A DNA stretch of 64,000 nt from positions 310,001 to 374,000 of the forward strand of contig NZ_SJPI01000003.1 in NCBI RefSeq assembly GCF_007859865.1. Reading direction: 5' to 3'. A model generated the notes under the pieces. The model worked only from the letters and a program-made list of their open reading frames with translations, ran no database searches and was not told the origin of the DNA. The DNA is from Rubripirellula amarantea (GTDB taxonomy: Bacteria; Planctomycetota; Planctomycetia; Pirellulales; Pirellulaceae). Shown piece by piece: positions 1-64,000 of this stretch. How positions within the stretch are numbered: position 1 is the first letter of the stretch; each line of letters begins with the position of its first letter. Made by a program: the position numbers and the translations under genes.

Positions 1-168
1 AAGCAACTCGCTCTCGCAATTGCTGAGAAGAATCCTTTGCGGTGGATTTTGTGGTGGAGCAATACCGGACAACTCGTTTTCGATGCGCCCATATCCGCGC
101 ACCTCGACTACCGCCGAGTTTCGCCTGACGTAACCGTTTCTATCTGCCAGGACATGCTCGCGAGATAG
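1..168 (+). CDS. C-terminal end of an unrecognised protein (partial)
   Basis: The first frame is open from the window edge to a TAG stop at 166-168 and gives 55 residues containing Trp-rich and hydrophobic stretches (RWILWWSN, LVFDAPIS). The composition looks like coding sequence, but I do not recognise the family and the start lies outside the window. Its 3' end overlaps the 3' end of the convergent receiver gene by 29 bp, which is unusual and lowers confidence. It could be a chance open frame. Confidence 0.35.
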   Translation, partial: KQLALAIAEKNPLRWILWWSNTGQLVFDAPISAHLDYRRVSPDVTVSICQDMLAR

Positions 169-502
169 CGGCTTGCAATTCTGGCCCACTGATAGGCTTT
201 AATAGAAAATCCGTGACGAAGCCCAATTCTTGTTCATTTGGCCGTTCGTGGGCCGATACCACGATGACGGGAATCATCTGGCTCTGAGCAATTCGTTTTG
301 CCGCCTCGAGCCCGGACAACTTAGGCATCTGAACGTCGGTGATTACCAGATCGGGTTGCGATGAAAGACACACAACGACAAGTTCCAGACCATCGGCTGC
401 CTCGCCGACTACATCGCAGTTCAGTTTGCAAAGCAAACGCCGAAATCCGTGCCGTATGTCTGCTTCATCGTCAGCGATTACGATTCTTAGGCGGTTCGTC
501 AT
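140..502 (-). CDS. Single-domain response regulator (CheY-like receiver)
   Basis: A 120-residue protein consisting only of a receiver domain. The acidic pair is D11-D12, the phospho-acceptor is D56 (in DLVITDVQMP), the switch Ser is S83 and the conserved Lys is K102 (LLKP). There is no output domain, so it should act by protein contact, as a phosphate sink or as an intermediate in a relay. It lies 71 bp downstream of the histidine kinase on the same strand, which makes that kinase the obvious partner. The NtrC-type activator on the other side of the kinase is a competing phosphate acceptor. The receiver call is secure; the partner is inferred. Confidence 0.9.
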   Translation of the reverse strand: MTNRLRIVIADDEADIRHGFRRLLCKLNCDVVGEAADGLELVVVCLSSQPDLVITDVQMPKLSGLEAAKRIAQSQMIPVIVVSAHERPNEQELGFVTDFLLKPISGPELQAAISRACPGR

Positions 503-573
503 GATCGAGTGTCGAGCATTTACTCAACGCGTTCCTACTTATCGCTCGATGTAAACCAGCTTCGCTTGCTGTG

Positions 574-2211
574 TTACGCTCGCGGCATTTTGATTACGAA
601 TTCAGCACCATCATTAGAATCGCTTCCAATTTCAATCGTGCCATGGTGAGCTAACAGGAACCTCTTCGCAATTGCCATGCCCAAACCGGTTCCCTTGGCC
701 TTACTCGTATGAAACGCCTCGAAAACGTAGGGACGCATTTCCGGCGGCAGGCCCGGACCATTGTCGCGAATTGAAATTTGCAAACCGGGCACCCCGTCGA
801 TATCGATTTCCTGGCAGGTCACTGTGATACGGACCGGATCACTACACGCGGCAAGAGAATTTTCGAAGAGGTTTCGAAACACTTGCTCGAGACGGAACGC
901 GTCGCAGCGACAATCTAAGTTCACGTTCGCGACTTGTTCAATGAGTTGAGCATCGCGTTCACCTCGCGAGACTTTCAGATTCGTCCAGGCCTGTCGCCAC
1001 ACTTCAGCAAAGTTGCCGTTTGCCGCGATCAATTGAATGGGGCCAGCGAAATTACGAAGCTCGTCGTGTAGTCGTTCCAGGTCTGCCTTCGCGCGACTGA
1101 TCCGGTCGAGGTCCTGCCTAGCTTCACTTCCCGGTTCAATGTCGTACTGAAGGACTTCGACGCTGACTTGAATTCGCTGCAGCGCGTTTCGGCTTTCATG
1201 AGCGATAGCCGAAACCATTTGCCCCATCGCGGCAAGTCGTTCGGCCTGCACAAGCTTGTCCTGACTGGCCGCAAGTTTGGCCTCTGCAAGTTTGCGGTCA
1301 GTGATATCGCGAATCATGCCAATGAAGCCCAGTGGCGAACCGTGCTCGTCTCGGATCGTGCCGCCAACAATTTCACCAGGAAAAGTATCTCCCGACTTCT
1401 TACGCCACTCAATTTCAATCACCTCAAGATCCTCGGCCGCTTGCGTGACGTCGGTATTGAATCGCTCTCTGGCAAGTCGCTTATGATCCTCGGCATTTGC
1501 GTAAAGGAACGCGGTATCTTTTCCTAATACCTCATGGGGCTCGTATCCGAACATCTTCGACGCGCTACGGCTAAAGTGTGTGATCTTGCGTTCGAGACTA
1601 CTCGATAAAAGGGCATCGGGGACTCCGTTGACAATCGTCTTTAGCAACGCACGCTCGCGTTCGACCTCATGCTGATACCGCACGCGTCCAATCGCCAACG
1701 CTGCGAGGTTTGCACAACTCGATACGAAGTCCAACTCGTTCTGCGTTGGTGCTCGAGGACTCTTGTAATACATTGCGAAGGTCCCCAACACTTCGCCGGT
1801 CGAAGCAATGATCGGCTCCGACCAACAAGCACGAAGTGACGCTCTCAATGCGACTTCACGACCGCCGTCCCAAAGTGGGTCCGAACTGATATCTTCCACC
1901 ACGACCCGTTTGCGCGTGAACGCGGCAGTCCCGCAAGAACCAACGTTTGGCCCCGGAATCGTCCCATCGATCGCGTCGCAATAGAAAGCAGGTAGTCGGC
2001 GAGAAGCCCCGCTACGAAGACGCCCCGATTCCATATCGACCAAAAGCACCGAAGCAATCATCTCGGGTCGAGATTCTTCAGCGACGTCAATCAACGTATG
2101 CAACACTTCGTCTAGCGAGGCTCCTTCGGCCAGTCGCTTCAGCACGAGCGTTTGACCACGTAGATCTGTTTCGAGCAGATCATGTTGACGAAGATTTTCG
2201 GGACGATTCAT
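574..2211 (-). CDS. GAF-PAS sensor histidine kinase
   Basis: A 545-residue kinase without obvious membrane segments, so probably cytoplasmic. An N-terminal GAF domain (about residues 20-178) is followed by a PAS/PAC domain (about 185-310) and a short coiled linker. The HisKA-type dimerisation helix carries His338 in the motif AHESRN. The HATPase domain shows the N box NLFENSLAAC (447-456), G1 DNGPGL (483-488) and G2 GTGLGMA (507-513). It is divergent from the NtrC-type activator that starts 134 bp away and is followed on its own strand by a lone receiver, so the three form a local two-component system. The signal is unknown; GAF plus PAS suggests a small ligand, redox or gas input. Confidence 0.93.
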   Translation of the reverse strand: MNRPENLRQHDLLETDLRGQTLVLKRLAEGASLDEVLHTLIDVAEESRPEMIASVLLVDMESGRLRSGASRRLPAFYCDAIDGTIPGPNVGSCGTAAFTRKRVVVEDISSDPLWDGGREVALRASLRACWSEPIIASTGEVLGTFAMYYKSPRAPTQNELDFVSSCANLAALAIGRVRYQHEVERERALLKTIVNGVPDALLSSSLERKITHFSRSASKMFGYEPHEVLGKDTAFLYANAEDHKRLARERFNTDVTQAAEDLEVIEIEWRKKSGDTFPGEIVGGTIRDEHGSPLGFIGMIRDITDRKLAEAKLAASQDKLVQAERLAAMGQMVSAIAHESRNALQRIQVSVEVLQYDIEPGSEARQDLDRISRAKADLERLHDELRNFAGPIQLIAANGNFAEVWRQAWTNLKVSRGERDAQLIEQVANVNLDCRCDAFRLEQVFRNLFENSLAACSDPVRITVTCQEIDIDGVPGLQISIRDNGPGLPPEMRPYVFEAFHTSKAKGTGLGMAIAKRFLLAHHGTIEIGSDSNDGAEFVIKMPRA

Positions 2212-2345
2212 GGCGGTACAGCGTTACGTGAGTTCGCTTTGATACTGAAATGACACTGAAATTAGCAAGCTCGCAAGCGGGTTCGCGACTAGATCATATC
2301 GCTTCGATGCCTTCCGGCTCATCGCCAAACGACTAAGATGAGGCA

Positions 2346-3683
2346 ATGATAAAGGAAACATTTGAAATTCTATTCGTTGACGATGATTCCGATTTCGCCG
2401 CTGGATGCGTTCGCTGGTTTCAAAAGAATGGCCATCAGGTTACCTACACATCCAGTGGCCAGGACGGCATCAGCCAATGTGAACGACGTGATTTCGACAT
2501 TGCCGTGCTCGATTGGAACCTTCCGGGCCTCAGCGGGCTTGAACTCGTCCAGCGGATGCGGGACATCAACCCGGAAACGGAGATCATCGTCCTCACCGGC
2601 GCTGGGACGATTGAAAACGCCGTTGAGTCGATGCGGCGAGGGGTATTTGACTTTCTTTCGAAACCGTTCCCGATGCTTGAGCTGGAACGTCGCTGCTTGG
2701 GAGCACTCGAACGAAGAAAACTTCGCAAAGAAAACACGCAGCTACGCGAAGTCATTGGTCGCACCAAACGACCGCCAGCGAAGATGTTGGGCGAATGCGA
2801 GCCGATGCAGAAGGTATTGCGGCTGATCGATCGTGTCGCTCCGACAGACAATCCCGTCTTGATCGAGGGTGAAAGTGGCACGGGCAAGGAACTCGTCGCC
2901 CAAGCGATCCATCAAGCTAGCTCTCGTGCCAATCGCCCAATGGTGACAGTGAACTGCGCCGCGTTGCCGGAACAACTCGTCGAAAGTGAACTATTCGGAC
3001 ACGAGAAAGGCTCCTTCACCGGTGCAACATCGGCGAAATCGGGACTCTTTGAAGTGGCTGATCACAGCTCCCTATTCATTGACGAAATTGGAGAGCTGCC
3101 GCTCGCGTTACAACCTAAGCTGCTTCGCGTATTGGAAGACGGTTCGATGCGTCGAGTCGGCTCTGAAAAAGAACGCCGAGTCGATGTAAGAATCGTCGCA
3201 GCGACAAATCGAAACCTCAAACAAGAAGTCGAAGAAGGTCGATTCCGAGAAGACCTGTACTACCGAATCAATGTCCTGACTCTTGATTTGCCTCCGCTAC
3301 GTGAGCGTTCGGGGGACGTCAGCCTTCTGCTGGACCATTTTCTCGGTGAAGGATACGAGCTGGATGAAGACGCTCGATCAGCACTCGAATCGCATAACTG
3401 GCCAGGCAACATACGTCAGTTGATCAACACGATCAAACGAGCCCAAGTCCTTTCTGATTCCCTGATCACGATCGAAGAATTGCCAGACGAGTTTGAGCCT
3501 TTGCCAAACAACTTTGATGCGGAAGTGCCTGAGTCGGAAGGAACGCTAATGACGTTGCAACGGCAGCACATTGCTGAAGTTCTAGAAAAAGCAAACGGCA
3601 ACAAATCTGCAGCGGCACGCATCCTTGGCGTCGAGCGCCGCAAGCTTTACCGAATGATGAAACAACACGGCATTGATTCCTAG
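2346..3683 (+). CDS. NtrC-family sigma-54-dependent response regulator
   Basis: A 445-residue transcription activator with three classical parts. The N-terminal receiver has phospho-acceptor D56 and a conserved SKPF. The AAA+ central domain has Walker A GESGTGKE at 175-182, Walker B LFIDEIGE at 243-250 and the sigma-54 contact loop GSFTGA at 222-227, the accepted Ser variant of GAFTGA. The C-terminal Fis-type helix-turn-helix lies at about 405-440. It should hydrolyse ATP to open RpoN promoters. It is divergent from the GAF-PAS kinase, and the next gene downstream is preceded by a clear -24/-12 promoter. Many other genes in the window have the same promoter type, so it is a good candidate for their activator, though this is not shown by sequence alone. 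Confidence 0.95.
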   Translation: MIKETFEILFVDDDSDFAAGCVRWFQKNGHQVTYTSSGQDGISQCERRDFDIAVLDWNLPGLSGLELVQRMRDINPETEIIVLTGAGTIENAVESMRRGVFDFLSKPFPMLELERRCLGALERRKLRKENTQLREVIGRTKRPPAKMLGECEPMQKVLRLIDRVAPTDNPVLIEGESGTGKELVAQAIHQASSRANRPMVTVNCAALPEQLVESELFGHEKGSFTGATSAKSGLFEVADHSSLFIDEIGELPLALQPKLLRVLEDGSMRRVGSEKERRVDVRIVAATNRNLKQEVEEGRFREDLYYRINVLTLDLPPLRERSGDVSLLLDHFLGEGYELDEDARSALESHNWPGNIRQLINTIKRAQVLSDSLITIEELPDEFEPLPNNFDAEVPESEGTLMTLQRQHIAEVLEKANGNKSAAARILGVERRKLYRMMKQHGIDS

Positions 3684-4002
3684 ATACCGATTGCTCATGG
3701 GATGTTCCTGTGCGTGTTTATGGCTCAATGGCCGACCTGGAGATGAACGATGTCAGCATGTTGACAAACGTGCCTATCTGTTGCGCCGATGTGGGCAAAT
3801 CGCCCTCTGTGATGCCAGACACTCCGTGACTCGATCCAGATGATCCGAAAAAACCTTCTTGTCGTGGTTCTGACGCGACATCGGCATGTCTATTGCATTG
3901 CAAACTAGGTGCTCCAGCGGGCTTTCTGTCCGTGACGGAGTCCGCGAAATACCTTTTGCAACTACTTACGACACGTATCTCCAAACCTTCTGAATCTAAG
4001 CA
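3684..4002 (+). promoter_or_regulatory. Intergenic control region with a candidate enhancer dyad
   Basis: This 319 bp gap has no convincing gene; the open frames are poor in composition. It holds a sigma-54 promoter core at 3882-3897, listed separately. About 120 bp upstream of the core, at 3751-3766, is a perfect dyad TGTCA-N6-TGACA, which also fits the TGT-N10-ACA layout known for NifA-type enhancer sites. A second dyad, TGTCG-N11-CGACA (3860-3880), abuts the -24 box. The spacing suits an activator site acting through DNA looping, but binding by the adjacent NtrC-type protein is inference. Confidence 0.45.
3882..3897 (+). promoter_or_regulatory. Sigma-54 (-24/-12) promoter of the SDR-permease-dehydrogenase operon
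   Basis: The core CGGCATGTCTATTGCA matches the RpoN consensus TGGCACG-N4-TTGCA at all key positions, with GG and GC exactly 10 bases apart. Transcription should start near 3908, about 95 bp before the SDR start codon. The gene immediately upstream is a sigma-54 activator. Confidence 0.75.
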
Positions 4003-4791
4003 ATGGAATTAGAACTCAACAACAAGACAGCGTTGGTGACGGCATCAACCGGTGGCATTGGATTGGCAATCGCAAGCAACTTGGCTTCCGAGGGAGCAAC
4101 GACGATCGTCAACGGCCGCAGCGAGTCGAGCGTTAGCAAAGCGATGGACGAGATTCGAAAGAGAACACCCAACGCCGACCTGATTGGACTCGTAGCTGAT
4201 AATGGGACATCCGCTGGGGTGGCTCAAACCGTAGAACAGCATCCTCAAGTTGATATTCTGATCAACAATCTCGGCATTTTTGAGGCAGTCGATTTCTTTG
4301 ACTTGACGGACGAAGCATGGCAGGAAATCTTCGACATCAACGTCATGAGCGGTGTGCGACTGGCGCGACACTACTTGAAGGAAATGCTTGACCGCGATAC
4401 CGGACGCATCATCTTTATCAGCAGTGAATCAGGAGTAGTCCCGGCGCCCGAGATGCCTCATTATGCGATGACAAAGACCGCTCAGCTCGCCGTCTCACGC
4501 AGTTTGGCTCAGTTGACCAAGGGAAGTTCTGTTACAGTGAATACTGTCATGCCTGGTTCAACCATGACACCCGGTGTGAAGGAATTTGTCACCAATCTTT
4601 TCCCAGAGCTAGACTACCCATCGGCCGAGCGACGCTTCATGTCAGAGAATCGACCGACCTCGTTGATTCAAAGACTGATTGCCCCTCAAGAGATCGCCAA
4701 CCTAGTTACGTTCGTTGCCAGCCCACTGGCGTCGGCAATCAACGGTGCTTCGCTAAGGGTCGATGGGGGCATCGTGCCGACAATCGTCTGA
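4003..4791 (+). CDS. Short-chain dehydrogenase/reductase (SDR)
   Basis: A 262-residue classical SDR. The Rossmann nucleotide motif is TASTGGIG (13-20), the structural motif is NNLG (88-91), and the catalytic Ser140/141, Tyr154 and Lys158 follow the YxxxK pattern. It oxidises or reduces an alcohol/carbonyl pair with NAD(P); the substrate cannot be read from the sequence. It heads a run with an NCS1 permease and a mannitol-dehydrogenase-family enzyme, and a sigma-54 promoter lies 95 bp upstream. Its stop codon sits inside the first copy of a 14-bp tandem repeat. Confidence 0.9.
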
Positions 4792-4836
4792 CAACAATTG
4801 TCTGACAACAATTGTCTGACAACAATTGTCTGACAA
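4786..4836. repeat. 14-bp tandem repeat, about 3.6 copies
   Basis: The unit GTCTGACAACAATT is repeated three times perfectly, then partly. The first copy contains the TGA stop of the SDR gene. Each full unit contributes to an 8-bp palindrome ACAATTGT. It lies between the SDR and permease genes and could be a slippage product, or could affect transcript processing. Confidence 0.9.
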
Positions 4837-4871
4837 CCATGGAATAGCAACATGAACACAAAGCGAACTGT

Positions 4872-6596
4872 ATGAGCGACGATGATGACGCAATTGCGAT
4901 CTCAAGTATTGACCCCGAGCAATTGCCGGTCGCAGAGAACGAACTGCATGGATGGACTCACTTTGCGGGATTGTATGCTGGCGAGCATGTTGCAGCGACC
5001 GAGTTTGTCATCGGAGCAACATTCGTCGCGTTAGGTGCATCCACGAAAGACATTCTGATCGGGCTATTGATCGGCAATATCCTTGCGATTCTAAGCTGGA
5101 CGTTGATCACGACGCCAATCGCAGTCCAAACGCGGCTAAGTCTCTATACGTATCTGCATAAGATCGCTGGGGACTCAATGAGCGATCTCTACAACTGGGC
5201 CAACGTTCTGATCTTCACCGTCATCTCGGCGGCAATGATCACCGTTTCATGCACGGCCGTTCGGCTGCTGTTGAATATCCCGGCGCAATTGGAATGGTAC
5301 CCCAGCGACGGACTATTCATCGCGGTTGTTGTTGCCGTGGGGATGATCGTCGTGCTAGTTGCGATGTATGGATTTAATGCCGTTGCTGAATTTTCAGGTC
5401 TCTGCGGTCCCTGGTTGGTTGTGATGTTCGTCAGCGGCGCATTGGTGTTGTTCCCAGCGCTCGCCGACGCAGTCCTTGGCAGCACTCAACTAACCGGGTT
5501 TGCCGACTTCATCGCGATCGGCGATCAATCGATTTGGACCGGGATTAATAGTGAAGGGCAACCCGGCATTGGATTGTTGGAAGTCATCGGGTTCGCTTGG
5601 GCAGCCAATACGATCACCCACTTTGGATTGATTGACATGGCACTCCTGCGTTACGCAAAGAAGAGCGTCTATGGACTTTGCACCAGTGCCGGCATGCTGT
5701 TTGGTCACTACATCGCCTGGATTGCTGCAGGGATCATGGGTGCAGGAACAGCGGTGCTTATGAAATCCACCATCGTCGAATTGGACCCCGGCGACGTTGC
5801 CTATCGTGCGCTGGGTTTGTCGGGATACGTGATCGTGATCATAGCGGGTTGGACGACCGCCAATGCGAACCTTTATCGCGCCGGTTTGGCAGCCCAGGCA
5901 ATTTTCCACATGCACTCACGAAAGAAGGTCACCTTCACAGTGGGTGTCGTCACCGTCGCGATCGCGTGCTTCCCCTTCGTGTACAAACAAATTCTCCCGC
6001 TTCTTACCTACGCAGGTTTGATCGTGGTCCCAGTCGGTGGAATCGTGTTCGCCGAACATGTCATCTTTCCCCGCATCTCGTTGACGAGGTACTGGGCCAA
6101 GTACAAGGGTCTGACTCACAGCACTCCAGCGGTTGCGTCGTGGGTAGCTGGACTTGTATTTGGCTTCGGGCTGAACTACTTGCATGTGATGTCGTTCTTT
6201 TACCTATTCCTGCCAACCTGGGCATTTACCATCGTTTTCTACACGATGCTGGCGAGCCTTTATGGAGCCAGGGATAGCTATCCAGTCGAGGTGGCCGCCG
6301 AGCAAAAACGCAACGAGGCAATCCGAGAGTTCCAGCAGCAACGAGCGAGATTGCTGCAACGACCGATTTACGATGCCTCAGCAATGACGAATGTGCTGCG
6401 TGTCATAAAGTGGTTGGCCCTGGCAATCACACTAGTTCTGGCGTTGGTGGTGATGTTCGCTAGTCCGGACATGACAATCTACGAGCGTAATGCGTCGATT
6501 TTCTACGCGTGGGGCTTTGCCTTAACGATTACTTACTTCGTTTCCGCTTACTGGGTTTTGCAGCGAACGAAAAAACTGAACCAGGTAGCAATATGA
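4872..6596 (+). CDS. NCS1-type purine/cytosine permease family transporter
   Basis: A 574-residue integral membrane protein with about 12 hydrophobic segments. Near the N terminus is the HGWTHFAGLYAGEH region typical of cytosine/purine/uracil/allantoin (NCS1) carriers, which import nucleobases or related compounds with H+ or Na+. A C-terminal extension adds a charged stretch (about 475-510) and two more membrane helices, making it longer than CodB-type members. It is 80 bp downstream of the SDR and overlaps the next gene by 4 bp (ATGA), so translation is probably coupled. The substrate may instead be a polyol or other compound, given the dehydrogenases on either side. Confidence 0.82.
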   Translation: MSDDDDAIAISSIDPEQLPVAENELHGWTHFAGLYAGEHVAATEFVIGATFVALGASTKDILIGLLIGNILAILSWTLITTPIAVQTRLSLYTYLHKIAGDSMSDLYNWANVLIFTVISAAMITVSCTAVRLLLNIPAQLEWYPSDGLFIAVVVAVGMIVVLVAMYGFNAVAEFSGLCGPWLVVMFVSGALVLFPALADAVLGSTQLTGFADFIAIGDQSIWTGINSEGQPGIGLLEVIGFAWAANTITHFGLIDMALLRYAKKSVYGLCTSAGMLFGHYIAWIAAGIMGAGTAVLMKSTIVELDPGDVAYRALGLSGYVIVIIAGWTTANANLYRAGLAAQAIFHMHSRKKVTFTVGVVTVAIACFPFVYKQILPLLTYAGLIVVPVGGIVFAEHVIFPRISLTRYWAKYKGLTHSTPAVASWVAGLVFGFGLNYLHVMSFFYLFLPTWAFTIVFYTMLASLYGARDSYPVEVAAEQKRNEAIREFQQQRARLLQRPIYDASAMTNVLRVIKWLALAITLVLALVVMFASPDMTIYERNASIFYAWGFALTITYFVSAYWVLQRTKKLNQVAI

Positions 6597-8083
6597 ATAT
6601 CCCAATCTCGTTGAACAATAAAAACTTGGCGCAGCTTAGCGATGATATTGTTCGTCCCCACTACGATCGTAGTTGCGTCACGACCGGGATTGTCCACGTG
6701 GGAATTGGCGGATTCCATCGTTCTCACGAAGCGTTCTACACCGACTTGCTACTCGAATCGGGAGCTTCTTCCCAGTGGGGAATTTGTGGTGTAGGCCTGC
6801 GGGAGCCCGATCGGAAGATGGCGAAGATCCTGAAACAGCAGGATTACCTCTACACGCTAATCGTTAAGCATCCTGACGGTAGGATCGAAACGAAGGTGAT
6901 CGGATCCATCATTGATTTCATGATGGGATGTGATGATCCACAATCCGTCATCGATCGAATGGCTCATCCCGACACCAAGATTGTTTCGTTAACGATCACC
7001 GAAGGAGGATACAACATCGACGCCGAAACAGGTGACTTCGATGCATCGAATCCTGACGTACAGCATGACGTTCAAAACGCAACTCAACCTCGCTTGGTCT
7101 TTGGCTTTCTGACTGAAGCACTCCGAAAACGCCGCGACCAAGGTCTTGAAGCATTCACCATTCAGTCCTGTGACAACATTCAACATAACGGCGATCTGAC
7201 TCGCAAAATGGTGCTCGGTTTTGCGAAACTGCAGGACAAGGACCTAGCGAACTGGATTGAACGTGAAGTCTCTTTTCCCAATGCGATGGTCGATCGGATC
7301 ACTCCTGTGACCACTCAATCGGACATTGATTTCTTGCGTTCCGAGTTTGACTTGGATGACCAATGGCCGGTGGTTTGCGAACCGTTTTGCCAATGGGTGA
7401 TCGAAGACAAGTTTTCGGCAGGTCGACCTGAATGGCAAGACGTAGGCGCCCAATTTGTGGGGGACGTAAAACCTTATGAAGAGATGAAACTGCGGCTACT
7501 TAACGCTGGTCACTCGGTACTGGGGATTCTTGGTAGCGTGTTCGGCTACCAAACGATTGACGAATGCGTGCATGACGATCTGTTTCGCGAGTTTCTAAAA
7601 CAGTTTTACGATCGTGAAGCTGCCCCAGTCCTCGATGCAGTCGAAGGAATCGATCTGGACCAATACAAAGCAACTCTGATCGAACGATTTGGCAATCCGA
7701 ACATCAGAGACAATCTCGCCCGCATCTGCCTTGGCAGCTCGAGTAAGTTGCCTGTCTTCTTGATGCCCACCATTCGGAAGAACCTTTCAAGTGGCGGGAG
7801 CATTCAGTTGGCTACGCTTGTGATCGCTGCTTGGTGCTACTACAGCGACCGTCACGCCGATCGTCACGGGAATTCACTCGAAGTCACGGACGAACTGAAA
7901 GACAGCTTGCACGAAGCAGCCAAAGCGACCGACCAAGACCGGCTGTCATTCCTGAAAGTAAAATCTGTGTTTGGTGACCTTGCGAACAACGAACGTTTCG
8001 CTGATACCTATTCCGAAATGATTCAACGGGTCTATCGTGAACCCGATGTTACCAAGCATATGCGATCTATTTTAGAAGGCTGA
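6593..8083 (+). CDS. Mannitol dehydrogenase family polyol/uronate oxidoreductase
   Basis: A 496-residue long-chain polyol dehydrogenase. The N-terminal nucleotide-binding motif is VHVGIGGFHRSH (about 34-45), a PNAMVDRITP signature follows, and the C-terminal domain has the catalytic-lysine region KLRLLNAGHS. Members interconvert D-mannitol/fructose, arabinitol/xylulose or hexuronates with NAD(H). I chose the ATG at 6593 because it overlaps the permease stop (ATGA) and gives the usual family length; an upstream in-frame ATG at 6509 lies inside the permease. The enzyme could regenerate NAD+ under reducing conditions, in line with the nearby lactate dehydrogenase. Confidence 0.9.
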   Translation: MNIPISLNNKNLAQLSDDIVRPHYDRSCVTTGIVHVGIGGFHRSHEAFYTDLLLESGASSQWGICGVGLREPDRKMAKILKQQDYLYTLIVKHPDGRIETKVIGSIIDFMMGCDDPQSVIDRMAHPDTKIVSLTITEGGYNIDAETGDFDASNPDVQHDVQNATQPRLVFGFLTEALRKRRDQGLEAFTIQSCDNIQHNGDLTRKMVLGFAKLQDKDLANWIEREVSFPNAMVDRITPVTTQSDIDFLRSEFDLDDQWPVVCEPFCQWVIEDKFSAGRPEWQDVGAQFVGDVKPYEEMKLRLLNAGHSVLGILGSVFGYQTIDECVHDDLFREFLKQFYDREAAPVLDAVEGIDLDQYKATLIERFGNPNIRDNLARICLGSSSKLPVFLMPTIRKNLSSGGSIQLATLVIAAWCYYSDRHADRHGNSLEVTDELKDSLHEAAKATDQDRLSFLKVKSVFGDLANNERFADTYSEMIQRVYREPDVTKHMRSILEG

Positions 8084-8177
8084 AGCAGTCGAATCGCAAA
8101 TCGTTCACGGAGCCAGTTTCATGTCTCAAAAAATTTATTTGTTGATCAGAATCGCGTTACCGAAAACGGTATCGGTC

Positions 8178-8604
8178 ACGATATCACTTACTACGCCGAG
8201 ACTCGTTACTCTGCCAACAAGTACGGCCCGACATGCTTCTAGCCCCAATGTGCAACCGTAGCACTTTGTCTTTGTGTCATCCCATAAAGCAAATGAGTGA
8301 ATCGGGAATGCACCGATCTAGACACTGAAAACTCTTAACGTGTCTTGGATCAAGAGCAAGGCGATGGTCGATACGCGTCCAAAGCGTTGAAGTAACAGAT
8401 GGATAGCGGCGCAAATGATTCATTAACATCCACCGACGCGAATCGAACGACAGGCAGCACGGGTTAGACAAGCAACTTTATCTTGATGTTGGTCAATTCT
8501 TGCTGGGAGTCGCAACCTTGGGCATCGACGCGACGTCAACGGAAGGTGTTGATTTCGATTCACTTGATGAAGAGCTCGAACTACAAACGAAAGGTTACCT
8601 ATGA
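8178..8604 (+). pseudogene. Decayed NfsB-type NAD(P)H nitroreductase
   Basis: Pieces of one nitroreductase can be read in order in shifting frames. The N-terminal start DITYYAETRYSANKY ends at a stop at 8240-8242. Then come a hydrophobic strand (about 8256-8280), the segment LDQEQGDGRYASKALK followed by a stop (8345-8395), and a frame open from 8419 to 8604. The last piece contains the family hallmark YLDVGQFLLGVATLGID and ends prematurely after LQTKGYL. Most of the flavin-contacting middle and the last 40 or so residues are missing. The terminal stop overlaps the start codon of the lactate dehydrogenase gene. Order and similarity make a chance reading unlikely; no functional product is expected. 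Confidence 0.8.
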
Positions 8605-9551
8605 AAGTTGGAATTGTCGGAAGCGGATTCGTCGGATCTACCGCCGCGTACGCGCTGGTCATGCAAGGAATCGGTCGAGAGATCGTGATGGTAGACTTGG
8701 ATTCCGCTAGGTCGGCTGCGGAAGCCGATGACATATCGCACGCAGTTCCTTTTTCGAACCCGCTAACGTTGTTACCGGGCGAATACGCTGACTTGGTTGG
8801 CAGCCGAGTCGTGATCGTTGCTGCCGGCGCCAATCAAGTGCCTGGTGAAACAAGACTAGAACTACTGCAAAGAAACGCGGATGTATTTCGTGAAGTGATT
8901 CCTAAAATAATCGAGCATGCTCCCGGTGCCATCTTGCTGATTGCGACCAATCCGGTCGACATCATGACTCATATGGCAGGCGAGTTTGCGACTGCTTGTG
9001 GGATGCCACTTCATCGAGTTATCGGTGCGGGAACGATGCTCGACACCGCCCGTTTCCGCACTCTGCTTGGCCAACACTACGGAATCGACTCGCAACATGT
9101 GCATGGTTACGTTGTCGGCGAACACGGTGATTCCGAAGTGCTAACGTGGTCTCATGTAACGATCGCAGGCATGTCGCTTGAAGAGTTCGGTAAGGTACGC
9201 GGCGTGAAGTTAGATGACGATTCTCGCTCGAAGATAGACCAACAAGTGCGGGGAGCGGCCTATCGTATTATCGAAGGCAAGGGCGCAACCTACTACGGAA
9301 TCGGTGGTGCTATTGCCAAGATAGTCGACGTGATTTTGCACGACCAACGTTCCATTTTGACGATCTGCTCGCGTATCGAAAAAATGGAAGGGCTGCCCGA
9401 CGTCACCATCTCAATGCCGCACCTGATCGGTGGCGATGGCGTGATTGCCCCTATCCCGTTGAACCTGGACCAAACTGAGCAACGTGCCCTGCAAGCAAGT
9501 GCTCAAATCATTCGTCAGGCAACGCAATCACTTGATCTTTCAGAAAACTAA
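8601..9551 (+). CDS. ldh: L-lactate dehydrogenase
   Basis: A 316-residue NAD-dependent enzyme converting pyruvate and L-lactate. The nucleotide motif GSGFVG is at 7-12. The specificity residue is Gln79 in [10 protein letters not shown], which marks lactate rather than malate dehydrogenase. Catalytic Arg85, Asp148/Arg151 (MLDTAR) and the proton-relay His175 (GEHGDS) are all present, and length is normal. An AAAGG ribosome site lies about six bases upstream, in the tail of the nitroreductase remnant. No sigma-54 site was found directly upstream, so it may be read through from the operon starting at 4003 or have its own promoter inside the remnant. A LarA-type lactate racemase lies 40 kb away. 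Confidence 0.95.
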
Positions 9552-10310
9552 TAAACTAGTCTGTGCAGAATCAAAGGCCTGGTTTAATTGATGAACAGAA
9601 AAGCCCTGCACGGCTGACGCCCATGCACAACTGATCTCACGAGGACAACTGATCTCACAAAGACAATATTGTTTGAATTCGCACAACTAGCCGTGTCACC
9701 AGAGTAGAATCTATGGCAATAACGAACGCAAACAACGTAGTTCGTCAACCGATGCGAGCAACGTAGCTTTCATCGAATGTGGATTCTGGTGATTCAAGAC
9801 GACTATTCTTCAGCCAGATGCATCGAAACGAAGTGATCATCTTTGCACTATCTTCCAGTCCTATCTACTAGGATTGCGAAGCCGGATGAACTTAAAAGGT
9901 TTGTGAGGACTTATGAAATTTCTCTGAATTTGAGTTCGGCACTGTCTCTTTGCCGATTAGTGCGGTGAGCCTTCAACTTAGCAAATGGGTTGGAATCGGC
10001 AGGTGCTATTCTAGTCGCAGTTTGACTTACCGGTGCATCGACTCGTTTTCGGTGTCATTTTCGCATTGCAGTCGCCGACGGCACCGCCTCGAGATCCATC
10101 GCAAGGTATTTCGGCTTACCGCACGAGTTCGAATCCAACTCCTGCACAAAAGAGTCTAGTTGCCAACGCCATGAGACGATCATTCCGTTGAACAACGACA
10201 AGAATTTGTGTTTCTGCTAAGCGCCCGGACGTTCTTCCCATCGAATTTGGTTTCGCTGATCATTAGACTACAAGACCAACGTCTTCCAGTATTATCCTCG
10301 AATTGCGTAG
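9552..10310. other. Long intergenic region without a supported gene
   Basis: This 759 bp stretch carries only short, poorly composed open frames. It contains a duplicated 18-bp sequence (9627-9662, ACAACTGATCTCAC core) and a marginal GG-N10-GC element at 10051-10064 (CGGTGTC, TCGC), some 235 bp before the PAS-LuxR gene. I see no terminator with a clear T-run. Confidence 0.5.
9627..9662. repeat. 18-bp tandem duplication
   Basis: Two adjacent copies share ACAACTGATCTCAC and differ only in their last bases (GAGG against AAAG). It resembles the other short tandem duplications in this window. Confidence 0.75.
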
Positions 10311-11750
10311 ATGGCGAAGAAAAGAACCCAACCTAGTAGCTCCGCTAGCCGATCTCGATCCGGCGATGCATCTTTATGTCAGCTCGGCTTTGGCGATCAT
10401 CTCGATGAGTTTGGCATCGGTTGCATTTGCATCGACACTACTTCGTTGCTAATTCGGGACTCAAATTCCTCGTTCTTAGGATTGCTTCAATTGCAGGCGG
10501 TCGATGTAATCGGATCCCCATTCCTAAAGCTATTGCAACAGGATGACCGGCAACAATTTGCAAATGATATGCAGGTAGTTTGTAGGGTCCAAGGATCGAG
10601 CATAACTCGTGACTATTCGGTCACTCGGAAAGATGGAACCACGGCTTCGATGCAGTTTACGTTCGTTTACGGTCCGCTTGCAAAGAACGATTCCGATACG
10701 GTATCCGCGACGGTGACAGACGTTACGGCTCAACGACGAGCCGAAGCGCAACTCGCCCTTTCAAAGGAGCGATTTGAGTTAGCCCAACAACACACAAAGA
10801 TGGGAAGCTGGGAATTAGTATTGGGCGAAGCCAGGGGCTGGTGGTCAAAAGAACTTTACGAGTTGCATCGAATGACTCCGACTGCCCAAGCACCTTCCGT
10901 CAAGGATTTCATGTTGCGGATCCATCCCGAGGACCGCGAGTACGTGGCTGAAATTGTAAAATCCATCGAAGAGCCAAACGTAACTCTGACGTTCACCTAC
11001 CGAAGCGATCCGAGCCTTGGCCCGATAAGAGTCTTTGCTTCTTGCGTCGACATCACCATTAGAGACGGAAAGCAAGTCTTAAATGGAACCACGCAAGACA
11101 TTACCGAACGCCAACAACTGATCGAGGCACTTCAACGCAGCGAACACCAGTATCGACGACTGCTCGAAACGGCGGGTGAAGGCTTCTGCTACGTCAGCTC
11201 AGATGGTGTGTTTACCGGGGCAAATGAGGCGGCTGCAAACATGCTTGGCTACACCACCGAAGAATTAATTGGCAAGAACATCTACGATATGCATTCGATA
11301 GAATCGCCCAAGACCACTAGCGAAATCCTGAGTCGACGGGCTCGCGGAATTGGGGATGTTTATGAGCGCAAGCTAAAGCATCGAGACGGTCACGACGTCT
11401 GGGTTCTGGTCTCATCGACACCAACGCATGACGACAATGGTGTCTTTGAAGGAGTCAGGGCGACGCTCATCGACATCACCGATCGCAAAAAACTTGAAGC
11501 GATTGCAAAGAATTCGGCTGTTGCGAATGCAAGGCTCGAAATGTTAACGCGACGCGAGAAAGACGTTCTCAAACATGTGGTTGCGGGTCGCATGAACAAG
11601 GTAATCGCTAAGAAACTCGACCTCAGCGAGAAGTCAGTCGAACGCCATCGCTCTAACCTTATGAAGAAACTTCATGTCCAAAGCGTCGCCGAGCTTGTCC
11701 GCATTTCAGTCATCGCAGAAGCATGGACGAAGGATGACCGGCCGTTCTAA
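10311..11750 (+). CDS. Multi-PAS LuxR-type transcription regulator
   Basis: A 479-residue soluble protein with three PAS-like sensing regions: about 28-142, 150-268 with a TQDITERQ boundary, and 275-395 with NEAAANMLGY and IDITDRKK motifs. These are followed by a GerE/LuxR helix-turn-helix (about 411-469, LTRREKDVLKHVVAG and the SVERHRSNLMKKL recognition helix). It lacks a receiver and a kinase domain, so signal input should be direct through PAS ligands or redox state. It stands alone with long flanking spacers. It is a second candidate regulator for the stress and fermentation genes around it. The third PAS region is the clearest, the first the weakest. Confidence 0.88.
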   Translation: MAKKRTQPSSSASRSRSGDASLCQLGFGDHLDEFGIGCICIDTTSLLIRDSNSSFLGLLQLQAVDVIGSPFLKLLQQDDRQQFANDMQVVCRVQGSSITRDYSVTRKDGTTASMQFTFVYGPLAKNDSDTVSATVTDVTAQRRAEAQLALSKERFELAQQHTKMGSWELVLGEARGWWSKELYELHRMTPTAQAPSVKDFMLRIHPEDREYVAEIVKSIEEPNVTLTFTYRSDPSLGPIRVFASCVDITIRDGKQVLNGTTQDITERQQLIEALQRSEHQYRRLLETAGEGFCYVSSDGVFTGANEAAANMLGYTTEELIGKNIYDMHSIESPKTTSEILSRRARGIGDVYERKLKHRDGHDVWVLVSSTPTHDDNGVFEGVRATLIDITDRKKLEAIAKNSAVANARLEMLTRREKDVLKHVVAGRMNKVIAKKLDLSEKSVERHRSNLMKKLHVQSVAELVRISVIAEAWTKDDRPF

Positions 11751-11840
11751 TCAATAGAACGGTGACCGCAAGCTTAAATCCCCCGACGCTACACTTGCGG
11801 ACTGCAGTAGTAGATTTACCGGTTCCTTCGACGTTAAATC

Positions 11841-11919
11841 AGGCAGGCTCGGTCGGCATGCATGCACCTACCCCGAAGTGCCCCAATGGATAACGCATGT
11901 TACCGACCGAGCCCTGCCT
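11841..11919. repeat. Inverted repeat (17-bp arms, one bulge)
   Basis: The left arm AGGCAGGCTCGGTCGG (11841-11856) is complementary to CCGACCGAGCCCTGCCT (11903-11919) with a single bulged base and a 46-bp loop. The stem is GC-rich and long enough for a stable RNA hairpin or a cruciform. It lies 90 bp after the PAS-LuxR stop codon and could act as a transcription terminator or mark a non-coding RNA. No T-run follows it directly. Confidence 0.6.
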
Positions 11920-12189
11920 ACTACCCTGAAAGAACTATCGGACACTAAGTTGGTTCCTTCCAACGCGTTTCAGCAAAATAAGGGGTATCCCTCACTTGCT
12001 GGTTCCCCGCCACCACATGGTTGCCTTCTACAACCGGAACCGTCAAGTAAGCAGGATTTTCCTAGCCATATGAGTTTCATGCACGACTTTGTTGTCCATT
12101 TCCGCGTGATGCGATCAAGAAGACATTTGTTTAATTCCAGCTAGTTCACTGCTGGCCATCTAAATCAGTGCAACCTGCAAAGCCAATAG

Positions 12190-12345
12190 AGCCAAGATGA
12201 TCGATACCAGTCGCACTGGCCCCAAGACAATGTCTTCTACGTCGCTACCGAGACACGTGCCATCAATGGCCGGAGATCGCCGTTCGTGCTGCAAATGATC
12301 TGCTAGCGATGGTTTGCTTGGTGACTCACGCTAAGAGTTCTTACC
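12190..12345 (+). pseudogene. Possible decayed coding fragment, family unknown
   Basis: A frame from 12190 to 12307 reads YQSHWPQDNVFYVATETR and continues with plausible coding composition to a stop. A one-base shift near 12298 continues as DLLAMVCLVTHAKS. The text looks like a protein C-terminal segment interrupted by a frameshift, with stops upstream. I do not recognise the family, and chance cannot be excluded. Confidence 0.3.
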
Positions 12346-12351
12346 TAGTAT

Positions 12352-13116
12352 TTATCCCAAGCTCTCTTGCATACCTGATTCGATAACGTTTTCCGCGAAG
12401 CTTTGGTAGGCCGCGCCAACCTGTTCGGCCATTGGATCAGGCCAAGCGAAAAATTGCTTTTGATCGATGGCATCGAATACCGATTCGGCGACCAACGTTG
12501 GTGATGCGGCTGCATCGCCGAAACCTGCGCTCGCTCCCATGTCCGTCTGAATCGGTCCAGGGTGAACGCTGACAATATGCGTGCCTTGGTCCCTCAATGA
12601 TTCTCGAAGCGCCTGAGTGATGGAATAGCTAGCAGCTTTCGACGCACAATAGGTTGCGAACTCAGGAAACGTTGTCAGCGAGGCGACACTGTTGAGTTGC
12701 GCCAATGTGCCTCCACCGTTCGCTTTCAAGACAGGCGCGAATGCTTTTGCGACTCGCAACAATCCAAATACGTTGGCGTTGAGTTCAAACTGCAACGCTT
12801 CAATCGCATCATCCGAAACAGCTGATGCTGTCCTCATTACCCCAGCATTGTTGATTACGATGTCCACATCGGATGCTGTGTCTGCCGCAGCGACGATGGA
12901 AGCGGGGTCATCTAAATCAAGATGAACGGGGACAACTTTATTACCATGTTCAGACACTAGAGGTTTGGCACTCTCGACGTCCCGCACTGCAGCGTAGACT
13001 TTCGTCGCACCACGTTGGATCGCTTCTTCGAGAATAGCTTTTCCAATTCCACGATTTGCACCAGTAACTAGTACTGACTTGCCCTTAAGATCACTTGTCA
13101 TCTTTTTAACTTTCAT
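12352..13116 (-). CDS. Short-chain dehydrogenase/reductase (SDR)
   Basis: A 254-residue SDR with nucleotide motif GANRGIG (19-25), NNAG and a catalytic Ser/Tyr/Lys set in NSVAS and YCASKAA. It is probably a cytoplasmic NAD(P)-dependent reductase with unknown substrate. An alternative start at Met6 (13101) is equally reasonable because neither start has a clear ribosome site. It follows the AhpD-like gene on the same strand after an 83 bp gap and could share its sigma-54 transcript. Confidence 0.88.
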   Translation of the reverse strand: MKVKKMTSDLKGKSVLVTGANRGIGKAILEEAIQRGATKVYAAVRDVESAKPLVSEHGNKVVPVHLDLDDPASIVAAADTASDVDIVINNAGVMRTASAVSDDAIEALQFELNANVFGLLRVAKAFAPVLKANGGGTLAQLNSVASLTTFPEFATYCASKAASYSITQALRESLRDQGTHIVSVHPGPIQTDMGASAGFGDAAASPTLVAESVFDAIDQKQFFAWPDPMAEQVGAAYQSFAENVIESGMQESLG

Positions 13117-13199
13117 TGATTCAGCGTTTGATTAATGGATACAACACCGGCAACGCGACAGCGCGGTGTCCTATTTCTATTGCCACCGGCTTCGACCAT

Positions 13200-13763
13200 T
13201 CAACTTGCGGAGCGAGACTCAGCTTGCCAAACGTTCTTCTCAAATGGTTCATCGAGCGGCGTCTGCGCAATATGATTTGTGTAATTGGAAAGCACCTTGA
13301 AGGCGGTTCCAACAATCACATCGAAAACGGTTTGCTTCGAGTAGCCGGCCTGGAGCAGTTGGTCGATATCACTTTCATCGATCCAGCCACGTTGAAGATT
13401 CATCTTCTCGGCAAAGACGCGGAGAGCCTCAAGCTTTGGATCGTCAATTGACGTGCCGTCTCGGAGTGCCTCGATGACGTCATCGGGTACCTTCGCTGTT
13501 TGCATGATAGAAGTGTGAGCAGCCATGCAATACTCGCAACCGTTCAGACGATTGTTAGTCATTGCGATCACCTGACGTTCGGTTTCACTTAGGTTCGTTT
13601 TGCCGAAGATTGCTCCTACCTGCTTATAGGCTTCCAGCAATGATGGTGACTCCGCCATCACAGCATGCAAGTTCGGGACGAACCCGTAGTTTTTCTTGCT
13701 GTCAGCCAACATGGCCCCGCTATCACCAGCGTTCTCAATGGTATGGACGGTAAAGTCTGTCAT
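13200..13763 (-). CDS. Carboxymuconolactone decarboxylase / AhpD-like peroxidase family protein
   Basis: A 187-residue helical protein with the AhpD redox motif CEYC (Cys76, Cys79) followed by His83 (CMAAHT), preceded by a conserved Glu region. Such proteins reduce peroxides or shuttle electrons using the Cys pair. I chose the ATG at 13763 over the one at 13799 because the GAAGGGGAAG just upstream is a good ribosome site and the family starts here. A near-perfect sigma-54 promoter lies 177 bp upstream, giving a leader of about 168 nt. The SDR downstream is probably co-transcribed. A role in oxidative or nitrosative stress is inferred. Confidence 0.88.
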   Translation of the reverse strand: MTDFTVHTIENAGDSGAMLADSKKNYGFVPNLHAVMAESPSLLEAYKQVGAIFGKTNLSETERQVIAMTNNRLNGCEYCMAAHTSIMQTAKVPDDVIEALRDGTSIDDPKLEALRVFAEKMNLQRGWIDESDIDQLLQAGYSKQTVFDVIVGTAFKVLSNYTNHIAQTPLDEPFEKNVWQAESRSAS

Positions 13764-14081
13764 CGTTGCTTCCCCTTCTTGCCAAATTGTCATGACCATT
13801 CGGTCGAACTTGCTGCGAGTATCGAACTAGGAATACCTGTTACCCTTCACGGTCCGCCAATGTCATCGGTCATGCAAGCCAACGTTTTCACCTGTTGCAT
13901 TTACCTGCTGCACTTCCGCGACATCAGTAGCAACAGTGTCGCAATCTATGTGCCAACGATCGCGTAGAGCTTGAGTAATGCATTTCCGCCAAAGTAAGCG
14001 ATTGATCCGGTCAGCCGTCTTCCTCCCTAGCTGTGATTCAAAGGTTAAGAACACTTTTTGATCAGCCCAGCAGCTTTGTGC
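13764..14081 (-). promoter_or_regulatory. Control region of the AhpD-like gene, with a dyad over the -12 box
   Basis: This 318 bp gap has no supported gene. It contains the sigma-54 core at 13940-13955 and an inverted repeat GCGACA-N13-TGTCGC at 13918-13942. The right arm of that repeat covers the -12 element, so a protein bound there could block the promoter. The leader between 13931 and 13763 is long and could carry regulation, but I see no known riboswitch. Confidence 0.45.
13940..13955 (-). promoter_or_regulatory. Sigma-54 promoter of the AhpD-like gene
   Basis: On the minus strand the core reads TGGCACATAGATTGCG, differing from the consensus only at the last base of the -24 box and the last base of the -12 box. 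GG and GC are 10 bases apart. The expected start is near 13931. Confidence 0.75.
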
Positions 14082-15113
14082 CTAAGAAGCTACTTTTACG
14101 ACGAGTTTTCCAAAGTTCTTACCATCGAGCAAACCCATGAACGCCGTTGGTGCGTTCTCGAGACCGTCGACGACATCTTCCATGAACTTCACTTTGCCTT
14201 GTTCAACCCACGGTTTCATTTCGGACAAGAATTCATCGTAGCGCGGCCCATAGTCATCGAAGATGATGAACCCTTGCGCCTTGATTCGTTTTATCAGAAA
14301 CGTTTGCATCAACATCGGCAGTCGATCCGGGCCCTCGGGCAAGCCGGTGTCGTTGTAATGGGCGATCATTCCACAGATGGGAATTCGTGCCTTTGTGTTT
14401 AACAGCGGAAGTACAGCATCGAAAACTTTGCCACCAACACTTTCGAAGTAGACATCGATTCCTTGCGGACACGCGGTAGTCAACTGCTGAGCAAAATCCG
14501 AGGCATAGTGATCCAGACACTCATCAAAACCAAACGTCTCAACTCCAGCCTTGCATTTTTCCGGGCCTCCCGCGACCGCCACGACCCGACATCCTTTCAA
14601 TTTGGCAATCTGCCCCACCACCGAACCCACCGCTCCGGTAGCAGCCGCAACCACGACTGTTTCTCCTTCTGCAGGTTGACCGATATCAAGTAGTCCCATG
14701 TATGCGGTGAAACCGGGCATCCCCAATACCCCCAGCGACCTCGATGGATGTTCCAGATCTCGCCCCAGTGGCATCAAACCAGTGCCATCAGACAGAGCGT
14801 ATTCTTGCCAACCGCTGTTTGCTAAGACCCAATCACCCTCCTGATAGTCTGGATGCATTGACTGCTCAACCTGACAAACTGTTCCACCCACCATGACTTC
14901 GCCAATCGAAACCGGCGCCGCGTAAGACGGCTTGTCGCTCATCCGCCCTCGCATGTAGGGATCGAGGGAGAGGTAAACCGTTCGCAGTAACAAGTTACCC
15001 TGAGTCAATTCAGGTAGTTCTGTCTCTTCAAGGCGGAAATTATCGGACTTGGGTGCACCATGCGGCCGAGAGTTTAGAACGATACGACGGTTGACTGTAT
15101 TTGATTGAGACAT
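14082..15113 (-). CDS. Zinc-independent medium-chain NADP-dependent reductase (MDR family)
   Basis: A 343-residue oxidoreductase of the leukotriene B4 dehydrogenase/prostaglandin reductase/CurA branch. It has the DPYMRGRM motif (51-58), cofactor-binding AATGAVGS (about 157-164) and no zinc-ligand cysteines. Members reduce the double bond of alpha,beta-unsaturated aldehydes and ketones with NADPH, detoxifying lipid-peroxidation products. A sigma-54 promoter lies 46 bp upstream with a leader of about 36 nt, placing it in the same proposed regulon as the neighbouring AhpD-like gene. Exact substrate unknown. Confidence 0.9.
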   Translation of the reverse strand: MSQSNTVNRRIVLNSRPHGAPKSDNFRLEETELPELTQGNLLLRTVYLSLDPYMRGRMSDKPSYAAPVSIGEVMVGGTVCQVEQSMHPDYQEGDWVLANSGWQEYALSDGTGLMPLGRDLEHPSRSLGVLGMPGFTAYMGLLDIGQPAEGETVVVAAATGAVGSVVGQIAKLKGCRVVAVAGGPEKCKAGVETFGFDECLDHYASDFAQQLTTACPQGIDVYFESVGGKVFDAVLPLLNTKARIPICGMIAHYNDTGLPEGPDRLPMLMQTFLIKRIKAQGFIIFDDYGPRYDEFLSEMKPWVEQGKVKFMEDVVDGLENAPTAFMGLLDGKNFGKLVVKVAS

Positions 15114-15158
15114 GATCTTTCGCTAGGCAAATGAATAGATTTGACAACAACCACCAGT

Positions 15159-15174
15159 TGCAAAGCTCATGCCG
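15159..15174 (-). promoter_or_regulatory. Sigma-54 promoter of the MDR reductase gene
   Basis: The minus-strand core CGGCATGAGCTTTGCA matches both boxes at every strongly conserved base with GG-N10-GC spacing. The expected start is near 15150 and the start codon is at 15113. Confidence 0.75.
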
Positions 15175-15267
15175 TTTCTAGCGCAAGTACTTGTTCGTTC
15201 GAAATTGCCCGGGCGAATCAAGCAGGAATTGGAGGTCCGTTTGTCACCACCGATTCAAATCGTACCC

Positions 15268-18200
15268 CTATGAAACCGGCTTAATTCCAAGGGTTTCTAC
15301 AATAATGGCGTACAGTGCTGGTACCACATAAAGCGTCAGTAGCGTGGCAACGATCAAACCGCAAATCATTAGCCACGCCATGCCTTCCCACAGCGGGCCA
15401 CCGGACAACGCCAAAGGCAGTAACCCACCTACGGTAGTCGCAGTGGTCAAGAAGATCGGCAACATCCGTTGCTTTCCCGCCGCAACCAAACACTCACGAA
15501 ACTCTTGCCGCGTCAGCCCGACAATTGGGCCATCTGCACTGTTGGATTCAACAAGTAGTTCGCGTTTTTGCAGGACGAGGATATCTGCAAATTCAATGAA
15601 GATAATTCCGGTGTTTAGAACAATACCAAACAGAGAAAGCAAACCGAGTTGAGGCATGAATCCGAGAGGGTTATCGGTCAACCAGAGTCCAAACCAAGCC
15701 CCAATCACCGCCAATGGAAGCGTGGTCAAAATCACCAGCGTCTTTGACCAACCGTTGTACTGGATGACTAAAATTAAGACGATCGACAAAAGCGAGACAC
15801 CAAACGAGAGCATCATTTGAGATGCAGAATCTTGGCTCTCTTCTAATGAGCCGCCGATTTCGATGCTATAGCCCACAGGAAGCGACTCACGTAGCTTTTT
15901 CATCCGTTCCGACTTCCAAATCCGCAACACCACGTCGTTCCCCGACACACCGTCTTCGACTTCGGCGGATACTTCTATCGTACGGTTTTGACTGCGTCGT
16001 TCGATCTTTCCCGGTTGCCAAGTTGGCTGCACTCGCGCGAACGAATTGAGCGGCAACTTGCCATTGCTTCCCTCGACATACGCTGCACCAAGACCAGACA
16101 AATCACGCCGATCCTCCGGTCGCAAGCGGAAGTAAACCGGGACCACGTGATCTCGTTGCCGAAACTCGGTCAGTTGTAGTCCCGAGAAATAAGCACTGAG
16201 CGTGTCAGCCACCGCAGCATTGGTAACACCTGAGAGATTCGCTTTCTCTTCGTCGACATCAATGTCTAATTGAAAACTGTCGATACCCCATGAATCGGCG
16301 ATATCCCAAGTTCCAGGCTCATCGCGCAACATCAACTTAATCTCATCTGCGATTCGCCGCATTTGCGCAATATCCGCGAACCCATCGCCTGAAACACGCA
16401 GCTCGACCGGATTCGCAGGCGGCCCCATCTGGGACCTTTTGGTCGTCACTCGGGCACCAGCAATGGGTCGGATACCTCGCACTTGATCGCCCACATCGAC
16501 GGCGTGCCGCAAATCGGCAATCATCGATTCAGTCCAACCACTATGGCTCGTTCGAACCAAGATTTCCGCTGTATTGGGTGCGGCCGGCATGGGGCTTACC
16601 GAAAGCGACCATCGCGATCCACCTTGAGCCGTCATGCTTCGCATTGCCCGCAACCGTTCGACTTGGTTCCCTTCGGGATCCGTCCAAGGACTCAGTTTCT
16701 TGATTGCATCTTCAACCTGTCGCACGATGGCATCAGTTTGCTGAATCGTTGATGTCTCGGGAAGCCTGACATTGACATAAAACTGGTCACGTCGATCCAT
16801 TGGAAAGAATTCGCTACTGACTCGAAGCTGCATCGTCGCCAACAACAAAGCAATGCTCCCTGCGACCACTCCCCACTTGAACTTGAGTGCAAGATGAGCG
16901 GTTACATCATAGAACGCTAGAATCACATTGCCATCGGTAGGCGCGGATGTCTTGGTAGTCTTGTTTGTCCGCTGTGACCGCCAAGTACGCCATCGATGAC
17001 GCCCTTTTTCAAATGCATAGTTGAGCCAAGGAAGTGGAGCGTTAGGGAGGTCTGGATTCTCAGGTGCTCGAATGATCGCCGCAGCCAATACCACACAGAT
17101 GGTCATTGCGAAGAACCAGCTCAACAGCAACGTCACCGATAGCGTCACCGGCAAACTGTAGACATATTCCGCTGCACCACCCTGCAGTGCAAAGAGCATC
17201 GGCAAGAACGCTGCAACCGTAGTTAAAGTGCCAGTCAACATTGGAAACATCAACGTCTTGGCACCCTCGACTGCTGCTTTGGGTGGCGACATTCCCTGCA
17301 AGATATTGGAACGAGTTTGATCACACACTTGAACAGCATTGTCGACTAGCAAGCCGAGAGCGATGATGATCGACGCGAGTGATATTTGTTCCAATTCAAC
17401 GCCGAACATGCGGATGACTGCGATAGACCCGAGCACCACAAACGGAATATTGGCCGCCATGACAAGCGAGGTCCGCAAGCCAACAAACAAGTAGACGACC
17501 ACCACAACAATCACGATTGCGGAAATAACATTTCCGATCACTTCGTCAATCTTAGCACTCACGTTGTCCGATGCTTGCGATACCGGAAGCACAGATAGAT
17601 CTCGCGGAAGCGATTGATCGACTTGCACCATTCGGTCGACGCGAGCCATCGCCGACTCGCATACGTTGATGATGTTGCCGCCTGATTTCATCGTCAAACC
17701 TAACATCACCGCGGGAAACGTGCCTTTCGGGTCAGTAAATCGGCAGATCACTTGCGGGGGATCAACATAGTCTCGCTTCACCGTCAAACCGATGTCGGCC
17801 AAGCTGACTTGATTATACGATTGGCCACTGCGGACGCCGGCGACACTTACCGATTCGATCTCGCTCATCGCATCGAATTCGCCACCTGGTTTGACGTTAA
17901 ATTTGCCGTTGGACGTATCGATACTACCGCCGGATGAAACGATGTTGCGATCAGCAACCATGCGTTTCAACTCACTGGTCGTTAAGTTGATTTGGGCCCA
18001 CGATCCAAGATCGGTCTCAATGTAAATCGCTTCATCTTGGACGCCGTACTTGTCCACTTTGGCAACACCCGGCAACAACCGCACAGCATCCCGCACTTGG
18101 TCCGCATAGATTTCCAACTCACGCGGAGAATAGCGATTGCGATCATCGATCTGCGTTTCGCCGTCGAGTGGTTGTTGATAGACACCAAGCAATAGAATTG

Positions 18201-18609
18201 TTGTGTCTCCAAATTCGTCGTTGACGATTGGGTGCACATTGTCGGCTGGCATGGGAACTAAGTCCACTTTGGCGCGAACTTTGTCCCAAACTTGTTGAAT
18301 GTCACGAGGCAGAATGTCGTCGGTCAAATTGACATAGATCACCGACTGGCCGTTGGTTGTCTCAGACTTGAGGTAGTCGATCTCCGCGATCTTATCGAGT
18401 TCCTCCTCTAGTTTGTCCGTAACAAGCTCTTCCACTTGGACCGTTGGCGTCCCCGGCCACTGCGTCGAAACAACACAGGTGCGAATAGTGAAATTGGGGT
18501 CTTCACGACGCGGCATGTTAAAAAATGTGTAGAGGCCCCATGCGGTCCAAAGGCCGACGAAGGTGTAGACGATTGGGCGATGCTTGATCGCTATTTCGGA
18601 AAGGTTCAC
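15268..18609 (-). CDS. RND efflux transporter, inner-membrane pump
   Basis: A 1113-residue AcrB-like proton-driven pump with the usual twelve-helix, two large periplasmic loop layout: first helix about 10-30, helices about 355-560, and a repeat in the C-terminal half. In helix 4 the usual acidic pair appears as LVDN (421-424), so Asp423 is kept but its neighbour is Asn424. The start is GTG and overlaps the adaptor stop (GTGA), so the two are translationally coupled. No outer-membrane TolC-type gene is present in the window. The substrate is unknown; the divergent acidic pair suggests a distinct subfamily. Confidence 0.92.
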   Translation of the reverse strand: MNLSEIAIKHRPIVYTFVGLWTAWGLYTFFNMPRREDPNFTIRTCVVSTQWPGTPTVQVEELVTDKLEEELDKIAEIDYLKSETTNGQSVIYVNLTDDILPRDIQQVWDKVRAKVDLVPMPADNVHPIVNDEFGDTTILLLGVYQQPLDGETQIDDRNRYSPRELEIYADQVRDAVRLLPGVAKVDKYGVQDEAIYIETDLGSWAQINLTTSELKRMVADRNIVSSGGSIDTSNGKFNVKPGGEFDAMSEIESVSVAGVRSGQSYNQVSLADIGLTVKRDYVDPPQVICRFTDPKGTFPAVMLGLTMKSGGNIINVCESAMARVDRMVQVDQSLPRDLSVLPVSQASDNVSAKIDEVIGNVISAIVIVVVVVYLFVGLRTSLVMAANIPFVVLGSIAVIRMFGVELEQISLASIIIALGLLVDNAVQVCDQTRSNILQGMSPPKAAVEGAKTLMFPMLTGTLTTVAAFLPMLFALQGGAAEYVYSLPVTLSVTLLLSWFFAMTICVVLAAAIIRAPENPDLPNAPLPWLNYAFEKGRHRWRTWRSQRTNKTTKTSAPTDGNVILAFYDVTAHLALKFKWGVVAGSIALLLATMQLRVSSEFFPMDRRDQFYVNVRLPETSTIQQTDAIVRQVEDAIKKLSPWTDPEGNQVERLRAMRSMTAQGGSRWSLSVSPMPAAPNTAEILVRTSHSGWTESMIADLRHAVDVGDQVRGIRPIAGARVTTKRSQMGPPANPVELRVSGDGFADIAQMRRIADEIKLMLRDEPGTWDIADSWGIDSFQLDIDVDEEKANLSGVTNAAVADTLSAYFSGLQLTEFRQRDHVVPVYFRLRPEDRRDLSGLGAAYVEGSNGKLPLNSFARVQPTWQPGKIERRSQNRTIEVSAEVEDGVSGNDVVLRIWKSERMKKLRESLPVGYSIEIGGSLEESQDSASQMMLSFGVSLLSIVLILVIQYNGWSKTLVILTTLPLAVIGAWFGLWLTDNPLGFMPQLGLLSLFGIVLNTGIIFIEFADILVLQKRELLVESNSADGPIVGLTRQEFRECLVAAGKQRMLPIFLTTATTVGGLLPLALSGGPLWEGMAWLMICGLIVATLLTLYVVPALYAIIVETLGIKPVS

Positions 18610-20309
18610 AGAGCCGTCTCCGATGGTGCGATGACATTGATCGGCTCACCGTCGATGAGGTAATGCACGCCCGCTGTGATAAGTCGAGCCCCTTCCAAGC
18701 TATTGTCTGATTGCTCGGCATCTTCACTAAGTTCGATCAACTGCAAACTTGATGGCGTAGCAGTCTGTCCTTTGTTTACAACCTTAACCGGAACCCGCGC
18801 TGCAATCGTTTGCCCACCGGACTCTCGCACAACGAACACTGACGCCCCGTCGGCCTGTCGCGAGATCGCATCCATCGGAACGTAGTAACCTTCCACCGAA
18901 TCGGTCGCGGAAAGATCCACTTTCACGATATCGCCAGGCCGAAGCATCCAACTGTTAGCGGCGTCCAGAAAGACGGTTTTTCCATTCCATTGTTCAGGGG
19001 TCCCATCCGCTACGCGAAGCTTCCCGACAACAAGATCACGAGACGCATCGAACTCGGGGTCGTTAACTTTGACCTCTTGGAACACCGTTCGGCCGAGATA
19101 CGGCACCTTCAACGGTGAAGGCTCAACGCGCAGCTTACGCACTTCAACGACATGGTCAGCGGGCGAGTGACCTTGAATCGTTGTGTTGGTGATCTGCCAT
19201 AGGTAAGCACCTTCGGAGTCGTACAAGATGGACGACTCTTCCGCGAATAACCCACCGTTTTCGGCACCCGGCAAGAACTTCAAATCGAGACGCCACACAT
19301 CGGACGTGGTTGCGGCTTGGACACCCGCGCTATCAGAAAGCTTTCGATTGAAAAGCAATAACGTAAGAGTAAATGTTCGCGTGAGGGGATCAGCGACGGG
19401 ATCGATTTGATGCAGTACCGCTTCATGCACTGTGCTCGAACCGTCAGGCATGGACACATGAATTGGAAATCTATCCATCCGTTGCATTTGGCGAGATTTG
19501 TCGGCGGAGATTTCAACCTCGATCTTAATGGGATCCATCATCTGAAGCGTGGCAACGGACTGACCCGCTGTGACAATACTGCCGGGCACAACCGAAGTGC
19601 CCGCAATCTGTCCGCGAAAGGACGAGTAGAGCGTACAGTCCTCTAAGTCTCGCTGGGCGTCTCGAAGACTTTGCTTCGCTTGCAGGATGGCATTCTTCAA
19701 CGCTTCAATCTCGGCCTTCTTAGACGTCTCGGATGCAAGCACTTGCTTAACTTCAGCAACGGCATTCCGATAGGCAGAAGTCTTCTCATCAAACTCGCTT
19801 TGCGACACAGCGTTTTGCTGCTTCAGCGTTTGACTGCGATCGAGTTCCGTTTTTGCTAGCTCCGCCCTCGCCGCTGCCGCCTCAATTTGTGCCGGGATAC
19901 TTTCATCAAGTTCCGTCTGAGCTACCACAAGGTTTTGTTCGGCACGTTTCACTTCTGACTTCGCTCGCGAAACCTGCAACGAATACCGTTCACTTTCAAG
20001 CCGAGCAACGGGCGTACCTTCCACGATACGATTGCCGTCTGAATCATAGATACGACCATCAATCTCTGTGTTCAGGTCGGCGACAAACTCGACACGTCCG
20101 GAAACTTCAAACCCGATCTCCTCGGTCTGCCAAGCTCCCACGGAGGCGGCGATAAGCGGGGCATCGGGCGGATGCTGTTTTGTCAGCACCATCGTTTTCA
20201 CCGGCCTAGGGCTCTTTTCGAATACCACTTCCTTGGAACGGCCGCATCCTGCCAATGCGATGCAGACGATCGCATTGAGGAATAAAAATCGTTGAAACAA
20301 TTGGATCAT
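18606..20309 (-). CDS. RND efflux periplasmic adaptor (membrane fusion lipoprotein)
   Basis: About 567 residues. From the ATG at 20309 the protein begins with a lipoprotein signal (MIQLFQRFLFL then LAGC lipobox), so I prefer this to the ATG at 20348. A lipoyl/barrel-sandwich region is split by a long coiled-coil hairpin (about 95-215, many Glu/Ala/Lys heptads), followed by beta-barrel domains. It is longer than typical AcrA because of an extended C-terminal part. It links the pump encoded directly downstream to an outer-membrane channel. A weak GG-N10-GC element (20376-20391) lies upstream but was not accepted. Confidence 0.88.
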   Translation of the reverse strand: MIQLFQRFLFLNAIVCIALAGCGRSKEVVFEKSPRPVKTMVLTKQHPPDAPLIAASVGAWQTEEIGFEVSGRVEFVADLNTEIDGRIYDSDGNRIVEGTPVARLESERYSLQVSRAKSEVKRAEQNLVVAQTELDESIPAQIEAAAARAELAKTELDRSQTLKQQNAVSQSEFDEKTSAYRNAVAEVKQVLASETSKKAEIEALKNAILQAKQSLRDAQRDLEDCTLYSSFRGQIAGTSVVPGSIVTAGQSVATLQMMDPIKIEVEISADKSRQMQRMDRFPIHVSMPDGSSTVHEAVLHQIDPVADPLTRTFTLTLLLFNRKLSDSAGVQAATTSDVWRLDLKFLPGAENGGLFAEESSILYDSEGAYLWQITNTTIQGHSPADHVVEVRKLRVEPSPLKVPYLGRTVFQEVKVNDPEFDASRDLVVGKLRVADGTPEQWNGKTVFLDAANSWMLRPGDIVKVDLSATDSVEGYYVPMDAISRQADGASVFVVRESGGQTIAARVPVKVVNKGQTATPSSLQLIELSEDAEQSDNSLEGARLITAGVHYLIDGEPINVIAPSETAL

Positions 20310-20476
20310 AGCAACTGGTTTTTCAGAAACGTCTTGGATGGAAGGCAAGTGAGTATCACCCAGGACGTCTTGCTGCGTAAGTGCTTCCCAGGATTCTGGA
20401 ACGACTCTATCTCGGATTCGTCAGGCAAGCATCCGCACTGGTGTCTGTCGAGCCGATTGGATGGACTACCGGAGTG

Positions 20477-21469
20477 CTAAGCGTTGACATCGACCACGAC
20501 ACGTCCTTTCACTTGACCTTCCAAGATCTTGGCCCCCAACTCGGGCAAATCGGACAGCGTCGCCGGATGAATCATTCCTTCGAGTTTTTTCGTTGGCAAG
20601 TCGCTGGCAATACGTTGCCAGGCTGCCAATCGGTTTTCGTAAGGTTGCATCACGCTATCGATCCCCAACAAATTCACTCCGCGAAGCAAGAACGGAATCA
20701 CGCTTGCCGGAAGTTTGGCTCCTCCCGCGAGGCCAACAGCGGCGACTGAACCACCGTATTTCATCTGACCCAGCACTCGTGCGAGCATTTCGCCACCGAC
20801 CGCATCGACGCACCCCGCCCACGTTTCCGATTCGAGCGGTCGCTTTACGACCGTATCGATATCACTGCGAGCCACAATGCGACTCGCGCCCAGCGATGTT
20901 AGGTATGGCTCGGTTTCCGGTCGGCCGGTCACCGCAGCAACTTGGTATCCGAGATTTCCAAGAACCGCCGTCGCAATTGAACCGACACCGCCACCAGCCC
21001 CCGTGACCAGCACTTCACCTTGATCCGGATGAAGGCCGTGTTCTTCCAACGCGATGATCGCAAGCATCGCAGCAAACCCGGCGGTACCGACCGCCATGGC
21101 CTGCTTTGTTGTTAATAGTTCGGGCAATGGCACGAGCCAGTCGGCATTCACGCGAGCCAGTTGGGAAAAACCGCCCCAATGGATTTCGCCCACTCGCCAT
21201 CCGGTCAACACAACCTTGTCACCCGGTTGATAGCGTGAATCGTCACTCTTTTCGACGGTTCCGGCAAAATCGATTCCGGGCACGTGAGGATAACTGCGGA
21301 CAAGCCCGTTGTTGGGCTGTAAGCACAACCCGTCTTTGTAGTTCACCGTCGTGTACTCAACCGCAACTGTCACGTCACCCTCAGGCAACTGGTCCTCGGT
21401 GAGCTGAGTTACCACAGCCGAGACTTCGGAATCGTTGCTCTTATCAACAACCAGGGCGTTAAAAGTCAT
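20477..21469 (-). CDS. acuI: AcuI/YhdH-type acrylyl-CoA reductase (MDR family)
   Basis: A 330-residue medium-chain reductase without zinc ligands. It has the family TVNYKDGLCL region (about 41-50), HVPGIDFAG, GWRVGEIHWGG and a GAGGGVGS nucleotide loop. YhdH/AcuI reduces acrylyl-CoA to propionyl-CoA with NADPH and protects against this toxic electrophile, for example during DMSP breakdown. Length and motifs match the family closely. It stands alone on the minus strand after a long spacer. Together with the MDR enzyme at 14 kb it gives two enone-detoxifying enzymes in this block. Confidence 0.88.
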   Translation of the reverse strand: MTFNALVVDKSNDSEVSAVVTQLTEDQLPEGDVTVAVEYTTVNYKDGLCLQPNNGLVRSYPHVPGIDFAGTVEKSDDSRYQPGDKVVLTGWRVGEIHWGGFSQLARVNADWLVPLPELLTTKQAMAVGTAGFAAMLAIIALEEHGLHPDQGEVLVTGAGGGVGSIATAVLGNLGYQVAAVTGRPETEPYLTSLGASRIVARSDIDTVVKRPLESETWAGCVDAVGGEMLARVLGQMKYGGSVAAVGLAGGAKLPASVIPFLLRGVNLLGIDSVMQPYENRLAAWQRIASDLPTKKLEGMIHPATLSDLPELGAKILEGQVKGRVVVDVNA

Positions 21470-21741
21470 AGTATCTTTCGTGTATTAAAGGTGGCTCGAG
21501 GAAGTTACAGATTTGCCAGAGTAAGAGTCTAGATTGGCGGCGCAGGCGCACAGCGTAAGCAGATTTGACCGCCAATAGCCCAGCATCGCCGATACGAACG
21601 ATTCGCGAGGAAACCATAGCGGTGGTCATTCTCAATGAACAAGCGTCTTTCCACAGCGACTTTCAACAGCATGGCTCAACAAGAAAGCATCCTGAAAAAC
21701 TAGTTTTGGCATCGCCTAAAGAAACGCATTTTTCCCGGGCA

Positions 21742-21813
21742 ATGTATCTCGACCACATGATGTATCTCGACCTCGACGTACTAACAGAACTCGTGGACTA
21801 ACAAAACTCGTGC
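21742..21813. repeat. Two consecutive short tandem duplications (18 bp, then 17 bp)
   Basis: The 18-bp unit starting ATGTATCTCGAC occurs twice (21742-21777). Three bases later the 17-bp unit ACTAACARAACTCGTGS occurs twice (21780-21813). They are imperfect but clearly paired. Confidence 0.75.
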
Positions 21814-21897
21814 CATGGTTGGAAGAAGCCGAGACCGACACCCCAACAAGCTTCCTACGGCGGTGGTTTTTCCTAGGTGTCTGTTATTCGGTGCCTG

Positions 21898-22030
21898 TTA
21901 ATAGTTGGCAGAGAAGCCAGCGAGGTGAATGACAACTGTGATCACAGGCAGACCAATTTCACGAATTGCGTGCTTGATTACTTGGTTGACGAACTCAGTC
22001 GTAATCCGTGCGGAAGCAATGCGCGTATAT
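21898..22030 (-). pseudogene. Possible C-terminal gene remnant, family unknown
   Basis: The minus strand reads RIASARITTEFVNQVIKHAI and continues with REIGLPVITVVIHLAGFSANY to a TAA at 21898-21900. The alternation of helix and hydrophobic strand looks like genuine protein. No start codon with a plausible upstream frame is present, so if real it is a fragment. I do not recognise it, and it may be chance. Confidence 0.3.
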
Positions 22031-22141
22031 GGGCAACTGGGTGCGCAACTCTCGCTTAGCTGACTGCGGTGCTCGCGAGAGCGAAAAAACGCCCCGAAAT
22101 TTCTGGAAAGAATGACACATTTAGACTAAAAATCAGGTGAA

Positions 22142-22176
22142 TGGCATGTCTTTCGCTATATGGCATGTCTTTCGCT
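22142..22176 (+). promoter_or_regulatory. Tandemly duplicated sigma-54-like promoter element
   Basis: The sequence TGGCATGTCTTTCGCT occurs at 22142-22157 and again at 22161-22176, as part of a perfect 19-bp tandem duplication. Each copy has GG-N10-GC and a perfect TGGCATG -24 box, but the -12 box is TCGC instead of TTGC. The second copy would start transcription near 22187, about 87 bp before the epimerase gene. Confidence 0.5.
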
Positions 22177-22185
22177 ATTTCGCTA

Positions 22186-22215
22186 ACCGAGTCGGTATCA
22201 ACCGAGTCGGTATCC
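22186..22215. repeat. 15-bp tandem duplication in the epimerase leader
   Basis: ACCGAGTCGGTATC followed by A or C occurs twice in direct succession. It lies in the predicted untranslated leader of the epimerase gene, just after the duplicated promoter-like element. Confidence 0.8.
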
Positions 22216-22273
22216 GAGCTTGAGAGTATTCAGTCCTATCTTCCTATCGAAGGCCCACACCTAAGGAACAACG

Positions 22274-23335
22274 ATGGCACGAGCATTAGTGACCGGTGCA
22301 ACGGGCTTTATTGGATCTCATCTTGTACGAGACCTCACTCGACGCGGTTGCGAAGTGACGTGCCTTGTGCGCAAGTCTTCCAACCTAAGTTCACTGAACG
22401 AATACCGTCCACGCTTTGTGATCGGCGACATCATGGACATCGACGCTGTCCAGCAGGCGATGGAAGGGGCCGATATCGTTTACAACCTAGCCGGCGTAAC
22501 GAAAGCTTTGCGAGAGAGTGACTTTGCGGAAACGAATGTCACCGGCGCGCGTAATGTCGCGGCTTGTTGCTCGAAAGCACCAAACGATCCGGTTCTCGTT
22601 CATGTTTCTTCACTTGCGGCGGCCGGTCCGTCGACCTGTCAGCGTCCTCGCGTGGAAACCGATGCTGCTAATCCCGTGTCACGATACGGGAAAAGCAAAC
22701 GAGCTGGAGAGTTGGCAGTCATCGAATTCGCTTCGAAGATCCCGATTTCGATTGTTCGACCGCCCATTGTATTAGGGGAAGGGGACCGTGACGGATTTGA
22801 AATGTTCAAGGGCATCGCTAACTGGGGCGTGCACTTGGCGCCCAGCTTGGATGATGACCGGGTGTCGGTCATTCACGCAGATGATCTGTCCAACGCACTT
22901 GTTCAAGTTGGCATGCGCGGACGCCGCGTGAATCAATCGCCCAACGATTCAGCAGGGATCTATTTTGCATCGAGTGGTGAAGACCCGACGTATGCCGAAC
23001 TTGGCCGGATGATTGGTAAGGCGCTAGGCCGAGACCATACCTGGGTGGTGCATGCTCCCAAATCTGCGGTTTGGGGCATCGCCGCCATCAACGAACTTGT
23101 TTCCCAAGTTTGCCGTCGCCCCCACATTCTGAACCTCGACAAAGCGCGAGAGGCAACTGCTGGTTCGTGGACTTGCTCGTCGGATGCGCTTCAACACGAT
23201 GTCGGCTTCGCTGCTGATCGACCGCTGTTCCAACGGCTGGTTCAAACCGGGGAATGGTACCGAGAGCAAGGCTGGTTAAGTGGACATCGCCAACGGCGCC
23301 CCGCATTCGAGAGCCGGCACACTTCGGTGTCGTGA
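22274..23335 (+). CDS. NAD(P)-dependent epimerase/dehydratase (extended SDR)
   Basis: A 353-residue extended SDR with nucleotide motif GATGFIGSH (8-16), VSSLA around 111-115 and catalytic Tyr138-x3-Lys142 (YGKSK). Members act on nucleotide sugars, dihydroflavonol-like ketones or sterols; the substrate is not readable here. A CTAAGGA ribosome site lies just upstream. The gene faces the convergent SulP-carbonic anhydrase gene, leaving only 46 bp between them. The start has a duplicated sigma-54-like element about 100 bp upstream. Confidence 0.87.
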   Translation: MARALVTGATGFIGSHLVRDLTRRGCEVTCLVRKSSNLSSLNEYRPRFVIGDIMDIDAVQQAMEGADIVYNLAGVTKALRESDFAETNVTGARNVAACCSKAPNDPVLVHVSSLAAAGPSTCQRPRVETDAANPVSRYGKSKRAGELAVIEFASKIPISIVRPPIVLGEGDRDGFEMFKGIANWGVHLAPSLDDDRVSVIHADDLSNALVQVGMRGRRVNQSPNDSAGIYFASSGEDPTYAELGRMIGKALGRDHTWVVHAPKSAVWGIAAINELVSQVCRRPHILNLDKAREATAGSWTCSSDALQHDVGFAADRPLFQRLVQTGEWYREQGWLSGHRQRRPAFESRHTSVS

Positions 23336-23381
23336 CCATCTTACGACAAGCACGACACCGATTCGACTTGCTTATCCAGCA

Positions 23382-25655
23382 TCACCTGGCAAGCTCGGCT
23401 TCGCGCTGTGGGTCTAGCTTGTCAGCATCGAAGAATTCGATCTTGCCAGACTTCACGTCATACAGGGCACCGATCACCTTGACGTGCCCCTCACGAACCG
23501 CGTTGCCGATCACGGAGCTTCGCTTCAAGATCTCGTCCACCGTATGAAGGACGTTCAACTTAGCAACGTCGTCGACGATCACTTCGAATTCCTCAGCCGA
23601 AAGATGATCTGTTGATCCCGCTGGCATGCTTGGCACGCTTGGCTTGATCTCATCAACGATCGATTGAAGGTGCTCGCACCCGGTCACGGCTTGAGCGTCT
23701 AGTTCATCGACGACTAGCTTGACCGATGATGTTACCGCACCGCATCGAGTATGGCCAAGAACTACGACCGTCTTCACACCGGACACGCCAACCGCATATT
23801 CCAGACTACCCAATGACTTTGTACCAATCACGTTCCCGGCAACGCGGACACTGAAGATGTCGCCCACGCCCAAGTCAAAGACCAATTCGGCGGGAACTCG
23901 AGAGTCAATGCAACTGAGAATAGCCGCTAAAGGACTTTGCCCATCAGCGGTCGCGTAGACCTGACTTCCAAGGTCACGGTTCAATCGCTTTCCGCTCGTG
24001 AATCGCCGGTTGCCTTCGCGAAGAATTTCCACCACTTGCTCGGCGGTGAGTTGCCCTTGCAGCTCGCGAGTCGCATGATCAGCGAACTGAACTTCATCTT
24101 CTAATTGGTACTTCGACCTAAATCCACGAAGATTGACTGAGATGTTCCGAGCAGGCGCGACGTTGTCTTTGAAGTCGCGAATCAAACTCAGCACGTCTGG
24201 GTCTATGTAGTCAGAATGCGAAGCGTCGATGGAGAGGTTACTTCCCGGTTTTGCTTCACTTAACACACGGTCAATCGCAGCACGATTGAGAAAACTCACT
24301 TGACTAGTGAGTTCAATGTTGGTCACGTCGCCACCCATTCGCGTTTCGACAATTCGGCGAATCGGGCGTCTTAGATTGCTGTTCAAGATGAACAAGATGC
24401 TCACTCCCAAACCAATCAAGATTCCGATTAGTAGATCGGTAAAGACGATCGCTAAGACCGTGATGATGAAAGGCGTGAACTGATAGCGTCCCTCGTTCCA
24501 CATCTGCTTAAAGATCTTAGGGCTCGCCAGCTTGAAACCGGTGACCAACAAAATCGCCGCCAAGGCGGACAAAGGGATCATGTTCATGTAGCGTGGGAGA
24601 ACAGCAACACTGACGAGCAGCAACAGGCCGTGAAAGATCGCTGACATCTTGGTCTTGCTGCCGGCACCGACATTGACCGAACCACGCACGATGACGGAAG
24701 TCACTGGCAGGCCACCGATCAATCCGCAGACGAGGTTACCGCACCCCTGCGCGACGAGTTCGCGGCTAGGTGGCGACTTTCGCTTGGCGGTGTCGAGTTT
24801 GTCGACCGCTTCAAGATTCAACAGTGTTTCCAACGACGCCACCACTGCGATTGTAATCGCGGCAACGTAGACGGCTGGATTGCTCGCCGCGGTAAAGTCG
24901 GGAAGACGCAAAAAGCCAATGAATTCCGAGAAGCTTCCCGCCATCGGAATTTGCACTAAGTGAGATGCCTCGATCACCCATTGCCCGCCAAGGCTACGGA
25001 ACCAAAGACTCAGGGCGACTCCCATGATGACCACCAAAAGCGGCGCCGGAACAAGCGATTTCTTAAGTGCGGGAACTCTATCCCAAAACATCAGCAGCGC
25101 TACGGAAAGCAGTCCAATCACCATCGCACCAACGTGAATCTCACCGGCAACGAGCGTGAAGAGTTCCGTGAGCGTGTTTTCACGGTCGGGCTGCTGGAAG
25201 GACATTTCGCCTTCCGGGTCAGTATCGTGACCAAAGATGTGAGGGATCTGCTTGAGTATCAGGATCACACCGATCGCGACCAGCAATCCTTTGATCACGC
25301 TAGAGGGGAAGAACGCCGATAGTGCTCCCCCCTTCGCTAGGCCAAATCCAATTTGGATGACACCCGCAATCGCGACCGCAAGCAAGAACGATTCGAAAGA
25401 ACCCAGCAGTGCAATTTGCGAAGCGACGATGGCAGTGAGACCTGCTGCCGGACCGCTGACACTCGTGTGAGAACCGCTGACCGCTGCGACGACAAGGCCA
25501 CCGACGATGCCGGAAACCAGCCCAGAGAACAAATCTGCTCCCGAGGCGAGTGCAATCCCGAGACACAGGGGAAGCGCAACGAGAAAGACGACCACACCAG
25601 AAAGGAGGTCGCGAAAAATAGTACTAGGAGAAAAAATGGAGGCAGGTTGAGTCAT
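23382..25655 (-). CDS. SulP anion transporter fused to a beta-carbonic anhydrase
   Basis: A 757-residue fusion. Residues 1-430 form a SulP membrane domain (VVVFLVALPLCLGIALASG at the start, SGPAAGL). Residues about 440-520 resemble a STAS domain. Residues about 535-757 form a beta-class carbonic anhydrase with zinc ligands Cys582, His635 and Cys638 (SCIDSR, GHTRCG) and the Asp584-Arg586 dyad. The likely role is bicarbonate uptake or export coupled to CO2/bicarbonate interconversion at the inner face. It lies next to a K+/H+ antiporter across a long spacer, which fits pH or carbon homeostasis. Domain calls are firm; transport direction is unknown. Confidence 0.94.
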   Translation of the reverse strand: MTQPASIFSPSTIFRDLLSGVVVFLVALPLCLGIALASGADLFSGLVSGIVGGLVVAAVSGSHTSVSGPAAGLTAIVASQIALLGSFESFLLAVAIAGVIQIGFGLAKGGALSAFFPSSVIKGLLVAIGVILILKQIPHIFGHDTDPEGEMSFQQPDRENTLTELFTLVAGEIHVGAMVIGLLSVALLMFWDRVPALKKSLVPAPLLVVIMGVALSLWFRSLGGQWVIEASHLVQIPMAGSFSEFIGFLRLPDFTAASNPAVYVAAITIAVVASLETLLNLEAVDKLDTAKRKSPPSRELVAQGCGNLVCGLIGGLPVTSVIVRGSVNVGAGSKTKMSAIFHGLLLLVSVAVLPRYMNMIPLSALAAILLVTGFKLASPKIFKQMWNEGRYQFTPFIITVLAIVFTDLLIGILIGLGVSILFILNSNLRRPIRRIVETRMGGDVTNIELTSQVSFLNRAAIDRVLSEAKPGSNLSIDASHSDYIDPDVLSLIRDFKDNVAPARNISVNLRGFRSKYQLEDEVQFADHATRELQGQLTAEQVVEILREGNRRFTSGKRLNRDLGSQVYATADGQSPLAAILSCIDSRVPAELVFDLGVGDIFSVRVAGNVIGTKSLGSLEYAVGVSGVKTVVVLGHTRCGAVTSSVKLVVDELDAQAVTGCEHLQSIVDEIKPSVPSMPAGSTDHLSAEEFEVIVDDVAKLNVLHTVDEILKRSSVIGNAVREGHVKVIGALYDVKSGKIEFFDADKLDPQREAELAR

Positions 25656-25877
25656 GAGGGCTCACTAACGGTGACAGCGACGGATGCAATGCAGACAACT
25701 TGACGGCACTTCCTTACGAACTTCGGCGCACCAATGAATCTTCGCGCACCAAACTGCTACGGACCGTCTCGGGTCACTAGCGTCAGGCACCTGACCTACC
25801 TGGGGTAAATCGAAGCAAAGAATCTTAGAAACGCGTTAAACAACGTTCAGACAAAAGAAGAACCAACGCGTGTTGGC

Positions 25878-26240
25878 TTAGCATCGCATCGGCGCAAGCG
25901 AGCCATTAGCAATTCGATGCCCATCAAAGACGCACGGTAGAGTCACCGCTCTAGGCTGAGTGGAAACGCGAAAGGCGGGACCACCCAAAGAAGCACTCAG
26001 TTTACCCGGAGCACGAACTTTTAATCGCCGCTGGGATTGGGCGAGCTTTTTCGTGGAACATGGAAAGACCTCTTGAACCTCCTCCGTTTCAACCGGTCGC
26101 GCGCTGCCAAACATTGACCGCGACGCTACCGCCGTGATTCCCAAACTTGGCAACGTCAACAACAACAGCATGATGAATGACATCATGCTGCTTGGACGCT
26201 TGAGTCGGAAAAGAGGGGTCTTTGTGTTCACTTGCAACAT
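25878..26240 (-). CDS. Possible small secreted protein, unknown
   Basis: A 120-residue frame whose inner Met18/Met19 begins a plausible signal sequence (MMSFIMLLLLTLPSLG, then AVAS). A basic, low-similarity tail with two distant cysteines follows. No known domain and no ribosome site stand out. Small exported proteins of unknown function are common in planctomycetes, but this one rests only on the signal-like segment. Confidence 0.35.
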   Translation of the reverse strand: MLQVNTKTPLFRLKRPSSMMSFIMLLLLTLPSLGITAVASRSMFGSARPVETEEVQEVFPCSTKKLAQSQRRLKVRAPGKLSASLGGPAFRVSTQPRAVTLPCVFDGHRIANGSLAPMRC

Positions 26241-26680
26241 TGGCGAACTGGGAAGAGGGTGACATTCCTGCCATCAAAAATTGTAACATCGGTGTCAAAT
26301 GGAACAAGATCAGATCGCCCCCGGACCCCGCATTGGTCACAAGTTACGCAAATAAAACTACAGGAAAATTGCGTGATTTTTTTACAAAACGGCGGCCCCT
26401 TGAGACCTATTTCTAGCTGACACAAACGAAGCCCAGCCATTGATCTATGTCAAGAACGTCCAGTGCATTCTTCCGGTGCATTCTCATTGGCCAATGCAAT
26501 CCTGGGCTCGCGCATTAATCGGGACAGTCCCTTCGCGAGGACTTCACCATCCAACGCATGGCTGTGGCACATCGCTGCGGCGGTTGCTCAGTAGCGGTTG
26601 CTTGGTTGACGTGGCCAGCGCCCAGTTGACGTGGACAGTGTCCCGCCGAGGTAGGTAACCGCGGGGGCAGGTGGCCCGGG

Positions 26681-26740
26681 TGTGAGCATGCTGGGTGTGA
26701 GCATGCTGGGTGCGAGCATGCTGGGTGCAAGTATGCCGGG
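26681..26740. repeat. 15-bp tandem repeat, four copies
   Basis: The unit TGTGAGCATGCTGGG is repeated four times; the first two copies are identical and the last two diverge progressively (TGCGAGCATGCTGGG, TGCAAGTATGCCGGG). Each of the first three units contains the palindrome AGCATGCT. Confidence 0.92.
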
Positions 26741-26913
26741 GACAGGTAATCGATGTTCGGTAGGTACGGCACACTCAATGGGCGAGTCAATGAACCGAGC
26801 ACTTAAGTCCGCTGGACTTAAACGGTCGAGTTCTGCAAGATTCCTAGTGTGTCCTTACTGATCACGGTAGGCTTGACGAGTACTGCAAATCAAAAACATA
26901 GTCCCTTCCATTC

Positions 26914-28704
26914 ATGCTTAGCATCGAAAACCTGATTCTGATCACCGGGATTCTGCTGCTGTTGGGCATTGCGTCGAACAAGTTTTCGGCGAGGTTGGGG
27001 GTCCCCGTTCTGTTCATCTTCTTGATCGTAGGCATGCTTGCCGGGTCAGAAGGCATCGGTGGAATCGAGTTCGAGAACTACTCGCTCGCTTACGGAATCG
27101 GGACGGTGGCATTGTGCCTGATCCTTTTCGATGGTGGCATCCGAACGCCCTACAAATCGATTCGATCCGCCTGGAAACCCGCAGGAGTCTTGGCGACCGT
27201 CGGCGTTTTCATTACAGCGCTCATCACAGGCCTAGCCGCTTCTTGGATCCTCGGAATATCGGCGTGGCAAGGCTTATTGCTGGGCAGCATCGTTGGATCG
27301 ACCGACGCATCAGTCGTATTCGCGGTACTGCGTGGTGGCGGTGTGCAAATCCGACCGAAGCTGGCCAGCACCCTGGAAGTGGAAAGCGGATCGAACGATC
27401 CGATGGCGATCTTCTTGACCATCGGCCTGATTCAAGTGCTCAGTGGCGAAGTCGCTTTTGGTTTCGGATTGGTCACGCTGTTTTTGAATCAGATCGTGGT
27501 GGGTTCGCTTGTCGGCGTAGCCGTGGGCTGGGCCGGAGCATGGGTACTCAGCCACACCCGTTTGGAAGCTGCTGGTTTGTATCCCGTTATGGCAACGGCA
27601 TTAGGCCTGTTCTCGTTTGGATTGGCAGCGAAGTTCGGAGGCAGCGGATTCTTGGCCGTTTATCTGACCGGAATTGTCGTTGGCAACAGCCGCCCCGTGT
27701 TCCATCGTGGCATCTTGCTATTCCACGACGCGCTCGCATGGATTTGCCAAATACTAATGTTTACCGCGTTGGGCATTCTTTCGTTTCCGAGTCGCTTACT
27801 AGAGGTCGCGGTCCCGGCCCTGTTGATTTCAGTCGTCCTGATCTTCGTCGCGCGGCCCATCGCTGTTTTTCTCTGTGCTGCCCCCTTCAAATTAGCAATC
27901 CGAGAACTGACGTTTTTGTCCTGGGTGGGGCTCAAAGGTGCGGTACCGATTACGTTGGCGACGTTCCCAATGATCGCTGGATTGCCCAGCGCGTCAGTAA
28001 TCTTCGACACTGTGTTTTTTGTCGTCCTGGTATCCGCGCTTGTTCAGGGCTGGACTTTGCCTTGGGTCGCTCGCTACTTGAAGTTGGAGGTACCACGACG
28101 TTTGCCACCTCCGGTGACACTCGAAATCAGTTCGCTAACCAACGTCGATGGTGACATCGTTGACTATTTTGTCGACGAAAGTTGCCAAGCAACCGGCAGC
28201 ATGATTCAGAATCTGGCATTACCGGAAGGCGTCGTGATTGCATTGATCGTTCGCGATGAACAAATCATTCCTCCCCAGGGACGCTCAATGCTGTTGAGCG
28301 GAGATCATGTCATCGTGGTGTTGCGACCACGAGTGCGAGCGCTGGTGGACCGAATTTTCTCGCACCGTGAACAACCGCCTAAGCCGCTGCCCGAAGAGCT
28401 CGAGTTTCCGCTTCGCGGATCGATCAAGGTCGCCGCAATTGAACAGTTCTACGGGCTGAGCCTAGACTTTGAAGATGACTCTACGCTCGACCAGATGATA
28501 CGCAAACATCTGAAAGGAAAGGACGTAAAATTAGGTGCGACGGTACAGTACGAACAAATCGCGTTGCGCATCCGAGAACTTTCGCCCACCGGGACAATCG
28601 AGTATGTCGGTATGACAATCCTTCCCGAGCCTGAACTTTGCAACCCGCCCGATGCACCGGATACCCCATCCGAGTCAGATACGGCAACGAATCCTAAGGA
28701 ATAA
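26914..28704 (+). CDS. K+/H+ antiporter of the NhaP2/CvrA type
   Basis: A 596-residue monovalent cation:proton antiporter. About 12-13 membrane helices cover residues 1-390, with the family core GSIVGSTDAS (about 126-135) and ESGSNDP (about 153-159) carrying the ion-site acidic residues. A TrkA-C type nucleotide/ligand-binding domain follows (about 410-485), then a further cytoplasmic domain. It exports K+ or Na+ in exchange for protons and helps adjust cytoplasmic pH and volume. It is followed after 126 bp by the DUF3124 gene on the same strand. The repeat-rich upstream region shows no clear promoter. Confidence 0.92.
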   Translation: MLSIENLILITGILLLLGIASNKFSARLGVPVLFIFLIVGMLAGSEGIGGIEFENYSLAYGIGTVALCLILFDGGIRTPYKSIRSAWKPAGVLATVGVFITALITGLAASWILGISAWQGLLLGSIVGSTDASVVFAVLRGGGVQIRPKLASTLEVESGSNDPMAIFLTIGLIQVLSGEVAFGFGLVTLFLNQIVVGSLVGVAVGWAGAWVLSHTRLEAAGLYPVMATALGLFSFGLAAKFGGSGFLAVYLTGIVVGNSRPVFHRGILLFHDALAWICQILMFTALGILSFPSRLLEVAVPALLISVVLIFVARPIAVFLCAAPFKLAIRELTFLSWVGLKGAVPITLATFPMIAGLPSASVIFDTVFFVVLVSALVQGWTLPWVARYLKLEVPRRLPPPVTLEISSLTNVDGDIVDYFVDESCQATGSMIQNLALPEGVVIALIVRDEQIIPPQGRSMLLSGDHVIVVLRPRVRALVDRIFSHREQPPKPLPEELEFPLRGSIKVAAIEQFYGLSLDFEDDSTLDQMIRKHLKGKDVKLGATVQYEQIALRIRELSPTGTIEYVGMTILPEPELCNPPDAPDTPSESDTATNPKE

Positions 28705-28830
28705 CCGCAGATTATCAATCTAATTGGCTGGCGATACTCACCCTGTGATTCTCGCTAGATCGGTTTCGAACGCATTGCCTTCGATTATTGCTCCCACCCA
28801 CATCACCTCCAATTCCTCAAGAACACGAAC

Positions 28831-29439
28831 ATGTCCAATCGACTCACTGAAGAGCAGTCAGAGAAATTCTCCCGTAGCATCAAGCTGCTTCTGTTTCTCT
28901 TTGTGGTCTTGCCAATCGTGCTGCTGGCCGTCTTCATGGAGTTTCGATTTCAATCCTTTGAAGCCAACATCCCCAGCCAAGCACCAAGTGTTCGGGATGA
29001 CGCACGGATGGAAATTGATGTTATGCCTTGGCACCCCGTCGAAGGACAGCGATTGTACGTCCCCGCTTATTCGCACGTTTATCACCAGCAAGGCGAACCT
29101 TACCTGTTGACGGTTACGTTGAACATCCGCAATACCGACGTCGACCACGAGATCGTCGTCACGTCGGTCCGCTACTTTGATACCAGCGGCAAGGAACTCC
29201 GTTCAATGCTTAAAAAACCTCTACGGCTAGGTCCTTTGGCATCAACGGAGTTCGTCATCGAACGCGAGGACAAGGCGGGGGGAAGCGGTGCAAGTTTTAT
29301 CGTCGAATGGCAAGCAGGCACCGAAGTCAATCAACCTATCGTCGAGACTGTGATGATCGACACACGAGGTCAGCAGGGAATTTCGTTCATCGCTCAAGCG
29401 GTCGTTCTCAGTGAATCGGCGGGCGAGTCGATCGATTGA
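28831..29439 (+). CDS. DUF3124 family membrane-anchored protein
   Basis: A 202-residue protein with one N-terminal membrane helix (about 17-38, LLLFLFVVLPIVLLAVF) and an exported beta-rich domain that matches DUF3124 (VPAYSHVYH, LTVTLNIRNTD, VRYFDTSGK, LGPLASTEFVIE). The function of the family is not established; the domain resembles Ig-like surface or periplasmic modules. It is probably co-transcribed with the antiporter, so a link to envelope or ion stress is a guess. No sigma-54 site was found directly upstream. Confidence 0.85.
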   Translation: MSNRLTEEQSEKFSRSIKLLLFLFVVLPIVLLAVFMEFRFQSFEANIPSQAPSVRDDARMEIDVMPWHPVEGQRLYVPAYSHVYHQQGEPYLLTVTLNIRNTDVDHEIVVTSVRYFDTSGKELRSMLKKPLRLGPLASTEFVIEREDKAGGSGASFIVEWQAGTEVNQPIVETVMIDTRGQQGISFIAQAVVLSESAGESID

Positions 29440-29545
29440 TGCTCAAGCACCAAAGTTGGAATCTGGCACCTAGGCAATGGACGTCGTCGTTGGACTTCCT
29501 AGTTGCCCAACTTGGGATCGTCAAAGCGGACGATCGGACACGACG

Positions 29546-31426
29546 TTAGAAGTCAATGAGCGACTTCGGCGGTATCGCAACCCGTAGCGCGTTAAGCACT
29601 GCGACCACGTCAATCACTTCCTGAGTCATCGCACCGGCGACCGGCGGTAAGTAACCTGCGGCCGCGATCATCATTGCAACGACGCTCAAAGCCATACCGC
29701 CCACGGCGCTTTGCAACGCAATGCGGCGCATTCGGCGACTGATGTGCATGAACTCGTCTACTTTCGCAAGCGAACTGTCCATAATGACAACGCCAGCGGC
29801 TTCGGTTGTCACATCGCTGTTTTGCCCAAATGCGATCCCAACCGTCGCTGCCATCAGCGCGGGTGCATCATTAATCCCATCGCCAACGAACATCGTTTTC
29901 ACGCGAGCGGTTTCCTGAGTTACAAAATCCAACTTCTGTTCGGGGCTTTGCTCCCCGTGAAATTCCGGGATCCCAACCAATTCGGCTAAGTACTTGACTT
30001 CCGATTCACGATCACCAGAAAGCATCACCACGCGTTCTACTCCGTGTCGTCTCCCCAAGTGATTCACGAACGAAGCACCTTCCTCCCGCGGCGCATCCCT
30101 CAATCGATACGTCGCTGCGTATTCACCATCAATTAGAATCACGCATTCCAATCCGCCGGCTTGCTCGGGTAATCGCTCTGCGGCTTCGGGGTGGTTTGCC
30201 AAGTATTCCTGGCGACTGGTAACACGAATTTCTTTTCCCGCTACGATCCCTTGCAAACCTTCACCGGGTCGTTCGCTCATTTGGCTCGAAGCTTTGAGCA
30301 CCACTCGTTGATTTCGCCCTGCGTCGACAATTGCTTCTGCGAGTGGGTGCTTTGAGTACTGTTCAAGACTGGCGACAAGACTTAGCACATCAAGCGGATC
30401 GAACGATGGCGCACAAAGTTGCTGCGTCAACTTTGGCTTGCCGTAAGTCAATGTTCCTGTCTTGTCAAAGATGATTGTTTTGCATGAGTCGACTTGCTCG
30501 AGTGCTGCCGGGTCGCGGATGATGATGGCTCGACGCGCAGCGAGCGATATCGAACCGATAATCGCGACGGGAATGGCAATTAAAAGAGGACATGGGGTCG
30601 CGACCACCATCACGGCCAAGAACCGGACGGGGTCCCCTGATCCAACCCACGCGGCCACACCGACCGCGATCGCAAGCGGCGTGTAGAAAGCCCCAAGTTG
30701 GTCGCCTAACCGTCGAATCTTGGGACGGTGTTGCTGGGACGACTGCATGACTTGCATGATCTTGGCGTAACGGGAATCCACCGCCAACCTATCGGCTCGG
30801 ATGGTCAGGGCCGAGTCGCCATTGATCGAACCAGACAGTACCAAAGAACCCGGTGTCTTGGACATTAAGTAGGGTTCACCGGTCAGGTACGATTCGTCCA
30901 TGACACCATGTCCTTCGACCACCGTGCCATCGATGGGACAGATGTCATGAGGCAGCACTAGCAACAGGTCGCCGACTTGCACTTCGTCAAGCGCTACGTC
31001 TTCTAGCGTTGAACCGTTCTTTCGGTGGGCATTGGAAGGCATCCGTTTCGCTAACGCTTCGAGAACGGATGAAGCGCTGCGGACCGCATAGCTTTCCAAG
31101 GCTTCACCGCCCGAAAGCATGAGGACGACTAGAGTTCCCGCCAAGTACTCTCCCAGCAAGATCGACGTGACGATTGAAATTCCAGCGAGTAGATCTGAAC
31201 CGAACTCGCGACGAAACAACTTCACCAGTAGTCCCCAAACCAATGGGACACCACCGAATAGCAACGCCACGTAAAGGGGAGCTTGATGAATGTGCGTGTC
31301 AACCACTACAGCAAACCGCAGAACTAAGTGGACAGCAATCGCTGCACATGCCAGCAGCGCAATTGCCCATTGCTTTCGGTCGGCTACAGGTTCCGGCGTC
31401 TTGCTCAACGGACTGGCCTGACTCAT
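29546..31426 (-). CDS. Heavy-metal P1B-type ATPase with TPC motif
   Basis: A 626-residue metal-translocating P-type ATPase: phosphorylation site Asp321 in DKTGTLT, actuator loop LTGEP (181-185), HP motif in SKHPLAEA, and GDGINDAP. The membrane metal site is TPCPLL (277-282), not CPC, and the last helices carry [14 protein letters not shown], features placed in the P1B-5 group (often linked to nickel, iron or cobalt). It lacks an N-terminal heavy-metal domain and any C-terminal haemerythrin. It probably exports a transition metal using ATP. Metal identity cannot be settled from sequence. It is convergent with the DUF3124 gene. Confidence 0.92.
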
Positions 31427-31652
31427 CTTTCAACTCCGAATAACGGTTTCAATAGGTCCTCAATTTCCATAAAGGTATTGGACACGAGTCAACGCATAAC
31501 GGTTATTCAGAGAACCACCTCATCCTAGTCGTTCGATGCATCCATCGCTGATTGCAGCACGTTCGACTTTCGACAAGCAAGATGAACACTTCAGCAATAC
31601 AGCCCGTTCTAACCCATAGATAGAATGCGAGCACGCCAGCAAGAAATCGCCA

Positions 31653-32012
31653 CTATTCCGCTAGCCACTTTCTTGCATCATCAATACGAGCGATATCAAA
31701 GTAGCGAATCTTCGCAGTGGTAAAGGGCTTGCAAAACACTGCCATACCGCGTTCCCACTTACTTTCTCCGACAATCGCCAATCGCTCGATATCATTAAAA
31801 TGTTTGACATCGAACTTGATATCTTGCCACATTGCACCCGCATCCCAACCGTGAAAATCATGCATGGCGAACAGGATACGAATCTTCCCGTACTCTTCGA
31901 TCTGTCGTTCTACCGAAGGAAGAAATAGCTCATAAGCCTCTTTGTCGAGCTTGCCAGTGACTTGGATCTCTAGGAAGTTTCCTTGTTGGACTTCACACAG
32001 TTCAACGGACAT
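31653..32012 (-). CDS. SpoIIAA-like (STAS/CRAL-TRIO fold) small protein
   Basis: A 119-residue protein with the pattern of the SpoIIAA-like family: a variable first strand, ILFAMHDFHGWD in the middle, VKHFNDIERLAIVGESKWE and a conserved FCKPFTTAKIRYFD. Solved relatives bind hydrophobic ligands or membranes, but their role is unproved. It has its own sigma-54 promoter about 50 bp upstream, like several other short genes in this block, which supports a stress-regulon role. Confidence 0.88.
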   Translation of the reverse strand: MSVELCEVQQGNFLEIQVTGKLDKEAYELFLPSVERQIEEYGKIRILFAMHDFHGWDAGAMWQDIKFDVKHFNDIERLAIVGESKWERGMAVFCKPFTTAKIRYFDIARIDDARKWLAE

Positions 32013-32062
32013 GTTCGTACCTTGGGGTTAAGGGTGATTGAAAAGTTATGCATATCGGGTGA

Positions 32063-32078
32063 AGCAGATTCGATGCCA
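32063..32078 (-). promoter_or_regulatory. Sigma-54 promoter of the SpoIIAA-like gene
   Basis: The minus-strand core TGGCATCGAATCTGCT has GG-N10-GC spacing and matches both boxes at most positions. The expected start is near 32053, 41 bases before the start codon. A 6-bp dyad GTGCGG-N9-CCGCAC lies 70 bp upstream (32135-32155) and may be an activator site. Confidence 0.7.
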
Positions 32079-32188
32079 AAGAACGACTTACATATCCAGC
32101 ACGCATGATGCTATCGAGATGCGACCTCGGTTGCGTGCGGAATGTCACACCGCACAAGCACAAACGCTCGCTTTGGCGACGAAGATGT

Positions 32189-32383
32189 CTAGCTCAGCCC
32201 GCTCTTGTTTTTGGTTCGGTCAACAAGTTTGTAGGTTGATCCGGACACAGTCGTAGGTGGCATAGGCTCGCCTTTGACAACAGTCACTTCGTGTCCTTCC
32301 CGGCCTCTGGGACCAATTTCCTGATACTGTCCGGACGCAGGCGCTTTTTCACCGGGCTTCAACTCGGTCGTTTTGATTGACAT
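32189..32383 (-). CDS. YjzC-like small protein
   Basis: A 64-residue protein resembling YjzC: a Lys-Pro-Gly-Glu start, ASGQY, GPRGREGHEVTVVKGEP and a Pro-Pro-Thr, YKLVD tail. The family is small and its function unknown; it is often seen with stress-induced genes. A sigma-54 promoter lies 59 bp upstream, back to back with that of the DsrE gene. Confidence 0.85.
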   Translation of the reverse strand: MSIKTTELKPGEKAPASGQYQEIGPRGREGHEVTVVKGEPMPPTTVSGSTYKLVDRTKNKSGLS

Positions 32384-32412
32384 AGTGTTCTCCTAGCCGT
32401 TTCAATGTTCTT

Positions 32413-32428
32413 CGCGAATTGGTTCGCG
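32413..32428. promoter_or_regulatory. Dyad between two divergent sigma-54 promoters and the YjzC-like gene
   Basis: A perfect CGCGAA-N4-TTCGCG dyad lies in the leader region of the YjzC-like gene and about 50-65 bp upstream of the DsrE promoter. It could be an activator or repressor site, or an RNA hairpin in the yjzC-like leader. Confidence 0.4.
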
Positions 32429-32441
32429 GACGCGATGACGT

Positions 32442-32457
32442 CGCAAGGCGCATACCA
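32442..32457 (-). promoter_or_regulatory. Sigma-54 promoter of the YjzC-like gene
   Basis: The minus-strand core TGGTATGCGCCTTGCG has a perfect TTGC -12 box, one change (C to T) in the -24 box and GG-N10-GC spacing. The expected start is near 32432. Confidence 0.7.
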
Positions 32458-32478
32458 AATCGGTGTAAGCATCTCTGT

Positions 32479-32494
32479 TGGCACAGCGAATGCG
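32479..32494 (+). promoter_or_regulatory. Sigma-54 promoter of the DsrE gene
   Basis: The core TGGCACAGCGAATGCG has TGGCAC and TGC boxes with GG-N10-GC spacing. The expected start is near 32505, 63 bp before the ATG. The opposing promoter for the YjzC-like gene lies only 21 bp away, so a single activator site could serve both. Confidence 0.7.
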
Positions 32495-32567
32495 AGTCCT
32501 TTCTGGCCAGTTAAATGTTCGAGCCAAAGGTCCAACCATTACCTGTTCCACTGAAAAGGAAAACCGA

Positions 32568-33020
32568 ATGATGTTGCGTTCGCTTCTATTCGCCGTCGTG
32601 CTAGCTTGTGTTGTCACGTCTCCAGCAAACTCTGCGGAAGTCCAATCAGACCAGGAACCGCAACAGGTCGTCGTCCATCTTTCTCATTTCACCGACGACT
32701 TGCACCGGTGCTTCATGGCTTTGAAGATGGCCAATCTGATGCAGGAGCACGGTGCGGAAGTGACAATCTTCTTGGATCTGGAAGGTGTTCGTTTAGCAGA
32801 AAGACGCCAGTTGCTTGACCTAACATGGGGCGCGGAATCACCGACGCTCGCCGAGCACTATGCAACATTCACCGAGGGCGGTGGCAAGGTTGTGCTTTGT
32901 CCCCATTGCGCCAAGTCAGCTCGAATTGGCGATGGTGCACTCAAACGGAATGCCGAAATCACGACGATGCCATCACTAGGAAAGTTGCTCATCAAAGCCG
33001 ACAAAGTTATGGACTACTGA
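32568..33020 (+). CDS. Exported DsrE-family protein
   Basis: A 150-residue protein with an N-terminal signal sequence (MMLRSLLFAVVLACVV, cleavage near NSAEV) followed by a DsrE/DsrF/YchN-like domain. I chose the ATG at 32568 because it starts the signal sequence and follows GAAAAGGAAAA; the longer frame from 32478 would begin inside the promoter. The domain includes CPHCAK, a Cys pair in the position of sulfur-relay cysteines. Periplasmic DsrE proteins may carry persulfide or bind small ligands. A 51 bp gap separates it from the acyl-CoA synthetase gene, so both may share the sigma-54 transcript. Confidence 0.85.
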   Translation: MMLRSLLFAVVLACVVTSPANSAEVQSDQEPQQVVVHLSHFTDDLHRCFMALKMANLMQEHGAEVTIFLDLEGVRLAERRQLLDLTWGAESPTLAEHYATFTEGGGKVVLCPHCAKSARIGDGALKRNAEITTMPSLGKLLIKADKVMDY

Positions 33021-33071
33021 CATCCGAGCCTTTCCCCACCTACTTCGCATTGATTCAACGAGTGAACCAAC

Positions 33072-35771
33072 ATGCCGATACGTAATTTGGACAAGATCTT
33101 CGCCCCGAACAGCGTTGCGGTTATTGGAGCAAGCAGCCGCCCTCTTAGCGTTGGAAATACCGTCCTCAAAAACTTGATCGACGGAGGATTCGACGGAGGA
33201 TTCAGAGGGACTGTTTATGCAGTGAATCCTAAGCACAAAGAAATCGCCGGAGTAAAGTGTTTTCCGTCCGTCGCAGCATTGCCCGAGCTGATCGACTTGG
33301 CGATTGTTTGTACGCCTGCTGCAACGGTACCCGGTATCGTTTGCCAATGCGGTGAGGCGGGAATCAGGGGCATGGTCATTCTATCGGCGGGTTTTCGCGA
33401 GGTTTCGTCACAGGGAAAAACTCTCGAGCTAGAAACACTTGCTGCGGCAAAACAGTTCGACGGGATGCGAATTATCGGCCCAAACTGTTTAGGAATTATC
33501 GCGCCACATGTATCTCTGAACGCCAGCTTCGCGAGCGACGCGCCGCCGAAAGGACAAGTCGCCTTCATTTCGCAGTCCGGTGCACTGTGTACCGCCATTT
33601 TGGATTGGGCGATCCAAGAAAAGGTCGGCTTCTCACATTTCGTTTCTGTCGGCAACATGATGGACGTTGGAATGGCAGATTTGATCGACTACTTTGCGAT
33701 GGACCACCACACCAAGTCGATCATCCTGTACATCGAGTCGATTGCGGACGCACGCGAGTTTATGTCTGCGGCTCGGGCCTTCACGCGAACCAAACCTATC
33801 ATCGCTTACAAGGCAGGCCGATTTGCCGCCTCGGCGAAAGCCGCGGCGTCGCACACCGGTGCAATGGCTGGCGTCGATAGCGTTTATGAAGCTGCGTTCG
33901 CTCGAGCGGGTATCGTTCGCGTGTACGATGTCGAGGACCTATTTGACTGCGCCGAGTTACTCGCTCGACAAAAGACGCCTTCGGGTCCCCGTTTGGCAAT
34001 CATCACCAATGCCGGTGGTCCCGGAGTGATGGCAACCGACGCACTTTTGGAACGAAAGGGCGTTTTAGCCGAGTTATGCGATTCAACCGTCGAGCAACTT
34101 AACGCTCAATTGCCCGCGGCTTGGTCACATGGCAACCCCATTGATGTTCTCGGGGATGCTCCGCCCGTCAGATTCGCTTCGGCACTAGAGATCGTATTGG
34201 CGGACCCCAATGTCGATGGCGTTCTCGTTGTGCTGTCACCGCAGGCGATGACGGATCCCACCGCTGCAGCCGACGCGATCATCGAAGCGGGGAAGCGATC
34301 TCACAAACCAGTGCTAGCGGCGTGGATGGGTGGTGCAAAGGTACGCGATGGAATTGAACGGCTCAACGAAGCCGGGCTAGCAACTTACTCGTCGCCCGAA
34401 AAAGCCGTTCGTGCTTTCATGCACCTCGTGACTTACGCGAGAAACCGTGAAATATTATACGAAACTCCGCGAGAAGTGCCCATCGAGTTCTCTCTCAATC
34501 GTGCGAAGCTTCGCACGTTGTTCGACACAATCTTGAGCGATAGCGGAGACATTCTAACTGAAACGGCGTCCAAAGATCTTTTGGAAGCGTATGAGATTCC
34601 TGTCACGAAGACCCTGATCGCACATACTGCGAAGGACGCCGTGAGCTGTGCTGATCGAGTCGGCTATCCCGTGGTGCTGAAGGTATTCTCGCCTGATATT
34701 ACTCACAAGACGGACGTTGGTGGTGTTGAACTCAACCTAGCAACCCCGGCGAAAGTCACCGAGGCGTTTGATCGTATTGTCAGTCGAGCGAAGCACCATT
34801 GCCCCGATGCTCGAGTTGATGGTGTCACCGTGCAACCGATGCTGGTGGCTGCAAACGGAAGAGAACTGATCGTCGGTGCAAAGCGTGATCCCGTTTTTGG
34901 AACGGTATTGCTAGTGGGAGCTGGCGGGACCAATGCAGAACTTTTCCAAGATCGAGCATTGGAACTTCCGCCCCTAAGCGATCACTTGGCGCGGCGAATG
35001 TTGGAATCACTACAATCATGGCCTTTGCTGCATGGATACCGAGGCCGTCCGGGAGTCAACATCGACCGCTTGGTGGAAGTGCTTATGCGATTGTCTTACC
35101 TCGTCGCTGACTATCCCGAAATCATTGAACTGGATGTCAATCCGTTGCTGGCAACCGTCGATGATGTGACGGCACTTGATGCTCGCATCGTGATCGATCG
35201 CGAATCCGTACTCCATCCCGCTCGCCGATATTCGCACCTTGCCATTCGACCGTATCCCGATGAACTGTCCAAACACGTTCAACTTAAGGACGGGACCAAC
35301 GTGTTGCTTCGACCGATCAAGCCAGAGGATGAACCGATGTGGCACAACTTGGTGGCTTGCTGTTCTCCAGAATCATTACACCTGCGATTTCGCTACATGT
35401 TCAAGTCCATGACGCATGAGATGGCAACCCGATTCTGTTTCATTGACTATGACCGAGAAATCGCAATCGTTGCCGAAACCGAAAAAGACGGAGTACGAAC
35501 GCTCATTGGCGTCGGTCAACTCGTCGCAGATGTCGATCACCTGGAAGCCGAATATGCCATCCTCGTAACGGATCCCTGGCAAGGCATCGGACTTGGTGCG
35601 ATGTTGACGGACTATTGCTTAGAAATTTGCAAGCGATGGGGCATCCACAGCGTCATGGCGGAAATAGCCCCCAACAATGACCGAATGATACGCATGTTCG
35701 ACCATCGCGATTTTGTTATCCAACGACGCCCAGGCCAAGACGTCGTGATTGCGAAAAAGTCACTTCACTAG
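33072..35771 (+). CDS. ADP-forming acyl-CoA synthetase fused to GNAT acetyltransferase (Pat-like)
   Basis: An 899-residue multidomain protein: CoA-binding domain (about 8-135), succinyl-CoA synthetase-like flavodoxin domains with the phospho-histidine region SHTGAMAG (His261), an ATP-grasp domain (about 490-710) and a C-terminal GNAT acetyltransferase (about 725-895, with the acetyl-CoA loop around QGIGLGAML). Full NDP-forming synthetases make ATP from acetyl-CoA. Proteins with this architecture, such as Pat/YfiQ, acetylate lysines and have often lost synthetase activity, but here the active His is retained. It ends 16 bp from the convergent deacetylase gene, suggesting an acetylation on/off pair. 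Confidence 0.92.
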   Translation: MPIRNLDKIFAPNSVAVIGASSRPLSVGNTVLKNLIDGGFDGGFRGTVYAVNPKHKEIAGVKCFPSVAALPELIDLAIVCTPAATVPGIVCQCGEAGIRGMVILSAGFREVSSQGKTLELETLAAAKQFDGMRIIGPNCLGIIAPHVSLNASFASDAPPKGQVAFISQSGALCTAILDWAIQEKVGFSHFVSVGNMMDVGMADLIDYFAMDHHTKSIILYIESIADAREFMSAARAFTRTKPIIAYKAGRFAASAKAAASHTGAMAGVDSVYEAAFARAGIVRVYDVEDLFDCAELLARQKTPSGPRLAIITNAGGPGVMATDALLERKGVLAELCDSTVEQLNAQLPAAWSHGNPIDVLGDAPPVRFASALEIVLADPNVDGVLVVLSPQAMTDPTAAADAIIEAGKRSHKPVLAAWMGGAKVRDGIERLNEAGLATYSSPEKAVRAFMHLVTYARNREILYETPREVPIEFSLNRAKLRTLFDTILSDSGDILTETASKDLLEAYEIPVTKTLIAHTAKDAVSCADRVGYPVVLKVFSPDITHKTDVGGVELNLATPAKVTEAFDRIVSRAKHHCPDARVDGVTVQPMLVAANGRELIVGAKRDPVFGTVLLVGAGGTNAELFQDRALELPPLSDHLARRMLESLQSWPLLHGYRGRPGVNIDRLVEVLMRLSYLVADYPEIIELDVNPLLATVDDVTALDARIVIDRESVLHPARRYSHLAIRPYPDELSKHVQLKDGTNVLLRPIKPEDEPMWHNLVACCSPESLHLRFRYMFKSMTHEMATRFCFIDYDREIAIVAETEKDGVRTLIGVGQLVADVDHLEAEYAILVTDPWQGIGLGAMLTDYCLEICKRWGIHSVMAEIAPNNDRMIRMFDHRDFVIQRRPGQDVVIAKKSLH

Positions 35772-35787
35772 TGAAACCGCCATGCGA

Positions 35788-36738
35788 TCAACGGCCCGCG
35801 GAAGCTCGGTCGTTAAGCAGTTCTTCCAGATGAATTGCCACGCAATCTGTGAGTGCATGAGGATTGTAGCCGCCTTCCAAAACGCTGATTAGCTTGCCAT
35901 CGGCATACTGATCGGCGACATCGAGCAAGCATCGCGTCAGCGGCCGAAAGTCCTCGCTGTCGAGTCCCAGTGAACCGACAGGGTCTAGTTGGTGAGCGTC
36001 AAACCCTGCACTAACGATCACAAGTTGCGGATTGATTCGTGCAGCAAAGTCATGAACGGCGCGCTCGAAGAGTCGCTCTTGTTCGTCACGCGGAGTGCCA
36101 AACTCGATTGGCAAATTGCAAGTCGCACCCAAACCCGCACCCGCCCCTGTTTCGTCAGCATGGCCTGTTCCGGGATAGAACCTTGATCGATGCATGGAAA
36201 AGTACCCCACGTCACCGTCCTCCCAGAACATGGCTTGGGTTCCATTACCATGATGCACATCAAAATCTACGATCAGAACTCGCTCGATCCCTAACTCTTG
36301 CGTTGCGACTCGCGCCCCAACGGCAACATTGTTGAAGAGGCAAAAGCCCATCGCATGATCCGGCATCGCATGGTGCCCCGGCGGTCGAATCAAGCAAAAC
36401 GCGTTTCGGTCTTCTCCACCGACCACTCGCTCCACCGCATCGCACACCGCTCCCACGGCCTTCGTCGCTACGTTGTACGATTCCTTGCTAACAACCGTGT
36501 CTTCGTCGAGCAACCCGCCGCCAGCTTCAGCAAACTGCTTCACTGATTCGATATACGCGCGAGTGTGCACGTAGCAAAGCCGCTCAACCGAAACCGATTC
36601 CCAACTCGGTCGACGGCAACTGGAATCCAAGGCAACAAAGTTCAGATGCCGCACCACCGGCAAGAGTCGACCACCGTTTTCAGGGTGATCGCCAGTCTTG
36701 TGTTCTTGGAATTTCGGATCGTAGTAGAGCAGGGTCAT
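35788..36738 (-). CDS. Histone deacetylase family (AcuC-like) deacetylase
   Basis: A 316-residue zinc amidohydrolase of the HDAC/AcuC/acetylpolyamine family. Charge-relay histidines are His122-His123 (RPPGHHA), the zinc ligands are Asp160 and His162 in VDFDVHHGNGT plus the Asp of SAGFDAH, and the terminal LEGGYN carries the transition-state Tyr. It should remove acetyl groups from lysine or polyamines. It is convergent with the acetyltransferase-synthetase fusion 16 bp away, reminiscent of acuC control of acetyl-CoA synthetase. A weaker sigma-54 element lies 67 bp upstream. Confidence 0.93.
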   Translation of the reverse strand: MTLLYYDPKFQEHKTGDHPENGGRLLPVVRHLNFVALDSSCRRPSWESVSVERLCYVHTRAYIESVKQFAEAGGGLLDEDTVVSKESYNVATKAVGAVCDAVERVVGGEDRNAFCLIRPPGHHAMPDHAMGFCLFNNVAVGARVATQELGIERVLIVDFDVHHGNGTQAMFWEDGDVGYFSMHRSRFYPGTGHADETGAGAGLGATCNLPIEFGTPRDEQERLFERAVHDFAARINPQLVIVSAGFDAHQLDPVGSLGLDSEDFRPLTRCLLDVADQYADGKLISVLEGGYNPHALTDCVAIHLEELLNDRASAGR

Positions 36739-36804
36739 CGGGTCATATCCTCATCCATTGAACTAGCTAGTAGCGACTCAATCGGAACTTGCATCTGCTT
36801 GCAT

Positions 36805-36820
36805 CGCACATGCTGCGCCC
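36805..36820 (-). promoter_or_regulatory. Weak sigma-54-like promoter of the deacetylase gene
   Basis: The minus-strand core GGGCGCAGCATGTGCG keeps GG-N10-GC and the TGC of the -12 box but departs from consensus in the -24 box. The expected start near 36795 is 57 bases before the start codon. Confidence 0.35.
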
Positions 36821-37025
36821 GATGTAGCTCGTTATGGAGGGGAGCCTACCAATGTATCGTAGGCGACAATCACCCATCGAAATAACGAGCATGCTTGGCA
36901 AAACCATGTGCGATCGTCGTGCACCCGAGCACACTAAGCATCGGACTGATCATATATGCACGAGGCGAAGTAGTGCAGCGGTACTATCGGATTGCAAATC
37001 ATCTCGCGTGAGCTGTCGAAACAAA

Positions 37026-37041
37026 CGGCATAACACTTGCG
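37026..37041 (+). promoter_or_regulatory. Sigma-54 promoter of the HlyD-RbbA-ABC operon
   Basis: The core CGGCATAACACTTGCG has a perfect TTGC -12 box and GGCAT in the -24 box with GG-N10-GC spacing. The expected start near 37052 is 58 bp before the HlyD-type start codon. Confidence 0.72.
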
Positions 37042-37109
37042 TTAAAATTCGTTCTCGACAACGTCCATTTATCTCTGTTGCCTTACGGATACCATAAGTC
37101 TTTCAACAC

Positions 37110-38132
37110 ATGAATTATCTTTTACGTGCGACCCTACGTTTAGCACTTGTTGCGACCGTTGCCATTGCGGGCTACTTCGGTTGGCAATGGTGGCTCGCGC
37201 AGCAACCTGCACCGTTGCCGGAGGGAATTGTATTTGGGAACGGGCGAATCGAGGCCGTTCAAGTTGACATATCGACTAAGTATGCGGGTCGTGTGGAGAA
37301 GGTCTTGGCAAGAGAAGGCGACCTCGTCGAGAGGGGACAACTTTTGGTCCAAATGGATACGCTTGAACTGCAAGCAACCTTGGCGCAAGCCAAAGCTCAA
37401 TTCGCGGAGGCTGAACAAGCCATCACTCAGGCCGAGGCAGTCCTTCTGGAACGCGACAGTCAACTTCAGCTGGCAAAACGTGATCTGGAACGGGCCGCGA
37501 AATTGCTGCCCCAGCGAGCGATTTCGCAAGAGGAATACGACCAGAAAAAAAGTCAGCGTGAAGTTGCCAGCGCATCCTTGGCCGCTGCGAAGGCATCGGT
37601 CAATACGGCCAGACGTTCCGCTGATGCATCGAAGGCAGCCGTTAATCGAATCGAAGTCCAGATTGCCGATGCGCAGCTGAAGGCTCCGACGAAGGGGCGA
37701 GTTCTCTATCGACTTGCCGAAGAAGGCGAAGTTGTATCAGCGGGTGGAAAGGTACTCACGTTGATGGACTTGAGTGATATTTATATGGAGATCTTTCTGC
37801 CGGCTAAGCAAGCCACCCAGCTTTCCATCGGTGCCGATGCTCGTATCGTCCTTGATGTCGCTCCCGGTTACGCGGGAGTCGCCAAAGTAACATTCGTTTC
37901 CCCAGAAGCACAGTTTACGCCCAAGCAAGTTGAAACCCAGGAAGAACGCGACAAGTTAATGTTTCGCGTCAAGATCCAAGTCCCACAAGAGCAAGTAGTA
38001 AAGCACATCGAAAAGATCAAATCGGGTATCCGTGGAGTGGCCTATGTCAAGATCGACGACACGGTCGATTGGCCGGAACAACTCGATCGCTTGTTCCCCG
38101 ACGACCTTTCTCAAATGCATTTCGATCGATGA
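37110..38132 (+). CDS. HlyD/YhiI-type periplasmic adaptor
   Basis: A 340-residue membrane-fusion protein with an N-terminal membrane anchor (about 8-26), a lipoyl-type half motif (GRVEKVLAREGDLVERGQLL), a long coiled-coil hairpin (about 85-190) and a second lipoyl half (APTKGRVLYRLAEEGEVV). It is the first gene of a four-gene operon with a sigma-54 promoter. Its stop overlaps the next start (ATGA). The order adaptor, double-ATPase fusion, permease matches yhiI-rbbA-yhhJ of Escherichia coli. It probably works with the ABC exporter encoded downstream. Confidence 0.92.
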   Translation: MNYLLRATLRLALVATVAIAGYFGWQWWLAQQPAPLPEGIVFGNGRIEAVQVDISTKYAGRVEKVLAREGDLVERGQLLVQMDTLELQATLAQAKAQFAEAEQAITQAEAVLLERDSQLQLAKRDLERAAKLLPQRAISQEEYDQKKSQREVASASLAAAKASVNTARRSADASKAAVNRIEVQIADAQLKAPTKGRVLYRLAEEGEVVSAGGKVLTLMDLSDIYMEIFLPAKQATQLSIGADARIVLDVAPGYAGVAKVTFVSPEAQFTPKQVETQEERDKLMFRVKIQVPQEQVVKHIEKIKSGIRGVAYVKIDDTVDWPEQLDRLFPDDLSQMHFDR

Positions 38133-41047
38133 GTGATCTTCATCGTACCGATAGGGACGCAAGCGTTCGCAACGTTGCCGAGATGGTTGATGTCACTCAC
38201 GTCTACGGCAAGACGATGGCGATCGACAATGTCTCGCTAAAAATTCCCGCTGGCAAGATTCTTGGTTTGATTGGTCCCGATGGTGTCGGTAAGTCGACCT
38301 TGCTGGGGTTGCTCTCAGGGGCTCGAAAACTGCAAAGCGGCACTGTAAGCGTGTTTGGCGGGAGCATGGCGAAGTCAAAGCATCGTAATTCAGTCTGCAC
38401 GCGAATCGCTTACATGCCCCAAGGATTGGGCAAGAACCTTTATCAAGAGCTAAGCGTCCACGAAAACTTGGACTTCTTTGGGAAGCTCTACGCACAATCT
38501 CGCCACGAACGCAAAACACGCATTGCACGTCTTACCGAGGCGACAGGTCTCAACTCGTTTCTACAACGACCTGCTGGCAAACTATCCGGAGGCATGAAAC
38601 AAAAGTTAGGCCTATGTTGCGCTTTGATTCATGATCCTGACTTCCTGATTCTTGATGAACCAACGACTGGCGTTGACCCGCTGTCTCGACGTCAATTCTG
38701 GGAACTGATCGCTTCGATTCGCTCCGAACGATCGGAAATGAGTGTTTTGGTATCGACCGCTTACATGGATGAAGCTCAGCAATTTGATTGGTTGATAGCG
38801 ATGGACTCGGGCAAGGTTCTAGCAACGGGTAGCCCTGATGAAATCAAGACGAGCACGAAGACCGATAGTTTGGAACAATCGTTTGTTGCCTTGCTACCGG
38901 CCGCGAAAAAAGGCGGGCATCAAGAACTTACGATATCACCAAGACCCCCGGGCGACGGCGCGACAGCCATCGTGGCGAAGGATTTGACGCGCTGTTTTGG
39001 CGAGTTCACCGCTGTCGATCACGTCAGTTTCCGAATTCAAGAAGGCGAGATCTTCGGTTTCCTGGGGTCAAACGGATGTGGCAAAACCACAACGATGAAG
39101 ATGCTGACCGGGCTACTACCGCCGTCCGAAGGCACGGCTTGGTTGTGGGGAAAAGAAGTGGACGCCGATGACTTGGCAACGCGTCATCGAGTTGGATTTA
39201 TGTCTCAGGGATTCTCACTCTACGGAGAACTTACGTCTCGTCAAAACCTAAAGCTTCATGCTCGGCTCTTTAAAATGTCACCTTCGAAGACTCAAGCAAG
39301 GATTAACGAGCTTATTGAGAATTTCGGATTGCAAGATTTCGCGACCGCAAAGGCGAACTCTTTGCCGCTTGGAATGCGTCAGCGGCTTTCGCTTGCAGTC
39401 GCTATCGTCCACGAACCCGAGATGCTGATTCTTGATGAACCCACCTCTGGCGTTGACCCGGTCGCCCGCGATCAGTTCTGGGAATTGTTGATCGACTTGT
39501 CGCGAAACCAGAACGTCACCATCTTCATTTCCACCCACTTCATGAACGAGGCAATGCGATGCGACCGCATTTCGTTAATGCACGCTGGAAGGGTCTTGGT
39601 ACAGGACACTCCCCAAGCGATTGCCAACCCGCAGGGCGGGGGAGTCCTTGGCCTCGAAAAAGCGTTTATCAACTCAATTGAACAAGCCAATTCTGATCCG
39701 CCGACGCTTACGCCTTCTCTTTCCTTGTCGCCACTGGAAAATCAAACGCATGGACTGAAGGCAAATCACGCACGACGACAAACAAGTGAGCCACAGGATG
39801 CGTTAGTCAAAGGTCCGGTAATGACTGGTCCGGTAATGACTGGTTTGGCAACGACTGGTTTGGCCAATGCGGTCGTAACTTCTTCGCCTTCGCGCGTGCA
39901 GCAGTCGACTAATCGCCCGCTCGCAGGGTTGAACCGTTTGCTGGCCTTCAGTTATCGCGAGACCATGGAAGTGATGCGAGATCCTGTTCGGTTGACCTTT
40001 GCCTTCGGTGGCAGCCTTTTGCTTTTGCTGGTGATTGCCTACGGACTTTCGTCGGATGTTGAAAACCTTTCTTACGCCGTTCTTGACCGAGACCAATCAC
40101 CCGCGAGCCGAGCCTATTTGCAAGAGTATTCGAGTTCTCGCTATTTCACGGAAGAGGCAGAACTGCTTAACAACGATGATCTGGAAACGAGGCTCGCGGG
40201 TCGCAGGATCACGATGGCAATCGAGATCCCTCCGTCATTTGGTCGCGACTTGAAACGAAGCAGCAGTCCCGAAGTGTCGGTTTGGATTGATGGTGCGGAC
40301 CCATCTCGCGCGGCAACGATCGAAGGCTATGTCGCGGGCGCTCATGGCAAGTCCATCGAAAGGTTTGCTCGCGAAAGTACATCACCCCTCGCTACAAGCG
40401 AACTGGAGTCGTTTGAAGTCCGCTACAAGTATAACCCCACGTTCGAAAGCATCTATGCCATCGGTCCATCCGTTCCTTCCATGATGCTGTTGTTGTTTCC
40501 GGCCATCTTAATGGCGGTCAGTGTCGCACGCGAAAAAGAGATCGGCACGATCACCAATTTCTACGTCACTCCGACGCGACGAATGGAGTTCTTGCTTGGC
40601 AAACAACTACCCTACATCGCTATCGGAATGGCAAACTACTTCATCCTGACCATCGTCGTGGTCTTCTTGTTGCATGTTCCGATGAAAGGGAGCCTATTGA
40701 CGCTCACGATTGGGGCATTGCTTTACGTAACCGCAACGACTGGGTACGGGATGCTGGTTTCGAACCTCGCTTCCAATCAGGTCACCGCGGTGTTGTTAGC
40801 GGCAATCTTGTCCATGATGCCGACGATGCAGTTCTCTGGGATGTTCCAACCGGTTTCAACGCTTGAAGGCGTAGCTCGCGCAATGGGATCCCTCTGGCCA
40901 GCCGCGTACTACCTTCATCTTAGTGTGGGCACGTTTACCAAAGGACTCAGTGCTGCGTCGTTGACGCCCGACCTCATCAAGCTCGCATTATTTTCGCCGG
41001 CATTCTGGATGCTCAGCATTCTCCTCCTGAAAAAGCAGGAGCAATAG
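38129..41047 (+). CDS. rbbA: RbbA-like double ABC ATPase fused to ABC-2 permease
   Basis: A 972-residue fusion of two ABC ATPases and an ABC-2 permease. ATPase 1: Walker A GPDGVGKST (49-57), signature LSGGMKQ (152-158), Walker B FLILDEP (172-178). ATPase 2: Walker A GSNGCGKTT near 312, a degenerate LPLGMRQ signature near 410 and MLILDEPTSGVDPVARD, as in RbbA. A variable linker (about 525-600) contains a five-residue tandem repeat, then the membrane domain follows (about 605-972). I chose ATG 38129 because it overlaps the adaptor stop. RbbA was described as ribosome-associated, but the operon context says exporter. Confidence 0.92.
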   Translation: MSDLHRTDRDASVRNVAEMVDVTHVYGKTMAIDNVSLKIPAGKILGLIGPDGVGKSTLLGLLSGARKLQSGTVSVFGGSMAKSKHRNSVCTRIAYMPQGLGKNLYQELSVHENLDFFGKLYAQSRHERKTRIARLTEATGLNSFLQRPAGKLSGGMKQKLGLCCALIHDPDFLILDEPTTGVDPLSRRQFWELIASIRSERSEMSVLVSTAYMDEAQQFDWLIAMDSGKVLATGSPDEIKTSTKTDSLEQSFVALLPAAKKGGHQELTISPRPPGDGATAIVAKDLTRCFGEFTAVDHVSFRIQEGEIFGFLGSNGCGKTTTMKMLTGLLPPSEGTAWLWGKEVDADDLATRHRVGFMSQGFSLYGELTSRQNLKLHARLFKMSPSKTQARINELIENFGLQDFATAKANSLPLGMRQRLSLAVAIVHEPEMLILDEPTSGVDPVARDQFWELLIDLSRNQNVTIFISTHFMNEAMRCDRISLMHAGRVLVQDTPQAIANPQGGGVLGLEKAFINSIEQANSDPPTLTPSLSLSPLENQTHGLKANHARRQTSEPQDALVKGPVMTGPVMTGLATTGLANAVVTSSPSRVQQSTNRPLAGLNRLLAFSYRETMEVMRDPVRLTFAFGGSLLLLLVIAYGLSSDVENLSYAVLDRDQSPASRAYLQEYSSSRYFTEEAELLNNDDLETRLAGRRITMAIEIPPSFGRDLKRSSSPEVSVWIDGADPSRAATIEGYVAGAHGKSIERFARESTSPLATSELESFEVRYKYNPTFESIYAIGPSVPSMMLLLFPAILMAVSVAREKEIGTITNFYVTPTRRMEFLLGKQLPYIAIGMANYFILTIVVVFLLHVPMKGSLLTLTIGALLYVTATTGYGMLVSNLASNQVTAVLLAAILSMMPTMQFSGMFQPVSTLEGVARAMGSLWPAAYYLHLSVGTFTKGLSAASLTPDLIKLALFSPAFWMLSILLLKKQEQ
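39814..39873. repeat. 15-bp in-frame tandem repeat in the ABC fusion linker
   Basis: The unit GGTCCGGTAATGACT occurs twice exactly, followed by two diverged copies, and encodes GPVMT-GPVMT-GLATT-GLANA. It sits in the flexible linker between the second ATPase and the membrane domain, where length changes should be tolerated. Confidence 0.9.
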
Positions 41048-41049
41048 CT

Positions 41050-42174
41050 ATGAGATCACTGACCGGAATCTATTGGCTGGGAACAAAAGAACTTTGGACG
41101 TTGCTTGGCAGCATCCCGATGATGGCGTTCTTGATCTATTCCTTCACATTTAGCGTCTATCAACAAAGTGAAGGTGTCCCCGAAGACGTCAACCGGGCGT
41201 CCGTTACATTCGTCGATGAAGACCAATCTACTCTGTCGCGAAAAATGAGGGATGCACTGTATCCGCCATTCTTCAAGGTCCCTGAACAAATCACAGCCGC
41301 AGAAATAGAAGATTCGATGGACGCGGGTAGGTTCATGTTTGTCGTTGTAGTCCCACCCGACTTCGAATCAGATGTTCGCGAAGGACGTTCGCCAGAAATT
41401 CAAATCAACATTGATGCAACGGCGGTCAGGCAAGCTGCCTTGGGCGCTAGCTACATTCAATCAATAGTGACCAAAGAGACCCGACGGTTCGTCAGCCGTA
41501 CTGACGCGACTGAGGAACAGCCCATCACACTGATCCAACGAAAAGCCTTTAATCCCAACGGGACGAACCGTTGGAACCGTGCCGTCACAGGAGTCCTGGA
41601 CCAATTGTCGATGTTGACCATCATCTTGACCGGCGCGGCGATCTTGCGTGAACGCGAACATGGCACGCTCGAACACTTGCTCACGCTGCCGCTGACATCT
41701 TTTCAGATTGCCATTTCCAAAGTTTGGGCGAATGGACTCGTAATCTTGGCGTGCTTCATGTTGTCGATGGTCGTTGTGGTTGAAGGGATGTTGAACGTCC
41801 CATTCGCTGGTTCTCGTCTTTTGCTATTTATCGGAACCGTGGTGTATTTGTTTGCTGCTGCGGCGATCGGAATTTTGCTCGCGACCATCGCACGCAGCAT
41901 GGCCCAATTCGGGCTGCTGTGCATGATCACGATCATCCCTATGATGATGCTCTCGGGCGGGATGAGCCCTTTGGAAAGCCAGCCGGATTGGTTGCAACGA
42001 ATCACGTGGTTCCTGCCGTCGCGTCAATACATGAGCTTTGCTCAATCGATCGCATTTCGGGGTGTGGGGTTCGATATCGTCTGGCCCGAGTTTGTCGCCA
42101 TGGTTGGTTTAGGGATGGCAGCTTTTCTCGGCAGCTTGGCACTATTTCGTCGTTCCGTCTCTGCCACTCAATAG
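41050..42174 (+). CDS. ABC-2 type permease (YhhJ-like)
   Basis: A 374-residue membrane protein with one N-terminal helix, a large periplasmic domain (about 50-170) and a cluster of five helices at the C-terminal end, with the ABC-2 motif LREREHGTLEHLLTLPLT (about 198-215). It starts two bases after the RbbA-like stop, so it is translationally coupled. The membrane part of the RbbA-like fusion and this protein probably form the two halves of the exporter. The cargo is unknown. Confidence 0.92.
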   Translation: MRSLTGIYWLGTKELWTLLGSIPMMAFLIYSFTFSVYQQSEGVPEDVNRASVTFVDEDQSTLSRKMRDALYPPFFKVPEQITAAEIEDSMDAGRFMFVVVVPPDFESDVREGRSPEIQINIDATAVRQAALGASYIQSIVTKETRRFVSRTDATEEQPITLIQRKAFNPNGTNRWNRAVTGVLDQLSMLTIILTGAAILREREHGTLEHLLTLPLTSFQIAISKVWANGLVILACFMLSMVVVVEGMLNVPFAGSRLLLFIGTVVYLFAAAAIGILLATIARSMAQFGLLCMITIIPMMMLSGGMSPLESQPDWLQRITWFLPSRQYMSFAQSIAFRGVGFDIVWPEFVAMVGLGMAAFLGSLALFRRSVSATQ

Positions 42175-42183
42175 TGACCCACC

Positions 42184-43905
42184 ATGGACCTCATTGACGT
42201 TCCTCAACTTGTTCGAAATGCAGATCGGTTTCGTGAGGTTGTCGCGATTCTCGCCAAACACGGATTGGCGGACTGGTTGTCGAGCGTGCCAATGCCTTGG
42301 CTTGATCGGTTTCGACGCAGTTCGACCGAAGCCCCTGACAAAGCTCTCACCACTGAACAACGAATCCGGGTAGCACTTACCGAACTAGGTGCCACCTTCA
42401 TAAAGCTCGGCCAGGTTTTGAGCACGCGGCCAGACTTGGTTGGGCAGCGTCTAGCGGATGAACTGGCTCAACTGCGAGCGAACACCCCCGAGGACGATGC
42501 CAACGCAGTGATTGCAATGATCGAGTCCGAACTTGGTGGAACCATGGACCAATTGTTTGCCGAATTCGAGACCAAGGCACTAGCTTCTGCATCGATCGGT
42601 CAAGTCCACCGGGCAACGACTCACGACGGGGACAAAGTCGTTGTAAAGGTCCAACACCCTGGGATTGAGCGGCGAATCGTCAATGATTTGGAAATCATGA
42701 TCAGGTTGGCTCAAATCGCAGAGGATCAATCCGAGCGACTTCGACAATACCGCCCCGTCAAAACGACGCACGAGTTTAGACGAACTTTGATGCGTGAACT
42801 CGACTTCGGTCGCGAATTGCGGAACATGCAAACCTTCCGTCGCAACTTTGATGAGTGTAGCGACATTCGGTTTGCTCGGCCGTATCCAGAACTTAGCTCG
42901 CGTCGAGTCTTGACGATGGAGTGTTTCGAAGGCATCAGTGTTTCCGAGAAGTCGCAACTCGTCGCTACAGGATTAGATCTCGATGAGATTGCGCGTCGCG
43001 GTGCCAATCTGTTCATTGAAATGATATTCAGAGACGGCTTCTATCACGCCGATCCACACCCGGGCAATCTGATGGTGTTGGTTGATAAAAGCCCAATGAT
43101 CCCCGACGCTTCCGACGCGACACGCATAACGGATCGCTTAAAGCCCGACGCTCTTTTAGGAGTACTTGACTGCGGGATGGTCGGGCGTATCGACGATCGT
43201 TTGCGCGACGACCTCGAACTCGCACTAATCGCAGCCACCGCCCAGGACTCAGCCAAGATTGCTGAGGTCGTGGCAAGAATCGGCGAAGTTCCCGGCGACT
43301 TTGACGAAGCCGCGCTTCATGGATCGATCAAAGAATTGCTAGATGAATACGCTTATCAATCGCTCCGCGAATTTGACTTAAGCGGATGTCTTCACCAAAT
43401 CGTCCAGATCATCCGAGAACATCACATCTATTTACCCGCCAAAGTTGCCATGTTGCTGAAAGTATTGGTGATGCTTGAAGGAACCTCGCAGCAGCTCAGC
43501 CCAAGCTTTAGCCTCGCTGAAATCATTGAACCCTACGGCCAACAAGCAATGCTGCGTCGCTTCTCACCGCGACGTCTGTACAAGCGGATAAGGTCAAACG
43601 TCGATGACTGGGAACACTTGATGGGGATACTGCCCAAGGATGCCGCCGACATTCTGCACAATTTGAAACGAGGAAAGTTCGACGTTCACCTTCAACACCG
43701 CCGTCTTGAACCAGTAGTCAATCGCCTCGTCATGGGTATTCTTACCGCGGCTTTATTCGTCGGTTCAGCTTCGCTTTGCAGCAATGAAGTTCCACCAACG
43801 ATCTATGGATACTCAGTCCCTGGATTTGTCGGTTGCGCAGTCGCTATCGTGATGGGATACCGCATCTCACGATCAATCCGACAATGCCCAACATCGGATA
43901 GGTAG
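42184..43905 (+). CDS. UbiB/ABC1/ADCK family atypical kinase
   Basis: A 573-residue protein with all hallmarks of the UbiB family: KxGQ motif FIKLGQ (72-77), Ala-rich loop ASIGQVH (136-142), Lys155 in VVVKVQHPG, the DPHPGN metal-binding loop, and two C-terminal membrane helices (about 515-560). UbiB proteins support quinone biosynthesis or lipid handling through an ATPase/kinase activity. It follows the permease by only 9 bp, so it belongs to the sigma-54 operon. That is an unusual setting and hints at a link between this exporter and membrane lipids or quinones. It is convergent with the DUF389 gene. Confidence 0.93.
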   Translation: MDLIDVPQLVRNADRFREVVAILAKHGLADWLSSVPMPWLDRFRRSSTEAPDKALTTEQRIRVALTELGATFIKLGQVLSTRPDLVGQRLADELAQLRANTPEDDANAVIAMIESELGGTMDQLFAEFETKALASASIGQVHRATTHDGDKVVVKVQHPGIERRIVNDLEIMIRLAQIAEDQSERLRQYRPVKTTHEFRRTLMRELDFGRELRNMQTFRRNFDECSDIRFARPYPELSSRRVLTMECFEGISVSEKSQLVATGLDLDEIARRGANLFIEMIFRDGFYHADPHPGNLMVLVDKSPMIPDASDATRITDRLKPDALLGVLDCGMVGRIDDRLRDDLELALIAATAQDSAKIAEVVARIGEVPGDFDEAALHGSIKELLDEYAYQSLREFDLSGCLHQIVQIIREHHIYLPAKVAMLLKVLVMLEGTSQQLSPSFSLAEIIEPYGQQAMLRRFSPRRLYKRIRSNVDDWEHLMGILPKDAADILHNLKRGKFDVHLQHRRLEPVVNRLVMGILTAALFVGSASLCSNEVPPTIYGYSVPGFVGCAVAIVMGYRISRSIRQCPTSDR

Positions 43906-43923
43906 CCTTGTCCTAAATCACGA

Positions 43924-44919
43924 TCAAACGTCGGTACCGTTGTAAATTAAGACGGCTAGGACTAGCAACAACGCCAACCACGTCAATACGGCAATTCGCG
44001 TTCCCTTTTTGGCACGCTCGGCTTCCCACCAAGTACGCGGCCGAAGTCCTTGAACCACGAAGGTAAGCACACCCGAAAGATTGACACAAATGACGTTGGT
44101 GGATACCAGCATCAAAGCCCCACGTGCAGCCACGTAGTCGCCGGATGCAAGTAACAACCCAAAGACGACGAAGGGGGGCAGCAGTGCTACCGCTACCATC
44201 ACGCCAATTAATGCCGATGGTGCTCCGCTCGTGAAGGCCAGCACTCCGGCACAACCGGAAGCCAAGGCCAGCAGGATGTCGCCACCCGATACATTCGTCC
44301 TTGACCTGATCGACGGTATGTCAGTGTCATAGGTAAACAGCAATCCGACAACCAAAGAAACGCAGAGTGCGACCGCCAAACCAACTGCGTTCGCCTTCAG
44401 TGATTCGATGGCGAGCTTGGTATCGCCCAGCGTGGTGGCTAGACACAGCGACATGTTAGGACCTAAAAGAGGCGCGATCACCATCGCACCGATGATCACG
44501 GCGTTATCGTCCCGCATCAAACCCACCGCTGCGACAACCGTAGCGATTACAACTTGCGCGAGGTAAACTCGCGAAACGTTCGCTCCCTGGGTAACGTCAT
44601 TGTAGATTTCTTCGCGACTGATTCGTGATTGCAACCTCGCGTTATTCTTCGTCTTATCAGTCGCCGAATCACTTGGGCGCGGAAGCGTTGCCTCAACCGG
44701 TAATAGCATGACACGAAAGCCAGGTTGGGTCGAGAAACGACCTTCGAGATCGTCCAACATGGCTTCGGCTTTATCGGAATTGACAAGAATCCGCACCATT
44801 CGCTGTCCGTCGCCCAACTCCGTGTCCCAACGTCCTAGGACGTGCTCAACGCTCGGCAAGCCGTTAATCGCTGCAGCAGACTCGCCCGAAACAATGATCT
44901 CAATCAAACGCAGTGACAT
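43924..44919 (-). CDS. DUF389/TIGR00341 family membrane protein
   Basis: A 331-residue protein: an N-terminal soluble ACT-like region (about 1-90) followed by a six-helix DUF389 domain with AVIIGAMVIAPLLGPN and a C-terminal helix pair. The function is unknown. I chose ATG 44919, which follows AGGA, over the ATG at 45015, because the extra 32 residues are not family-like. No sigma-54 site was seen upstream. It neighbours a group of small stress-type genes. Confidence 0.87.
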   Translation of the reverse strand: MSLRLIEIIVSGESAAAINGLPSVEHVLGRWDTELGDGQRMVRILVNSDKAEAMLDDLEGRFSTQPGFRVMLLPVEATLPRPSDSATDKTKNNARLQSRISREEIYNDVTQGANVSRVYLAQVVIATVVAAVGLMRDDNAVIIGAMVIAPLLGPNMSLCLATTLGDTKLAIESLKANAVGLAVALCVSLVVGLLFTYDTDIPSIRSRTNVSGGDILLALASGCAGVLAFTSGAPSALIGVMVAVALLPPFVVFGLLLASGDYVAARGALMLVSTNVICVNLSGVLTFVVQGLRPRTWWEAERAKKGTRIAVLTWLALLLVLAVLIYNGTDV

Positions 44920-45062
44920 GCAATTCCTAGTCGGAGGGAAATGGCGGAAACAGGCACCAGGATACTCATCAGCACCGCCGCCGTCTGTTCCCTTTGCAAA
45001 TGCTAATGACTGCACCCCATATGAATCGGATCAAAAACCTTGGCTGCGATATGTATCGAGTC

Positions 45063-45263
45063 TTAAGATGCCTCCCACGGCAACACCAAGCAAGCTTCGC
45101 CTGAGTCGGTGAAGTCATCAAGATCCGCAGTGTCGAGTTCCCAGAGTCGTTCGCAGAGTTCAGCGTCAGCGATTGAAACAAGATGACCACTTTCGTTCTG
45201 TTGCTCCTCTAGAATTTCAAAGGCTTCATCGCGTATGTCGGTGACGTGAATCGTTTGGCACAT
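45063..45263 (-). CDS. Small acidic protein, unknown
   Basis: A 66-residue acidic protein (MCQTIHVTDIRDEAFEILEE) with no recognised domain. It is supported as a gene mainly by a well-matched sigma-54 promoter 46 bp upstream and by its even codon use. It belongs to a set of four small unknown genes between the UbiB operon and the cupin gene, three of which have such promoters. Confidence 0.65.
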   Translation of the reverse strand: MCQTIHVTDIRDEAFEILEEQQNESGHLVSIADAELCERLWELDTADLDDFTDSGEACLVLPWEAS

Positions 45264-45308
45264 CAGTTTAGTCCTTAGTTAAAATCCGAATTGTTTGCTG
45301 ACTCTTGC

Positions 45309-45324
45309 GGCATCCTTCATGCCG
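45309..45324 (-). promoter_or_regulatory. Sigma-54 promoter of the small acidic gene
   Basis: The minus-strand core CGGCATGAAGGATGCC has a strong -24 box, TGC at -12 and GG-N10-GC spacing. The expected start is near 45299. Twenty bases upstream is a perfect dyad GCGACA-N5-TGTCGC (45343-45359). Confidence 0.68.
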
Positions 45325-45358
45325 AAACCCACAACTGCGAGTGCGACACGCGATGTCG

Positions 45359-45772
45359 CTACAATGCTGCTTCTAAGGCAGCCTTCAAGGTCGCAACGTG
45401 AGCCATGACTGTATGATGGTGCTTCTTGATGCGTTCATGGGCTGATTGCTGACGGCGGTGCAGGTCTGCTTGCTTAACGTGCTGGTCATTCAGAACATCA
45501 TCTAACTCAGTGTGAGATCCGTTTTGCAGACTCGCCGCCAAGTTCTGTTCGTGATGCACAAGGCTACGTTCAAGCGAGACGACTGATTCAGCGTGTTCGT
45601 CCAACGACGCACCGTGCTCATTGATCTGGTTAAGGGCTTCTTGTAGCTGTGCAATTGCGGTCGAATGTTCGGAACGCCAATTATCGATGTCGTCCTTCCA
45701 ACAATCCACGTCACTTTGCCAATGGCGATGGTCAGCATGGGATTCCGCAGCGGATTTAAGACTAACAGTCAT
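45359..45772 (-). CDS. Coiled-coil protein, unknown
   Basis: A 137-residue, His- and Gln-rich, mostly helical protein with heptad character across nearly its whole length (for example QLQEALNQINEHGASLDEH). No signal sequence and no known domain are seen. A sigma-54 promoter lies 55 bp upstream. It could be a structural or scaffolding stress protein; nothing more specific can be supported. Confidence 0.75.
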   Translation of the reverse strand: MTVSLKSAAESHADHRHWQSDVDCWKDDIDNWRSEHSTAIAQLQEALNQINEHGASLDEHAESVVSLERSLVHHEQNLAASLQNGSHTELDDVLNDQHVKQADLHRRQQSAHERIKKHHHTVMAHVATLKAALEAAL

Positions 45773-45826
45773 GATTCAGATACCTTAAGACTGAGGTGGT
45801 TAATACACGAAACTGCGTTCCTAAAA

Positions 45827-45842
45827 AGCAATGCGTGTACCA
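45827..45842 (-). promoter_or_regulatory. Sigma-54 promoter of the coiled-coil gene
   Basis: The minus-strand core TGGTACACGCATTGCT has a perfect TTGCT -12 box and GG-N10-GC spacing. The expected start is near 45817. A perfect dyad AATCGT-N4-ACGATT lies just upstream at 45854-45869. Confidence 0.7.
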
Positions 45843-45914
45843 AACCAACTCGAAATCGTGTTTACGATTGGCAGACTCCACAATCCTTTCCCTCCAACCA
45901 CGTTGGATGATGCG

Positions 45915-46529
45915 ATGCCTAAGCGACTTGATCACTTGCTCGAAGAAATTCACGAACTCGAACGAGTCGTTACTGAAAAAATCCAGCAGACCAAGAACGA
46001 TTTCACTTACAAACTTGTCCGCGGGCGAGCAGTTTTTGACAAAGATGTGCGGCGGCGTCACAGAGCGATGGCCAAGCACGCATGGAGGACCATCTGTGAA
46101 TCATCTTTTTGGACAATCGCAACCGCACCGGTGATTTATTCGTTGCTGATTCCATTCACGATGATGGATATGTTTGTTTCCCTATACCAAGCGGTCTGCT
46201 TTCGCGTTTACCGAATTCCGCGAGTCAAGCGAAGCGAGTACGTCGTCATCGATCGACACTCGCTGGCTTACCTGAACATCATCGAGAAAGTGAACTGCGT
46301 CTACTGTGGGTACTGCAACGGTGTGATAGCCTTCGCCCGAGAGGTTGCCTCACGAACCGAACAATACTGGTGTCCCATCAAACATGCTCGCCGCGCCAAA
46401 GGGTGTCACAGTCGCACTTGTCTCTTCTGCGAGTTCGGTGATGCCGAGGGCTATGCGGAGAATCTGCAGAGCTTACGACAGCAATTCCATGACATCGAAA
46501 CCAGTCGGGAAGAAAGCAGCGGTACGTGA
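45915..46529 (+). CDS. Conserved membrane protein with cysteine motifs, unknown
   Basis: A 204-residue protein: an N-terminal helical region, a hydrophobic hairpin (about 70-100, ATAPVIYSLLIPF), then a Cys-rich tail with CVYCGYC, YWCPIKHARRAKGC and TCLFC, spaced like metal or Fe-S ligands. It resembles a conserved hypothetical family I cannot name. I chose ATG 45915 because the longer frame from 45831 would start within the opposing promoter. It is divergent from the coiled-coil gene; no own sigma-54 site was found. Confidence 0.78.
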   Translation: MPKRLDHLLEEIHELERVVTEKIQQTKNDFTYKLVRGRAVFDKDVRRRHRAMAKHAWRTICESSFWTIATAPVIYSLLIPFTMMDMFVSLYQAVCFRVYRIPRVKRSEYVVIDRHSLAYLNIIEKVNCVYCGYCNGVIAFAREVASRTEQYWCPIKHARRAKGCHSRTCLFCEFGDAEGYAENLQSLRQQFHDIETSREESSGT

Positions 46530-46531
46530 TT

Positions 46532-46547
46532 TGGCATATTGTTTGCG
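46532..46547 (+). promoter_or_regulatory. Sigma-54 promoter of the 87-residue coiled-coil gene
   Basis: The core TGGCATATTGTTTGCG has strong -24 and -12 boxes with GG-N10-GC spacing. It begins three bases after the previous stop codon. The expected start near 46558 is 54 bp before the ATG. Confidence 0.75.
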
Positions 46548-46611
46548 TTCGTACTTTCATTGACATTGGTACTGTATTTCACAGTCTGATGAATCAATGG
46601 GAAGGTGAAAC

Positions 46612-46875
46612 ATGAACGGTCAAGACAAGATTGTGGCAGAACTAATCCGTGGGCTCAAACATGAACGCGATGAACTTCAACTTCAAATTCACTTAGCTTC
46701 GATGGAAGCTCGCGAGGAACTGGACAAGCTTGGAAATCGACTAGACGAGCTCGACCACGAGTACGAACCGCTCAAGGATGCCGTTCAAACAACCGCAGAC
46801 GATGTGTTGGATTCGCTGAAATTTGTGGGATACGAAATCCGAGATGGCTTCAAGCGAATTCGCCAAGCCCTCTAG
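46612..46875 (+). CDS. Small coiled-coil protein, unknown
   Basis: An 87-residue acidic helical protein (LIRGLKHERDELQLQIH and further heptads) without a known domain or signal sequence. A GGGAAGGTGA ribosome site is visible upstream and a near-consensus sigma-54 promoter precedes it. It is convergent with the cupin gene, leaving 30 bp. Function unknown; regulation links it to the other small genes here. Confidence 0.8.
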   Translation: MNGQDKIVAELIRGLKHERDELQLQIHLASMEAREELDKLGNRLDELDHEYEPLKDAVQTTADDVLDSLKFVGYEIRDGFKRIRQAL

Positions 46876-46905
46876 GTGGCGGACTCATTACATCTCAACG
46901 AGTCA

Positions 46906-47229
46906 TCAGGAATAGAAAACGGCGAGCCACACGGTAGGCTCGTCGGGGGTTGTCCAAGTGACGCGATGGCGACGGTGTGCGGGAATTTGCAGCCAATCAC
47001 CCACTTGCAGGCGAACCACTGTGCCATCGTCATCGAATTCGATGATCGCGGCCCCACTAAGAACAGCCACCCATTCATCTTCGTCTTGGTCATACCAAAA
47101 TCCTTCAGGACTTTGGTGGGCCAGCGAAACGATTCGCTCAATCCGAATCCTCCCGTTCGCAGCCAGCACATCAACGCGTTCTTGCGTACCTTTGATCGAA
47201 AGATCGGCGTGAAGGTTTCCTTGGTTCAT
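46906..47229 (-). CDS. Cupin-domain protein
   Basis: A 107-residue single-domain cupin. The first metal motif region is represented by EDEWVAVLSGAAIIEF and the second by IPAHRRHRVTW, keeping the Glu and His positions of the fold. Such small cupins bind metals or sugars, and some act as anti-sigma-like ChrR relatives; the activity here is unknown. It follows the patatin gene by 31 bp and is probably co-transcribed. Confidence 0.85.
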   Translation of the reverse strand: MNQGNLHADLSIKGTQERVDVLAANGRIRIERIVSLAHQSPEGFWYDQDEDEWVAVLSGAAIIEFDDDGTVVRLQVGDWLQIPAHRRHRVTWTTPDEPTVWLAVFYS

Positions 47230-47260
47230 AGCTACAGATCGTAGTAACGGCGTTTGGCTG

Positions 47261-48385
47261 TTACGCAGCCTTAAATTGAACGTGGCTGCGGTTCACACTT
47301 TGAAGCGTCTCGTCGCAGTGCGTGGCAAGGGTGTTATTCGCCACCTCATAGCCGTGTCGAAAGAGAATGCTGAATTCGTTATGACTCAAACGTCGTAAGG
47401 TGGTTTCCATTCCGGACGCTTGTCGCACCTCATCATCGGACAAAATACGTTCATCGCCATGGCGGTTCTCTCGAAGGCGACTGGACTTACGTCCCATTCG
47501 CAGGTAGGCCCCGCTGCCAGGATTTTGCTTGAAGTATTCCATCAACATTCGGGCCCTTAGGCTCCGTACTTGGTCCGTCGCAACGTCGACCAGTCGCATG
47601 GATGCTTCGAGATACCCCGGCGTCCATCGTGATTCTTGGTTCTCACCAGAAAGCGGTCGCGATGCATCGCACACGATTAAGAAATCAGTTCCATCGCGTA
47701 ATCCTTCACCCGGCTTAAAAAGCGATTCCACACCCAAGTTGTCGTAAACACCACCGTCCCATAGATGCAGTTTTCGATACTTTGGCTCGATGGCCTTCCA
47801 ATCATCCTCTCGATACTCAGTCCAATCATAACGTTTTGATTTCACGATCAACGGTCCGATCAGTCCGGGAACTGCTGCCGAAGACGCCAGTGCATGCGAA
47901 AGTGGAAACTCGGGATTCTGAACGTATTTGGTTTGGTAGTCACCCATCACGTCTCGTTGAAATCGCCAATTCTTTCCCGTCTGGTAACACGTTGCATTGA
48001 TGATCCAGCGTGGCGAAAGAGGCAAGTCAGCAAGGTTTCCACCGATTTGCCATTGCCGTTCTAATTCGTCACCAAGAACCGCCGCACGGCCAGATGCGAG
48101 TCGCCAAGGAAACATGATCGACTTCAGTGCGAACGAGCGTTGCAGATTTCGCGAAGTCAACAAGTGATGAATTTGCGGGACAATGTCGTGTAGGTATTCG
48201 GCGCTTCCTGGCCAACGATTCCCAGATCGCGCGAACACTAACCCCGCAGCGAGTGATCCTCCGGAAACGCTAGAAATCATCTTCACTTTACCTAGCAAGT
48301 CTTCCCGGGCCAGCCGAGCGAGTACGCCTAGGTGAAACACCGTCGCGCGGACTCCGCCACCGGAAAAGGCTAGTGCGATCTTCAT
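47261..48385 (-). CDS. Patatin-like phospholipase
   Basis: A 374-residue patatin-family lipid acyl hydrolase. The oxyanion loop is SGGGVRA (8-14), the nucleophile Ser41 lies in SVSGGS (39-44) where GxSxG is usual, and the catalytic Asp210 is in the DGG motif. I chose ATG 48385, which follows AAGG and begins right before the core strand; the ATG at 48442 adds a non-family tail. No signal sequence is seen, so it probably acts on membrane phospholipids from the cytoplasm. It is followed by the cupin gene. Confidence 0.9.
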   Translation of the reverse strand: MKIALAFSGGGVRATVFHLGVLARLAREDLLGKVKMISSVSGGSLAAGLVFARSGNRWPGSAEYLHDIVPQIHHLLTSRNLQRSFALKSIMFPWRLASGRAAVLGDELERQWQIGGNLADLPLSPRWIINATCYQTGKNWRFQRDVMGDYQTKYVQNPEFPLSHALASSAAVPGLIGPLIVKSKRYDWTEYREDDWKAIEPKYRKLHLWDGGVYDNLGVESLFKPGEGLRDGTDFLIVCDASRPLSGENQESRWTPGYLEASMRLVDVATDQVRSLRARMLMEYFKQNPGSGAYLRMGRKSSRLRENRHGDERILSDDEVRQASGMETTLRRLSHNEFSILFRHGYEVANNTLATHCDETLQSVNRSHVQFKAA

Positions 48386-48513
48386 GAAACCTTGCCGGGA
48401 AACAGATGGTAGACAAGCAGTGACCGCCTTCGGCCAACGCATCCCGTTTGTAGTATCCAGCGCACCGACGAATCCACGCCAATTTTGTCAGCCTCGCCTA
48501 AGTTTCCAGGCGT

Positions 48514-49290
48514 TTATGAGTGCATGACTTGGCCGCCATCCACATTGATCGTTTGCCCAGTGATGTTGCGAGCATGATCCGAGGCAAGGAATACAGCCAT
48601 TGCGGCAATTTCCTGAGGTGTTTGCCAACGGTTCAGGGGCGCAATCCGAGCAATCTTCCGAGCGGCCCAATCGTCGTAACTTTCTTTGGCATCGGCTTGA
48701 AGGAGAATTTGACCAGCCTGCCAAACCTGGCGATTGAGATCGGTTTGCACCATTCCAGGTGCGATTGCGTTCGCTCGAACACCAAACGGGGCCAAGTCCT
48801 TGGCGACGCACTGCATGAAATTGATCAACGCAGCTTTGGATGCACTGTAAGGTGGATCAGTTTGCGATCCGACCTGCCCCGCGACTGAAGTCAAAAACAT
48901 AATCGAGCCTTGCCCACTATCAGCTAGCAGTGGCCCAAACGTGTGAGCAACATTCACGGCACCCAACAAATTCACTTCGATAACCGAAGCCCAATCACTC
49001 GGCTCGACGTTCCAATAAGGAAAACCGCTTTTGCCACTGGATTTTCCAACCGAAAAAACGACATGCCCAATCTCGAGATGCTGTTGTGCTAAATGTTTCA
49101 TTTCGTCAAGCGACGTGACATCGCCAAGGACGAATTCGATCCCTGATTGTCCCATGTCTGCATCAGGCAATTGACGATCGACTCCGACGACTCGACTTCC
49201 CTCCGATACAAACTGTCTTGCGATTTCTAAACCGATTCCTTTTGCCGCACCGAAAACGATGACCAATTGTTGACTCAAGCCTAATTGCAT
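48514..49290 (-). CDS. Short-chain dehydrogenase/reductase (SDR)
   Basis: A 258-residue SDR with nucleotide motif GAAKGIG (14-20), a Ser-Tyr-Lys set in LTSVAG and YSASKAA, and the usual C-terminal GQTINVDGG. Its start codon overlaps the stop of the lactate racemase gene by one base, so they form an operon. The pairing suggests a hydroxy-acid or sugar-acid route, but the substrate is not readable. Confidence 0.9.
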   Translation of the reverse strand: MQLGLSQQLVIVFGAAKGIGLEIARQFVSEGSRVVGVDRQLPDADMGQSGIEFVLGDVTSLDEMKHLAQQHLEIGHVVFSVGKSSGKSGFPYWNVEPSDWASVIEVNLLGAVNVAHTFGPLLADSGQGSIMFLTSVAGQVGSQTDPPYSASKAALINFMQCVAKDLAPFGVRANAIAPGMVQTDLNRQVWQAGQILLQADAKESYDDWAARKIARIAPLNRWQTPQEIAAMAVFLASDHARNITGQTINVDGGQVMHS

Positions 49291-50570
49291 TAGCTCACGG
49301 CCTGACGCAAATACGGAATCGTTAGAGGCCCTTGGGGCAGCACACCGATTCGAGCTGAAGGGCCAAGTTCACTAAGGATGTTTGCAATCGCCATCTCGAT
49401 GCTATGGCAGGGTTCCATCAAGCAATTTTTGACCGTTTGATCTGGAAGGCTGCTGTAAAGCAAGACCTTCGCCTTCTTCTGCACCATCGCTTGGATATGA
49501 CCTTGCCATTGTTCAGGAAGTGTTTCGCTTGTCGATTCAAGCTTGTGCAGGAGGTATCCAGGACTATCAACGCTTTCGAGCAACTGTTCGTGAGGACTTC
49601 CGGCGGGCACACCTTCTACGCATTCAGCCGCCAGGATGATGGTGCCTCCCTCTTTGACGATTAGTTCCGCAGCCCGCATCCCCTTAACGGCTTGATATAG
49701 ATTCATGTCTAGCGGGTATCCGCTATTCGTTGTGACCACCACATCGAATGGCTCGTCAACCGCCTGCATTGCACTTTCGCGCACAAACTCAATTCCATTG
49801 GCGTGAGCAGCGACTAGGTCACCCGCAAAGTAACTTGTGATTTCTCGCTGATCGTTTAACGCCACATTCAGCAAGAAGCTGGGTCCAATTCGCAACGCGA
49901 TGTCTCGCATTTCTTCCCACAATGGGTTTCCTTCGGTGACACCAAAAGTCGCTCTGGCATCGCCGATATGATGCGCGCCATGGTTGCTCATCACGGTTCG
50001 CATCGCGGCGACTCCAGGCATGATTCCTTTTGGACCACCACTAAAGCCAGCAAAGAAGTGCGGCTCGATGAATCCAGTGATGATTCGCACGTCCGCCGAC
50101 GTTAAGTGCCGATTGATCAACACCTCGGTGCCATTGCGAGTGACACCAAACGACTCATGAGCTTCGTCACGATCGGGTTCATGGTTCAAGCAGCGATATT
50201 TGGCCACTACTTCCGCCGTCAGCATTTGTTCAAGCTCGGCCGTCGTGTTGGGTCGGTGAGTTCCCAATCCATTTAGCAAGGTAATTCGCTCACGATCTGC
50301 GCCAGCATCTTCGAGGTACTCAAGCAACCACGGGATCAATCGATCGTTTGGCGTTGCTCGAGTGATATCCGTGTGAACGATCGTAATGTCCTTGCCGGAA
50401 TCAATCTGGTGCTTCAGTGGCATCGCCTCGATAGGATTGTCCAACGATTCGAACAAGGCAGCACGCTCATCCGAGATTCCCGGTTGATGCTTTGGTTCTA
50501 AAACCGAGATTTGGGCGTCGGGAAAGTCGACGCTGAGGTTATCGCGGCCATACGCAAGTTGTATTTTCAT
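49290..50570 (-). CDS. larA: Nickel-dependent lactate racemase family (LarA)
   Basis: A 426-residue LarA-family enzyme with the expected active-site set: Asp68 and Arg71 (TDITRATP), His105 (GTHRPNT), His171, the cofactor-anchoring Lys181 (SGGPKGIMPG) and His197/His200. LarA interconverts D- and L-2-hydroxy acids using a covalently bound nickel pincer nucleotide. The cofactor makers LarB, LarC and LarE are not in the window, so they must be elsewhere or this member differs. I start at ATG 50570 rather than 50594 because the family begins MKIQLAYG. Related family members racemise other hydroxy acids, so lactate is likely but not certain. Confidence 0.87.
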   Translation of the reverse strand: MKIQLAYGRDNLSVDFPDAQISVLEPKHQPGISDERAALFESLDNPIEAMPLKHQIDSGKDITIVHTDITRATPNDRLIPWLLEYLEDAGADRERITLLNGLGTHRPNTTAELEQMLTAEVVAKYRCLNHEPDRDEAHESFGVTRNGTEVLINRHLTSADVRIITGFIEPHFFAGFSGGPKGIMPGVAAMRTVMSNHGAHHIGDARATFGVTEGNPLWEEMRDIALRIGPSFLLNVALNDQREITSYFAGDLVAAHANGIEFVRESAMQAVDEPFDVVVTTNSGYPLDMNLYQAVKGMRAAELIVKEGGTIILAAECVEGVPAGSPHEQLLESVDSPGYLLHKLESTSETLPEQWQGHIQAMVQKKAKVLLYSSLPDQTVKNCLMEPCHSIEMAIANILSELGPSARIGVLPQGPLTIPYLRQAVS

Positions 50571-50683
50571 TTTCGATTGCTCCACCTCAACCATAGCAAA
50601 CTGTGGAATCCAAAACTACAAGCGTGCGATCAAACAAAAGAGGTCCAAGCCAAAGCACGCGACCATCTTCGCAAATCAACTAA

Positions 50684-53600
50684 CTAGGTTGCCGGCTTGT
50701 GGTAGATCAGCCAATACGTCGCCGGAATCACAAACAGCGTGAATAGCGTCGATGCGATCAAGCCAAAGATTAGTGACCAACCCAGACCTGAAAAGATCGG
50801 ATCGAGTGTAATGGGAACTGCCGAAAGCAGCGCCGCGCTGGCGGTTAGCAGGATCGGCCGCAACCGGATCACGCGACTTTCAAGGATTGCATCAAACAAC
50901 GGTCGCCCAGCCGCGACTGCTTGTTCCATAAAGTCCACCAAAATGATCGAATCGCGAGTCACAATTCCTGCCAAGGCAATCATCCCAATCATCGCAGTTG
51001 CGGTAAAGAAAATGGGATCGGGATAGCCGCCCACATTCGCGTTGGCAAATAGATTCAACGCATAGAATCCAGGCATCACACCTAGAATTGTCAACGGAAT
51101 CGCAAGCATCACAATTGTCGGAATGACAAACGATCCCGTTTGGGCCACCAAGATGATATAGATCATGACCATCGCGGCCGCGAACGCGAGCCCAAGATCA
51201 CGAAATACGTCGAGTGTAATTTTCCATTCTCCTTCCCCGGAAAATGTCACCGACAGATCACTGGGAATGCCCCACGCGACGCCGCCACCGTTGGAAAAGT
51301 AGCTTCGATCGGAAACTGGTATTGCGGATGTGTCTGCGACAAAACCGGTATCGGTATCTCGCTGTTGATCGGAAAGTACATCGACGACACACTCCGCAGG
51401 TGGACGCCCCGCACATTCAGCCATCACATAGGCTATGCGTTGCAGGTTCTTATGATAGATCGTTTGGCTAACCTGTTCTTGATTCCAAGCGCCAAGCTCG
51501 GCCAACAGCACGGTGTTTCCTCGTGTCCCTTTGACTGTCAACTGCGATAGGTCATGAGGGCTACTGCGAAGTGGCTTTGGCAATTGAAATGTCAATCGGA
51601 GAGGGACCCTCTCACCTTCAACTCGAATTGTTTGATCTCGGTCGCCGCCGAGTGCAACTGCGATGGTTTGAGCGATTGCGTCTACCGACACTCCAGCGAT
51701 CGCGGATTTTTCTTGGTCCGGTACAAACGTCAAACGATCGCTCGCCACTTCTCGCATCGTATCCACTTCGAACACGCCCGGTTCTCTACGCATTCGCTGA
51801 GCAACGATGTCCGCAGCAGATAAGATTTGGTCGTACGAACTTCCCGCTTGGCCAGTGACCTCAGCTACTAGTGAAGCGAGAACCGGCGGCCCCGGCGGCA
51901 ATTCGACAATCCGCAAATTCCCGCCTGACGATTCGGCAATGTCGGTCAATGCATCATGCATCCGTAGTCCTATGCCATGGCTTTGAAGATGACGGTTCTT
52001 CTTGCCGACCAAATTCACCCGTAGTTCTGCTTGATGTGGCATGCCACGCAGATAGTAGTGGCGTACCATGCCATTGAAATCAATCGGACCTGACAATCCA
52101 ACATAGCTCGTGTAGTCAGTCACCTCCGGTTCACTTGCCACGAAGCGTTCGATCTGCCCCATCACGGCGTCTGTCCGTTCCAATGAAGTTCCTTCGGGCA
52201 TGTCCAACATGACCAGGAACTCATTCTTGTTGTCAAAAGGCAGCATCTTCAGCGGGACCATTCGCAACGCACCCAAACCTGCCGCCGCCACGGTAAGCAC
52301 AGCCATCAAAGCAAGGAACATCACCGCCCTAAACCGAGTTTTCAACAACGGAACCATCATCGGTCGAAAGAACCGGTACAACAACGTCGTTTTGATCTGT
52401 TCAGGGTCGTACGACGCGTGCGATAGGGTCAGATCTTCATCATCAACTTGATGATCGCCATCCAATCCTGATTCCTCGTTGGGAAACTTCTTCTTGAGCA
52501 CTTGGTAGGTCAACCATGGCGTGATCGTGAAAGCGACGACCATCGACATCAGCATTGCCACAGGAACATTCAAAGCCATGGGCGACATGTAGGGGCCCAT
52601 CATCCCCGTGATAAAGAACATGGGCAAGAAACTAACAATCACCGCTAGCGTCGCACTGATCAGTGGAGGTCTGATCTCGGCAACGGCATCCAAGACGATT
52701 CGTCGAGTGGCTTTTTTACGTTCGTGAAAATGCCGGGCAATGTTCTCGACATCGACAATAGGGTCGTCAACTAGCAAACCGAGTGACAAGATAAGTGCAA
52801 ACAATGTCACTCGGTTAATCGTGTAACCAAACATCAAGTTGACTGCCAACGTCAGCCCGAAAACGACCGGTACTGCCACCGCCACAATCATGGCTTCGCG
52901 AAACCCAAGTCCAATGGTAAGCAGCAAGACGACAATCACGATCGCAACACCAAGCGCTTCGACCAATTCATTCACTTTGTGATTCGCCGTTTGACCGCTG
53001 TTCCGCGTGATCACCATTTCCACGTTGTCGGGTACGAACTGCTCTCGAAGTTGGCTAGCCCGTTCGATCACCGCATCAGCAACACGAACCGCATTGGCTC
53101 CCTTTTGTTTTGAAATTGCAATCGTGACTGCGGTGCTGCTTGGCGTCGGTACCATTGCTTTCTCGGAATGCTCTTCTCCCAAGACAGTCCCCGGATTTCC
53201 CCAGTGACTGTCAAATCCACGCGATGGCCCCCATCCGTGACGAACATACTGGTTGACCTCCTCAGCCCCATCATTCACTGAGGCCACATCTTTCAAGAAC
53301 ACGGGCCTCGCATCAAATACGCCGACAACGACGTCTCGCAATTGCGCCGCGCTGGCAATCATTCCGTCGGTCCGTACAGCAATCACATGATCATTGTGAG
53401 TGATTGAGCCCGCCGGCAATGATCGATTGGCACCTTCCACGGTCTTTAGAACTTCCAACGCGGTCATTCCATGCGAACGTAATCCTTCGGGATCCAAAGC
53501 GACGGTAATGGTTCGCGACTGGCCGCCGACAACGTAAGCTCGATTGACCTGACTGACGCCGCCGAGTCGTTCGACCAATTCTTCGCCGATACGCCGGAGC

Positions 53601-54097
53601 GTGAAACCATTCTGCTCGGCACCTTTCAGTGCGAAAGTTACGATCGGGACATCGTCAATCTCGACGGGCTTCATCACCCAATCGGTGATTCCAGGAGCCA
53701 TCGCATCAGTGTTTTCGTTGAGCTTCTTAAACAGTTTGACCAAACTGCGTTCGCGATCTTGCCCAACATAAAATCGGACCGTCACAATCGCACGATCGTC
53801 CATCGACATGCTATAGACATACTCAACACCGTCGATCTGGTAGAGCATTCGTTCCAAGGGAGTTGACACCAACTGTTCTACTTCAGCAGCCGAATGCCCA
53901 GGATACTCAACGAAAATGTCAGCTAACGGGACCACAATCTGCGGATCTTCTTCACGCGGAGTGATGAGCAGCGCTGCGACTCCGATGATCAGTGAGAAAA
54001 CGATCAAGATAATTGACAGGTTCGAATTTAGAAAAACTCGAACGATGCCTGACAATACATCGTCATGCCCGTCCTCGGGATGCTTGTGATGAGTCAC
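50684..54097 (-). CDS. RND efflux transporter, inner-membrane pump
   Basis: A 1137-residue AcrB-like proton-driven pump. Helix 4 has the intact acidic pair Asp444-Asp445 (LLVDDPIVDVEN) needed for proton relay, unlike the other pump in this window. An insertion in the first periplasmic loop (about 285-320, rich in Gly, Trp and His) is unusual. Its start overlaps the adaptor stop by 4 bp. It is the last gene of the long minus-strand train that includes cytochrome bd, and no TolC partner is present. Its substrate might be a product of that pathway. Confidence 0.92.
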   Translation of the reverse strand: MTHHKHPEDGHDDVLSGIVRVFLNSNLSIILIVFSLIIGVAALLITPREEDPQIVVPLADIFVEYPGHSAAEVEQLVSTPLERMLYQIDGVEYVYSMSMDDRAIVTVRFYVGQDRERSLVKLFKKLNENTDAMAPGITDWVMKPVEIDDVPIVTFALKGAEQNGFTLRRIGEELVERLGGVSQVNRAYVVGGQSRTITVALDPEGLRSHGMTALEVLKTVEGANRSLPAGSITHNDHVIAVRTDGMIASAAQLRDVVVGVFDARPVFLKDVASVNDGAEEVNQYVRHGWGPSRGFDSHWGNPGTVLGEEHSEKAMVPTPSSTAVTIAISKQKGANAVRVADAVIERASQLREQFVPDNVEMVITRNSGQTANHKVNELVEALGVAIVIVVLLLTIGLGFREAMIVAVAVPVVFGLTLAVNLMFGYTINRVTLFALILSLGLLVDDPIVDVENIARHFHERKKATRRIVLDAVAEIRPPLISATLAVIVSFLPMFFITGMMGPYMSPMALNVPVAMLMSMVVAFTITPWLTYQVLKKKFPNEESGLDGDHQVDDEDLTLSHASYDPEQIKTTLLYRFFRPMMVPLLKTRFRAVMFLALMAVLTVAAAGLGALRMVPLKMLPFDNKNEFLVMLDMPEGTSLERTDAVMGQIERFVASEPEVTDYTSYVGLSGPIDFNGMVRHYYLRGMPHQAELRVNLVGKKNRHLQSHGIGLRMHDALTDIAESSGGNLRIVELPPGPPVLASLVAEVTGQAGSSYDQILSAADIVAQRMRREPGVFEVDTMREVASDRLTFVPDQEKSAIAGVSVDAIAQTIAVALGGDRDQTIRVEGERVPLRLTFQLPKPLRSSPHDLSQLTVKGTRGNTVLLAELGAWNQEQVSQTIYHKNLQRIAYVMAECAGRPPAECVVDVLSDQQRDTDTGFVADTSAIPVSDRSYFSNGGGVAWGIPSDLSVTFSGEGEWKITLDVFRDLGLAFAAAMVMIYIILVAQTGSFVIPTIVMLAIPLTILGVMPGFYALNLFANANVGGYPDPIFFTATAMIGMIALAGIVTRDSIILVDFMEQAVAAGRPLFDAILESRVIRLRPILLTASAALLSAVPITLDPIFSGLGWSLIFGLIASTLFTLFVIPATYWLIYHKPAT

Positions 54098-55212
54098 TTA
54101 CGAACGCCTTCCTCATACAAGGTCACGGCATCAGCTGACATCGCGACCCTCTCACCGGCACGTAAACCCGACAATACCTCGACGTCGTTTCCGATTCTTC
54201 GACCCAACTGCAGACTGCGACGATTGAGAGTCTCGCCATCCACCGCATCAACCAACGCTAGCTGCCCCACACGCTTCACCGCGGCGGCGGGTATCACGAC
54301 GATAGTTTCAGAATCAAGCGGTAATGCAATTCGCCCAAACATTCCACTGTAGATCCCAGGTGGGCAGGGGCCACTGACCTTCACTTGAAAACTACGGCTG
54401 CCCGCTTCGGCTTGGGGAACTACCTCCCGCACGGTCGCTTGGCATTCATAATCCATCGATTCAAGTTTCGCAGACACAACTTGCCCGACTTTCAATCGAT
54501 TTGCGAACGACTCTCGAACGTTCGCCACCAATTGCATTTGATTCGGGTCGTACAGCGTCAACAGGGTTTGACCGGGCGTCACCGTATCGCCCTCCTGAAC
54601 TTGCTTGTCGACGATAACGCCAGCGTAAGGAGCGTCGATGGTAGCGTACTCCAAAAACACTTTGGCTTCATCGACGGCGCGAGCCGCTTGGTTCAAGTTC
54701 GCTTGCGAAGTACGGACAGCGGTTTCGACCGTCTCGTATTCCGCCTGCGATATCGCATTCCCTTTTCGAAGTTGTTCTGCGCGTCGCAAATTTGCTCGGG
54801 CCTGCTCAGCACTAGCCGTTGCCGATTCTAAGCTAGCCTCGGCTTGCCTTAACCGCGACTTCAGTTCGTCGTCGACAAGCCGCACGAGCACTTCACCCTC
54901 AGCCACCATTTGACCCGCCGATACGTTCACTTCCGCAACCTTTGCCAAAATTTTTGACGCTACGAAAGATTGGTGAATCGGTTCGATCGAACCAACGGCC
55001 GTTTCAAACCGCGGCTGTTCAATCTCACGTGCCTCTACGACCGCCATGTTGGATTCGAGCCTGCGGACTGACGCTGTCTTTTCGTCAGATACCTTTCTCG
55101 TAAACACACCCGCGAACATCATCAGTAGCAGCACAACGCCCAAACTGCCGAAGATCGCAACACTCCATCGAGAGAGCGGCTTAAGAAAATTTTCCAGTCG
55201 TACTTTCGTCAT
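54094..55212 (-). CDS. RND efflux periplasmic adaptor
   Basis: A 372-residue membrane-fusion protein with an N-terminal membrane anchor (about 18-36), a lipoyl half (KVAEVNVSAGQMVAEGEVL), a coiled-coil hairpin (about 115-170), a second lipoyl half (APYAGVIVDKQVQEGDTV) and C-terminal barrel domains. It starts 33 bp after the cydB stop and overlaps the pump gene, so it is part of the same transcript. Confidence 0.92.
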   Translation of the reverse strand: MTKVRLENFLKPLSRWSVAIFGSLGVVLLLMMFAGVFTRKVSDEKTASVRRLESNMAVVEAREIEQPRFETAVGSIEPIHQSFVASKILAKVAEVNVSAGQMVAEGEVLVRLVDDELKSRLRQAEASLESATASAEQARANLRRAEQLRKGNAISQAEYETVETAVRTSQANLNQAARAVDEAKVFLEYATIDAPYAGVIVDKQVQEGDTVTPGQTLLTLYDPNQMQLVANVRESFANRLKVGQVVSAKLESMDYECQATVREVVPQAEAGSRSFQVKVSGPCPPGIYSGMFGRIALPLDSETIVVIPAAAVKRVGQLALVDAVDGETLNRRSLQLGRRIGNDVEVLSGLRAGERVAMSADAVTLYEEGVRK

Positions 55213-55245
55213 AATGCCTGTGCTTAGTTCTTCGCCACTTCGCGA

Positions 55246-56274
55246 TCAGTAACTGTGCGGATCGAGTTTTACTTTCCCTCGAAAGATCCAATAGATAATC
55301 ACGGTATAGCTAAGAACACATGGAAGACCGATAGCCGCAATGATCAACATCGTTTGCAGCGTTCCAGCACTGCTGCGAGCGTTCTGCAACGTGACGCTAT
55401 ACGTCGGGTCAATCGTGGACAACATAAAATTTGGAAAGATTGCCACACTGAAAAGCGAAGCGAGTGCCAAGATGACCATCGCTGAACTAAAGAATGCGTA
55501 TCCAGGCTTTCCCAGGTGCATAGCGCGAGGAATATTAAGCACCGCAAGGGCATTAAGGATGGGCACAATCCACAGCACGGGATATTCCGAAATGTTCTCC
55601 GTTGCGTGCGGAACGTGCCACCACGTCGCAAGTGTGACAAGGCAGTACAAACTGGCGAAGATGTAAAACAACGGAGTTATTGCGCGTTTCAGGCGAGCTT
55701 GCAGATCGTGCTCTGTCTTCAAGTAAAGAAAGATTCCACCGTGTAACGCGAATAGTGACACGGTGAGACAACCAACCATCAAGGGGTACCAATAAACTTG
55801 ACTTAGCAAACTACCTTCATAGTGATACTTCGCCCCCAATTCCATTCCCGCCATCACATTGCCACCTGCAACCCCAAGCAAGAAAGCGGCGGTAAACGAT
55901 GAGAGAAAGAAACCGATATCCCAGACGTTGCGCCACCTAGCGGAATGAACTTTCGAACGGAATTCTAGGCTGACCGCGCGACCAATCAAACACGTTAACA
56001 ACAAGTAAAAGGCAAGATAGAAGCTGCTAAACACAGTCGCATAGGCAACCGGAAACGCAGCAAATAAGGCTCCGCCAAATGTGACCAACCAAACTTCGTT
56101 GCCGTCCCAGAGAGGACCAATCGAATTCATTACCAAACGTCTTTCCTGGTCATTCTTAGCGACGAAGGGGTGCAGAATTCCCACGCCCAAGTCGAATCCA
56201 TCCAGGATTGAATAGCCGACTAGCAAGACGCCTAGTAGCACAAACCAAATGAACGTGAGTGTGTCGTAACTCAT
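55246..56274 (-). CDS. cydB: Cytochrome bd oxidase subunit II
   Basis: A 342-residue membrane protein with eight to nine helices and the CydB landmarks GYSILDGFDLGVGIL, PLWDGNEVWLV, and FRSKVHSARWRNVWD. It forms the non-haem half of cytochrome bd, which oxidises quinol and reduces O2 with high affinity. Its ATG overlaps the cydA stop by one base. No CydX-like small subunit was seen before the adaptor gene. Confidence 0.95.
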   Translation of the reverse strand: MSYDTLTFIWFVLLGVLLVGYSILDGFDLGVGILHPFVAKNDQERRLVMNSIGPLWDGNEVWLVTFGGALFAAFPVAYATVFSSFYLAFYLLLTCLIGRAVSLEFRSKVHSARWRNVWDIGFFLSSFTAAFLLGVAGGNVMAGMELGAKYHYEGSLLSQVYWYPLMVGCLTVSLFALHGGIFLYLKTEHDLQARLKRAITPLFYIFASLYCLVTLATWWHVPHATENISEYPVLWIVPILNALAVLNIPRAMHLGKPGYAFFSSAMVILALASLFSVAIFPNFMLSTIDPTYSVTLQNARSSAGTLQTMLIIAAIGLPCVLSYTVIIYWIFRGKVKLDPHSY

Positions 56275-57743
56275 CAGACTCCGTCCTCCATCATGTCACC
56301 GCCGAAAGACTTGGCCGTTCGACTAAATTTTTCAGACATGGAATCGGCTTTCAACTTGCTTTTGTACTCCGTCAATTCCTCGCCACTTTCTGGCCCGTGT
56401 TGAATCTTGTTGTTGAGCACGAACACCCAAACGGCAAACAGCAACGAATAGATGACTCCGAACAAAATAATTGAACTAAGTACCTGCTCGGCTGTTACTG
56501 ATTCGCTCAATCCATCGGCGGTTCTAAGCCCCATCATTTCAACTCCGTCTTGGATCGACGGATACACAATCCATGGTTGTCGACCAACTTCGGCGGTGAT
56601 CCATCCTGCTTGATTCGCCGTCATAGCCGCCACGGGCATGAACACAACCGTCCACAACAACCACGGACGTTCGCTGTACGATTTTCGATACCAACACCAA
56701 CACGCAACCACTGCGACGCCAATCATAAGCGTGCCCAAGCCAACCATCAGATGAAAGGTTTGAAAGGGCAACCACACCGGCGGGCGCTGATCTTCGGGAA
56801 TTTTATCCATCCCTGGCACAGGAACGGTGGGGTCGTTGAAAACCATCAAGCTCAATAGATACGGAACCTTCACCTCAAAATGAACCGTCTCGTTCTTGGC
56901 ATCTGGCCATCCAAACAGCGTAAGTCCCGTTGGCTCATCACTTGAGTGAAAGTGAGCTTCCATCGCAGCCAACTTTGCCGGCTGAGTCTCCACTAGCTTT
57001 TGTGCCGAATCGTGGCCCGTCGCAGCAGCAAGCAAAGTGAACAACAGCGCCGAAGGAAGTGCTATCGAAAGACATCGCCGTGACACATCCTCGTGCCGCC
57101 GCTTGAGCAAGTAATAAGAACAAACAGACGCGACAAAGAATGCCCCCAGCACTAGGGCACCTATCAGCGTGTGGGTCAACCGATCCACTGACGACGGATT
57201 GAATACCATCGTCCAGAAGTCCGTCACTTCGGCTCGAGGCATCATCTCACCTTGCACGTCATGCCAAACGATGTGGTAGCCCGCCGGCGTCTGCTGCCAA
57301 CTATTCGCGACGACAATCCAGACCGCGCTGAACATCGAACCAAGAAACACCATTAACGTACTGAAAAGATGCATCTTGGGTCCAACTCGATCCCAGCCAA
57401 AGACCAACACTGCCAGAAATCCGCTCTCCAAGAAAAAGGCGAAGATTCCTTCCGCTGCCAATGCAGATCCAAATACGTCACCCACGAAACGTGAATAGGC
57501 AGCCCAGTTGGTACCGAACTCAAACTCCATCACAATTCCCGTGGCAACACCCATTGCAAAGTTAACAGCAAAGACGCGAGTCCAGAATCTCGCGGCGGCT
57601 TCCCACGCAGCTTCACGAGTTCGAAAGTATGCCAACTCGCAAAGAAACAACTGCAATCCAAGGCCAATCGACAGGGGCGGAAACAAGTAGTGGAACATGA
57701 TCGTTCCCGCAAACTGCAGTCGACTGAGTATTTCAACGTCCAT
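56274..57743 (-). CDS. cydA: Cytochrome bd oxidase subunit I
   Basis: A 489-residue CydA with haem ligands His18 (b595) and His191 (b558), the acidic [10 protein letters not shown] segment (99-108), [23 protein letters not shown] and the quinol-loop signature [14 protein letters not shown] chose ATG 57743, preceded by AGGA, because the frame from 57800 adds 19 non-family residues. The start lies 11 bp inside the end of the upstream cytochrome fusion gene, so the two are coupled. Cytochrome bd resists sulfide and nitric oxide, which suits its neighbours. Confidence 0.96.
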
Positions 57744-59229
57744 TAGATTTATCCTGTTTCCATTCCCCAGTGCGTTGGGGTTGAAACTTTGGCCTTGCAT
57801 TTGAGTTTATGAACGCGGCGATATCCACCGCTTCTTGATCTGTTAGGTCGGCGTCACCCGGCGGCATAGCGACTTTCAACCAGGACGCCATCTTCGGCAC
57901 TTTCGAAAGACCAGCCCCATCATTAAAAGATTGCTCGCCCCAAACCGGCGGGCCTTCGTCAGATCCGCTACCGTCTTCAAGATGGCAATCCGCGCAGCGA
58001 CTTTCATACAGCGACTTCCCTCGGGAATAGTCGGACTCAATCGAGTCGACATCAATCATGGTTAGACGGTTGGGTCCAAGGGGAGCATCTGGGTTCATAT
58101 CGATCGGCGTCTGACGAGACAACCACGTGATATAAGCGGCGATCGCAACCGAGACTTGGCTTCCAAGGGCTGGCCGTGAACCATTCTGGCTACGTAAGAA
58201 ACAGTTGCCGATGCGATCTTCCAGCGTGATAACAGATGATTCACGCGGCGAATACGCTGGGTACGCAGCAGCAACTCCCCGAAACGAAGCGGCTTCACGA
58301 TGACGTCCCGCTTCCAAGTGACACGATGTGCAATTCAACTGATTGCCAACGAATGATCGAGTCAGCGGATGCGAACTGGTCTCATTGACGAGCGTTTCCC
58401 CCAACCGAACCATCTCACCGAGCGGACCTGATGGATACGCTGCGGCAACGTCCTCGGATGAACGAGGATCAGCAATCGAAGTCGATGGCGGCGATGGCGA
58501 AGCGACCGGTTTGCGAAAACGAAGCAAGTAGTTTTCTTTGAATCCGTGAATGGTGACCTCATCGGTGAATTGAAAACCAGCCGAGACTATTTCGTTTCGA
58601 AACACTTCTTTGCCTGCTCGAACATGACCGATCAGAAACTCTCGGGATACACCGGGAATACGGTTAAAGTCGATTAATACTAAACGACCGTTTGGCTTGA
58701 GAGCTCGATAGATCGACGATAGCGATTGCTGAGGACTTTCAAAATGGTGATAAGTGTCGCAGATGAAAACTAAATCGACTGACTCGGGTGGCAAACGTAT
58801 CGAGACGTCGGTTCCCAGCGCGGTCGTTAAGTTCTCAATCCCGTCGGCCGTGGACTGAGTGGCAATGTGCTGCAAAAACTTTGACGACACATCAATGCTG
58901 TAAACCCATCCACTCTCGCCGGTTCGCTTAGCAAACGAGCGGCTATAGAAACCGGTCCCAGCCCCCACATCGGCTATTCGATCGCCGGGCATGATGTCGC
59001 AAGCCGATAACACTTCTTCTCGCGCGGCATAGACTTCGCGACTTTCGACTTCAAACCTATCTATCCACTCATCAACCTTAAGATTCTCGTCCTTAAATTT
59101 GTCATTGATGCCTTCAGGGACAACGGTCGCACTTGGGTTTACCTCTTGGCACCATGCGATCGAGCTGATTGCGATTGAAGCAACCAAAATTATCGCGGTG
59201 ATAGATTTCGTTGCCACACAGATTTTCAC
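57733..59229 (-). CDS. Exported methyltransferase fused to TsdA-like dihaem cytochrome c
   Basis: A 498-residue protein with a signal sequence (about 1-27). Residues about 60-240 are a Rossmann methyltransferase (motif I DVGAGTGFYS at 87-96, then SIDVS and FICDTYHHF). After a Pro/Ser linker, residues about 255-485 resemble thiosulfate dehydrogenase TsdA: haem 1 at CTSCH (300-304), the Cys343 of DRIGNCFLRS matching the unusual TsdA haem-ligand cysteine, haem 2 at CADCH (412-416) and Met455 as a possible distal ligand. TsdA couples two thiosulfates to tetrathionate. A methyltransferase in the periplasm would lack SAM, so its role there is puzzling. The start has no strong ribosome site; the fusion is continuous. 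Confidence 0.9.
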   Translation of the reverse strand: MKICVATKSITAIILVASIAISSIAWCQEVNPSATVVPEGINDKFKDENLKVDEWIDRFEVESREVYAAREEVLSACDIMPGDRIADVGAGTGFYSRSFAKRTGESGWVYSIDVSSKFLQHIATQSTADGIENLTTALGTDVSIRLPPESVDLVFICDTYHHFESPQQSLSSIYRALKPNGRLVLIDFNRIPGVSREFLIGHVRAGKEVFRNEIVSAGFQFTDEVTIHGFKENYLLRFRKPVASPSPPSTSIADPRSSEDVAAAYPSGPLGEMVRLGETLVNETSSHPLTRSFVGNQLNCTSCHLEAGRHREAASFRGVAAAYPAYSPRESSVITLEDRIGNCFLRSQNGSRPALGSQVSVAIAAYITWLSRQTPIDMNPDAPLGPNRLTMIDVDSIESDYSRGKSLYESRCADCHLEDGSGSDEGPPVWGEQSFNDGAGLSKVPKMASWLKVAMPPGDADLTDQEAVDIAAFINSNARPKFQPQRTGEWKQDKSNGR

Positions 59230-59266
59230 AGTGATATTCCTCCAAAGGTTTTCGTTTCGGTTTCAA

Positions 59267-60415
59267 TCATCCAAGGTCTTGAAAATCGTCTACGAACTTT
59301 CGATCGATCCATGTTTTCAATTTCCAACACCAACGAGCGTGCACTGTGAACCATCCATATTCCAAAAGCGCTTTTGTATCGCCAGTGTTTAGCAACTTCA
59401 AGAAATCGCTCTGAGGTTCAAATTTCCTCATCGCCTTCCCGCTAAAGTGCGCATGCAGATTGTTCCAGAGGATGGGGCACTGCCGCACGGCATACACTCC
59501 CGCCTTGGGTGATGGCGATTGAATGACCGTCCCAGAATCACCAACGGCAAAGATTCTTGGGTCCGTCAACGACTGAAGCGTTTGGCTAGTCGCAATGAAG
59601 CCACGTTCGTCTGTTTGGAGTCCGAGTTTTCCCAAAACAGGAGGAGCAGCAGCCCCGGTGGCCCAGATCACACAATCGGCGGGAAATCGCTGGCCGTCAT
59701 CTCGCACCACATCCGTATCGTTGACCTCAACGATGCGATGCCCTGCGTGAACGGGGATGTTTCGAGCGGTAAGCAATTTCTCAATCTTCGCAATGCTGCG
59801 TTCCCGCATCCCATCAGCGATTCGGTCGCTACTGGTAAAGATGTCGATCTTCACATTGCCCTGAATACCGGTTGCACTATGGCGTTTCGAGATCTGTTCA
59901 TTCAAACAGAATGCAATCTCAACACTTGCAACGCCACCGCCGACGATGGCAACACGCAGCGGTACATTCTTACCAAACGATGCGTTCTGCAAGCGATCAT
60001 CCAAGCGGCTCAAGAAGGTTTGCATCGGCTTGATCGGCACCATCAAGGACGATTCGCTGAGCTGTTGCCAACCCGCCGGCATCGACCCCACTCCGACCGA
60101 AAGAGCGTCGAAAGGAATACTTTCGTGATCGCTGAACAGAACCTCGCCGGCGGTAAGATCCAGACCGCAAGTGTCAGCCAAGATCAATCTCGCACCGGCA
60201 TGATCGGCAAGTTTTCGCAGATCAATCCTCATCTCGTTATCGCTGAACTGCCCGCCGAGCGTGCCTGGCAACATTCCGGAATATGTCGCGGTCGGAAACT
60301 TACTGATGCAGGTCAAGGAGCAGTTTGGAATAGGTTCAACAGCCCATTCCTTGACAACGTGTGCATTGGTGTGACCAATCCCGAGCAGAACCAGATGCTT
60401 CGTCGGGGAAGTCAC
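59267..60415 (-). CDS. FAD/NAD(P)-dependent oxidoreductase (NDH-2/SQR-like)
   Basis: A 382-residue flavoprotein with two nucleotide-binding folds: LLGIGHTNAHV near the N terminus (10-20), AIVGGGVASVEIA in the middle, WATGA, and the FAD-closing FAVGDSG. The layout is that of type-II NADH dehydrogenases, sulfide:quinone reductases and the flavoprotein domain fused to SelD in some bacteria; the opening motif is closest to the last. Several cysteines are present, but I cannot match them to SQR active sites. It overlaps the rhodanese gene by 4 bp and may pass electrons from NADH or reduced sulfur to quinone for cytochrome bd. Confidence 0.85.
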   Translation of the reverse strand: MTSPTKHLVLLGIGHTNAHVVKEWAVEPIPNCSLTCISKFPTATYSGMLPGTLGGQFSDNEMRIDLRKLADHAGARLILADTCGLDLTAGEVLFSDHESIPFDALSVGVGSMPAGWQQLSESSLMVPIKPMQTFLSRLDDRLQNASFGKNVPLRVAIVGGGVASVEIAFCLNEQISKRHSATGIQGNVKIDIFTSSDRIADGMRERSIAKIEKLLTARNIPVHAGHRIVEVNDTDVVRDDGQRFPADCVIWATGAAAPPVLGKLGLQTDERGFIATSQTLQSLTDPRIFAVGDSGTVIQSPSPKAGVYAVRQCPILWNNLHAHFSGKAMRKFEPQSDFLKLLNTGDTKALLEYGWFTVHARWCWKLKTWIDRKFVDDFQDLG

Positions 60416-60945
60416 TCCGTCACCTGCTCGTACTTCGCAGGCACGCGGTAGCGTTTGCTGTACGTGTGAACTCGATTCGTCGGTTTGCCATCAAGTGTGA
60501 CCAGGGGTAGACCAGCATCAACCCACTTCAAAATGCTTCCCTGATAGTTCTTCACTTTCACGCCGTCACCGGCGAGCTGCTTCGCATAGGCACCGCTTCG
60601 TCCGCCAACCGTGCAGTACGGAATGACTAAACGTCCAGCATAAAGTTGCTTGTCTTTTTCATACTGCGACTTCGTAATCGCACCTGGAATCACCGAAACA
60701 TTAACTTCAGCTTCGGTACGCACATCAATGACGACAAAGTCAGGTTGCGGAGGCTTCGCCCCCAGTTCCTCTGCCTTGACTTCGGCGTCCTGTTGATCCT
60801 GCAGCAATTGATTCAAGTCCTCGGTATCAATCGTGCCAACTTTGGGGCCTCCGAAGAGACCGCCAAATTGAGCGACCACCGTCGGTGCTTCAGCATTTGC
60901 AAAGAGAATGAACGCAACGAACAGGACGACAAATCGAGATTTCAT
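60412..60945 (-). CDS. Exported rhodanese-domain protein
   Basis: A 177-residue protein with a signal sequence (about 1-20) and a single rhodanese domain. The active Cys111 is in the loop CTVGGRSG, and the CH2A-like segment VIDVRTEAE is at 72-80. Rhodaneses transfer sulfane sulfur, for example from thiosulfate or persulfide. The stop overlaps the flavoprotein start (ATGA). With the TsdA-like cytochrome and the DsrE-type protein it supports a sulfur-handling function of the operon. Confidence 0.92.
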   Translation of the reverse strand: MKSRFVVLFVAFILFANAEAPTVVAQFGGLFGGPKVGTIDTEDLNQLLQDQQDAEVKAEELGAKPPQPDFVVIDVRTEAEVNVSVIPGAITKSQYEKDKQLYAGRLVIPYCTVGGRSGAYAKQLAGDGVKVKNYQGSILKWVDAGLPLVTLDGKPTNRVHTYSKRYRVPAKYEQVTE

Positions 60946-60999
60946 AAGCTGTTTCTATTTTTAGAGGTTGATAACGTTGGGAAACACCACGGACTCGGA

Positions 61000-61617
61000 T
61001 TAACCGCCTGGTAGTTCGATCCAAAACCACCCGCGTAATTCACCTTCTTTAAACCCCGTGGCTCGATCGTTGGGATAAAGCTTAGCGAGTTGATCTTGAA
61101 CTACTGGGGCGATCTGCTCTTTTGGGCCGTGACACATGACGCATTGACCCTGCAACTTGATTGGCAAAAGCGCCGCCGCGTGACCATTGTCCAACATCAC
61201 AAAGGTTGGCGTTTGCGTTTTAGCTTGCACTAAATTTTCCGCCCACGCCGGAGCAACATTATCGGCATTGCGCAACCGCACTCCGGTGCGTCCTATTCGT
61301 AAACTCTGTTCGGTGCCAACCGCTTCAGCAATTCTGGGTGCCTCTTTTTGACAGACCGCTATCGCTGCAGCAGGCCCCTGACTTCCCATTGCTTCCATCA
61401 ACCGTCCGGACAACCTAGTGAACAATGCGTCCTTCGCAGCCAGCATTTTTCCTTTCGATGCTTCGCTGGGTAATTGCCCCACAACGATTGAAGCGGAACG
61501 TTCCGTCGAGTCAGGACTTCGCGTTTGAGTGGAATCACTCCGCGAACATCCTGCTACGAAAGCAAGCACCCCGACGCATAGGAACTTAAGAGGTGAGGGT
61601 GAAAGAACGATGTTCAT
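61000..61617 (-). CDS. DUF3365 haem lipoprotein
   Basis: A 205-residue protein with a lipoprotein signal (lipobox VAGC, Cys24) and a DUF3365/Tll0287-like domain with one haem c site CVMCH (159-163) near the C terminus. Such domains are PAS-like periplasmic haem sensors or electron carriers. It overlaps the upstream methyltransferase gene by 4 bp (ATGA) and is followed after 54 bp by the rhodanese gene. It could sense redox state or ferry electrons. Confidence 0.9.
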   Translation of the reverse strand: MNIVLSPSPLKFLCVGVLAFVAGCSRSDSTQTRSPDSTERSASIVVGQLPSEASKGKMLAAKDALFTRLSGRLMEAMGSQGPAAAIAVCQKEAPRIAEAVGTEQSLRIGRTGVRLRNADNVAPAWAENLVQAKTQTPTFVMLDNGHAAALLPIKLQGQCVMCHGPKEQIAPVVQDQLAKLYPNDRATGFKEGELRGWFWIELPGG

Positions 61618-62261
61618 TCGTCGGTTCCTTTTCGCGTAAGTACGCAGGCTATTTCGTGCATACCCGATGGATGATCAACACGCTCGGAGCGGTTGGACCA
61701 TTGCCAAGTCGGAAGTGCGAAAACGGTCTGCATGGTGGGCAAATCACACGAGAATGGGGGCTCATCTGATTTTCCGCTCTGCATGAAGAGTCCAAACAAA
61801 CTTCCTTCGGGTAGAAGCAACCGAGCTAACCGTTGTTCATACGCATTCCATTGGCTGGGATGAATGGCACACAAACACGTTTGCTCGTAAATCGCGTCGA
61901 ACGCATGCGAATGAGAGAACGTGAATATGTCAGATTGAACCACCACCGCGTTGAGTCCTCGAAGTGTCAATTGTTCTTTGAGCGACTGTACAGCCGCGTC
62001 GGCGAAATCAACGGCGGTCACATCGAACCCCGCTTCCGCCAATGCGATTACCTCGTGCCCACGACCACAACCTGGAACGAGGATCTTGCACGGCCGCAAT
62101 TCGCCTGCCTTCAACCACTGCGACAACATAGGGTTAGGCCCGCCACGATCCCAACCGGTTTTCCCCAGCTCGTATCTCTCTTGCCATCCTTTGCTCGACA
62201 GGTTGGCGGATCGGGCAACGCCGAGGTTCGTTGCGGGAAAATTGTCGGAATGCTCATTCAT
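61614..62261 (-). CDS. Thiol/halide (TPMT-family) S-methyltransferase
   Basis: A 215-residue cytoplasmic SAM-dependent methyltransferase. The opening WQERYELGKTGWDRGGPNP and the SAM motif LVPGCGRGHEV (about 61-71) followed by VTAVDFADAAV place it in the thiopurine/halide/thiol methyltransferase group, which methylates sulfide, thiols or halides. In this operon, methylation of sulfide or small thiols is the simplest reading. It starts 5 bp after the DsrE-protein stop. Confidence 0.88.
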   Translation of the reverse strand: MNEHSDNFPATNLGVARSANLSSKGWQERYELGKTGWDRGGPNPMLSQWLKAGELRPCKILVPGCGRGHEVIALAEAGFDVTAVDFADAAVQSLKEQLTLRGLNAVVVQSDIFTFSHSHAFDAIYEQTCLCAIHPSQWNAYEQRLARLLLPEGSLFGLFMQSGKSDEPPFSCDLPTMQTVFALPTWQWSNRSERVDHPSGMHEIACVLTRKGTDE

Positions 62262-62266
62262 GGTTT

Positions 62267-63433
62267 TCAGTTCCCGAGTGGCACATAGGCGTAACCGTCC
62301 GCTTGCAGATTCGCCACGGTGGTGATGGCAGAGACGGAAGTTTCAACAAATACGGCTACCTCACTGGGCTTGGCTCCTTTCGAAATCAAAGACTGCCCGC
62401 ACACGTAGAGCTCAACGCCACACTCATGAAGACGTCGAAGCAAGTCTAGATTTGGATTGCCAACGGTCGAGAACTTCTTGGCATAGGCGTCCGGATTGAG
62501 GACCGCAAGAGTTGCGTCACCGTGAAAAATAACCGCGATTTGAACGTCGGCCGGTTCAGCTCCAGCGCCGCCGTAGATATTGACGTACTTGGCAACCTTT
62601 TCGATTCCCTCATTGAGACCCGTGGCTTCACCACCTCTCGTTAGATCAACAAGGATCTTTGTCCCCGATCGCGGTTGTTGGACTGCATTTGATAGTTGAA
62701 CAACATCGCCGTGACCGACGATCTTTGGTCGCGATACCACAGCCACCGCCGATTCCTCTTTGTCGGGAACGGCGTGATTTTTCATTGCCTCGTCGAAACC
62801 ATGCTCGACAAATCCACTAACCGTTTTAGCGTGTGCTTGGATCAATTTCACCACGTACGCGTCCTCTGAAGTCTCGGTGACGCGGACACCATTGGTTGTG
62901 TCTTCATGAACAATTTCAATTTTATCGGTATGCTTAAAAATTTCGGCGAACAAAGGATCCCGCATGCGAATCGGGTTAGAGTTACTAATCCGATACGCCA
63001 TCCACTCGACATGCTCCCTGATCTTGTCGGCTACCTCGGGAGAATCAGACTCTGTTAACGTCTCAACGCCGTTAGGCAATTCCTTTACCGAGCGTCTAAT
63101 CTTGTCATGATTTGAAAGTAAGAACTGGAACACTTCGTGATCGGCACCGTGACGATCATCGTGACCATGCGTTGCAGCACCTTGCTGCTGCTGCCCAAAC
63201 GCTCGACCAAGACCTCGACCAAAGCCGCGTCCAAAACCACGCCCGGCACCGGGACCGCGACGAACGCCCAATCCACTTCCCCGGCCTTCCATAGCCCCTT
63301 CGTCACCTGTTTGGTCCTGAACCGATTGGTCCTGAACCGATTGGTCTTGCGCGAACACCGTCGCAACGTCAACAACGCCAATGAACGAGATAGCAATGAA
63401 CGAGAGAGCAACGAACGCAATAACACGGACCAT
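62267..63433 (-). CDS. Exported DsrE-domain protein with Gly/Arg-rich insert
   Basis: A 388-residue protein: signal sequence (about 1-29), a short DQSVQ repeat, a Gly/Arg/Phe-rich low-complexity stretch (about 46-80), a His-rich patch (89-99), a helical domain (about 100-225) and a C-terminal DsrE/DsrF-like domain (about 265-388, AVIFHGDATLAVLN and CGVELYVCGQSL). It is first in the minus-strand train that leads through sulfur genes to cytochrome bd. Its signal sequence and the DQSVQ segment are both built from 15-bp tandem repeats. It may bind a sulfur carrier or other ligand in the periplasm. Confidence 0.85.
   Translation of the reverse strand: MVRVIAFVALSFIAISFIGVVDVATVFAQDQSVQDQSVQDQTGDEGAMEGRGSGLGVRRGPGAGRGFGRGFGRGLGRAFGQQQQGAATHGHDDRHGADHEVFQFLLSNHDKIRRSVKELPNGVETLTESDSPEVADKIREHVEWMAYRISNSNPIRMRDPLFAEIFKHTDKIEIVHEDTTNGVRVTETSEDAYVVKLIQAHAKTVSGFVEHGFDEAMKNHAVPDKEESAVAVVSRPKIVGHGDVVQLSNAVQQPRSGTKILVDLTRGGEATGLNEGIEKVAKYVNIYGGAGAEPADVQIAVIFHGDATLAVLNPDAYAKKFSTVGNPNLDLLRRLHECGVELYVCGQSLISKGAKPSEVAVFVETSVSAITTVANLQADGYAYVPLGN
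63313..63342. repeat. 15-bp tandem duplication in the DsrE gene
   Basis: GGTCCTGAACCGATT occurs twice, followed by a partial copy GGTCTTG. On the minus strand it encodes the repeated DQSVQ. Confidence 0.88.
63380..63424. repeat. 15-bp tandem triplication encoding the signal-sequence core
   Basis: AATGAACGAGATAGC, AATGAACGAGAGAGC and AACGAACGCAATAAC follow each other directly. On the minus strand they encode successive hydrophobic five-residue blocks of the signal sequence (AFVAL, SFIAI, SFIGV). Confidence 0.82.
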
Positions 63434-63559
63434 GAAATGACTCTGTAGTAACGATAGCAGGATGAACGTGACGTGACTTCAACGGACTCGATGGACGCGC
63501 AAACCTCAACACCAGATCATAGAGATCACCGGGCCAAACTTCCGCAATGCGATACCGTC

Positions 63560-64000
63560 TTAGGCTTCGGAATCAGGCGACATGTGTTTCGCGATGTAGG
63601 CGGGTTCGCCCATTCGTTCCAGCAGATCAAGCTGCAACTCTAACCAACTTGCATGTCCTTCTTCATCGACTGCAATGCGTTCGAAGAGCTGACGCGTACC
63701 GATGTCCCGGTCTTCGCTCGCTTGAATCGAGGCTGTTGTGTAGAACTCGATTGCTTCCTTCTCGTCGGCAAGGTCGGTTTCGAACATCTCCTTCAATGAT
63801 GTAGCTCGAACGGGCGTCTTTTCGAGCGTCAACTTCGGATCCCCCTTCAAGAACAAGATTCGGACCAAGTACTCTTCGGAATGTCCAAGTTCCTCTTGCA
63901 GTTCTTCCCGCATCTTGGATGCCAATAGTCCCATGCCCCAATCGTCCAATACACACGCATGCAACTGATACTGGTGCATGGCGGTAAGCTCCATCGACAA
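63560..64000 (-). CDS. Bacterioferritin-like protein, N terminus cut by the window edge
   Basis: The last 146 or so residues of a four-helix ferritin. Di-iron ligands can be seen in ELTAMHQY, EELGHSEEY, DEKEAIEFY and DEEGHASW. The second helix has Leu where bacterioferritin has the haem-binding Met of its DEMKHAD segment, so haem may be absent. It should store iron or protect DNA from iron-driven oxidation. The true start lies beyond position 64000. Confidence 0.88.
   Translation of the reverse strand: MSMELTAMHQYQLHACVLDDWGMGLLASKMREELQEELGHSEEYLVRILFLKGDPKLTLEKTPVRATSLKEMFETDLADEKEAIEFYTTASIQASEDRDIGTRQLFERIAVDEEGHASWLELQLDLLERMGEPAYIAKHMSPDSEA

Follow-up and report, generated by a model that had tools for sequence, protein, structure and literature searches.

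The 64-kb stretch of the Rubripirellula amarantea genome analysed here (the window) contains a dense set of boxes that are very probably real sigma-54 promoters, some of which are accompanied by a palindromic upstream site, TGYGCR-NWWN-YGCRCA. We consider it probable that an NtrC-family activator encoded at the left edge, once phosphorylated, acts on this site to run a subset of stress and redox genes together with universal stress protein (Usp) operons, that the other promoters are controlled otherwise, and that the whole resembles the DosR and lxa regulons. The initial annotation had tied ten sigma-54 promoters of the window into one regional regulon; its promoters are borne out by the data below, and its single regulon only in part.

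Sigma-54 boxes are enriched in the window

The pattern YGGYAY-N6-TGC matches 14 times on the two strands of the window, compared with a mean of 3.97 (sd 2.11, maximum 9) in 100 dinucleotide shuffles, none of which reached 14, in keeping with the earlier claim of a density far above expectation. Across the whole 6.95-Mb genome there are 555 matches (271 + 284) and 506 (239 + 267) to the reversed pattern, so that, taken genome-wide, the bare pattern picks up mostly background, and the enrichment is a local one. This small genome-wide excess over the reversed control favours reading the boxes as chance matches to a loose consensus, a reading that we nevertheless regard as very improbable. Placement argues against it: in 2.054 Mb of the genome, with genes called by our own hexamer-based script, so that starts and upstream labels are approximate (the calls missed 6509–8083), 58 of 178 matches fall upstream of a gene start, compared with 13 of 153 matches to the reversed pattern, and in the window the counts are 11 of 14 compared with 0 of 4, which contradicts an equal density of control patterns. 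Also against chance, a matrix trained without the window found nine upstream window matches above 14 bits and none for the reversed matrix, and a consensus is seen at positions that the pattern leaves free, with T two bases before GG in 32 of the 58 upstream sites, directly before TGC in 37 and two bases after TGC in 33. Moreover, a csrA-like gene (so named by reading alone) has a box at C2:968367, csrA being a published sigma-54 prediction in Pirellula. Studholme and Dixon reportedly predicted the sigma-54 regulon of Pirellula sp. strain 1 in 2004.

The inside of genes, which the initial annotation had left unscanned, holds window matches at 40998, 60822 and 63910, all rejected as promoters because they are coding. 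As 40998, one of the 11 matches labelled upstream, in fact falls inside the RbbA gene, toward the 3′ end of its coding part, ten upstream sites remain, the same ten that had been listed. Given the 0.4 upstream sites per 64 kb expected from the reversed control, ten has a Poisson probability of 2e-11 (1e-7 at the rate found elsewhere in the 2.054-Mb sample), in agreement with the placement at gene starts claimed for them. All ten have the GG-N10-GC spacing; the left edges first given for minus-strand boxes were one base off, and the box listed at 45309 is a near-palindrome matching both strands (45308, +; 45310, −). A matrix match at 666, in kinase coding sequence, was rejected because homologous kinase genes contain the same letters. 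For rpoN itself, PF04552 matches the genome twice, once over the cut-off (at C2:1667420) and once below it. A denser sigma-54 cluster, accompanied by an NtrC-type activator of its own, occupies C1:1.855–1.923 Mb, so the cluster in the window is not unique.

A palindromic site associated with an activator family

The NtrC-type activator and kinase noted earlier at the left edge are confirmed by Pfam domains and the GSFTGA loop. The activator (2346–3683, + strand) comprises a receiver, an AAA+ domain with GSFTGA, its GxFTGA loop, at residue 222, and a Fis-type HTH (PF00072, PF00158 and PF02954); it has a 77% homologue in Rhodopirellula sallentina, and its best solved relative is 4l4u. It shares its architecture with NtrC, ZraR and AtoC but reaches no named equivalog (NtrC, AtoC, ZraR or NtrX): the best 25 of 114 NCBIfam families are all under their cut-offs, led by AtoC at 394.6 bits against a cut-off of 714. 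The GAF–PAS histidine kinase (574–2211, − strand; Pfam), divergent from the activator, is likely to be its partner; the two also adjoin each other in L023 and in the relative G003, where 62–68% orthologues of a single-domain response regulator adjoining the kinase (140–502, − strand; PF00072) again lie beside it. The kinase PAS domain resembles FixL, with arginine at the residue aligned with what we take to be the FixL heme histidine, and its GAF domain has weak PDB matches only.

The upstream site was derived from relatives' promoters, 14 of which built its matrix, and it emerged only once these were added: the motif search on the window plus relatives reached a log-likelihood of 65.9, compared with 31–43 in six shuffles. 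For the ten promoters of the window alone, a palindromic search of width 16 gave 27.1 against 24.4–29.8 in six shuffles, and dyad counting in the present genome alone gave nothing convincing. The 17 promoters of the second cluster scored just above their shuffles in the same palindromic search (36.8 against 29.1–35.0) and 54.6 against 42.8–48.1 in a non-palindromic search of width 14. A half-site-plus-box pattern, tried on 294 genomes of the phylum, was rejected as too degenerate. A strong match to the upstream site at 85–102 was set aside because it has no sigma-54 box nearby.

The site is associated with the activator family beyond this genome. In 28 other planctomycete activator loci, 28 of 79 boxes of either type have it, compared with 40 of 1120 random zones; at TTGC-type boxes of these loci it occurs at 19 of 43, compared with 0–4 of 43 for 20 column-permuted motifs, and at reversed-pattern places at 2 of 37. 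Over 49 loci not titled planctomycete, it is found at 4 of 77 boxes, compared with 42 of 1960 random zones. The association is not universal, because L067 and L102, both titled planctomycete, have the site at none of eight boxes and because it is lacking around a paralogue of the activator at C2:1492581. This paralogue is 55% identical to the window activator, a Usp gene preceded by a sigma-54 box lies some 19 kb from it, and family members 48–58% identical to the window activator sit beside the same motif, all of which would fit a site that belongs to the paralogue and not to the window activator. We judge that ownership improbable: the window activator has the site immediately next to it, as do its close orthologues in G003 and R. 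sallentina, whereas over the 80 kb that contain the paralogue a site above 9 accompanies none of the boxes above 12 bits, and the Usp promoter there has a half-site at most (5.5).

Promoters with and without the upstream site

From these data we infer a phosphorelay in which the kinase 574–2211 would phosphorylate the activator 2346–3683, which would in turn bind TGYGCR-NWWN-YGCRCA some 50–130 bp upstream of the boxes at 3882, 22142/22161, 32064 and perhaps 37026, driving stress and redox genes in the window and Usp operons elsewhere. Within 140 bp, the site is present at the first three of these and borderline at 37026. The box at 3882–3896 (+ strand; CGGCATGTCTATTGC; 18.3 bits), before an SDR gene (4003–4791), has the site TTGCGCCGATGTGGGCAA at 3781–3798, 92 bp away (14.4 with a held-out matrix, p = 0.0013; 12.5 refined, p = 0.002). 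In G003 and R. sallentina, too, a box is found 3′ of the activator, with like sites at 81 and 96 bp, both promoters being among those that built the matrix. An epimerase gene (22274–23335) is preceded by a tandem pair of sigma-54-like boxes, TGGCATGTCTTTCGC twice at a distance of 19 bp (22142–22175, + strand; 10.7 bits each, GG-N10-GC intact), which were absent from the initial annotation; their site, ATGCGCGTATATGGGCAA at 22019–22036 (14.7, p = 0.002), is not independent evidence, because it was found through a combined site-plus-box search. Before a SpoIIAA-like gene (31653–32012), the box at 32064–32078 (− strand; 16.8 bits) has GCGTGCGGAATGTCACAC at 32133–32150, 63 bp away and 337 bp from the box at 32479 (held-out 9.6, p = 0.011; refined 11.1, p = 0.0047). 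Both orthologues fetched, in G003 and G012, carry box and site. The borderline site, CTGATCATATATGCACGA at 36946–36963 (refined 7.1, p = 0.037), lies 71 bp from the box at 37026–37040 (+ strand; 16.7 bits) before HlyD-RbbA-YhhJ-UbiB (37110–43905), of which the RbbA identity proposed earlier was confirmed by NCBIfam.

Seven of the ten listed promoters have no site within 140 bp. They are the boxes at 13941–13955 (− strand; 18.2 bits), before an AhpD-like gene (13200–13799); at 15160–15174 (− strand; 14.5 bits), before the MDR reductase (14082–15113), where nothing was found at 35–140 bp and a site-like match (9.0) lies just 29 bp away, too close; at 32443–32457 (− strand; 14.6 bits), before a small gene (32189–32383) that had been called YjzC-like and has no NCBIfam match; at 32479–32493 (+ strand; 17.9 bits), before DsrE (32568) and acyl-CoA synthetase-GNAT (33072); the near-palindrome at 45308–45324, pointing on the − strand toward 45063–45263 and the weakest of the ten (12.8 bits), with a site-like match 331 bp upstream (12.0, p = 0.010 for a 35–400-bp zone); at 45828–45842 (− strand; 17.3 bits), before a small protein gene (45359–45772); and at 46532–46546 (+ strand; 18.6 bits), before another (46612–46875). 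Thus two of the ten listed promoters have a site at p < 0.01 within 140 bp, with one borderline and the unlisted 22142/22161 in addition, and as a group the 11 window promoters (40998 included) do not exceed background (p = 0.59 in a rank test). These shortfalls weigh against the reading inferred above, as do the 19 activator-domain matches in the genome, 17 of them strong. The idea of one activator for all ten promoters is not supported as it was put; what survives of the single regulon is the site common to 3882, 32064, the unlisted tandem and, at the borderline, 37026. The other promoters would be sigma-54-dependent and probably answer another activator or diverged or distant sites.

Conservation of the boxes, which had been proposed as a check, is mixed, and this too weighs against our reading. 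Several are kept before orthologues in the rearranged loci of relatives, including 45828 in G003. As with 46532 in the window, there is a box after the 45831 orthologue of G003 and of G012, but the gene next to it differs from that in the window. The MDR reductase box is kept in one of four relatives (G024), the HlyD-RbbA-YhhJ-UbiB box is not kept in the sole relative found (G012), and a near-identical box precedes the synthetase in G003 and in none of five other relatives tested.

The seven promoters that lack the shared site within 140 bp would also suit several unrelated small sigma-54 circuits in an accessory stretch, with the activator running only its own adjacent operon (3882). The patchiness of the island genes among 21 other genomes of the genus points the same way: full-length synthetase homologues occur in G003 only, HlyD at E ≤ 1e-60 in G012 only and MDR at E ≤ 1e-90 in G003 only. 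We hold such an assortment to be unlikely, although less so than ownership of the site by the paralogue, given the sites at 3882, 22142/22161 and 32064 (each p < 0.005, though 22142 was found through its site), the box and site shared by the SpoIIAA-like orthologues of G003 and G012, and the gene content of G003, where an activator homologue has synthetase, SpoIIAA-like, HDAC and small-protein genes no more than some 36 kb away. A tRNA-Ser has its end 84 bp to the left of the window; when the stretch was examined as a genomic island, no exact repeat of at least 14 bases of the 3′ end of this tRNA was found up to C3:460000, and there was no clear G+C shift.

Stress genes and known regulons

Control by the activator would extend beyond the window. 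In the rest of the 2.05-Mb sample, there are two clear intergenic pairings of site and box, both before Usp genes; the site stands before Usp genes about 390 kb from the window, and the window itself contains none. The Usp genes proposed as targets of the activator lie at C3:744–757 kb. A purely regional set, as first proposed, is at odds with this distant site and with the second sigma-54 cluster. In the relatives' loci, sigma-54 boxes front Usp, Hsp20, CBS, hemerythrin, BON and P-type ATPase genes and the activator itself, and planctomycete sigma-54 regions also include the nitroreductase and Prismane families. Usp is the first gene at 12 of 53 boxes with the site (at least one of which, L048 8316, is inside a kinase gene and is likely to be a false positive) and at 6 of 61 without it (Fisher p = 0.053), so Usp is tied to the region more surely than to the site, for which the tie is unproved. 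The 61 are 68 leftover boxes minus five scoring above 6 and two without an open frame; besides the six Usp genes, their first genes include activator domain (four), Hsp20 (four), P-type ATPase (two) and BON (two). Of the stress, low-oxygen or energy-limitation response suggested initially, stress or energy limitation fits the gene content, and low oxygen may be the signal.

DosR of Mycobacterium is a LuxR/NarL-type regulator that is not known to act through sigma-54, and its regulon places Usp and redox genes under two-component control. The present arrangement would be alike in the latter respect and differ in its NtrC-type activator and sigma-54 dependence. The lxa locus of Burkholderia cenocepacia clusters Usp, heat-shock, BON and nitro-reduction genes (PMC6127331), recalling the Usp, Hsp20, BON, CBS, hemerythrin, nitroreductase and Prismane genes of planctomycete sigma-54 regions; in the portions of that paper available to us, an Anr/CRP-type oxygen regulator and not sigma-54 is indicated for lxa, and unlike lxa the window has no Usp. 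Sigma-54 control of UspA in Planctomycetia is already predicted in print: the accessible parts of Carrera-Reyna 2025 (PMC12316311) place sigma-54 promoters before UspA, chaperone, MscS, csrA and regulator genes. That predicted regulon shares with the present regions its promoters before stress genes; as far as those parts go, it differs from our reading in having no upstream site, single-activator assignment or clustered islands, and they give no binding site for any planctomycete sigma-54 activator. We found no report of TGYGCR-NWWN-YGCRCA or of the activator 2346–3683 in the open-access literature.

It is possible, and we suggest it only tentatively, that these loci form a lineage-specific planctomycete sigma-54 stress-persistence regulon, in which a single family of NtrC-type activators, having a palindromic enhancer site of its own and, in several loci, a sigma-54 box in front of its own gene, would control Usp, Hsp20, CBS, hemerythrin, Hcp-type and redox genes. 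In mycobacteria (DosR) and Burkholderia (lxa), regulators of other types do this. In such a regulon, gene islands like the window would carry their promoters with them when rearranged. Linking an enhancer motif to a single activator family, where Usp and small heat-shock genes abound, yields a short list of candidate promoters and opens the question of energy and oxygen stress survival under a type of regulator unlike those of DosR and lxa.

Probable sigma-54 promoters at gene starts

The ten sigma-54 boxes listed in the initial annotation (YGGYAY-N6-TGC; left edges 3882, 13940, 15159, 32063, 32442, 32479, 37026, 45309, 45827 and 46532) are all present in the sequence. The window (C3:310001–374000) contains 14 pattern matches, compared with 3.97 ± 2.11 in dinucleotide shuffles (14 or more in 0 of 100). 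Across the whole 6.95-Mb genome the pattern occurs 555 times and its reverse 506 times, so the position of a match counts for more than the number of matches. In 2.054 Mb annotated with our own gene calls, 58 of 178 pattern matches precede a gene start, as do 13 of 153 matches to the reversed pattern; in the window the figures are 11 of 14 and 0 of 4. One of these 11, at 40998, is in fact coding. The initial annotation had also proposed a matrix scan. Using a matrix trained on 47 upstream sites, all outside the window, we found that nine upstream hits in the window exceed 14 bits; the reversed matrix gave none. At positions left free by the pattern, the 58 upstream sites favour T two bases before GG (32 sites), immediately before TGC (37) and two bases past TGC (33), preferences shared with the canonical sigma-54 promoter consensus. 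The genome has one rpoN match above the cut-off and 19 matches to the sigma-54 activator domain, 17 of them strong.

An upstream palindrome and an associated activator family

A search for palindromic motifs of width 16 in the ten window promoters and 14 from R. sallentina and two further relatives (G003 and G012) reached a log-likelihood of 65.9 versus 31–43 in six shuffles. The site derived from relatives' promoters reads TGYGCR-NWWN-YGCRCA. Scored with a held-out matrix from the 14 relatives' promoters alone, without the window, the zones before 3882 (14.4, p = 0.0013), 32064 (9.6, p = 0.011) and 37026 (6.7, p = 0.05) rank highest or borderline; the window promoters as a group (n = 11, including 40998) do not exceed background (p = 0.59). 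With a refined matrix and a zone of 35–400 bp, 32479 shares the site at 32133, 337 bp away (p = 0.02), and 45310 has a site at 331 bp (p = 0.01). A strong match (16.8) also lies at 85–102, past the 3′ end of the gene for the small response regulator (140–502, minus strand), with no sigma-54 box near it.

The window's NtrC-family activator (2346–3683, plus strand) has its closest named match in Rhodopirellula sallentina (77%), which places the genome among planctomycetes close to that genus. More distant planctomycete homologues were examined at 28 loci, none of which contributed to the 14-promoter matrix. There the motif (cut-off >9) accompanies 19 of 43 TTGC-type boxes and, when both box types are counted, 28 of 79, compared with 40 of 1120 random zones, 2 of 37 reversed-pattern places and 0–4 of the 43 boxes for 20 permuted motifs. 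Two loci titled as planctomycete activator loci with sigma-54 boxes (L067 and L102) have it at 0 of 8, so not every family member is accompanied by the site. In 49 other loci it occurs at 4 of 77 boxes, versus 42 of 1960 random zones. The activator's recognition end is alike among the homologues listed, some with incomplete tails: mostly GNK, then RRxLYR, with deviants in L035 (RRKIYR), L036 (RNK) and L037 (WNK).

Stress genes and a proposed circuit

Scanning 2.054 Mb with a matrix refined on relatives only gave 15 site-plus-box pairs, eight in coding sequence and seven intergenic. Two of the intergenic pairs are weak and five are clear (C3:744567, C3:753098 and, in the window, 3881, 32062 and 22141). 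In another 400 kb, some of it flanking other activators, none of the boxes above 12 bits had a site above 9 (best 8.3). At 22142–22175 a sigma-54-like box is duplicated in tandem at a spacing of 19 bp, and the upstream site lies at 22019; the initial annotation did not list this pair of boxes. Both clear pairs outside the window precede tandem-domain Usp genes. A sigma-54 box precedes five of the genome's six Usp genes, in four units, two of which have the upstream site. No box near the sixth, a frame of 743 residues at C1:2184996, exceeds 12 bits.

At 53 site-bearing boxes in relatives, the first downstream genes match Usp (12), receiver domains (4, three being the activator), CBS (3), SpoIIAA-like (3) and hemerythrin (3) proteins, Zn-alcohol dehydrogenase (2), and Prismane, PPK2, NTP-transferase and ATP-synthase alpha/beta (1 each); in L023 the gene is a nitroreductase. 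Another 61 boxes in these loci lack the site and are followed by receiver domains (8), Usp (6), activator domain (4), Hsp20 (4), P-type ATPase (2), BON (2) and cytochrome c (2). The sigma-54 regions around the activator are thus stress regions regardless of the site. The support for linking Usp to the site itself is a modest excess (12 of 53 versus 6 of 61, p = 0.053) together with the two pairs in this genome.

A second, denser cluster at C1:1855078–1923222 (L164–L168), with 17 upstream boxes, means that the window cluster is not unique. Its boxes lie over stress genes: ten of its proteins were scanned, and CsbD-like, DUF892, DUF2383, AI-2E and transglycosylase-associated families are among them. 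It has its own NtrC-type activator, with a box at 1892930 before the gene; of 39 other genomes searched, 14 have homologues of this activator at E ≤ 1e-140. As a group its 17 promoters do not exceed background for the held-out motif, though one of them, C1:1903708, scores p = 0.0045; a width-14 motif search scored above its six shuffles. The cluster resembles a general stress regulon run by sigma-54 and using another upstream site. In a third, loose cluster of sigma-54 boxes (C1:3284787–3312690, L174–L175), five of the boxes lie upstream of starts.

Computation establishes the promoters, the motif, its link to the activator family and the content of the sigma-54 regions. In the proposed circuit, the kinase (574–2211, minus strand) would phosphorylate the activator, which would bind the palindrome and loop to sigma-54 polymerase. 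Its window targets are plausibly 4003 onward, 22274 and 31653, with seven listed promoters outside this assignment. FixL is the closest PDB match of the kinase PAS domain, but an arginine aligns there with the FixL heme histidine. The system bears a likeness to DosR.

For Planctomycetia, PMC12316311 predicts that sigma-54 controls UspA, MscS, chaperones and regulators; it cites an in silico study from 2004 on activators in Pirellula. The lxa locus described in PMC6127331 encodes six Usp together with heat-shock, BON and reductase proteins, and the main text of the R. baltica stress transcriptome (PMC2754498) lacks the term 'universal stress'. Sigma-54 stress regulation is therefore already known; the activator, site and layout look like a new form of it.

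Conservation in relatives

Conservation of the boxes, a check named in the initial annotation, held in part. The box is kept before the SpoIIAA-like gene (31653) in both orthologues examined (G003 and G012), before the small protein at 45359 in G003 and, near-identical, before the synthetase (33072) in G003, where DsrE (32568) has moved away. Counting against conservation are the boxes of MDR (14082; kept in 1 of 4 relatives), HlyD (37110; 0 of 1) and the synthetase overall (1 of 6, a split copy in G034 aside). Among 21 other same-genus genomes, the synthetase, HlyD (E ≤ 1e-60) and MDR (E ≤ 1e-90) each have a full homologue in one, and these genes are therefore accessory. A tRNA-Ser(GGA) gene (C3:309833–309916; L018:9833–9916) borders the accessory stretch, its end lying 84 bp to the left of the window, with no matching repeat within ~150 kb rightward.

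The 574-residue protein at 4872–6596, encoded immediately after promoter 3882's SDR gene, has no match in Pfam or NCBIfam; nor does the cysteine-rich protein at 45831–46529, which is 68–71% conserved in G003 and G012. In both genomes a box lies 3′ of the latter's orthologue, and the gene behind that box differs. A box also lies 3′ of the activator in G003 and R. sallentina. Elsewhere, homologues of window genes adjoin those of the activator: DsrE and the 46612 protein (L031), the synthetase and LarA (L048), SulP-carbonic anhydrase (L050) and a P-type ATPase (L030).
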